Assembly (NCBI RefSeq): GCF_045679555.1
Contig: NC_092093.1
Coordinates: 67,291,214 to 67,355,213, forward strand
Direction of reading: 5' to 3'
Origin: Salvelinus alpinus
Lineage: Eukaryota > Chordata > Actinopteri > Salmoniformes > Salmonidae
Length of the DNA: 64,000 nt
Below, piece after piece: positions 1 to 64,000 of this stretch. The notes under the pieces are model-generated. The model saw nothing but the letters and a program-made list of their open reading frames with translations. It was not told where the DNA came from and did not search any database. Each line of letters starts with the position of its first letter. Within the stretch, counting starts at the first letter, position 1. The position numbers were made by a program, and so were the translations under genes.

Positions 1-312
1 TGAGACCGGTTGGAAGTACTGCCAAATTCTCTAAAACGACATTGGAGGTGGCTTATGGTAGAGAAAAGAACATTCAATTCTCTGGCCACAGCTCTGGTGG
101 ACATTCTTGCAGTCAGACTGAAAAGAAAGCTCTGCTGTTGGGAAAGCTTTATGTAGTGTCTAACTCTTTAAAGAATACATTCATTGCATTATAACGGTGA
201 CAAACGGTACTCACAATGTTGTATTGTGTTGTGTAATGGCTTTGTTGGCATGCATCAAAACTTTGTAAAAGTTTTTACCCCACCACGATGTATTTTTCTC
301 TGGTAAATAAGT

Positions 313-385
313 GATCCAGTGGCCTAATGGATAAGGCATCAGCCTCCGGAGCTGGGGATTGTGGGTTCAAGTCCCACCTGGGTCT
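313..385 (+). tRNA. tRNA-Arg(CCG)-like gene, array unit 1
   Basis: A full cloverleaf can be drawn: 7-bp acceptor GATCCAG/CTGGGTC (one T-G wobble), D arm GCCT/AGGC with GGA in the loop, anticodon arm TCAGC/GCTGG with loop CTCCGGA, and T arm GTGGG/CCCAC with loop TTCAAGT. Positions 34-36 read CCG, an Arg anticodon, and the Arg identity bases A20 and C35 are present. The A box (TGGCCTAATGG) and B box (GGTTCAAGTCC) fit Pol III promoters. No run of four or more T follows within ~50 bp, so termination looks weak. The apparent discriminator base is T, where Arg tRNAs usually have A or G. No CCA is encoded, as expected in eukaryotes. It could be a working gene or a recent pseudogene. Confidence 0.8.
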
Positions 386-926
386 ATTGAAAGCAGCTGA
401 GCATTAGATGAAAGAACAGATGGGAATTGGTTCTTTCTAAGATCTGCTTGCATGAATTTGTTAGCTTTAATTACTAAATTCCCAATTCCCTGATGCAAAG
501 AGTGAATTCCAAATAAATTAGGCATTATTTAATAGTAGGAGAAAAAAAAAGTGACAAGAATAGTGACAATTGGAACCCCTCTTCCAGATCATGACTAGAC
601 TGCAGCCCTGTACTTCACAAAACAAACTTCTATTTATTGTCTAAGCAAATTAAGAGCACGTCAAACTGTTTTAAATCAAAGCTTTATAAGTCATAAATAA
701 ATAAAAACATCTTCATAGTACTCCAATGACTCCAATAGATCTAGAGAATTAGTGCTGTGTGCGAGTCAGGACTCCTTTTTTTGTCAAATGTATTGTGACA
801 AACATGATTGTGAAACTACACGTTATAATAAATGTTGATTTGAATGTTGATTCATATTTGTGTGATGATAACAGTAGAATTGGTTTGTCTACTTGGATCC
901 TGCTGCTAGTGGCTGTTTTCTTTTAG

Positions 927-1082
927 CTTAGCTGTTAGTACATTGTTGTTGTTCTTGAGGCTGGCCAGTGAGGCAGCGTAGTCCACTAGTTTTCCAACAC
1001 TCCACTTGGAACAGAAGAACATGGGCAGGCTGGAGTCTTTGCCCTCTTTGGGAAGGAAGACATTGAAATAGGTCCTCTCTGT
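927..1082 (-). pseudogene. ZFAND1-like exon copy, array unit 1
   Basis: On the minus strand a 52-codon open segment reads TERTYFNVFLPKEGK, then MFFCSKWSVGK, then LVDYAASLASLKNNNN. This matches, from memory, the C-terminal ubiquitin-like region of ZFAND1 (human QTERIYFQVFLPKGSKEK and PMFFCHRWSIGKAIDFAA). ZFAND1 is an AN1 zinc-finger protein that recruits p97 and the proteasome to stress granules. A good 3' splice site (TTTTGTTTTCCAG) precedes the exon. The expected donor after LTAK is absent: AAG is followed by CT, not GT, and the frame runs on to a stop at 906. No other ZFAND1 exon is in the window, so this is a captured single exon and not a gene. A cryptic GTAC donor inside the exon is possible. 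Confidence 0.75.
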
Positions 1083-1208
1083 CTGGAAAACAAAATTAAT
1101 AAGATGTAGACTTGTATATAAAATATAATCAAATGCAAAACTCCCAAAAAGACACTGATTCTTTAAACCAGGGGAGTACATGTTTCCCCCCTCATTCTGA
1201 AATTACAT

Positions 1209-1341
1209 TTTTGTCCCCCCTAGTTGTATCATTGGAATGTGATACAAAACGAGGCTACGGAGAGCTTTAGGACCATGCGAACGCCTCCAAGCGGTCGGGT
1301 AGGCTGTTTGGAGTGTTTATCCAACTGGGGGGGGACAAATT
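1209..1341. repeat. G/C-run inverted repeat pair within the array unit (unit 1 shown)
   Basis: TTTTTGTCCCCCCTAGTTG at the left and CAACTGGGGGGGGACAAATT at the right form short inverted arms around ~95 bp. A further C-run (GTCCCCCCCACTTCG) follows at ~1351. Length of the G/C runs varies from unit to unit. The layout resembles a MITE-like insertion captured in the unit, and it is the site where unit 3 formed its long palindrome. Confidence 0.55.
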
Positions 1342-1649
1342 ATGATAGCTATGTCCCCCCCACTTCGAATAACAAAGTTGCACCCCTGCTTTATACTGTA
1401 TATAATGTATATTTAACACAATTGTCTGGAAAGCCTCAGTGTAGAATGGCATACAGTAAATAGTAGCTGCTGTTGTTAACAGCAAAGGAAAAAACAGCAT
1501 GAGGCATTATCTTGTTGGGTCATTACATTTTATATCACAACCCCAATTTATGAACAACTCCATCACAGTTCATGTCTACACCCTCAGACATACTTGATGT
1601 GCCCCATATGGCACCTTATTACTATATAGTTCACATCTTTTCAACAGAG

Positions 1650-1955
1650 ACCTTTTGGCCCTGGTCAAGGTCCAGCCAATCAGAATGAGTTTTTCCCTAC
1701 AAAAGGTCTTTATTACAGACAGAAATACTCCTCAGTTTCATCAGCTGCCCGGTTGGTGTGTCTCACACGATCCCGCAGGTGAAGAAGCTGGACGTGGATG
1801 TCCTGGGATGGCGTGGTTACACGTAGTCTGCGTATGTGAGACCGGTTGGAAGTACTGCCAAATTCTCTAAAACGACATTGGAGGTGGCTTATGGTAGAGA
1901 AAAGAACATTCAATTCTCTGGCCACAGCTCTGGTGGACATTCTTGCAGTCAGACT
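1650..1955 (-). mobile_element. Tc1/mariner remnant inside the array unit (unit 1 shown)
   Basis: The minus strand encodes a 75-residue open frame (1713-1940) that starts MSTRAVARELNV and ends ADETEEYFCL. This is the helix-turn-helix start of a Tc1 transposase fused to the usual terminus, the shape of an internally deleted, non-autonomous salmonid Tc1 family. No DDE catalytic segment and no terminal inverted repeats are left. Equivalent open frames lie at 3549-3776, 5494-5721, 7337-7564, 9182-9409, 11026-11253, 12871-13098, 14716-14943, 16559-16786, 18403-18630, 20248-20475, 22093-22320, 23937-24164, 25783-26010, 27626-27853, 29470-29697 and 31317-31556. A related fragment sits in an f13a1 intron near 53.9 kb. 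Confidence 0.8.
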
Positions 1956-2148
1956 GAAAAGAAAGCTCTGCTGTTGGGAAAGCTTTATGTAGTGTCTAAC
2001 TCTTTAAAGAATACATTCATTGCATTATAACGGTGACAAACGGTACTCACAATGTTGTATTGTGTTGTGTAATGGCTTTGTTGGCATGCATCAAAACTTT
2101 GTAAAAGTTTTTACCCCACCACGATGTATTTTTCTCTGGTAAATAAGT

Positions 2149-2221
2149 GATCCAGTGGCCTAATGGATAAGGCATCAGCCTCCGGAGCTGGGGATTGTGG
2201 GTTCAAGTCCCACCTGGGTCT
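2149..2221 (+). tRNA. tRNA-Arg(CCG)-like gene, array unit 2
   Basis: Identical to the unit 1 copy, with all four stems paired and anticodon CCG. Units 1 and 2 are nearly identical throughout and share the 1836-bp period. Confidence 0.8.
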
Positions 2222-2762
2222 ATTGAAAGCAGCTGAGCATTAGATGAAAGAACAGATGGGAATTGGTTCTTTCTAAGATCTGCTTGCATGAATTTGTTAG
2301 CTTTAATTACTAAATTCCCAATTCCCTGATGCAAAGAGTGAATTCCAAATAAATTAGGCATTATTTAATAGTAGGAGAAAAAAAAAGTGACAAGAATAGT
2401 GACAATTGGAACCCCTCTTCCAGATCATGACTAGACTGCAGCCCTGTACTTCACAAAACAAACTTCTATTTATTGTCTAAGCAAATTAAGAGCACGTCAA
2501 ACTGTTTTAAATCAAAGCTTTATAAGTCATAAATAAATAAAAACATCTTCATAGTACTCCAATGACTCCAATAGATCTAGAGAATTAGTGCTGTGTGCGA
2601 GTCAGGACTCCTTTTTTTGTCAAATGTATTGTGACAAACATGATTGTGAAACTACACGTTATAATAAATGTTGATTTGAATGTTGATTCATATTTGTGTG
2701 ATGATAACAGTAGAATTGGTTTGTCTACTTGGATCCTGCTGCTAGTGGCTGTTTTCTTTTAG

Positions 2763-2918
2763 CTTAGCTGTTAGTACATTGTTGTTGTTCTTGAGGCTGG
2801 CCAGTGAGGCAGCGTAGTCCACTAGTTTTCCAACACTCCACTTGGAACAGAAGAACATGGGCAGGCTGGAGTCTTTGCCCTCTTTGGGAAGGAAGACATT
2901 GAAATAGGTCCTCTCTGT
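2763..2918 (-). pseudogene. ZFAND1-like exon copy, array unit 2
   Basis: Identical in translation to the unit 1 copy. Acceptor present, donor absent. Confidence 0.72.
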
Positions 2919-3984
2919 CTGGAAAACAAAATTAATAAGATGTAGACTTGTATATAAAATATAATCAAATGCAAAACTCCCAAAAAGACACTGATTCTTT
3001 AAACCAGGGGAGTACATGTTTCCCCCCTCATTCTGAAATTACATTTTTGTCCCCCCTAGTTGTATCATTGGAATGTGATACAAAACGAGGCTACGGAGAG
3101 CTTTAGGACCATGCGAACGCCTCCAAGCGGTCGGGTAGGCTGTTTGGAGTGTTTATCCAACTGGGGGGGGACAAATTATGATAGCTATGTCCCCCCCACT
3201 TCGAATAACAAAGTTGCACCCCTGCTTTATACTGTATATAATGTATATTTAACACAATTGTCTGGAAAGCCTCAGTGTAGAATGGCATACAGTAAATAGT
3301 AGCTGCTGTTGTTAACAGCAAAGGAAAAAACAGCATGAGGCATTATCTTGTTGGGTCATTACATTTTATATCACAACCCCAATTTATGAACAACTCCATC
3401 ACAGTTCATGTCTACACCCTCAGACATACTTGATGTGCCCCATATGGCACCTTATTACTATATAGTTCACATCTTTTCAACAGAGACCTTTTGGCCCTGG
3501 TCAAGGTCCAGCCAATCAGAATGAGTTTTTCCCTACAAAAGGTCTTTATTACAGACAGAAATACTCCTCAGTTTCATCAGCTGCCCGGTTGGTGTGTCTC
3601 ACACGATCCCGCAGGTGAAGAAGCTGGACGTGGATGTCCTGGGATGGCGTGGTTACACGTAGTCTGCGTATGTGAGACCGGTTGGAAGTACTGCCAAATT
3701 CTCTAAAACGACATTGGAGGTGGCTTATGGTAGAGAAAAGAACATTCAATTCTCTGGCCACAGCTCTGGTGGACATTCTTGCAGTCAGACTGAAAAGAAA
3801 GCTCTGCTGTTGGGAAAGCTTTATGTAGTGTCTAACTCTTTAAAGAATACATTCATTGCATTATAACGGTGACAAACGGTACTCACAATGTTGTATTGTG
3901 TTGTGTAATGGCTTTGTTGGCATGCATCAAAACTTTGTAAAAGTTTTTACCCCACCACGATGTATTTTTCTCTGGTAAATAAGT

Positions 3985-4057
3985 GATCCAGTGGCCTAAT
4001 GGATAAGGCATCAGCCTCCGGAGCTGGGGATTGTGGGTTCAAGTCCCACCTGGGTCT
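3985..4057 (+). tRNA. tRNA-Arg(CCG)-like gene, array unit 3
   Basis: Same sequence and intact fold as unit 1. It lies ~940 bp upstream of the foldback palindrome found only in this unit. Confidence 0.8.
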
Positions 4058-4598
4058 ATTGAAAGCAGCTGAGCATTAGATGAAAGAACAGATGGGAATT
4101 GGTTCTTTCTAAGATCTGCTTGCATGAATTTGTTAGCTTTAATTACTAAATTCCCAATTCCCTAATGCAAAGAGTGAATTCCAAATAAATTAGGCATTAT
4201 TTAATAGTAGGAGAAAAAAAAAGTGACAAGAATAGTGACAATTGGAACCCCTCTTCCAGATCATGACTAGACTGCAGCCCTGTACTTCACAAAACAAACT
4301 TCTATTTATTGTCTAAGCAAATTAAGAGCACGTCAAACTGTTTTAAATCAAAGCTTTATAAGTCATAAATAAATAAAAACATCTTCATAGTACTCCAATG
4401 ACTCCAATAGATCTAGAGAATTAGTGCTGTGTGCGAGTCAGGACTCCTTTTTTTGTCAAATGTATTGTGACAAACATGATTGTGAAACTACACGTTATAA
4501 TAAATGTTGATTTGAATGTTGATTCATATTTGTGTGATGATAACAGTAGAATTGGTTTGTCTACTTGGATCCTGCTGCTAGTGGCTGTTTTCTTTTAG

Positions 4599-4754
4599 CT
4601 TAGCTGTTAGTACATTGTTGTTGTTCTTGAGGCTGGCCAGTGAGGCAGCGTAGTCCACTAGTTTTCCAACACTCCACTTGGAACAGAAGAACATGGGCAG
4701 GCTGGAGTCTTTGCCCTCTTTGGGAAGGAAGACATTGAAATAGGTCCTCTCTGT
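4599..4754 (-). pseudogene. ZFAND1-like exon copy, array unit 3
   Basis: Same translation as unit 1. One extra A in the upstream intron-like sequence shifts only the non-exonic frame. Confidence 0.72.
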
Positions 4755-4994
4755 CTGGAAAACAAAAATTAATAAGATGTAGACTTGTATATAAAATATA
4801 ATCAAATGCAAAACTCCCAAAAAGACACTGATTCTTTAAACCAGGGGAGTACATGTTTCCCCCCTCATTCTGAAATTACATTTTTGTCCCCCCTAGTTGT
4901 ATCATTGGAATGTGATACAAAACGAGGCTACGGAGAGCTTTAGGACCATGCGAACGCCTCCAAGCGGCCGGGTAGGCTGTTTGGAGTGTTTATC

Positions 4995-5256
4995 CAACAG
5001 CAGCTACTATTTACTGTATGCCATTCTACACTGAGGCTTTCCAGACAATTGTGTTAAATATACATTATATACAGTATAAAGCAGGGGTGCAACTTTGTTA
5101 TTCGAAGTGGGGGGGACATAGCTATCATAATTTGTCCCCCCCACTTCGAATAACAAAGTTGCACCCCTGCTTTATACTGTATATAATGTATATTTAACAC
5201 AATTGTCTGGAAAGCCTCAGTGTAGAATGGCATACAGTAAATAGTAGCTGCTGTTG
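4995..5256. repeat. Perfect foldback palindrome, 124-bp arms, array unit 3 only
   Basis: Left arm 4995-5118 and right arm 5133-5256 are exact reverse complements around a 14-bp spacer. The right arm is normal array sequence, and the left arm is an inverted copy of it in place of the usual G-run. This accounts for unit 3 being ~100 bp longer than its neighbours. It fits template switching between the short inverted G/C-run arms, though a local assembly error cannot be excluded. Confidence 0.95.
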
Positions 5257-5929
5257 TTAACAGCAAAGGAAAAAACAGCATGAGGCATTATCTTGTTGGG
5301 TCATTACATTTTATATCACAACCCCAATTTATGAACAACTCCATCACAGTTCATGTCTACACCCTCAGACATACTTGATGTGCCCCATATGGCACCTTAT
5401 TACTATATAGTTCACATCTTTTCAACAGAGACCTTTTGGCCCTGGTCAAGGTCCAGCCATTCAGAATGAGTTTTTCCCTACAAAAGGTCTTTATTACAGA
5501 CAGAAATACTCCTCAGTTTCATCAGCTGCCCGGTTGGTGTGTCTCACACGATCCCGCAGGTGAAGAAGCTGGACGTGGATGTCCTGGGATGGCGTGGTTA
5601 CACGTAGTCTGCGTATGTGAGACCGGTTGGAAGTACTGCCAAATTCTCTAAAACGACATTGGAGGTGGCTTATGGTAGAGAAAGGAACATTCAATTCTCT
5701 GGCCACAGCTCTGGTGGACATTCTTGCAGTCAGACTGAAAAGAAAGCTCTGCTGTTGGGAAAGCTTTATGTAGTGCCTAACTGTTTAAAGAATACATTCA
5801 TTGCATTATAACGGTGACAAACGGTACTCACAATGTTGTATTGTGTTGTGTAATGGCTTTGTTGGCATGCATCAAAACTTTGTAAAAGTTTTTACCCCAC
5901 CACGATGTATTTTTCTCTGGTAAATAAGT

Positions 5930-6002
5930 GATCCAGTGGCCTAATGGATAAGGCATCAGCCTCCGGAGCTGGGGATTGTGGGTTCAAGTCCCACCTGGGT
6001 CT
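5930..6002 (+). tRNA. tRNA-Arg(CCG)-like gene, array unit 4
   Basis: Intact cloverleaf identical to unit 1. The 3' flank has changed (GCATTAGATCAAAG in place of GCATTAGATGAAAG), a variant shared by all later units. Confidence 0.8.
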
Positions 6003-6551
6003 ATTGAAAGCAGCTGTGCATTAGATCAAAGAACAGATGGGAATTGGTTCTTTCTAAGATCTGCTTGCATAAATTTGTTAGCTTTAATCACTATCATTAC
6101 TAAATTCCCAATTCCCTGATGCAAAGAGTGAATTCCAAATAAATTTGGCATTATTTAATAGTAGGAGAAAAAAAAGTGACAAGAATAGTGACAATTGGAA
6201 CCCCTCTTCCAGATCATGACTAGACTGCAGCCCTGTACTTCACAAAACAAACTTCTATTTATTGTCTAAGCAAATTAAGAGCACGTCAAACTGTTTTAAA
6301 TCAAAGCTTTATAAGTCATAAATAAATAAAAACATCTTCATAGTACTCCAATGACTCCAATAGATCTAGAGAATTAGTGCTGTGTGCGAGTCAGGACTCC
6401 TTTTTTTGTCAAATGTATTGTGACAAACATGATTGTGAAACTACACGTTATAATAAATGTTGATTTGAATGTTGATTCATATTTGTGTGATGATAACAGT
6501 AGAATTGGTTTGTCTACTTGGATCCTGCTGCTAGTGGCTGTTTTCTTTTAG

Positions 6552-6707
6552 CTTAGCTGTTAGTACATTGTTGTTGTTCTTGAGGCTGGCCAGTGAGGCA
6601 GCGTAGTCCACTAGTTTTCCAACACTCCACTTGGAACAGAAGAACATGGGCAGGCTGGAGTCTTTGCCCTCTTTGGGAAGGAAGACATTGAAATAGGTCC
6701 TCTCTGT
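6552..6707 (-). pseudogene. ZFAND1-like exon copy, array unit 4
   Basis: Same translation as unit 1. Acceptor present, donor absent. Confidence 0.72.
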
Positions 6708-7772
6708 CTGGAAAACAAAAATTAATAAGATGTAGACTTGTATATAAAATATAATCAAATGCAAAACTCCCAAAAAGACACTGATTCTTTAAACCAGGGG
6801 AGTACATGTTTCCCCCCTCATTCTGAAATTACATTTTTGTCCCCCCTAGTTGTATCATTGGAATGTGATACAAAACGAGGCTACGGAGAGCTTTAGGACC
6901 ATGCGAACGCCTCCAAGCGGTCGGGTAGGCTGTTTGGAGTGTTTATCCAACTGGGGGGGAAAATTATGATAGCTATGTCCCCCCCACTTCGAATAACAAA
7001 GTTGCACCCCTGCTTTATACTGTATATAATGTATATTTAACACAATTGTCTGGAAAGCCTCAGTGTAGAATGGCATACAGTAAATAGTAGCTGCTGTTGT
7101 TAACAGCAAAGGAAAAAACAGCATGAGGCATTATCTTGTTGGGTCATTACATTTTATATCACAACCCCAATTTATGAACAACTCCATCACAGTTCATGTC
7201 TACACCCTCAGACATACTTGATGTGCCCCATATGGCACCTTATTACTATATAGTTCACATCTTTTCAACAGAGACCTTTTGGCCCTGGTCAAGGTCCAGC
7301 CAATCAGAATGAGTTTTTCCCTACAAAAGGTCTTTATTACAGACAGAAATACTCCTCAGTTTCATCAGCTGCCCGGTTGGTGTGTCTCACACGATCCCGC
7401 AGGTGAAGAAGCTGGACGTGGATGTCCTGGGATGGCGTGGTTACACGTAGTCTGCGTATTTGAGACCGGTTGGAAGTACTGCCAAATTCTCTAAAACGAC
7501 ATTGGAGGTGGCTTATGGTAGAGAAAGGAACATTCAATTCTCTGGCTACAGCTCTGGTGGACATTCTTGCAGTCAGACTGAAAAGAAAGCTCTGCTGTTG
7601 GGAAAGCTTTATGTAGTGCCTAACTGTTTAAAGAATACATTCATTGCATTATAACGGTGACAAACGGTACTCACAATATTGTATTGTGTTGTGTAATGGC
7701 TTTGTTGGCATGCATCAAAACTTTGTAAAAGTTTTTACCCCACCACGATGTATTTTTCTCTGGTAAATAAGT

Positions 7773-7845
7773 GATCCAGTGGCCTAATGGATAAGGCATC
7801 AGCCTCCGGAGCTGGGGATTGTGGGTTCAAGTCCCACCTGGGTCT
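7773..7845 (+). tRNA. tRNA-Arg(CCG)-like gene, array unit 5
   Basis: Intact cloverleaf, anticodon CCG. This unit shares rare variants elsewhere with unit 10, 9.22 kb (five units) away. Confidence 0.8.
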
Positions 7846-8394
7846 ATTGAAAGCAGCTGTGCATTAGATCAAAGAACAGATGGGATTTGGTTCTTTCTAA
7901 GATCTGCTTGCATGAATTTGTTAGCTTTAATCACTATCATTACTAAATTCCCAATTCCCTGATGCAAAGAGTGAATTCCAAATAAATTATCCATTATTTA
8001 ATAGTAGGAGAAGAAAAAGTGACAAGAATAGTGACAATTGGAACCCCTCTTCCAGATCATGACTAGACTGCAGCCCTGTACTTCACAAAACAAACTTCTA
8101 TTTATTGTCTAAGCAAATTAAGAGCACGTCAAACTGTTTTAAATCAAAGCTTTATAAGTCATAAATAAATAAAAACATCTTCATAGTACTCCAATGACTC
8201 CAATAGATCTAGAGAATTAGTGCTGTATGCGAGTCAGGACTCCTTTTTTTGTCAAATGTATTGTGACAAACATGATTGTGAAACTACACGTTATAATAAA
8301 TGTTGATTTGAATTTTGATTCATATTTGTGTGATGATAACAGTAGAATTGGTTTGTCTACTTGGATCCTGCTGCTAGTGGCTGTTTTCTTTTAG

Positions 8395-8550
8395 CTTAGC
8401 TGTTAGTACATTGTTGTTGTTCTTGAGGCTGGCCAGTGAGGCAGCGTAGTCCACTAGTTTTCCAACACTCCACTTGGAACAGAAGAACATGGGCAGGCTG
8501 GAGTCTTTGCCCTCTTTGGGAAGGAAGACATTGAAATAGGTCCTCTCTGT
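8395..8550 (-). pseudogene. ZFAND1-like exon copy, array unit 5
   Basis: Same translation as unit 1. Acceptor present, donor absent. Confidence 0.72.
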
Positions 8551-9617
8551 CTGGAAAACAAAAATTAATAAGATGTAGACTTGTATACAAAATATAATCA
8601 AATGCAAAACTCCCAAAAAGACACTGATTCTTTAAACCAGGGGAGTACATGTTTCCCCCCTCATTCTGAAATTACATTTTTGTCTCCCCTAGTTGTATCA
8701 TTGGAATGTGATACAAAACGAGGCTACGGAGAGCTTTAGGACCATGCGAACGCCTCCAAGCGGTCGGGTAGGCTGTTTGGAGTGTTTATCCAACTGGGGG
8801 GGAAAAAATTATGATAGCTATGTCCCCCCCACTTCGAATAACAAAGTTGCACCCCTGCTTTATACTGTATATAATGTATATTTAACACAATTGTCTGGAA
8901 AGCCTCAGTGTATAATGGCATACAGAAAATAGTAGCTGCTGTTGTTAACAGCAAAGGAAAAAACAGCATGAGGCATTATCTTGTTGGGTCATTACATTTT
9001 ATATCACAACCCCAATTTATGAACAACTCCATCACAGTTCATGTCTACACCCTCAGACATACTTGATGTGCCCCATATGGCACCTTATTACTATATAGTT
9101 CACATCTTTTCAACAGAGACCTTTTGGCCCTGGTCAAGGTCCAGCCAATTAGAATGAGTTTTTCCCTACAAAAGGTCTTTATTACAGACAGAAATACTCC
9201 TCAGTTTCATCAGCTGCCCGGTTGGTGTGTCTCACACGATCCCGCAGGTGAAGAAGCTGGACGTGGATGTCCTGGGATGGCGTGGTTACACGTAGTCTGC
9301 GTATGTGAGACCGGTTGGAAGTACTGCCAAATTCTCTAAAACGACATTGGAGGTGGCTTATGGTAGAGAAAATAACATTCAATTCTCTGGCCACAGCTCT
9401 GGTGGACATTCTTGCAGTCAGACTGAAAAGAAAGCTCTGCTGTTGGGAAAGCTTTATGTAGTGCCTAACTGTTTAAAGAATACATGCATTGCATTATAAC
9501 GGTGACAAACGGTACTCACAATGTTGTATTGTGTTGTGTAATGGCTTTGTTGGCATGCATCAAAACTTTGTAAAAGTTTTTACCCCACCACGATGTATTT
9601 TTCTCTGGTAAATAAGT

Positions 9618-9690
9618 GATCCAGTGGCCTAATGGATAAGGCATCAGCCTCCGGAGCTGGGGATTGTGGATTCAAGTCCCACCTGGGTCT
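9618..9690 (+). tRNA. tRNA-Arg(CCG)-like, T-stem variant, array unit 6
   Basis: As unit 1 except that the last G of the 5' T-stem strand is A (GTGGA facing CCCAC). This loses the pair next to the T loop and alters the B box. Probably weakened or non-functional. Confidence 0.6.
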
Positions 9691-10239
9691 ATTGAAAGCA
9701 GCTGTGCATTAGATCAAAGAACAGATGGGATTTGGTTCTTTCTAAGATCTGCTTGCATGAATTTGTTAGCTTTAATCACTATCATTACTAAATTCCCAAT
9801 TCCCTGATGCAAAGAGTGAATTCCAAATAAATTATCCATTATTTAATAGTAGGAGAAAAAAAAGTGACAAGAATAGTGACAATTGGAACCCCTCTTCCAG
9901 ATCATGACTAGACTGCAGCCCTGTACTTCACAAAACAAACTTCTATTTATTGTCTAAGCAAATTAAGAGCACGTCAAACTGTTTTAAATCAAAGCTTTAT
10001 AAGTCATAAATAAATAAAAACATCTTCATAGTACTCCAATGACTCCAATAGATCTAGAGAATTAGTGCTGTGTGCGAGTCAGGACTCCTTTTTTTGTCAA
10101 ATGTATTGTGACAAACATGATTGTGAAACTACACGTTATAATAAATGTTGATTTGAATGTTGATTCATATTTGTGTGATGATAACAGTAGAATTGGTTTG
10201 TCTACTTGGATCCTGCTGCTAGTGGCTGTTTTCTTTTAG

Positions 10240-10395
10240 CTTAGCTGTTAGTACATTGTTGTTGTTCTTGAGGCTGGCCAGTGAGGCAGCGTAGTCCACT
10301 AGTTTTCCAACACTCCACTTGGAACAGAAGAACATGGGCAGGCTGGAGTCTTTGCCCTCTTTGGGAAGGAAGACATTGAAATAGGTACTCTCTGT
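10240..10395 (-). pseudogene. ZFAND1-like exon copy, array unit 6
   Basis: As unit 1 with one replacement near the start (TESTYF in place of TERTYF). Confidence 0.72.
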
Positions 10396-11462
10396 CTGGA
10401 AAACAAAAATTAATAAGATGTAGACTTGTATATAAAATATAATCAAATGCAAAACTCCCAAAAAGACACTGATTCTTTAAACCAGGGGAGTACATGTTTC
10501 CCCCCTCATTCTGAAATTACATTTTTGTCCCCCCTAGTTGTATCATTGGAATGTGATACAAAACGAGGCTACGGAGAGCTTTAGGACCATGCGAACGCCT
10601 CCAAGCGGTCGGGTAGGCTGTTTGGAGTGTTTATCCAACTGGGGGGAAAAAATTATGATAGCTATGTCCCCCCCACTTCGAATAACAAAGTTGCACCCCT
10701 GCTTTATACTGTATATAATGTATATTTAACACAATTGTCTGGAAAGCCTCAGTGTATAATGGCATACAGAAAATAGTAGCTGCTGTTGTTAACAGCAAAG
10801 GAAAAAACAGCATGAGGCATTATCTTGTTGGGTCATTACATTTTATATCACAACCCCAATTTATGAACAACTCCATCACAGTTCATGTCTACACCCTCAG
10901 ACATACTTGATGTGCCCCATATGGCACCTTATTACTATATAGTTCACATCTTTTCAACAGAGACCTTTTGGCCCTGGTCAAGGTCCAGCCAATCAGAATG
11001 AGTTTTTCCCTACAAAAGGTCTTTATTACAGACAGAAATACTCCTCAGTTTCATCAGCTGCCCGGTTGGTGGGTCTCACACGATCCCGCAGGTGAAGAAG
11101 CTGGACGTGGATGTCCTGGGATGGCGTGGTTACACGTAGTCTGCGTATGTGAGACCGGTTGGAAGTACTGCCAAATTCTCTAAAACGACATTGGAGGTGG
11201 CTTATGGTAGAGAAAAGAACATTCAATTCTCTGGCCACAGCTCTGGTGGACATTCTTGCAGTCAGACTGAAAAGAAAGCTCTGCTGTTGGGAAAGCTTTA
11301 TGTAGTGCCTAACTGTTTAAAGAATACATTCATTGCATTATAACGGTGACAAACGGTACTCACAATGTTGTATTGTGTTGTGTAATGGCTTTGTTGGCAT
11401 GCATCAAAACTTTGTAAAAGTTTTTACCCCACCACGATGTATTTTTCTAAGGGTAAAAAAGT

Positions 11463-11535
11463 GATCCAGTGGCCTAATGGATAAGGCATCAGCCTCCGGA
11501 GCTGGGTATTGTGGGTTCAAGTCCAACCTGGGTCT
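11463..11535 (+). tRNA. tRNA-Arg(CCG)-like, CCAAC T-stem class, array unit 7
   Basis: Variable loop GTATT in place of GGATT, and 3' T-stem strand CCAAC in place of CCCAC, which breaks one T-stem pair. The 5' flank also changes from CTCTGGTAAATAAG to CTAAGGGTAAAAAAG. Units 7, 8, 11, 12 and 14 share the whole linked haplotype. Confidence 0.55.
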
Positions 11536-12084
11536 ATTGAAAGCAGCTGTGCATTAGATCAAAGAACAGATGGGAATTGGTTCCTTCTAAGATCTGCTTG
11601 CATGAATTTGTTAGCTTTAATCACTATCATTACTAAATTCCCAATTCCCTGATGCAAAGAGTGAATTCCAAATAAATTAGGCATTATTTAATAGTAGGAG
11701 AAAAAAAAGTGACAAGAATAGTGACAATTGGAACCCCTCTTCCAGATCATGACTAGACTGCAGCCCTGTACTTCACAAAACAAACTTCTATTTATTGTCT
11801 AAGCAAATTAAGAGCACGTCAAACTGTTTTAAATCAAAGCTTTATAAGTCATAAATAAATAAAAACATCTTCATAGTACTCCAATGACTCCAATAGATCT
11901 AGAGAATTAGTGCTGTGTGCGAGTCAGGACTCCTTTTTTTGTCAAATGTATTGTGACAAACATGATTGTGAAACTACACGTTATAATAAATGTTGATTTG
12001 AATGTTGATTCATATTTGTGTGATGATAACAGTAGAATTGGTTTGTCTACTTGGATCCTGCTGCTAGTGGCTGTTTTATTTTAG

Positions 12085-12240
12085 CTTAGCTGTTAGTACA
12101 TTGTTGTTGTTCTTGAGGCTGGCCAGTGAGGCAGCGTAGTCCACTAGTTTTCCAACACTCCACTTGGAACAGAAGAACATGGGCAGGCTGGAGTCTTTGC
12201 CCTCTTTGGGAAGGAAGACATTGAAATAGGTCCTCTCTGT
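12085..12240 (-). pseudogene. ZFAND1-like exon copy, array unit 7
   Basis: Exon as in unit 1. A stop follows two codons after the conserved LTAK, earlier than in units 1-6. Confidence 0.72.
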
Positions 12241-13307
12241 CTGGAAAACAAAAATTAATAAGATGTAGACTTGTATATAAAATATAATCAAATGCAAAAC
12301 TCCAAAAAAGACACTGATTCTTTAAACCAGGGGAGTACATGTTTCCCCCCTCATTCTGAAATTACATTTTTGTCCCCCCTAGTTGTATCATTGGAATGTG
12401 ATACAAAACGAGGCTACGGAGAGCTTTAGGACCATGCGAACGCCTCCAAGCGGTCGGGTAGGCTGTTTGGAGTGTTTATCCAACTGGGGGGAAAAAATTA
12501 TGATAGCTATGTCCCCCCCACTTCGAATAACAAAGTTGCACCCCTGCTTTATACTGTATATAATGTATATTTAACACAATTGTCTGGAAAGCCTCAGTGT
12601 ATAATGGCATACAGAAAATAGTAGCTGCTGTTGTTAACAGAAAAGGAAAAAACAGCATGAGGCATTATCTTGTTGGGTCATTACATTTTATATCACAACC
12701 CCAATTTATGAACAACTCCATCACAGTTCATGTCTACACCCTCAGACATACTTGATAATCCCCATATGGCACCTTATTACTATATAGTTCACATCTTTTC
12801 AACAGAGACCTTTTGGCCCTGGTCAAGGTCCAGCCAATCAGAATGAGTTTTTCCCTACAAAAGGTCTTTATTACAGACAGAAATACTCCTCAGTTTCATC
12901 AGCTGCCCGGTTGGTGTGTCTCACACGATCCCGCAGGTGAAGAAGCTGGACGTGGATGTCCTGGGATGGCGTGGTTACACGTAGTCTGCGTATGTGAGAC
13001 CGGTTGGAAGTACTGCCAAATTCTCTAAAACGACATTGGAGGTGGCTTATGGTAGAGAAAAGAACATTCAATTCTCTGGCCACAGCTCTGGTGGACATTC
13101 TTGCAGTCAGACTGAAAAGAAAGCTCTGCTGTTGGGAAAGCTTTATGTAGTGCCTAACTGTTTAAAGAATACATTCATTGCATTATAACGGTGACAAACG
13201 GTACTCACAATGTTGTATTGTGTTGTGTAATGGCTTTGTTGGCATGCATCAAAACTTTGTAAAAGTTTTTACCCCACCACGATGTATTTTTCTAAGGGTA
13301 AAAAAGT

Positions 13308-13380
13308 GATCCAGTGGCCTAATGGATAAGGCATCAGCCTCCGGAGCTGGGTATTGTGGGTTCAAGTCCAACCTGGGTCT
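13308..13380 (+). tRNA. tRNA-Arg(CCG)-like, CCAAC T-stem class, array unit 8
   Basis: Same variant haplotype as unit 7: one broken T-stem pair and a changed variable loop, with anticodon CCG kept. Confidence 0.55.
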
Positions 13381-13929
13381 ATTGAAAGCAGCTGTGCATT
13401 AGATCAAAGAACAGATGGGAATTGGTTCCTTCTAAGATCTGCTTGCATGAATTTGTTAGCTTTAATCACTATCATTACTAAATTCCCAATTCCCTGATGC
13501 AAAGAGTGAATTCCAAATAAATTAGGCATTATTTAATAGTAGGAGAAAAAAAAGTGACAAGAATAGTGACAATTGGAACCCCTCTTCCAGATCATGACTA
13601 GACTGCAGCCCTGTACTTCACAAAACAAACTTCTATTTATTGTCTAAGCAAATTAAGAGCACGTCAAACTGTTTTAAATCAAAGCTTTATAAGTCATAAA
13701 TAAATAAAAACATCTTCATAGTACTCCAATGACTCCAATAGATCTAGAGAATTAGTGCTGTGTGCGAGTCAGGACTCCTTTTTTTGTCAAATGTATTGTG
13801 ACAAACATGATTGTGAAACTACACGTTATAATAAATGTTGATTTGAATGTTGATTCATATTTGTGTGATGATAACAGTAGAATTGGTTTGTCTACTTGGA
13901 TCCTGCTGCTAGTGGCTGTTTTATTTTAG

Positions 13930-14085
13930 CTTAGCTGTTAGTACATTGTTGTTGTTCTTGAGGCTGGCCAGTGAGGCAGCGTAGTCCACTAGTTTTCCAA
14001 CACTCCACTTGGAACAGAAGAACATGGGCAGGCTGGAGTCTTTGCCCTCTTTGGGAAGGAAGACATTGAAATAGGTCCTCTCTGT
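13930..14085 (-). pseudogene. ZFAND1-like exon copy, array unit 8
   Basis: As unit 7, including the earlier stop after LTAKLK. Confidence 0.72.
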
Positions 14086-15151
14086 CTGGAAAACAAAAAT
14101 TAATAAGATGTAGACTTGTATATAAAATATAATCAAATGCAAAACTCCAAAAAAGACACTGATTCTTTAAACCAGGGGAGTACATGTTTCCCCCCTCATT
14201 CTGAAATTACATTTTTGTCCCCCCTAGTTGTATCATTGGAATGTGATACAAAACGAGGCTACGGAGAGCTTTAGGACCATGCGAACGCCTCCAAGCGGTC
14301 GGGTAGGCTGTTTGGAGTGTTTATCCAACTGGGGGGAAAAAATTATGATAGCTATGTCCCCCCCACTTCGAATAACAAAGTTGCACCCCTGCTTTATACT
14401 GTATATAATGTATATTTAACACAATTGTCTGGAAAGCCTCAGTGTATAATGGCATACAGAAAATAGTAGCTGCTGTTGTTAACAGAAAAGGAAAAAACAG
14501 CATGAGGCATTATCTTGTTGGGTCATTACATTTTATATCACAACCCCAATTTATGAACAACTCCATCACAGTTCATGTCTACACCCTCAGACATACTTGA
14601 TAATCCCCATATGGCACCTTATTACTATATAGTTCACATCTTTTCAACAGAGACCTTTTGGCCCTGGTCAAGGTCCAGCCAATCAGAATGAGTTTTTCCC
14701 TACAAAAGGTCTTTATTACAGACAGAAATACTCCTCAGTTTCATCAGCTGCCCGGTTGGTGTGTCTCACACGATCCCGCAGGTGAAGAAGCTGGACGTGG
14801 ATGTCCTGGGATGGCGTGGTTACACGTAGTCTGCGTATGTGAGACCGGTTGGAAGTACTGCCAAATTCTCTAAAACGACATTGGAGGTGGCTTATGGTAG
14901 AGAAAAGAACATTCAATTCTCTGGCCACAGCTCTGGTGGACATTCTTGCAGTCAGACTGAAAAGAAAGCTCTGCTGTTGGGAAAGCTTTATGTAGTGCCT
15001 AACTGTTTAAAGAATACATTCATTGCATTATAACGGTGACAAACGGTACTCACAATGTTGTATTGTGTTGTGTAATGGCTTTGTTGGCATGCATCAAAAC
15101 TTTGTAAAAGTTTTTACCCCACCACGATGTATTTTTCTCTGGTAAATAAGT

Positions 15152-15224
15152 GATCCAGTGGCCTAATGGATAAGGCATCAGCCTCCGGAGCTGGGGATTG
15201 TGGGTTCAAGTCCCACCTCGGTCT
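15152..15224 (+). tRNA. tRNA-Arg(CCG)-like, acceptor-mismatch class, array unit 9
   Basis: The 3' acceptor strand reads CTCGGTC in place of CTGGGTC, giving a C-C mismatch in the middle of the acceptor stem. Anticodon and T arms are intact. Units 9, 13, 15, 16 and 17 share this change. Confidence 0.55.
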
Positions 15225-15773
15225 ATTGAAAGCAGCTGTGCATTAGATCAAAGAACAGATGGGAATTGGTTCTTTCTAAGATCTGCTTGCATGAATTTGT
15301 TAGCTTTAATCACTATCATTACTAAATTCCCAATTCCCTGATGCAAAGAGTGAATTCCAAATAAATTTGGCATTATTTAATAGTAGGAGAAAAAAAAGTG
15401 ACAAGAATAGTGACAATTGGAACCCCTCTTCCAGATCATGACTAGACTGCAGCCCTGTACTTCACAAAACAAACTTCTATTTATTGTCTAAGCAAATTAA
15501 GAGCACGTCAAACTGTTTTAAATCAAAGCTTTATAAGTCATAAATAAATAAAAACATCTTCATAGTACTCCAATGACTCCAATAGATCTAGAGAATTAGT
15601 GCTGTGTGCGAGTCAGGACTCCTTTTTTTGTCAAATGTATTGTGACAAACATGATTGTGTAACTACACGTTATAATAAATGTTGATTTGAATGTTGATTC
15701 ATATTTGTGTGATGATAACAGTAGAATTGGTTTGTCTACTTGGATCCTGCTGCTAGTGGCTGTTTTCTTTTAG

Positions 15774-15929
15774 CTTAGCTGTTAGTACATTGTTGTTGTT
15801 CTTGAGGCTGGCCAGTGAGGCAGCGTAGTCCACTAGTTTTCCAACACTCCACTTGGAACAGAAGAAGATGGGCAGGCTGGAGTCTTTGCCCTCTTTGGGA
15901 AGGAAGACATTGAAATAGGTCCTCTCTGT
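15774..15929 (-). pseudogene. ZFAND1-like exon copy, array unit 9
   Basis: As unit 1 with Met to Ile before the FFCSKW motif. Units 13 and 15 share the change. Confidence 0.72.
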
Positions 15930-16994
15930 CTGGAAAACAAAATTAATAAGATGTAGACTTGTATATAAAATATAATCAAATGCAAAACTCCCAAAAAGAC
16001 ACTGATTCTTTAAACCAGGGGAGTACATGTTTCCCCCCTCATTCTGAAATTACATTTTTGTCCCCCCTAGTTGTATCATTGGAATGTGATACAAAACGAG
16101 GCTACGGAGAGCTTTAGGACCATGCGAACGCCTCCAAGCGGTCGGGTAGGCTGTTTGGAGTGTTTATCCAACTGGGGGGGGAAAATTATGATAGCTATGT
16201 CCCCCCCACTTCGAATAACAAAGTTGCACCCCTGCTTTATACTGTATATAATGTATATTTAACACAATTGTCTGGAAAGCCTCAGTGTAGAATGGCATAC
16301 AGTAAATAGTAGCTGCTGTTGTTAACAGCAAAGGAAAAAACAGCATGAGGCATTATCTTGTTGGGTCATTACATTTTATATCACAACCCCAATTTATGAA
16401 CAACTCCATCACAGTTCATGTCTACACCCTCAGACATACTTGATGTGCCCCATATGGCACCTTATTACTATATAGTTCACATCTTTTCAACAGAGACCTT
16501 TTGGCCCTGGTCAAGGTCCAGCCAATCAGAATGAGTTTTTCCCTACAAAAGGTCTTTATTACAGACAGAAATACTCCTCAGTTTCATCAGCTGCCCGGTT
16601 GGTGTGTCTCACACGATCCCGCAGGTGAAGAAGCTGGACGTGGATGTCCTGGGATGGCGTGGTTACACGTAGTCTGCGTATTTGAGACCGGTTGGAAGTA
16701 CTGCCAAATTCTCTAAAACGACATTGGAGGTGGCTTATGGTAGAGAAAGGAACATTCAATTCTCTGGCTACAGCTCTGGTGGACATTCTTGCAGTCAGAC
16801 TGAAAAGAAAGCTCTGCTGTTGGGAAAGCTTTATGTAGTGCCTAACTGTTTAAAGAATACATTCATTGCATTATAACGGTGACAAACGGTACTCACAATA
16901 TTGTATTGTGTTGTGTAATGGCTTTGTTGGCATGCATCAAAACTTTGTAAAGGTTTTTACCCCACCACGATGTATTTTTCTCTGGTAAATAAGT

Positions 16995-17067
16995 GATCCA
17001 GTGGCCTAATGGATAAGGCATCAGCCTCCGGAGCTGGGGATTGTGGGTTCAAGTCCCACCTGGGTCT
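16995..17067 (+). tRNA. tRNA-Arg(CCG)-like gene, array unit 10
   Basis: Intact cloverleaf identical to unit 1, anticodon CCG. It is the only fully paired copy after unit 5. Confidence 0.8.
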
Positions 17068-17616
17068 ATTGAAAGCAGCTGTGCATTAGATCAAAGAACA
17101 GATGGGATTTGGTTCTTTCTAAGATCTGCTTGCATGAATTTGTTAGCTTTAATCACTATCATTACTAAATTCCCAATTCCCTGATGCAAAGAGTGAATTC
17201 CAAATAAATTATCCATTATTTAATAGTAGGAGAAGAAAAAGTGACAAGAATAGTGACAATTGGAACCCCTCTTCCAGATCATGACTAGACTGCAGCCCTG
17301 TACTTCACAAAACAAACTTCTATTTATTGTCTAAGCAAATTAAGAGCACGTCAAACTGTTTTAAATCAAAGCTTTATAAGTCATAAATAAATAAAAACAT
17401 CTTCATAGTACTCCAATGACTCCAATAGATCTAGAGAATTAGTGCTGTATGCGAGTCAGGACTCCTTTTTTTGTCAAATGTATTGTGACAAACATGATTG
17501 TGAAACTACACGTTATAATAAATGTTGATTTGAATTTTGATTCATATTTGTGTGATGATAACAGTAGAATTGGTTTGTCTACTTGGATCCTGCTGCTAGT
17601 GGCTGTTTTCTTTTAG

Positions 17617-17772
17617 CTTAGCTGTTAGTACATTGTTGTTGTTCTTGAGGCTGGCCAGTGAGGCAGCGTAGTCCACTAGTTTTCCAACACTCCACTTGGA
17701 ACAGAAGAACATGGGCAGGCTGGAGTCTTTGCCCTCTTTGGGAAGGAAGACATTGAAATAGGTCCTCTCTGT
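17617..17772 (-). pseudogene. ZFAND1-like exon copy, array unit 10
   Basis: Same translation as unit 1. Confidence 0.72.
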
Positions 17773-18839
17773 CTGGAAAACAAAAATTAATAAGATGTAG
17801 ACTTGTATACAAAATATAATCAAATGCAAAACTCCCAAAAAGACACTGATTCTTTAAACCAGGGGAGTACATGTTTCCCCCCTCATTCTGAAATTACATT
17901 TTTGTCTCCCCTAGTTGTATCATTGGAATGTGATACAAAACGAGGCTACGGAGAGCTTTAGGACCATGCGAACGCCTCCAAGCGGTCGGGTAGGCTGTTT
18001 GGAGTGTTTATCCAACTGGGGGGGGAAAATTATGATAGCTATGTCCCCCCCACTTCGAATAACAAAGTTGCACCCCTGCTTTATACTGTATATAATGTAT
18101 ATTTAACACAATTGTCTGGAAAGCCTCAGTGTATAATGGCATACAGAAAATAGTAGCTGCTGTTGTTAACAGCAAAGGAAAAAACAGCATGAGGCATTAT
18201 CTTGTTGGGTCATTACATTTTATATCACAACCCCAATTTATGAACAACTCCATCACAGTTCATGTCTACACCCTCAGACATACTTGATGTGCCCCATATG
18301 GCACCTTATTACTATATAGTTCACATCTTTTCAACAGAGACCTTTTGGCCCTGGTCAAGGTCCAGCCAATCAGAATGAGTTTTTCCCTACAAAAGGTCTT
18401 TATTACAGACAGAAATACTCCTCAGTTTCATCAGCTGCCCGGTTGGTGGGTCTCACACGATCCCGCAGGTGAAGAAGCTGGACGTGGATGTCCTGGGATG
18501 GCGTGGTTACACGTAGTCTGCGTATGTGAGACCGGTTGGAAGTACTGCCAAATTCTCTAAAACGACATTGGAGGTGGCTTATGGTAGAGAAAAGAACATT
18601 CAATTCTCTGGCCACAGCTCTGGTGGACATTCTTGCAGTCAGACTGAAAAGAAAGCTCTGCTGTTGGGAAAGCTTTATGTAGTGCCTAACTGTTTAAAGA
18701 ATACATTCATTGCATTATAACGGTGACAAACGGTACTCACAATGTTGTATTGTGTTGTGTAATGGCTTTGTTGGCATGCATCAAAACTTTGTAAAAGTTT
18801 TTACCCCACCACGATGTATTTTTCTAAGGGTAAAAAAGT

Positions 18840-18912
18840 GATCCAGTGGCCTAATGGATAAGGCATCAGCCTCCGGAGCTGGGTATTGTGGGTTCAAGTC
18901 CAACCTGGGTCT
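18840..18912 (+). tRNA. tRNA-Arg(CCG)-like, CCAAC T-stem class, array unit 11
   Basis: Same linked haplotype as unit 7, with one broken T-stem pair and the altered 5' flank. Confidence 0.55.
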
Positions 18913-19461
18913 ATTGAAAGCAGCTGTGCATTAGATCAAAGAACAGATGGGAATTGGTTCCTTCTAAGATCTGCTTGCATGAATTTGTTAGCTTTAATCA
19001 CTATCATTACTAAATTCCCAATTCCCTGATGCAAAGAGTGAATTCCAAATAAATTAGGCATTATTTAATAGTAGGAGAAAAAAAAGTGACAAGAATAGTG
19101 ACAATTGGAACCCCTCTTCCAGATCATGACTAGACTGCAGCCCTGTACTTCACAAAACAAACTTCTATTTATTGTCTAAGCAAATTAAGAGCACGTCAAA
19201 CTGTTTTAAATCAAAGCTTTATAAGTCATAAATAAATAAAAACATCTTCATAGTACTCCAATGACTCCAATAGATCTAGAGAATTAGTGCTGTGTGCGAG
19301 TCAGGACTCCTTTTTTTGTCAAATGTATTGTGACAAACATGATTGTGAAACTACACGTTATAATAAATGTTGATTTGAATGTTGATTCATATTTGTGTGA
19401 TGATAACAGTAGAATTGGTTTGTCTACTTGGATCCTGCTGCTAGTGGCTGTTTTATTTTAG

Positions 19462-19617
19462 CTTAGCTGTTAGTACATTGTTGTTGTTCTTGAGGCTGGC
19501 CAGTGAGGCAGCGTAGTCCACTAGTTTTCCAACACTCCACTTGGAACAGAAGAACATGGGCAGGCTGGAGTCTTTGCCCTCTTTGGGAAGGAAGACATTG
19601 AAATAGGTCCTCTCTGT
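19462..19617 (-). pseudogene. ZFAND1-like exon copy, array unit 11
   Basis: As unit 7, with the earlier stop after LTAKLK. Confidence 0.72.
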
Positions 19618-20684
19618 CTGGAAAACAAAAATTAATAAGATGTAGACTTGTATACAAAATATAATCAAATGCAAAACTCCCAAAAAGACACTGATTCTTT
19701 AAACCAGGGGAGTACATGTTTCCCCCCTCATTCTGAAATTACATTTTTGTCTCCCCTAGTTGTATCATTGGAATGTGATACAAAACGAGGCTACGGAGAG
19801 CTTTAGGACCATGCGAACGCCTCCAAGCGGTCGGGTAGGCTGTTTGGAGTGTTTATCCAACTGGGGGGGGAAAATTATGATAGCTATGTCCCCCCCACTT
19901 CGAATAACAAAGTTGCACCCCTGCTTTATACTGTATATAATGTATATTTAACACAATTGTCTGGAAAGCCTCAGTGTATAATGGCATACAGAAAATAGTA
20001 GCTGCTGTTGTTAACAGCAAAGGAAAAAACAGCATGAGGCATTATCTTGTTGGGTCATTACATTTTATATCACAACCCCAATTTATGAACAACTCCATCA
20101 CAGTTCATGTCTACACCCTCAGACATACTTGATGTGCCCCATATGGCACCTTATTACTATATAGTTCACATCTTTTCAACAGAGACCTTTTGGCCCTGGT
20201 CAAGGTCCAGCCAATCAGAATGAGTTTTTCCCTACAAAAGGTCTTTATTACAGACAGAAATACTCCTCAGTTTCATCAGCTGCCCGGTTGGTGGGTCTCA
20301 CACGATCCCGCAGGTGAAGAAGCTGGACGTGGATGTCCTGGGATGGCGTGGTTACACGTAGTCTGCGTATGTGAGACCGGTTGGAAGTACTGCCAAATTC
20401 TCTAAAACGACATTGGAGGTGGCTTATGGTAGAGAAAAGAACATTCAATTCTCTGGCCACAGCTCTGGTGGACATTCTTGCAGTCAGACTGAAAAGAAAG
20501 CTCTGCTGTTGGGAAAGCTTTATGTAGTGCCTAACTGTTTAAAGAATACATTCATTGCATTATAACGGTGACAAACGGTACTCACAATGTTGTATTGTGT
20601 TGTGTAATGGCTTTGTTGGCATGCATCAAAACTTTGTAAAAGTTTTTACCCCACCACGATGTATTTTTCTAAGGGTAAAAAAGT

Positions 20685-20757
20685 GATCCAGTGGCCTAAT
20701 GGATAAGGCATCAGCCTCCGGAGCTGGGTATTGTGGGTTCAAGTCCAACCTGGGTCT
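20685..20757 (+). tRNA. tRNA-Arg(CCG)-like, CCAAC T-stem class, array unit 12
   Basis: Same linked haplotype as unit 7, with one broken T-stem pair and the altered 5' flank. Confidence 0.55.
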
Positions 20758-21306
20758 ATTGAAAGCAGCTGTGCATTAGATCAAAGAACAGATGGGAATT
20801 GGTTCCTTCTAAGATCTGCTTGCATGAATTTGTTAGCTTTAATCACTATCATTACTAAATTCCCAATTCCCTGATGCAAAGAGTGAATTCCAAATAAATT
20901 AGGCATTATTTAATAGTAGGAGAAAAAAAAGTGACAAGAATAGTGACAATTGGAACCCCTCTTCCAGATCATGACTAGACTGCAGCCCTGTACTTCACAA
21001 AACAAACTTCTATTTATTGTCTAAGCAAATTAAGAGCACGTCAAACTGTTTTAAATCAAAGCTTTATAAGTCATAAATAAATAAAAACATCTTCATAGTA
21101 CTCCAATGACTCCAATAGATCTAGAGAATTAGTGCTGTGTGCGAGTCAGGACTCCTTTTTTTGTCAAATGTATTGTGACAAACATGATTGTGAAACTACA
21201 CGTTATAATAAATGTTGATTTGAATGTTGATTCATATTTGTGTGATGATAACAGTAGAATTGGTTTGTCTACTTGGATCCTGCTGCTAGTGGCTGTTTTC
21301 TTTTAG

Positions 21307-21462
21307 CTTAGCTGTTAGTACATTGTTGTTGTTCTTGAGGCTGGCCAGTGAGGCAGCGTAGTCCACTAGTTTTCCAACACTCCACTTGGAACAGAAGAAC
21401 ATGGGCAGGCTGGAGTCTTTGCCCTCTTTGGGAAGGAAGACATTGAAATAGGTCCTCTCTGT
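21307..21462 (-). pseudogene. ZFAND1-like exon copy, array unit 12
   Basis: Same translation as unit 1. Confidence 0.72.
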
Positions 21463-22528
21463 CTGGAAAACAAAAATTAATAAGATGTAGACTTGTATAT
21501 AAAATATAATCAAATGCAAAACTCCAAAAAAGACACTGATTCTTTAAACCAGGGGAGTACATGTTTCCCCCCTCATTCTGAAATTACATTTTTGTCCCCC
21601 CTAGTTGTATCATTGGAATGTGATACAAAACGAGGCTACGGAGAGCTTTAGGACCATGCGAACGCCTCCAAGCGGTCGGGTAGGCTGTTTGGAGTGTTTA
21701 TCCAACTGGGGGGAAAAAATTATGATAGCTATGTCCCCCCCACTTCGAATAACAAAGTTGCACCCCTGCTTTATACTGTATATAATGTATATTTAACACA
21801 ATTGTCTGGAAAGCCTCAGTGTATAATGGCATACAGAAAATAGTAGCTGCTGTTGTTAACAGAAAAGGAAAAAACAGCATGAGGCATTATCTTGTTGGGT
21901 CATTACATTTTATATCACAACCCCAATTTATGAACAACTCCATCACAGTTCATGTCTACACCCTCAGACATACTTGATAATCCCCATATGGCACCTTATT
22001 ACTATATAGTTCACATCTTTTCAACAGAGACCTTTTGGCCCTGGTCAAGGTCCAGCCAATCAGAATGAGTTTTTCCCTACAAAAGGTCTTTATTACAGAC
22101 AGAAATACTCCTCAGTTTCATCAGCTGCCCGGTTGGTGTGTCTCACACGATCCCGCAGGTGAAGAAGCTGGACGTGGATGTCCTGGGATGGCGTGGTTAC
22201 ACGTAGTCTGCGTATGTGAGACCGGTTGGAAGTACTGCCAAATTCTCTAAAACGACATTGGAGGTGGCTTATGGTAGAGAAAAGAACATTCAATTCTCTG
22301 GCCACAGCTCTGGTGGACATTCTTGCAGTCAGACTGAAAAGAAAGCTCTGCTGTTGGGAAAGCTTTATGTAGTGCCTAACTGTTTAAAGAATACATTCAT
22401 TGCATTATAACGGTGACAAACGGTACTCACAATGTTGTATTGTGTTGTGTAATGGCTTTGTTGGCATGCATCAAAACTTTGTAAAAGTTTTTACCCCACC
22501 ACGATGTATTTTTCTCTGGTAAATAAGT

Positions 22529-22601
22529 GATCCAGTGGCCTAATGGATAAGGCATCAGCCTCCGGAGCTGGGGATTGTGGGTTCAAGTCCCACCTCGGTC
22601 T
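22529..22601 (+). tRNA. tRNA-Arg(CCG)-like, acceptor-mismatch class, array unit 13
   Basis: CTCGGTC acceptor strand as in unit 9, which lies 7377 bp (four units) upstream. Confidence 0.55.
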
Positions 22602-23150
22602 ATTGAAAGCAGCTGTGCATTAGATCAAAGAACAGATGGGAATTGGTTCTTTCTAAGATCTGCTTGCATGAATTTGTTAGCTTTAATCACTATCATTACT
22701 AAATTCCCAATTCCCTGATGCAAAGAGTGAATTCCAAATAAATTTGGCATTATTTAATAGTAGGAGAAAAAAAAGTGAGAAGAATAGTGACAATTGGAAC
22801 CCCTCTTCCAGATCTTGACTAGACTGCAGCCCTGTACTTCACAAAACAAACTTCTATTTATTGTCTAAGCAAATTAAGAGCACGTCAAACTGTTTTAAAT
22901 CAAAGCTTTATAAGTCATAAATAAATAAAAACATCTTCATAGTACTCCAATGACTCCAATAGATCTAGAGAATTAGTGCTGTGTGCGAGTCAGGACTCCT
23001 TTTTTTGTCAAATGTATTGTGACAAACATGATTGTGTAACTACACGTTATAATAAATGTTGATTTGAATGTTGATTCATATTTGTGTGATGATAACAGTA
23101 GAATTGGTTTGTCTACTTGGATCCTGCTGCTAGTGGCTGTTTTCTTTTAG

Positions 23151-23306
23151 CTTAGCTGTTAGTACATTGTTGTTGTTCTTGAGGCTGGCCAGTGAGGCAG
23201 CGTAGTCCACTAGTTTTCCAACACTCCACTTGGAACAGAAGAAGATGGGCAGGCTGGAGTCTTTGCCCTCTTTGGGAAGGAAGACATTGAAATAGGTCCT
23301 CTCTGT
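23151..23306 (-). pseudogene. ZFAND1-like exon copy, array unit 13
   Basis: Met to Ile variant, identical to unit 9, which lies exactly 7377 bp upstream. Confidence 0.72.
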
Positions 23307-24373
23307 CTGGAAAACAAAATTAATAAGATGTAGACTTGTATATAAAATATAATCAAATGCAAAACTCCCAAAAAGACACTGATTCTTTAAACCAGGGGAG
23401 TACATGTTTCCCCCCTCATTCTGAAATTACATTTTTGTCCCCCCTAGTTGTATCATTGGAATGTGATACAAAACGAGGCTACGGAGAGCTTTAGGACCAT
23501 GCGAACGCCTCCAAGCGGTCGGGTAGGCTGTTTGGAGTGTTTATCCAACTGAGGGGGAAACAATTATGATAGCTATGTCCCCCCCACTTCGAATAACAAA
23601 GTTGCACCCCTGCTTTATACTGTATATAATGTATATTTAACACAATTGTCTGGAAAGCCTCAGTGTAGAATGGCATACAGTAAATAGTAGCTGCTGTTGT
23701 TAACAGCAAAGGAAAAAACAGCATGAGGCATTATCTTGTTGGGTCATTACATTTTATATCACAACCCCAATTTATGAACAACTCCATCACAGTTCATGTC
23801 TACACCCTCAGACATACTTGATGTGCCCCATATGGCACCTTATTACTATATAGTTCACATCTTTTCAACAGAGACCTTTTGGCCCTGGTCAAGGTCCAGC
23901 CAATTAGAATGAGTTTTTCCCTACAAAAGGTCTTTATTACAGACAGAAATACTCCTCAGTTTCATCAGCTGCCCGGTTGGTGGGTCTCACACGATCCCGC
24001 AGGTGAAGAAGCTGGACGTGGATGTCCTGGGATGGCGTGGTTACACGTAGTCTGCGTATGTGAGACCGGTTGGAAGTACTGCCAAATTCTCTAAAACGAC
24101 ATTGGAGGTGGCTTATGGTAGAGAAAAGAACATTCAATTCTCTGGCCACAGCTCTGGTGGACATTCTTGCAGTCAGACTGAAAAGAAAGCTCTGCTGTTG
24201 GGAAAGCTTTATGTAGTGCCTAACTGTTTAAAGAATACATTCATTGCATTATAACGGTGACAAACGGTACTCACAATGTTGTATTGTGTTGTGTAATGGC
24301 TTTGTTGGCATGCATCAAAACTTTGTAAAAGTTTTTACCCCACCACGATGTATTTTTCTAAGGGTAAAAAAGT

Positions 24374-24446
24374 GATCCAGTGGCCTAATGGATAAGGCAT
24401 CAGCCTCCGGAGCTGGGTATTGTGGGTTCAAGTCCAACCTGGGTCT
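24374..24446 (+). tRNA. tRNA-Arg(CCG)-like, CCAAC T-stem class, array unit 14
   Basis: Same linked haplotype as unit 7. This is its last occurrence in the array. Confidence 0.55.
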
Positions 24447-24995
24447 ATTGAAAGCAGCTGTGCATTAGATCAAAGAACAGATGGGAATTGGTTCCTTCTA
24501 AGATCTGCTTGCATGAATTTGTTAGCTTTAATCACTATCATTACTAAATTCCCAATTCCCTGATGCAAAGAGTGAATTCCAAATAAATTAGGCATTATTT
24601 AATAGTAGGAGAAAAAAAAGTGACAAGAATAGTGACAATTGGAACCCCTCTTCCAGATCATGACTAGACTGCAGCCCTGTACTTCACAAAACAAACTTCT
24701 ATTTATTGTCTAAGCAAATTAAGAGCACGTCAAACTGTTTTAAATCAAAGCTTTATAAGTCATAAATAAATAAAAACATCTTCATAGTACTCCAATGACT
24801 CCAATAGATCTAGAGAATTAGTGCTGTGTGCGAGTCAGGACTCCTTTTTTTGTCAAATGTATTGTGACAAACATGATTGTGAAACTACACGTTATAATAA
24901 ATGTTGATTTGAATGTTGATTCATATTTGTGTGATGATAACAGTAGAATTGGTTTGTCTACTTGGATCCTGCTGCTAGTGGCTGTTTTCTTTTAG

Positions 24996-25151
24996 CTTAG
25001 CTGTTAGTACATTGTTGTTGTTCTTGAGGCTGGCCAGTGAGGCAGCGTAGTCCACTAGTTTTCCAACACTCCACTTGGAACAGAAGAACATGGGCAGGCT
25101 GGAGTCTTTGCCCTCTTTGGGAAGGAAGACATTGAAATAGGTCCTCTCTGT
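24996..25151 (-). pseudogene. ZFAND1-like exon copy, array unit 14
   Basis: Same translation as unit 1. Confidence 0.72.
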
Positions 25152-26218
25152 CTGGAAAACAAAAATTAATAAGATGTAGACTTGTATATAAAATATAATC
25201 AAATGCAAAACTCCCAAAAAGACACTGATTCTTTAAACCAGGGGAGTACATGTTTCCCCCCTCATTCTGAAATTACATTTTTGTCCCCCCTAGTTGTATC
25301 ATTGGAATGTGATACAAAACGAGGCTACGGAGAGCTTTAGGACCATGCGAACGCCTCCAAGCGGTCGGGTAGGCTGTTTGGAGTGTTTATCCAACTGGGG
25401 GGGAAAAAATTATGATAGCTATGTCCCCCCCACTTCGAATAACAAAGTTGCACCCCTGCTTTATACTGTATATAATGTATATTTAACACAATTGTCTGGA
25501 AAGCCTCAGTGTATAATGGCATACAGAAAATAGTAGCTGCTGTTGTTAACAGAAAAGGAAAAAACAGCATGAGGCATTATCTTGTTGGGTCATTACATTT
25601 TATATCACAACCCCAATTTATGAACAACTCCATCACAGTTCATGTCTACACCCTCAGACATACTTGATAATCCCCATATGGCACCTTATTACTATATAGT
25701 TCACATCTTTTCAACAGAGACCTTTTGGCCCTGGTCAAGGTCCAGCCAATCAGAATGAGTTTTTCCCTACAAAAGGTCTTTATTACAGACAGAAATACTC
25801 CTCAGTTTCATCAGCTGCCCGGTTGGTGTGTCTCACACGATCCCGCAGGTGAAGAAGCTGGACGTGGATGTCCTGGGATGGCGTGGTTACACGTAGTCTG
25901 CGTATGTGAGACCGGTTGGAAGTACTGCCAAATTCTCTAAAACGACATTGGAGGTGGCTTATGGTAGAGAAAAGAACATTCAATTCTCTGGCCACAGCTC
26001 TGGTGGACATTCTTGCAGTCAGACTGAAAAGAAAGCTCTGCTGTTGGGAAAGCTTTATGTAGTGCCTAACTGTTTAAAGAATACATTCATTGCATTATAA
26101 CGGTGACAAACGGTACTCACAATGTTGTATTGTGTTGTGTAATGGCTTTGTTGGCATGCATCAAAACTTTGTAAAAGTTTTTACCCCACCACGATGTATT
26201 TTTCTCTGGTAAATAAGT

Positions 26219-26290
26219 GATCCAGTGGCCTAATGGATAAGGCATCAGCCTCGGAGCTGGGGATTGTGGGTTCAAGTCCCACCTCGGTCT
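26219..26290 (+). pseudogene. tRNA-Arg pseudogene, anticodon-loop deletion, array unit 15
   Basis: One base is missing from the anticodon loop (CTCGGA, six bases, in place of CTCCGGA), and the acceptor carries the CTCGGTC mismatch. A six-base loop cannot present CCG normally, so this copy is very probably dead. Confidence 0.7.
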
Positions 26291-26839
26291 ATTGAAAGCA
26301 GCTGTGCATTAGATCAAAGAACAGATGGGAATTGGTTCTTTCTAAGATCTGCTTGCATGAATTTGTTAGCTTTAATCACTATCATTACTAAATTCCCAAT
26401 TCCCTGATGCAAAGAGTGAATTCCAAATAAATTTGGCATTATTTAATAGTAGGAGAAAAAAAAGTGACAAGAATAGTGACAATTGGAACCCCTCTTCCAG
26501 ATCATGACTAGACTGCAGCCCTGTACTTCACAAAACAAACTTCTATTTATTGTCTAAGCAAATTAAGAGCACGTCAAACTGTTTTAAATCAAAGCTTTAT
26601 AAGTCATAAATAAATAAAAACATCTTCATAGTACTCCAATGACTCCAATAGATCTAGAGAATTAGTGCTGTGTGCGAGTCGGGACTCCTTTTTTTGTCAA
26701 ATGTATTGTGACAAACATGATTGTGTAACTACACGTTATAATAAATGTTGATTTGAATGTTGATTCATATTTGTGTGATGATAACAGTAGAATTGGTTTG
26801 TCTACTTGGATCCTGCTGCTAGTGGCTGTTTTCTTTTAG

Positions 26840-26995
26840 CTTAGCTGTTAGTACATTGTTGTTGTTCTTGAGGCTGGCCAGTGAGGCAGCGTAGTCCACT
26901 AGTTTTCCAACAATCCACTTGGAACAGAAGAAGATGGGCAGGCTGGAGTCTTTGCCCTCTTTGGGAAGGAAGACATTGAAATAGGTCCTCTCTGT
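26840..26995 (-). pseudogene. ZFAND1-like exon copy, array unit 15
   Basis: Carries the Met to Ile variant plus a Ser to Ile change (KWIVGK in place of KWSVGK). Confidence 0.72.
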
Positions 26996-28061
26996 CTGGA
27001 AAACAAAATTAATAAGATGTAGACTTGTATATAAAATATAATCAAATGCAAAACTCCCAAAAAGACACTGATTCTTTAAACCAGGGGAGTACATGTTTCC
27101 CCCCTCATTCTGAAATTACATTTTTGTCCCCCCTAGTTGTATCATTGGAATGTGATACAAAACGAGGCTACGGAGAGCTTTAGGACCATGCGAACGCCTC
27201 CAAGCGGTCGGGTAGGCTGTTTGGAGTGTTTATCCAACTGAGGGGGAAACAATTATGATAGCTATGTCCCCCCCACTTCGAATAACAAAGTTGCACCCCT
27301 GCTTTATACTGTATATAATGTATATTTAACACAATTGTCTGGAAAGCCTCAGTGTAGAATGGCATACAGTAAATAGTAGCTGCTGTTGTTAACAGCAAAG
27401 GAAAAAACAGCATGAGGCATTATCTTGTTGGGTCATTACATTTTATATCACAACCCCAATTTATGAACAACTCCATCACAGTTCATGTCTACACCCTCAG
27501 ACATACTTGATGTGCCCCATATGGCACCTTATTACTATATAGTTCACATCTTTTCAACAGAGACCTTTTGGCCCTGGTCAAGGTCCAGCCAATTAGAATG
27601 AGTTTTTCCCTACAAAAGGTCTTTATTACAGACAGAAATACTCCTCAGTTTCATCAGCTGCCCGGTTGGTGGGTCTCACACGATCCCGCAGGTGAAGAAG
27701 CTGGACGTGGATGTCCTGGGATGGCGTGGTTACACGTAGTCTGCGTATGTGAGACCGGTTGGAAGTACTGCCAAATTCTCTAAAACGACATTGGAGGTGG
27801 CTTATGGTAGAGAAAATAACATTCAATTCTCTGGCCACAGCTCTGGTGGACATTCTTGCAGTCAGACTGAAAAGAAAGCTCTGCTGTTGGGAAAGCTTTA
27901 TGTAGTGCCTAACTGTTTAAAGAATACATTCATTGCATTATAACTGTGACAAACGGTACTCACAATGTTGTATTGTGTTGTGTAATGGCTTTGTTGGCAT
28001 GCATCAAAACTTTGTAAAAGTTTTTACCCCACCACGATGTATTTTTCTCTGGTAAATAAGT

Positions 28062-28134
28062 GATCCAGTGGCCTAATGGATAAGGCATCAGCCTCCGGAG
28101 CTGGGGATTGTGGGTTCAAGTCCCACCTCGGTCT
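28062..28134 (+). tRNA. tRNA-Arg(CCG)-like, acceptor-mismatch class, array unit 16
   Basis: CTCGGTC acceptor strand with one mismatch; otherwise intact, anticodon CCG. Confidence 0.55.
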
Positions 28135-28683
28135 ATTGAAAGCAGCTGTGCATTAGATCAAAGAACAGATGGGAATTGGTTCTTTCTAAGATCTGCTTGC
28201 ATGAATTTGTTAGCTTTAATCACTATCATTACTAAATTCCCAATTCCCTGATGCAAAGAGTGAATTCCAAATAAATTAGCCATTATTTAATAGTAGGAGA
28301 AAAAAAAGTGACAAGAATAGTGACAATTGGAACCCCTCTTCCAGATCATGACTAGACTGCAGCCCTGTACTTCACAAAACAAACTTCTATTTATTGTCTA
28401 AGCAAATTAAGAGCACGTCAAACTGTTTTAAATCAAAGCTTTATAAGTCATAAATAAATAAAAACATCTTCATAGTACTCCAATGACTCCAATAGATCTA
28501 GAGAATTAGTGCTGTGTGCGAGTCAGGACTCCTTTTTTTGTCAAATGTATTGTGACAAACATGATTGTGAAACTACACGTTATAATAAATGTTGATTTGA
28601 ATGTTGATTCATATTTGTGTGATGATAACAGTAGAATTGGTTTGTCTACTTGGATCCTGCTGCTAGTGGCTGTTTTCTTTTAG

Positions 28684-28839
28684 CTTAGCTGTTAGTACAT
28701 TGTTGTTGTTCTTGAGGCTGGCCAGTGAGGCAGCGTAGTCCACTAGTTTTCCAACACTCCACTTGGAACAGAAGAACATGGGCAGGCTGGAGTCTTTGCC
28801 CTCTTTGGGAAGGAAGACATTGAAATAGGTCCTCTCTGT
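28684..28839 (-). pseudogene. ZFAND1-like exon copy, array unit 16
   Basis: Same translation as unit 1. Confidence 0.72.
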
Positions 28840-29905
28840 CTGGAAAACAAAATTAATAAGATGTAGACTTGTATATAAAATATAATCAAATGCAAAACTC
28901 CCAAAAAGACACTGATTCTTTAAACCAGGGGAGTACATGTTTCCCCCCTCATTCTGAAATTACATTTTTGTCCCCCCTAGTTGTATCATTGGAATGTGAT
29001 ACAAAACGAGGCTACGGAGAGCTTTAGGACCATGCGAACGCCTCCAAGCGGTCGGGTAGGCTGTTTGGAGTGTTTATCCAACTGAGGGGGAAACAATTAT
29101 GATAGCTATGTCCCCCCCACTTCGAATAACAAAGTTGCACCCCTGCTTTATACTGTATATAATGTATATTTAACACAATTGTCTGGAAAGCCTCAGTGTA
29201 GAATGGCATACAGTAAATAGTAGCTGCTGTTGTTAACAGCAAAGGAAAAAACAGCATGAGGCATTATCTTGTTGGGTCATTACATTTTATATCACAACCC
29301 CAATTTATGAACAACTCCATCACAGTTCATGTCTACACCCTCAGACATACTTGATGTGCCCCATATGGCACCTTATTACTATATAGTTCACATCTTTTCA
29401 ACAGAGACCTTTTGGCCCTGGTCAAGGTCCAGCCAATTAGAATGAGTTTTTCCCTACAAAAGGTCTTTATTACAGACAGAAATACTCCTCAGTTTCATCA
29501 GCTGCCCGGTTGGTGTGTCTCACACGATCCCGCAGGTGAAGAAGCTGGACGTGGATGTCCTGGGATGGCGTGGTTACACGTAGTCTGCGTATGTGAGACC
29601 GGTTGGAAGTACTGCCAAATTCTCTAAAACGACATTGGAGGTGGCTTATGGTAGAGAAAATAACATTCAATTCTCTGGCCACAGCTCTGGTGGACATTCT
29701 TGCAGTCAGACTGAAAAGAAAGCTCTGCTGTTGGGAAAGCTTTATGTAGTGCCTAACTGTTTAAAGAATACATTCATTGCATTATAACGGTGACAAACGG
29801 TACTCACAATGTTGTATTGTGTTGTGTAATGGCTTTGTTGGCATGCATCAAAACTTTGTAAAAGTTTTTACCCCACCACGATGTATTTTTCTCTGGTAAA
29901 TAAGT

Positions 29906-29978
29906 GATCCAGTGGCCTAATGGATAAGGCATCAGCCTCCGGAGCTGGGGATTGTGGGTTCAAGTCCCACCTCGGTCT
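29906..29978 (+). tRNA. tRNA-Arg(CCG)-like, acceptor-mismatch class, array unit 17
   Basis: CTCGGTC acceptor strand with one mismatch; otherwise intact, anticodon CCG. Confidence 0.55.
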
Positions 29979-30527
29979 ATTGAAAGCAGCTGTGCATTAG
30001 ATCAAAGAACAGATGGGAATTGGTTCTTTCTAAGATCTGCTTGCATGAATTTGTTAGCTTTAATCACTATCATTACTAAATTCCCAATTCCCTGATGCAA
30101 AGAGTGAATTCCAAATAAATTTGGCATTATTTAATAGTAGGAGAAAAAAAAGTGACAAGAATAGTGACAATTGGAACCCCTCTTCCAGATCATGAATAGA
30201 CTGCAGCCCTGTACTTCACAAAACAAACTTCTATTTATTGTCTAAGCAAATTAAGAGCACGTCAAACTGTTTTAAATCAAAGCTTTATAAGTCATAAATA
30301 AATAAAAACATCTTCATAGTACTCCAATGACTCCAATAGATCTAGAGAATTAGTGCTGTGTGCGAGTCAGGACTCCTTTTTTTGTCAAATGTATTGTGAC
30401 AAACATGATTGTGTAACTACACGTTATAATAAATGTTGATTTGAATGTTGATTCATATTTGTGTGATGATAACAGTAGAATTGGTTTGTCTACTTGGATC
30501 CTGCTGCTAGTGGCTGTTTTCTTTTAG

Positions 30528-30683
30528 CTTAGCTGTTAGTACATTGTTGTTGTTCTTGAGGCTGGCCAGTGAGGCAGCGTAGTCCACTAGTTTTCCAACA
30601 CTCCACTTGGAACAGAAGAACATGGGCAGGCTGGAGTCTTTGCCCTCTTTGGGAAGGAAGACATTGAAATAGGTCCTCTCTGT
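30528..30683 (-). pseudogene. ZFAND1-like exon copy, array unit 17
   Basis: Same translation as unit 1. Confidence 0.72.
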
Positions 30684-31752
30684 CTGGAAAACAAAATTAA
30701 TAAGATGTAGACTTGTATATAAAATATAATCAAATGCAAAACTCCCAAAAAGACACTGATTCTTTAAACCAGGGGAGTACATGTTTCCCCCCTCATTCTG
30801 AAATTACATTTTTGTCCCCCCTAGTTGTATCATTGGAATGTGATACAAAACGAGGCTACGGAGAGCTTTAGGACCATGCGAACGCCTCCAAGCGGTCGGG
30901 TAGGCTGTTTGGAGTGTTTATCCAACTGAGGGGGAAAAAATAATAATGATAATTATGTCCCCCCCACTTCGAATAACAAAGTTGCACCCCTGCTTTATTC
31001 TGTATATAATGTATTTTTCAACACAATTGGCTGGAAAGCCTCAGTGTAGAATGGCATACAGTGTAAGTAGCTGCTGTTGTTAACAGCAAAGGAAAAAACA
31101 GCATGAGGCATTATCTTGTTGGGTCATTACATTATATATCACAACCCCAATTTATGAACAACTCCATCACAGTTCATGTCTACACCCTCAGACATACTTG
31201 ATGTGCCCCATATGGCACCTTATTACTATATAGTTCACATCTTTTCAACAGAGACCTTTTGGCCCTGGTCAAGGTCCAGCCAATCAGAATTAGTTTTTCC
31301 CTACAAAAGGTCTTTATTACAGACAGAAATACTCCTCAGTTTCATCAGCTGCCCTGTTGGTGGGTCTCACACGATCCCACAGGTGAAGAAGCTGGACGTG
31401 GAGGTTCTGGGATGGTGTGGTTACACGTAGTCTGCGTATGTGAGACCGGTTGGAAGTACTGCCAAATTCTCTAAAACGACATTGGAGGTGGCTTATGGTA
31501 GAGAAAGGAACATTCAATTCTCTGGCCACAGCTCTGGTGGACATTGTTGCAGTCAAACTGAAAAGAAAGCTCTGCTGTTGGGAAAGCTTTATGTAGTGCC
31601 TAACTGTTTAAAGAATACATTCATTGCATTATAACGGTGACAACCGGTACTCACAATGTTGTATTGTGTTGTGTAATGGCTTTGTTGGCATGCATCAAAA
31701 CTTTGTAAAAGTTTTTACCCCACCACAATCTATTTTTCTCTGGTAAATAAGT

Positions 31753-31825
31753 GGTCCAGTGGCCTAATGGATAAGCCACCAGCCTCTGGAGCTGGGGATT
31801 GTAGGTTCAAGTCCCACCTGGGTCT
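31753..31825 (+). pseudogene. Diverged tRNA-Arg-derived copy with CTG anticodon, array unit 18
   Basis: The most diverged copy. The acceptor begins GGTCCAG, the D-stem 3' strand is AGCC (one mismatch), the anticodon stem is CCAGC/GCTGG (better paired than elsewhere), the loop is CTCTGGA, and the T-stem is GTAGG. Positions 34-36 read CTG, a Gln anticodon, so the Arg identity base C35 is lost. It could be an old pseudogene or an anticodon-switched copy. The paired D- and T-stem defects favour a pseudogene. Confidence 0.5.
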
Positions 31826-32369
31826 ATTGAAAGCAGCTGTGCATTAGATCAAAGAACAGATGGAAATTGGTTCTTTCTAAGATCTGCTTGCATTAATTTG
31901 TTAGCTTTAATCACTATCATTACTACATTCCCAATTCCCTGATGCAAAGAGTGAATTCCAAATAAATTAGGCATTATTTAATAGTAGGAGAAAAAAAAGT
32001 GACCAGAATAGTGACAATTGGAACCCCTCTTCCAGATCATGACTAGACTGAAGCCCTGTACTTCACAAAACAAACTTCTATTTATTGTCTAAGCAAATTA
32101 AGAGCATGTCAAACTGTTTTAAATCAAAGCTTTATAAGTCATAAATAAATAAAAACATCTTCATAGTACTCCAATGACTCCAATAGATCTAGAGAATTAG
32201 TGCTGTGTGCGAGTCAGGACTCCTTTATTTGTCAAATGTATTGTGACAAACATGATTGTGAAACTACACGTTATAATAAATGTTGATTTGAATGTTGATT
32301 CATATTTGTATTATGATAACAGTAGAACAGGTTTGTCTACTTGGAGCCTGCTGCTAGTGGCTGTTTTCT

Positions 32370-32525
32370 TTTAGCTGTTAGTACATTGTTGTTGTTCTTG
32401 AGGCTGGCCAGTGAGGCAGCGTAGTCCACTAGTTTTCCAACACTCCACTTGGAACAGAAGAACATGGGCAGGCTGGAGTCTTTGCCCTCTTTGGGAAGTA
32501 AGACATTGAAATAGGTCCTCTCTGT
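32370..32525 (-). pseudogene. ZFAND1-like exon copy, array unit 18 (diverged)
   Basis: Diverged copy next to the assembly gap. It carries a base change in the PKEGK region and a short deletion at the 3' edge (TTTTAGCTGTTAG in place of TTTTAGCTTAGCTGTTAG). The lower boundary is approximate. The acceptor lies just before the N gap. Confidence 0.65.
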
Positions 32526-32545
32526 CTGGAAAACAAAATTAATAA

Positions 32546-32645
32546 NNNNNNNNNNNNNNNNNNNNNNNNNNNNNNNNNNNNNNNNNNNNNNNNNNNNNNN
32601 NNNNNNNNNNNNNNNNNNNNNNNNNNNNNNNNNNNNNNNNNNNNN
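32546..32645. other. Assembly gap of 100 N
   Basis: Exactly 100 N, the conventional length for a gap of unknown size. It falls inside array unit 18, so the array end and the junction to unique sequence are not seen. Confidence 1.
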
Positions 32646-32687
32646 AATGTGACATCATGAGGATGTCACATTTCAACATGTGATACC
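32646..32687 (-). repeat. Fragment of the ACATGTG-rich inverted-repeat element
   Basis: Short stretch with TGACATC and ATGTGA motifs. It appears to continue at 33475 once the inserted 781-bp element is removed, because the flanks share the 6-bp repeat GATACC. Confidence 0.45.
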
Positions 32688-33468
32688 GTCACACCCTGAT
32701 CTTGTTCACCTGTCCTTGCGATTGTCTTGACCCCCTGCAGGTGTCGCTTATTATCCCCAGTGTATATATCCTTGCGTTTCCTTTCTCTCTGTGCCAGTTC
32801 GTCTTGTTTGCCAAGTCAACTAGCGGTTTTCCTTGCGCCTGGTTTTCCTCAGTCTCTGTTTGTTTCTAGTTCTCAAGGTTTTGATCCTTGCCTGTGTTTA
32901 CTCTGATCCCGCCTGCCGGACCACTCTGCCTGTTCTGACTACCAGCCTGCCTGACCACTCTGCCTGTTCTGACTACCAGCCTGTCTGACCACTCTGCCTG
33001 TTCTGACTACCAGCCTGCCTGACCACTCTGCCTGTTCTGACTACCAGCCTGCCTGACCACTCTGCCTGTTCTGACTACCAGCCTGCCTGACCACTCTGCC
33101 TGTTCTGACTACCAGCCTGCCTGACCACTCTGCCTGTTCTGACTACCAGCCTGTCTGCCTGTTCTGACTACCAGCCTGCCTGACCACTCTGCCTGTTCTG
33201 ACTACCAGCCTGCCTGACCACTCTGCCTGTTCTGACTAGCAGCCTGCCTATCCTCTTGTACTGTTTTAGACTCGGATCTGGTTTCTGACCCCTGCCTGGC
33301 CTGACCTCGAGACTGCCTACCGTCTAGTACGGTTTGGACTCTGACCTGGTTCATGAACTCTCGCCTGTCCCCGACCTGCATTTACCTACTCCCTTTGTTA
33401 TAATAAATATCGGACCCCTACCATCTGCCTCCTGTGCCTGCATTTGGGTCTCGCCTTGTGCCTTCATA
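32688..33468 (+). mobile_element. Solo-LTR-like retroelement fossil
   Basis: Starts GTCACACCCTGATC and ends in a segment reading CTCGCCTTGTGCC, with a TATA-like GTATATATCC near 32760 and AATAAATAT near 33403, a promoter and poly(A) layout typical of LTRs. The same 6-bp sequence GATACC sits on both sides (32682-32687 and 33469-33474), in line with a target-site duplication. No internal retroelement genes are present. It is broken and of moderate age. The family is recognised only as a common salmonid repeat. Confidence 0.5.
32918..33240. repeat. 34-bp minisatellite within the LTR-like element
   Basis: About ten copies of a 34-bp unit containing CTGTTCTGACTACCAGCC, one of them shortened. The copies are nearly identical, so the expansion is recent relative to the element. 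Confidence 0.9.
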
Positions 33469-33474
33469 GATACC

Positions 33475-33750
33475 ATGAAGCTACACGTGACAACATTTGA
33501 CATTTTATCACATGTGAAAAAGTAAATTCGATTGTCACATGTGAAAGTGCAAATTAGATATTCACATGTGAACAGTCACATGAAAATGCAATTCTACATG
33601 TGAGAGTTAGGTTACATGATAATTTATTTTTCACATGACAGTTTTTCATGTCTAACTGCAATTTCCACTTGTGAATCTGCAATTCACATTTGAGGTGAAA
33701 ACATTTATTTTCCTCATATGTGAAAATGTGGTGTTAAAGGGGAACTGCGT
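33475..33750 (-). repeat. ACATGTG-rich element, reversed partial copy (first part)
   Basis: Dense TTCACATGTGAA-like palindromes like those in the full copies at 44.0-45.3 kb and 56.3-57.6 kb. It is interrupted downstream by a 48-bp minisatellite. Confidence 0.6.
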
Positions 33751-33751
33751 G

Positions 33752-34098
33752 ATTAGATAGACATAATTTCACCCAGAGAGCTGTACATGTCAGTGTGTGG
33801 TTAGACAGACAGAACCTCACCCAGAGAGCTGTACATGTCAGTGTGTGGTTAGACAGACATAACCTCACCCAGAGAGCTGTACATGTCAGTGTGTGGTTAG
33901 ACAGACAGAACCTCACCCAGAGAGCTGTACATGTCAGTGTGTGGTTAGACAGACATAACCTCACCCAGAGAGTTGTACATGTCAGTGTGTGGTTAGACAG
34001 ACAGAACCTCACCCAGAGAGCTGTACATGTCAGTGTGTGGTTAGACAGACAGAACCTCACCCAGAGAGCTGTACATGTCAGTGTGTGGTTAGACAGAC
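33752..34098. repeat. 48-bp minisatellite, about 7 copies
   Basis: Unit contains GTTAGACAGACAGAACCTC and CCCAGAGAGCTGTACATGTC. Because 48 is a multiple of 3, long open frames appear on both strands (16-residue repeats), but they have no gene features. Confidence 0.92.
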
Positions 34099-34109
34099 AA
34101 ATCCTTAGA

Positions 34110-34540
34110 ATAGATCATATAGATACAATAGAATGCCATTCCAGTTCTGGGACAGCTGAAGTTGTACATAATATGTTTATGCTCCTTGTTCTACAATATC
34201 TGTGGTTCTAGTCTACACACAACTAATTTTCATTTGCTAGATAAGGTGTAGGCATGTCTTTAAGCTAATCATTATGATAGCCTAATGTATTTACATGTAT
34301 TTTAGAACATGTTTTGTCTTTGTAACACAAACACACCCATTGATTTTTGTTGTTGATACATCTACACTCAAGCTGGCCATGTTTGTGCAATGTTCATATG
34401 TAGCCTTGCCTGGCTACCCATTCTCATCTTTGGTTCTGATGGGGTATGACAGTTGAACTAAGCTCATGAGCCATTTATAAGTAATATTCTTCAAGAATCA
34501 ATGGGTAGATATAATTAATTCATCTGTCCAAAAATGGATT
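34110..34540. other. Non-coding stretch, nothing recognised
   Basis: AT-rich sequence without a supportable gene, splice signals or a repeat that I can name. Confidence 0.5.
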
Positions 34541-34544
34541 TAGC

Positions 34545-34870
34545 AACTGCTCGGCTAAAATAGGGTAACAAATAAATTTAGCAACTGTTCAGCTAAAATA
34601 GTGTAAAAATCTTTAATCAATGACAATATGATTACATTTGATCAGTTAGTAATGACATTTCTATATGACCCCAACAGCGGTTTGAACACACAGCCTCTGC
34701 ATTAGGGGTATGATGATCTTTCTGCTGTGCCACAAAGTCTGTACCATTCACAGAGGTCCTCTGTTCTCATTACCTATAATACATATCTGCATTTAGCAAA
34801 AGTGCCATCTGCACTTCTATTTTAGTTATCAGTTGATCTGACTATTCTCTCATCATGGATTTAATGTGTT
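34545..34870 (-). repeat. ACATGTG-rich element, reversed partial copy (middle part)
   Basis: Reverse complement of the central part of the copy at 56.3-57.6 kb (around 56880-57140). It shares the TTCAGCTAAAATAGTGTA segment and the TCTTTCTGCTGTGCC segment. The terminal inverted repeat on this side is missing. Confidence 0.7.
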
Positions 34871-35240
34871 AAATCAACACTGAAAGTGTTGAATCTGTCG
34901 ACCCATATAGACAACAGAACAGTGTTTAATTAATATACCGCTTAGTGTAAAGCCTTGTTCAAATATTTCCCAGAGTGCCTTTCGAGTAAATTGTAGAGTT
35001 ACCATCTATGCCTGTTTAGTACAGAGACATGGTTGTTGCATTTATCAATTTATGGTCCTATAAACTTCACCAAGGTAGATCGTAAGCAAATATGTTATCA
35101 TTTAAAAAAATAACTCATACAGATCACTTTGAACCAATATCACACCCTTCATTATGACATTTCCCAGCATGCTCTATTGCTTTGTTTCAATATCTGTTTG
35201 TGCATGTACGTTGATTCATTGGTTAATCATAGAGCTTAAT
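34870..35240 (+). repeat. Dispersed short repeat, copy A
   Basis: Contains GTTAAATCAACACTGAAAG, CCCAGAGTGCC and CAGCATGCTCTATT. Related copies lie at ~39130-39900 (+, with a SINE inserted) and ~40985-41225 (-). Non-coding, probably a MITE; superfamily not resolved. Confidence 0.65.
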
Positions 35241-35712
35241 AATTGGTAATGATTTAAATAGTCCCAAATAGATGGTTTGTAGATGTTTAGTACTGTAAGT
35301 GTTCAACTAATTGTCAATATTTCAACTAACTTTCCACTAACCCTAACCTTAACCCTGCCATCTCTAACCCTAAACCAAGCCATAACTGGAGCCAGCTGTT
35401 GTAAATCAGTTCCATTTGGTAATTTAGTATCTGTAGATGGGACTATCCAAATCAAGTGTAACCTAATAAAGTTTATTCAGTTCAATTCATATCCTTTGTG
35501 ACCTCCATACTCTTGATAAAACATAAATATTTGAAGTGAAAAAAATCTTATGAAAGACAGAATTATGAATTCAAAACAGTTTTCATTAAGGTCAGAACAA
35601 CCTCATCTCAAAAATCTCCTGTCAGCAACGTTTTTCTTGGACTTCCCCTAAATGACACAGGATGAGAGTGGGCACTGACAGGGGCAGGTTTTGGAAGCGG
35701 AACTCGATGGTC

Positions 35713-35720
35713 TATATAAA
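35713..35720 (+). promoter_or_regulatory. TATA box of the f13a1-like gene
   Basis: TATATAAA lies ~30 bp upstream of the inferred start of a short non-coding exon that ends in a strong donor. A focused promoter is inferred. Confidence 0.6.
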
Positions 35721-35744
35721 CACATGGGCGACATTCACTTGACA

Positions 35745-35795
35745 TCTGTTGGCGTGACTCTTCCTCCAACTGCATCTCTACCTGAGCTTTTGAAG
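35745..35795 (+). other. f13a1-like exon 1, non-coding 5' UTR
   Basis: The exon ends CTTTTGAAG before the donor GTGAGTAGG at 35796. The start is placed ~25-30 bp after the TATA box and is approximate. A non-coding first exon with the start codon in exon 2 is the arrangement of vertebrate F13A1 (and TGM1). Confidence 0.6.
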
Positions 35796-38723
35796 GTGAG
35801 TAGGAATTCTCTTCTCAATACTTTGTGGGTTGGTTTCCTGGACACAGATGGATCCTAGTTCTGGACAAAAAATATATGTCAAAGGAAATTCCCCACTAGG
35901 CATGCTTTTGAGTCAAGGACTATGCTTAAACGCTGTCTAGGAAACTGGCCCTATTTTGTGACTGAAATTTGCTTGTAAATCTAATTTGCGACCAAAGATG
36001 TATGGCTGGATATGTATTTTTGTCATGTAGCTGGATCACTTGAACAACTTGATTGCATATTCTTGAAGGAGAGAAGTATCAATATTTGCCATCCACGATA
36101 TTGACATGCTGTGTTCAAGCTCTCCATCATGTTTTCCTTAACAGTCTATCTTCTTTCAGAAGAGTAACACTTTACATAAACTTTTATGTTACAAAGGATA
36201 TATAAAGGATTTATAAGGAGCTTATAAACTGTTAAGCCTTTTTTAACGATCTAACAATGTTTAATAAATATAGCAAACAGTTAAGGCACATTTATTTATT
36301 TCCTGAATACTGAATACTGTTCTGGCTGGCAATAATAACATTATAATCACTGCAGTCATTAAGGCTGGATTGGAACGAAGACACAGAACTTCACATGCTG
36401 GTCTTCTTAAACCGATACTAACAGGAGACTACCTGCACCTGCATGCTAAAATAAACTTGATTGCAACGAAAAACCCACACGAATAAACCAGGGATTAAGC
36501 TGATTTTACGTTGATACCAGACAGCTGCAACTTTCCTTGTCTATGCTCTCTATTCCCGCCTCCAATGAAATATCAACCTATCAGGAGCATCGAAAACCGT
36601 AAGGCTGATGAATGTAAAATAGGTATATAGGAGTAATAGAACTATACTTTATTCAAACGTTTCATTTTAAATGGCAAAATAATACACGTGTTCCATTTGA
36701 AATAACTTTATTAGCCTACATTTTCATTTGATAAAAATTATAGATTATATAACTCATCACTATTACTTGATTTAGTTACACATTTCAAATGTTTAAAGTG
36801 CAGGCATATTTCCCACGTCTTAATAAGAAATGACTATACTTTTTAAAGATAAACTTTAATTAATGGATTAGATAACTTGGAAATGACATGTGGGGTATAT
36901 TACCACAGTAAATGTACCATGGTAAATGAGGAAAAACATTATTTGAGTTGTATGGAACGATTGTCAAATAGATAAATTGCCCTTAGTCTGTTCAATAAGT
37001 AGGATTAATTTGTTCTGATGATAATACTCACCAGAGGACTAAATAGTCCTGAAAAATGTTGCCACCAATTAGGACTTAAAGATAACCTCGACATCCGCTT
37101 TAGTGACTGATAAATCGGTGTCCAATGATGGTTGCAATTGAGATCAGCTGTGAGGTTTAATGAAATATTACGCTGGTTCGTTGCAATACGCTCGCAAGCT
37201 CACTATTTACCAAGCACCAAAATAATAATTACAAAAGGTCAACCTTTGCGTTATAACTGTTTATTACAAATGTATAAAATATGTAAAAACGAATAAGGAA
37301 CCGTTAATGTAACTACTTTTAAACCCTTTATAAATGAATACATTAACGTAAGGTGCAATCTTTGGATGTGTGTAGTTTATGTGTCATTCTTTAACGACAA
37401 AACATAATACGCTAGACAAGGTGGGATCTGTTGGTGTCTGCAATATGAATTATGTGAGAAACGGCGGTGGAAACACCTCAATATGCAAATATTGATTGAT
37501 TTTTCAAAATCAAAAACAATTTGATCAATTTACCACAAAATCGTTTTGTTGAAATATCACCAAAAAAAGGATTTGTTGAGCAAGAGCAGTAGCAGCCAGG
37601 GACAGTGATGAGTAAATCATTTGGTGACATCTTGTGGTCTTAATGTGAATTACAGGGGGAGGGGGGGGGGGGGGGGTTACCCCAGGGGGCTAGGTACCTC
37701 CTAGTACCTTATATTGTGATGTCCTCCCACTACAACTTGTGAAAGCTTGCAGTTTATTAGGCTACAGATGAAATAAATGATGATCTTGCTGTTGTGTCCA
37801 TAATAATCTCATCATGTAGGCTTTACCCGCACTGTATCTACAAGCTGTTGACTAGAACACACGTGACAAGACCAGAGTGGTCATTTTTCATGACAAAACC
37901 AACAGTTGAGTTGAAAATGTGATACATGGGAATTCAACCCCTTAAGTCATTTTTATGTACACTACATCAGCATGCTAAGTATTTTATCTGCAACAAGTCA
38001 ATTTGATGGAAAGTGGGAAATTGTGTGGGAAATTGCGCATATGGTTCTTATGCAGATTTTAGAATATTCCTATGAAAATCTGTCGCCAATTGGATGGAAA
38101 CCGAGCTGTTGATAACATCAAATCAGATGTATCATGTTAGCTCATGAATAGTGATGTGCCTGTACCAGTGGTTCCAGATTATTGTCCATCCTGAAATATT
38201 TCAATGCATTTTGACGTACTCTTGTGTATATTTCACAGATTCATTTTTTCCCATGACTTATGCCATGTTAATATGATATCTAAATATGAGAGTGACTAAC
38301 AAAATCAACGGGGGCCCCCCTAGAGGTCAGGTACTCTGGGCACAGCCCGGTCGGTAATTTGGCCAGGATTACTACAAATGTACCTAGCAGTAGACTAATA
38401 TACCAATCTAAAACATTTGAACTGACATGGGTTAATTGATGCACTACCAAGTTTTGAAATTGCACCTTGTGAATTCTGATATCCTAACTCTATACAGTAA
38501 AGTTCCTGTGAGTAAGCACTTCACTGTTATTCACCATAAAATTCGATTTGTTTGGAAGTTGAGAACCCGACTGAGTTTCGATTGATTCATTTCGAAAACA
38601 TTTTCCAGGTCCTGGGTGCGGCCCCGGTTGCAATATGTTGTGCAATTATAGATACAAGCATTTGCTGCTTGTAAATACAGTACATATCTCCTTGACCACG
38701 TTTTATCTTTTTTTGATCTACAG
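35796..38723 (+). other. f13a1-like intron 1
   Basis: 2.9 kb, GTGAGT to TACAG. AT-rich and non-coding. It has a pure G-run at 37655-37676. The stretches 36160-36300 and 37210-37370 share TTTATAA/TTAACG-type wording and may be a decayed DNA transposon, but I cannot place it. Confidence 0.6.
37655..37676 (+). repeat. Poly-G run in intron 1
   Basis: Five G, one A, then sixteen G. Possible G-quadruplex; also a likely spot for sequencing or assembly error in length. Confidence 0.9.
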
Positions 38724-38755
38724 AACAGCAAAAACTGTTGACCCCTGCTTTCAAC

Positions 38756-56162
<17,407 letters not shown>

Positions 56163-56319
56163 GCATTCCCCAGGAAGCCCTTCCCACCTGCTAATCGCCT
56201 GCCATCGACCAGAGAACCATGGACGAATAGATGCTCTTGTGTAGATTTGAAAGGATTTGATTGCTGGATAAGCAATTCCATCTAGCCTATGAGAGGGTGA
56301 GGGCGAGCAAATAACATAC

Positions 56320-57608
56320 CCCTTACGGAAAAAACACATGATTCACAGGTGAAATTTCCACCTGGGAAATCATGTGAAACCATGTTTTTTTGGAACACTG
56401 AAGTTTACATGTGGATTTTACATGTGATCACATAACCTTTCACGTGAATATTTTTCAAATGAGATTCCACAGATGATGCCCTGCAAACAAAATTGAGTCG
56501 TTAGGATACACACAAACAGTGCTTTTAACATACAGTGTTTTCAACGCACATATTTGACACACATGATTACATTGTGTATGTATATTTATACAGTAATTAT
56601 TATTCAACATGTCCTCAGCTGGGTTTTGAACTCACAAACTCTTGGTTCACGCCATCCCGACCTTCCTGCTACACCATCAAGTCGGTGTCAATTACAGATT
56701 GAACCTGTATTCCTACACTTTGGGTTTAAGTCAAGTAAATATTAGTTTTTTATAAAAAACATTATAGTTATCGTAGTGATTCAGGAGTAACATTAAAACA
56801 GAATATTATCCACCAAAAACAGTAGACAACTATTCAGAAAACTATACTTATTCTGAAATAACTGTATGAAATATATGGTGAGAGAATAATCAGATTAACT
56901 AAAATAGAAGTGCAGATGGCACTCTTTTGCTAAGTGCAGACAGGTATTATAGGTAATGAATGTGTAGAGGAATGCTATAGACTTTGATGGGCAGCAGAAA
57001 GATCAGCGTAACCCAGAGGTTGTACATTCTAATCCCAGGTGGGGTCATATTGAAAAGTCACTACTAAGTGATCATGTCCCAATGTAATCATGTTGTCATT
57101 GATTAAATATTTTGTACACTATTTTAGCTGAATAGTGTACCATTTACTTTAAAACCCACATATCATTTGATTCCCTTGCACAAAAATACATGCAGAATCA
57201 CATTTTCACATGTGAAGTAGCTGTTTTCACATGTTGAGCTGAAATGTTCACATAAAAAAAAAGAAAGAGACTTGAGGTCAGTTGTTCACATATGAAAACA
57301 CATGTTCACATGTATTCAATGTAGAGTTCACATGTTAACACCACCTTTTCACATATGAGGAGAATAACATACTTTCACCTCACATGTGGAATTTATTTCT
57401 CATGTGTGAAAACGTTCACATAGGAAAATCAAACTCTCAAATGTGTAGTTTCATGTTATCATATGTTGACATTTTGCATCCCCATGTTGTCACATTTATT
57501 TCACGAGATCATGTTTTCCCATGTGTAGTTTCATGTTATCAGATGTTGCTTTTACATGTTGTCACAGATGTTATCACATGTGAAATGTATGTGATTTCTC
57601 TGTAAGGG
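56320..57608 (+). mobile_element. ACATGTG-rich terminal-inverted-repeat element, copy in the 3' UTR or flank
   Basis: About 1.29 kb, from CCCTTACGGAAAAAACAC to TTCTCTGTAAGGG. Same family and orientation as 44020-45321 and alike along the length. Contains GGTGGGGTCATATTGAAAAG and many ACATGTG palindromes. It starts 158 bp after the f13a1 stop, so it is either in the 3' UTR or just past it. Confidence 0.75.
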
Positions 57609-57825
57609 ATTGCTTACACCGATAAGATTTTTTACAGAAAGGGCTAGGGGCTAGGAGTTGAGGGCCAAATCGCAATAAGCGCATCAGTTTATCTTATTAT
57701 TTCTTCTGCATTGCCAAATATCAATCAAATCAATGTATTTTCAGGCATTGGTGACACTTAAAGTTGAAGGGCACCTACATAAGGACTTCATCACACATTC
57801 ATTAGCCATATATGCCACAAGCTGA

Positions 57826-58030
57826 CTTTATTTAACTAGGCAAGTTAATTAAGAACACATTTTTATTTACAATGACGGCCTACCCCGGCCAAACCCGGAC
57901 GACGCTGGGCCAATTGTGCGCCGCCGAATGGGACTCCCAATCACGGGCAGATGTGATACAGCCTGGATACGAACCAGGGACTGTAGTGATGCTTCTTGCA
58001 CCGAGATGCAGTGCCTTAGACCGCTGTGAC
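57826..58030 (-). mobile_element. tRNA-derived salmonid SINE (HpaI-like), copy 2
   Basis: Same family as 39330-39573: the plus strand shows TTTAACTAGGCAAGTTAATT, GACGACGCTGGGCCAATTGTG and GCCTGGATACGAACCAGGG. The tRNA-like head is truncated at the 58030 end. Confidence 0.75.
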
Positions 58031-59080
58031 CTCTTTGATATGTCACAGTATCATCACCTAAACTGCATGTCGACTCTAAACATCCTGTGTAAACTTGCAG
58101 TTGTTGACGTAGTTTTTTCATAAAAGTTAACCCTTCACTAGTGTTACCAAAGACTCTCATGGATGAAAAACGTTCAAAAGTTATGATCTATATGGAAATG
58201 ATGGATAGAGTTTTTTATGCATTCTAATTAGATTACATTTATATCTCAGGGATTTCATTTGGTTTCGAATCAGCCGACTCAGATTCGGTTTCTGTTATTT
58301 TCGATATTACAAACCTTTGCTGACTGTAAATTTCTCATACAATCATGACCTTCAATTTAATCAACGGTCCAGTGTTATCTGCAGTAGATTTTAATCAAGC
58401 AGAAAAGGTACTGCATTTACAGAAGCTATGCGTATTTGGGAAACAACGTAAAAAATTATTCTTTAGACTGGGATTTTGGTTGCCAAAACATTGCACATCA
58501 CCCACCTATTATGCATATATAAAGAATTTAATTGTATAACGTAAAAAAGAAAAAGTCACAATGTAAAGCCGTATGTGGGCACCATTCCTCAGTTATTTTG
58601 TTTGATAGGATTTTGTATAACCAGTAATATTGGAAAACCATCATTTTTGGCTTTGCATCAAACTAAACATTTTAATTCACTGCCATTAACTGTTTATAAC
58701 ATTTCAGCTGTGCACTGCTTTTGATTAACAATAAAATCATTTTCAAAATCAATACTGTTGTCACACCATTACATTTTTTTGTATCATTTAGTATTTTAAA
58801 ACATTTCCGGATGGAGTGGGACTGCCAATATCATTGTTATGTTCACTGGTCCCATTTCATGAAAAAATTCTAAAACACATTACAAACACTCCAATTTTTT
58901 TATGACCAAAACAACGGGCTTGAACATAGTGCTAAAAAACATTCAGACCATCAACTAGACACAGGTTCCATATTAACCACTGTAAATGAATTTGAGGAAG
59001 AACAAAAAATGTAACTATTCATTCAAATAAGTGTATCGCCCTGACCTTAGAGATCCTTATTATTCTCTATGTTTGGTTAG
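58031..59080. other. Non-coding stretch downstream of f13a1
   Basis: AT-rich. Apart from the candidate poly(A) signal I see no gene, no splice signals with coding sequence, and no repeat that I can name. Confidence 0.45.
58730..58735 (+). terminator. Candidate poly(A) signal AATAAA
   Basis: The first clean AATAAA downstream of the f13a1 stop that has a T-rich stretch after it (TTTTTTGTATC). It would imply a ~2.6 kb 3' UTR containing two inserted repeats, so it is tentative. Confidence 0.25.
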
Positions 59081-60612
59081 GTCAGTGTGTGACTCGGGTG
59101 GGAAAATCTATGTTTTCTATTTCTTTGTGTTTTTGGCTGAGTATGGTTCCCAATCAGAGGCAGCTGTCTATCGTTGTCTCTGATTGGGGATTATATATAA
59201 ATTGTCATTTTCCTTTTGGGTTTTGTGGGATCTTGTTTTCTGTTTAGTGTTTTTTTGCCTGACAGAACTGTTTGCTTTTGTTTTTTGACTTATTTTGTTT
59301 GAGTGTTCATGAATATTTTCCACGCTTCCACTCTTCCTACCACAAACGAGAGCCGTAACAGAAGATCCCACCAAAAACGGACCCAGCAGCGTGGCCAGGA
59401 TGAGTGGACATGGGAGGAGATCATGAATGGAGAAGGACCCTGGACGCGGGTAGGAGAGTATCGCCGTTCAAGGTAGCAGATGGAGGCAGCGAAAGCAGAA
59501 CGGCGACGATACGAGGAATTAGAGCAACGGAGCAAGCACGAGAGGCAGCCCCCAAAAATGTTTTGGGGGGGAACACGGGGAGATTGGCGGAGTCAGGTTT
59601 TAGACCTGAGCCAACTCCCCGTGCTTACCGTCGGGAGAGTGTGACTGGTTAGGCACCGTGTTATGCGGTGATGCGCACTGTGTCTCCAGTGCGCACTCAC
59701 AGCCCGGTGCGCTCTGTGCCAGCTCCTCGCAATTGCCGTGCTAGAGTGGGCATCCAGCCAGGACGGATTGTGCCAGCTCAGCAGTCCTGGTCTCCAGTGC
59801 GTCTCCTCGGTCCAGGATATCCTGTGCCAGCTCTACGCACGGTATCCCCAGTTCGCCAGCACCACCCAGTGCAGCCTGTGCCAGCTCCCCGCACTTTCCG
59901 TGCTACAGGAGGTATTCAGCCAGGACGCGTTGTGCCAGTTCTGCGCTCCAGACCTCCGGTGCGCCTCCACGGTCCAGTGTGTCTTGCGCCAGCTCTACGC
60001 ACTATGCCTCCAGTGCGCCTTCATAGCCCAGTGCGTCCTGTGCCAGCTCTCCACACTCACCGAGCTAAAGTGGGAATCCAGCCAGGATGTGTTGTGGCAG
60101 CTCCACTCACTAGGCTGCCAGTACGTCTCCTCAGTCTGGTGAGACCTGTTCCGGCTCCACGTACAAAGCCTCCTGTGATGATCCATGGCCCGAAGCCTCC
60201 AGTGATAATCCATGGCACGAAGCCTCCAGTGATAATCCATGGCACGAAGCCTCCAGTGATGATCCATGGCACGAAGCCTCCAATGATGATCCATGGCACG
60301 AAGCCTCCAGTGATGATCCATGGCCCGAAGCCTCCAGTGATGATCCATGGCCCGGAGCCTGCAGTGATGATCCATGGCATGAAGCCTGCAGTGACGATCC
60401 AGGGAAAGGAGCCTCCAGCGACGGTCCCCAGTCCGGAGCCTCCAGCGACGGTCCGCAGTCCGGAGAATCCAGCGACGGTCCCCAGTCCGGAGCCTCCAGC
60501 GACGGTCCCCAGTCCGGAGCCTCCAGCGACGGTCCCCAGTCCGGAGAATCCAGCGACGGTCCCCAGCCCGGAGACTCCAGCGACGGTCCACAGCCCGGAG
60601 CCTTCAGCGAGA
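59081..60612 (+). mobile_element. Retroelement-like fossil with Pro-rich repeat open frame
   Basis: The left part (from GTGTGTGACTCGGGTGGG) has a TATA-like stretch near 59190 and looks like an LTR known from salmonid genomes. It is followed by an internal region beginning near 59360. A 317-codon open frame (59668-60621) encodes degenerate PVRLHSPVRPVPAPR-type repeats and then 9-residue repeats. Family not resolved; broken, and truncated on the right by a Tc1 element. Confidence 0.5.
60170..60605 (+). repeat. Two adjoining 27-bp repeat arrays
   Basis: First array to ~60410: 9-residue unit KPPVMIHGT. Second array: unit EPPATVPSP. Both units share the CCTCCAG-GA core, so they likely diverged from one 27-bp ancestor. 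The reading frame is kept throughout, and the opposite strand is open as well. Confidence 0.9.
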
Positions 60613-60653
60613 AATGTATAAATATAAATAAACAGAAATACTTTATTTACATA
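60613..60653 (+). mobile_element. Left stub of an older Tc1/mariner element
   Basis: AACAGAAATACTTTATTTAC followed by the TA where the Sleeping Beauty-type element is inserted. The sequence resumes in register at 62279 (AGTATTCAGACCC). Confidence 0.65.
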
Positions 60654-62276
60654 CAGTTGAAGTCGAAAGTTTACATGCACTTAGGTTGGAGTCAATAAAA
60701 CTTGTTTTTCAACCACTCCACAAATTTCTTGTTAACAAACTATAGTTTTGGCAAGTAGGTTAGGACATCTACTTTGTGCATGATACAAGTCATTTTTCCA
60801 ACAATTGTTTACAGACAGATTATTTCACTTATAATTCACTGTATCACAATTCCAGTGGGTCAGAAGTTAACATTCACTAAGTTGACTGTGCCTTTAAACA
60901 GCTTGGAAAATTCCAGAAAATGATGTCATGGCTTTAGAAGCTTCTGATAGGCTTATTGACATCATTTGAGTCAATTGGAGGTGTACCTACCTCAATTGGA
61001 GGTGTACTCAGTGCCTCTTTGCTTGACATCATGGGACAATCAAAAGAAATCAGCCAAGACCTCAGAAAAGAAATTGTAGACCGCCACAAGTCTGGTTCAT
61101 CCTTGGGAGCAATTTCCAAATGCCTGAAGGTACCACTTTCATCTGTACAAACAATAGCACGCAAGTATAAACACCATGGGCCCACGCAGACGTCATAGCT
61201 CTCAGGAAGGAGACACGTTCTGTCTCCTAGAGATGAACGTACTTTGGTGCAAAAAGTCCAAATCAATCCCAGAACAACAACAAAGGACCTTGTGAAGATG
61301 CTGGAGGAAACAGGTACAAATGTATCTATATCCACAGCAAAACGAGTCCTGTATCGACATAACCCGAAAGGCCGCTCAGCAAGGAAGTAGCCACTGCTCC
61401 AAAACCGCCATAAAAAAGCCAGATTACGGTTTGCAACTGCACATGGGGACAAAGATCATACTTTTTGGAGAAATGTCCTCTGGTCTGATGAAACAAAAAT
61501 AGAACTGTTCGGCCATAATGACCATTGTTACGTTTGGAGAAAAAAAGGGGGAGGCTTGCAAGCTGAAGAACACCATCCCAACCGTGAAGCACGGGGGTGG
61601 CAGCATCATCTTGTAGGGCTGCTTTGCTGCAGGAGGGACCGGGGCACTTCACAAAATAAATGGCATCATGAGGAAGAAAAAATATGTGTATATATTGAAG
61701 CAACATCTCAAGACATCAGTCAGGAAGTTAAAGCTTGGACGCAAATGGGTCTTCCAAATGGACAATGACCCCAAGCATACTTCCAAAGTTGTGGCAAAAT
61801 GGTTTAAGGACAACAAAGTCAAGGTATTGGAGTGTTCATCACAAAGCCCTGACCTCAATCCTAGAGAACATTTGTGGGCAGATCTAAAAAAGCGTGTGCG
61901 AGCAAGGAGGCCTACAAACCTGACTCAGTTACACCAGCTCTGTCATGAGGAATGGGCCAAAATTCACCCAACTTATTGTGGGAAGCTTGTGGAAGGCTAC
62001 CTGAAATGTTTGACCCAAGTTAAACAATTTAAAGGCAATGCTACCAAATACTAATTGAGTGTATGTAAACTTCTGACCCACTGGGAATGTAATGAAAGAA
62101 AGAAAAGCTGAAATAAATCACTCTCTGTACTATTATTCTTACATTTCACATTCTTTTGGTGGTGATCTTAACAGATCTAAGACAGGGAATTTTTACTATG
62201 ATTAAATGTCAGGAATTATGAAAACTGAGTTTAAATGTATTTGGCTAAGGTGTATGTAAACTTCCTACTTCAACTG
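60654..62276 (+). mobile_element. Sleeping Beauty-family Tc1/mariner element, near full length
   Basis: 1623 bp, from CAGTTGAAGTCGAAAG to CTTCAACTG with TA on both sides. IR/DR organisation: outer repeats at both ends plus inner direct repeats near 60853 (CCAGTGGGTCAGAAG) and 62056-62086. Transposase starts at 61031 (MGQSKEISQDLRKE, with KYKHHGPTQ) but meets a stop at 61196. WSDETKIELFGHND, QMDNDPKHTS and a SPDLNPREHLW segment (DD34E residues) survive in separate frames. The last 129 codons (61668-62054) are open and end GNATKY. A defective copy. Confidence 0.95.
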
Positions 62277-62278
62277 TA

Positions 62279-63105
62279 AGTATTCAGACCCTTTGCTATG
62301 AGACTCAAAATTGAGCTCAGGTGCATCCTGTTTCCATTGATCATCCTTGAGATTCTTCCACAACTTGATTGGAGAACACCTGATTTAAATTCTATGTATT
62401 GGACATGACTTGAAAAGGCACACACCTGTCTATATATGGTCCCACAGTTGACAGTGCATGTCAGAGCAAAAACCAAGCCATGAGGTTGAAGAAATTGTCC
62501 ATAGAGCTCCGAGACAGGATTGTGTTGAAGCACAGATCTGGGGAAGGGTACCAAAACATTTCTGGAGCATTGAAGGTCCCCAAGAACACAGTGGCCCCCA
62601 TCATTCTTAAATTGAAGAAGTTTGGACCCACCAAGACTCTTCCTAGAGCTGGCTGCCCGGCCAAACTGAGCAATCGGGGAGAAGGGCCATGGACAAGGAG
62701 GTGACCTAGAACCCAATGGTCACTCTGACAGAGCTCCAGAGTTCATCTGTGGAGATGAGAGATCCTTCCAGAAGGAGAAACAAGATTCTCTGGTCTGATG
62801 AAACCAAGATTGATCTCTTTGGCCTGAATGCCAAGCGTCACGTCTTGAGGAAACCTGGCACCATCCCTACGGTGAAGCATGCTGGTGGAAGCATCATGCT
62901 GTGAAGATGCTTTTCAGTTGCAGGGACAGGGAGACTAGTCAGTATCAAATCAAAGATGAAGGGAGCAAAGTGCAGAGTGATCCTTGATGAAATTCGTTTC
63001 TAGAGCGCTCAGGACCTTAGACTGGGGCGAAGGTTCACCTTCTAACAGGACAATGACCCTAAACACACATCCAAGACAACACAGGAGTCTCTGAATAAAA
63101 CCTAT
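62279..63105 (+). mobile_element. Older Tc1/mariner element, right part, internally deleted
   Basis: Continues the stub at 60613-60653. Transposase N-terminus at 62480-62704 (MRLKKLSIELRDRIV, HRSGEGYQNISGALKVPKNTV), then a jump to KILWSDETKIDLFGLNAKRH at ~62780, showing an internal loss of ~200 bp. A DNDPKHTSKTTQE-like segment follows near 63050, then the element breaks off. Same family as 48284-48678. Confidence 0.85.
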
Positions 63106-64000
63106 TATTTGTTCGTTTGATTAGTGCTCTTCTGCAATCATTTATTCTGTAATCTTTATGTAAGGCAAGGATACATTTAACACTTTACACAGTAGACTTG
63201 GAAAAACTTTTCATAACCCTAAATAATCAGAGTATTTTTTTAATCTACGAAACAGACACGAATATGCATAGTTAGATAGCTTTCTTCACTAATCCCTACT
63301 CAGAAACCGTTCTCTCTATGTATTCTAGTGAGTCTGAGAAAATATACATTGAAAGTGCACCATATTTAAAGGGATTGCTTTTGATAAATGTACTGAAACC
63401 CTTATTGAATGAAAACTCCATGAGAAAATATGTTGGCCAACAAGTAGGAAGGTTCGGTGGATGAAAGAAATGTATTCAGTGCACACAAGGGAGCCACACC
63501 CAAAGAGTACGCTGTGTGCCTACATACGGTAATTCTGAACACCAAATACTGGTAAGTTCTTAAATCAAAATGTGTATAAAAGGCAGAGATTTCTGAAGTC
63601 TGAATTGGCCCCCGATTGAACATTCTCTCTGCGTGATGTTTTGGTAAATTCATGTTACGTATTCGGCCGTTGTATGAACGATGCATCTTTAAAACACTTG
63701 TAATGTATTGCTATCAGGGAACCGGGCCCTGGGTGGGAAAGGTACAGAAGTAGGACTAAGGGCAGGTGTCAGGGGACACCAATCCGAGCAGGTAGGGGTT
63801 GACTTCAGACAGCCTGATGCTAGATAGAGGGGATCAGGACCCCTCATGTAGTGGGGATGAAGCAGAAAAAAGAAAGATGGAGTTATTAATGGCAGCAGGG
63901 ATAGAAATCAAGTACATATTACACATCATACCTAGCACATACGCTGAATGTGCAGAACAGTAACACAACTAAAATGACAATGTAGTAGAGTAAATGCTGT
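63106..64000. other. Right edge, unassigned
   Basis: No supportable gene. A TATAAAAGGCAGAG motif near 63577 and GGGAACCGGGCCCTGGGTGG near 63718 give a faint LTR-like impression, but no ends or internal genes are visible. Confidence 0.3.

Follow-up and report, generated by a model that had tools for sequence, protein, structure and literature searches.

What kind of DNA carries a tRNA gene and a piece of a protein-coding gene in every unit of a tandem repeat, and does such a repeat do any work for its host? The question is raised by a 64,000-nucleotide stretch of the Salvelinus alpinus genome (NC_092093.1, positions 67,291,214 to 67,355,213; hereafter the window), in which a tandem array of ~1.84-kb units had been described from the sequence alone. 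Measurement showed the array to be real: 24 head-to-tail units (U1 to U24) of ~1.84 kb each span C8:67,279,790-67,323,758, 18 of them inside the window and U1-U6 to the left of its start. Unit length ranges from 1831 to 1945 bp (U24 is cut), with successive units in the window spaced 1836-1945 bp apart, and identity to the consensus from 97.8 to 99.8%, lowest at the edges (U24 97.8%, U1 97.9%, U23 98.8%; all others 99.1-99.8%), giving the array the size (head-to-tail units of at least ~1 kb) and homogeneity of a macrosatellite. Both ends had been supposed to be cut off; the left border in fact falls in ungapped sequence, whereas on the right the array runs into a 100-N gap, a candidate for that border having been found elsewhere. 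Each unit combines a tRNA-Arg(CCG) on the plus strand, a ZFAND1 fragment on the minus strand and parts of two dispersed repeats (Table 1), with a unit boundary of arbitrary phase; GC content is 0.399 and CpG o/e 0.323, versus 0.403 in the right flank. No dispersed copies of the unit were found, as 24 of 24 full-length matches to its non-transposon part lay in this one array (40 of 1613 genome candidates scored). On the candidates scored, a SINE or other dispersed tRNA-derived repeat is not supported, and neither is the known dispersed repeat that the sequence-only reading had named as its own refutation.

Table 1. Features of the array, in window coordinates.
Feature	Position	Strand	Remark
Tandem array	1..32545	+	complete U7-U23 (n=17) plus 1105 bp of U24
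100-N assembly gap	32546..32645		right end of array
tRNA-Arg(CCG), U7	313..385	+	all stems paired
tRNA-Arg(CCG), U8	2149..2221	+	all stems paired
tRNA-Arg(CCG), U9	3985..4057	+	all stems paired
tRNA-Arg(CCG), U10	5930..6002	+	all stems paired
tRNA-Arg(CCG), U11	7773..7845	+	all stems paired
tRNA-Arg(CCG), U12	9618..9690	+	T-stem mismatch, B box altered too
tRNA-Arg(CCG), U13	11463..11535	+	T-stem mismatch
tRNA-Arg(CCG), U14	13308..13380	+	T-stem mismatch
tRNA-Arg(CCG), U15	15152..15224	+	acceptor-stem mismatch
tRNA-Arg(CCG), U16	16995..17067	+	all stems paired
tRNA-Arg(CCG), U17	18840..18912	+	T-stem mismatch
tRNA-Arg(CCG), U18	20685..20757	+	T-stem mismatch
tRNA-Arg(CCG), U19	22529..22601	+	acceptor-stem mismatch
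tRNA-Arg(CCG), U20	24374..24446	+	T-stem mismatch
tRNA, U21	26219..26290	+	anticodon loop short by one base
tRNA-Arg(CCG), U22	28062..28134	+	acceptor-stem mismatch
tRNA-Arg(CCG), U23	29906..29978	+	acceptor-stem mismatch
tRNA, U24	31753..31825	+	anticodon CTG, two stem mismatches
Remnant of ZFAND1 stop and 3'UTR, U7	564..773	-	recurs in every unit
ZFAND1 penultimate exon fragment, U7	924..1082	-	53 codons, acceptor present, donor gone
Same ZFAND1 exon, other window units (anchors)	2893, 4729, 6682, 8525, 10370, 12215, 14060, 15904, 17747, 19592, 21437, 23281, 25126, 26970, 28814, 30658, 32500	-	
Second dispersed repeat, U7	1173..1393		~220 bp; copies elsewhere 82-86% identical
Tc1-like fragment across U7/U8 boundary	1668..1952	-	~285 bp

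The minus-strand exon had been called ZFAND1-like, with its acceptor, in each unit, and this assignment was confirmed: the exon sequence was found in 18 of 18 window units, and that of the unit consensus matched Pfam UBL_ZFAND1 at 41.9 bits (cut-off 27). The gene is not complete in the array; the unit has lost the coding portion of the final exon, and a splice donor was absent from all 23 units read (U12 was missed by the anchor, though its exon is present at 10370). Of 28 candidate matches to the ZFAND1 C-terminus, 26 were accounted for by two exons on C10 and the 24 exons of the array. The truncated minus-strand transposon of the earlier description is likewise present, with many dispersed copies; its helix-turn-helix matches all fell below threshold, and the ~285-bp piece is a putative Tc1 fragment.

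An intact ZFAND1 is located on C10, where successive tblastn pieces extend over residues 1 to 267 and both the zf-AN1 and UBL_ZFAND1 Pfam domains are present. There the penultimate exon, the 3'UTR and a decayed antisense tRNA-Arg follow one another as they do in the array unit, so that the parts do not form the unexplained combination for which they had been taken. Beyond that tRNA, the left flank of the array remains colinear with C10 for ~10 kb, inverted as the units are, in 10 non-overlapping rows of 71-87% identity that include a prolactin-releasing-peptide-like gene; repeat-rich matches were filtered out of this comparison (31 of 62 rows retained) and of those with C8. A further ZFAND1 relic, comprising exon 6, 3'UTR and tRNA, lies at C8:87.75 Mb and, together with the left flank, makes up a paralogous block colinear with C10. 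The right flank produced only scattered and largely repeat-like matches to C10, and its colinearity was rejected. By sequence comparison, each unit is the end of a ZFAND1 gene of this kind together with the adjacent tRNA; given the shared order and the colinear left flank, the array is probably what remains of a degenerate ZFAND1 paralogue after tandem amplification. On the basis of the one colinear block and genome size, this paralogue most likely arose by whole-genome duplication.

On this reading of the unit as an amplified gene tail, the last coding segment of the ZFAND1 duplicate has been deleted and the two dispersed-repeat pieces have been added. A single tail would have been duplicated in tandem and then multiplied, and unequal crossing over or gene conversion would have homogenised the units, leaving the inner ones near-identical and the edges divergent. 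The founder tRNA was probably intact, the majority of its copies decaying later. An array formed in this way would have no specific selected function, although weak Pol III transcription is possible where the tRNA is intact.

The window contains 18 tRNAs by ARAGORN and likewise 18 by Rfam, every one on the plus strand. ARAGORN typed 16 as Arg(CCG); of the other two, that at 26219 has a truncated anticodon and that at 31753, with CTG, was called Gln. The Rfam cut-off was exceeded by all 24 tRNAs of the array, with perfect copies at 62 bits where scanned. All 23 scored units have an unchanged A box, and 21 of them retain the B-box core (U3 and U12 changed; U21 unscored), in agreement with the Pol III tRNA-Arg(CCG)-like gene that had been proposed. 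Every stem pair and the CCG anticodon were retained in 8 of 24 copies and 16 were damaged, the stem-pair check covering 23 units, with U21 left out. No Pol III terminator was found near the tRNA: in each of the 24 units the first T4 run begins 283-393 nt past its 3' end. Nor was extra conservation of the tRNA detected among the units, pi being 0.0216 in the tRNA versus 0.0114 in the unit, and 85% of 1771 73-bp windows had as many variable sites as the tRNA or fewer. A working function of the array therefore seems unlikely, given the lost splice donor and last exon, the damaged tRNAs, their undiminished variability and the missing near T4 run; it looks like a real and unusual array that is closer to decaying DNA than to a working device.

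A genome-wide search for an Arg-type D arm with a CCG anticodon returned 25 places, 22 in the array and three elsewhere; a second Arg body gave 20 matches, all ACG and none CCG. Together with the eight perfect copies, these counts speak for an explanation in which the array is kept for tRNA-Arg(CCG), with the dose set by copy number and the sequence from ZFAND1 and the transposon carried along as a passenger. We consider it rather unlikely, since two-thirds of the copies (16/24) are damaged and neither added conservation nor a near T4 run was found, and since a lone copy at C8:66.30 Mb (63 bits, T5 15 nt downstream) or a copy on C11 (66.9 bits) could suffice. The abundant tRNA-Arg(TCG) may, moreover, cover CGG by wobble. 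The missing T4 run is not decisive, because tRNA-Arg repeats on C11 also lack one nearby (first T4 ~71 nt downstream of the CCG copy and ~85 nt or more downstream of the TCT repeats). The lone C8 tRNA is the same as the array tRNA at 70 of 70 bases although their flanks differ, so that selection or conversion would fit too. For earlier times, this identity argues in the opposite direction to pi among the units.

A bolder form, which we hold to be a long shot, would make this dead-gene macrosatellite the species' main store of tRNA-Arg(CCG): copy number would set CGG decoding, conversion would outpace decay, and precursors without the ancestral terminator would be long, crossing the 3'UTR remnant of ZFAND1 in antisense, and might affect expression of the intact ZFAND1. 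As a separate observation, the share of CCG matches in the array and its eight intact tRNAs speak against inertness.

The array had also been placed beside f13a1, which was not established. A 100-N gap separates it from the f13a1 side, and the flank on that side recurs at C8:83.50-83.51 Mb, stopping 13 bases short of another 100-N gap; the best candidate for the right border lies 20.4 Mb away, at C8:87.75 Mb and again at a gap. From the intervening gap and the distance of the candidate, a mis-oriented scaffold or an inversion at C8:67.32-87.75 Mb is likely, and claims about the neighbours of the array consequently call for caution.

This uncertainty weighs on a second alternative, a chromatin boundary in which CTCF, or TFIIIC recruited to the B boxes of successive units, would form an insulator or heterochromatin block, and which we regard as very improbable. 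CTCF-like matches did not exceed chance in the array (24 versus a mean of 16.8, reached in 6 of 100 shuffles), and 14 of the 24 were one weak site with two mismatches, in 14 of 18 window units; CTCF sites were accordingly rejected. The retained A and B boxes would suit a boundary, as would CTCF binding to a human tRNA repeat (PMC4041453), but with few variable sites the box counts are weak evidence. That the assembler multiplied or collapsed units is hardly credible, for although two pairs (U7/U8 and U13/U14) are 100.0% identical, and although the array terminates at a gap and the flank past it is present twice in the assembly, the units differ by their own substitutions and lengths in an ordered pattern, and the 80 kb left of the window contain no N.

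The array resembles exon-bearing macrosatellites such as D4Z4 in having gene-derived sequence in each tandem unit. The D4Z4 unit contains an expressible open reading frame, whereas the array exon lacks a donor and the remaining gene. The human tRNA repeat at 1q23.3 has a 7.3-kb GC-rich, CTCF-bound unit with several tRNA types, 9-43 units per allele and tRNAs conserved to mouse (PMC4041453). It shares with the present array a single locus and kilobase head-to-tail units with tRNA genes in each; the array differs in its 1.84-kb unit, which at 40% GC and CpG o/e 0.32 is neither GC- nor CpG-rich and has no clear CTCF site, and in its one, mostly damaged tRNA and host-gene remnant per unit. Large tDNA clusters of teleosts (PMC2888827) and the tRNA-Arg arrays of this genome on C25, C11 and C2 are likewise tandem tRNA genes in fish genomes; the latter three have shorter spacing (~358, 629 and 668 bp from coordinates) and no known host-gene exon (sequence examined: 2.9 kb on C11). 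The Arabidopsis tRNA Ser/Tyr (SYY) cluster is also tandem and possibly mostly silent (PMC12308677), but belongs to a plant and to different tRNA types. No paper on a salmonid macrosatellite was retrieved, and, judged by title and opening of the abstract, the array is absent from the papers listed.

These data outline a concrete path along which the end of a decaying gene duplicate, together with its adjoining tRNA, may become a satellite-like array. Because just three tRNA-Arg(CCG) places were found outside it, the array is also a clean test case for tRNA supply by such arrays, and with 22 of 25 CCG matches and eight intact copies within it, a dosage role is testable.

When the non-transposon part of the repeat unit was used as a query against the whole genome (2.37 Gb, 928 contigs), 24 full-length matches were recovered, all 24 inside one array; the search scored 40 of 1613 candidates, and weaker or missed copies are possible. 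The array fills window bases 1-32545 head to tail with units of 1836-1945 bp and includes six further units to the left of the window; in full it spans C8:67,279,790-67,323,758 (C8 being the contig of the window, which covers 67,291,214-67,355,213) and comprises 23 complete units and one cut unit, numbered U1 to U24 from left to right. The sequence-only reading had both ends of the array cut off, which holds for the right end, where it stops at 100 N, and not for the left, where the border lies within ungapped sequence.

On the plus strand, a unit consists in order of a Tc1-like fragment, a flank, the tRNA, a second flank, the ZFAND1 3'UTR and penultimate exon (both on the minus strand), part of an intron, a second dispersed repeat and a linker. 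Dispersed copies elsewhere are 88-91% identical to the first part of the transposon fragment, which we take to be Tc1, and 82-86% identical to the second dispersed repeat. The ZFAND1 exon scored 41.9 bits for UBL_ZFAND1; exon, stop and 3'UTR are retained, and the last exon has lost its coding part.

A whole ZFAND1 gene was located on another contig, at C10:34,688,239-34,698,242, where pieces of a human ZFAND1 query matched in order from residue 1 to 267 and pieces of the C10 gene scored for zf-AN1 and UBL_ZFAND1. Genome-wide, the ZFAND1 C-terminus matched 24 exons in the array and two on C10, together 26 of 28 candidates. About 0.5 kb past the C10 stop, on the opposite strand, lies a tRNA-Arg-like sequence for which neither ARAGORN nor Rfam returned a call and which is 79% identical, across 67 bases, to the tRNA of the array; a tRNA next to the ZFAND1 tail is thus an arrangement common to C10 and the array. 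Across C8:67,268,556-67,278,840 the left flank of the array runs colinear with C10:34,699,024-34,712,223 in 10 non-overlapping rows of 71-87% identity, inverted as the units are. A sequence resembling prolactin-releasing peptide occurs in both blocks, the two copies being 82% alike across 78 residues (Pfam was run on the C10 copy).

Seen from the array, the factor XIII A-like exon, the f13a1 neighbour of the sequence-only reading, sits past the 100-N gap, and has other matches at C8:83,485,271 (100%), 83,427,984 (98%) and 67,387,608 (91%). The right flank of the window (32646-39757) is repeated at C8:83.50-83.51 Mb with 97-99.5% identity over about 7 kb; this match stops 13 bases short of another 100-N gap, past which lies an unrelated repeat with a period of 379 bp. 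Each C8 copy of the flank ends at, or at most 13 bases from, a 100-N gap. The second copy would be a haplotype that was retained, or else the product of recent duplication.

Elsewhere on the contig, C8:87.7366-87.7509 Mb carries C10-like upstream sequence, ZFAND1 exon 6, 3'UTR and tRNA, then short pieces resembling unit positions 240-284 (93%), 551-598 (90%; part also matched by C10 at 85%) and 1123-1158 (83%), followed by a gap. Of the 12 matches listed here against C10, seven keep one order up to this gap, the others being off-order or past it. U24 breaks off at about unit position 1111, and the 87.75 Mb stretch picks up, correctly oriented, some 12 bases further along, at about 1121-1123; were the 20.4 Mb from one gap to the other flipped, the array, edge copy, exon 6 and upstream region would stand in C10 order. 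The sequence flanking both gaps suggests that the intervening 20.4 Mb has been turned round, by mis-scaffolding or by a real inversion. Because both ends are gaps, mis-orientation of a scaffold is a simpler reading than a real inversion; the case for a flip of either kind is circumstantial, since the joining piece is 36 bp long, AT-rich and 83% identical.

Coordinates of features in and around the array and of tandem tRNA-Arg arrays on other contigs
Feature	Coordinates	Remark
100-N gap at array end	C8:67,323,759 = window 32546	
100-N gap	C8:87,750,940-87,751,039	follows unit-like pieces
Longer unit, U9	window 3673-5617	extra length is an inverted copy of ~161 bp of the unit
34-bp and 48-bp tandem repeats	window 32911-33249; 33749-34099	directly right of gap
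Long open frame with 27-bp repeats	window 59653-60618	
Transposase open frames, presumably Tc1-like	window 60938-62051	right of array
Tandem tRNA-Arg ACG array	C2:13.27-13.28 Mb	spacing about 668 bp; from pattern and coordinates
Tandem tRNA-Arg TCT array	C11:69.42-69.48 Mb	spacing about 629 bp; from pattern and coordinates
Tandem tRNA-Arg TCG array	C25:16.09-16.15 Mb	spacing often 358 bp; from pattern and coordinates

ARAGORN and Rfam identified 18 tRNAs in the window, one per unit and all on the plus strand. Across the array, 8 of 24 equal the consensus with every stem pair kept, and of the units scored the A box is unaltered in 23/23 and the core of the B box in 21/23; both points favour a working tRNA. 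Damage to the other 16 speaks against one: 14 have one stem mismatch each, U21 has lost sequence in its anticodon loop, and U24 has a CTG anticodon plus two stem mismatches. So does variation among the 23 complete units, where pi was 0.0216 for the tRNA versus 0.0114 for the whole unit; of 1771 overlapping 73-bp windows, 85% had as few variable sites as the tRNA, or fewer.

No T4 run was found within 283 nt downstream of the tRNA in any of the 24 units. This is not decisive against the array tRNA, because tRNA-Arg repeats on C11 also lack a near T4, the first such run lying about 71 to 160 nt downstream. At C8:66,299,803-66,299,872 lies a lone copy in which five T follow after 15 nt; its trailer, AATCGGCTTGTTTTT, is also that of the C10 relic, which suggests that an ancestral terminator was lost in the array lineage. 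This copy is identical to the array tRNA at 70/70 bases and at 11 of the next 13, after which the match ends; given the 70/70 identity, either the founder tRNA was probably intact or conversion took place. With its close T5 run, this lone tRNA-Arg(CCG) is a candidate working gene. A broad pattern of Arg D arm plus CCG anticodon occurred at 25 places in the genome, 22 in the array and the rest at C8:66.30, C8:87.75 and C11:69.48 Mb, and all 20 matches to a second Arg body pattern carried ACG; these counts, the first of which favours a working array tRNA, cover genes fitting either pattern, and genes fitting neither would be missed.

Divergence is greatest among the edge units, and a shorter donor region, absent from the 21 inner complete units read, is common to U1 and U24 from the two ends of the array. 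A unit tree, taken without branch supports, grouped, for example, U13, U14, U17, U18 and U20, or U6 to U9. Unequal crossing over or gene conversion may have shaped the array, which would fit the edge divergence, the likeness of U1 and U24, and the tree groups. The CpG observed/expected ratio was 0.323 in the array part of the window, against 0.403 for its right flank and 0.455 for a 30-kb stretch of C10; the low array value is a weak sign compatible with methylation.

Large tDNA clusters have been reported in teleosts in a survey (PMC2888827). Unit size, GC content, CTCF binding and the conservation of its tRNAs set the nearest known system, a tRNA tandem repeat at human 1q23.3 (PMC4041453), apart from the array. 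Within the literature searched, a tandem array made from a dead gene duplicate and its antisense tRNA is a new form within an already known kind.
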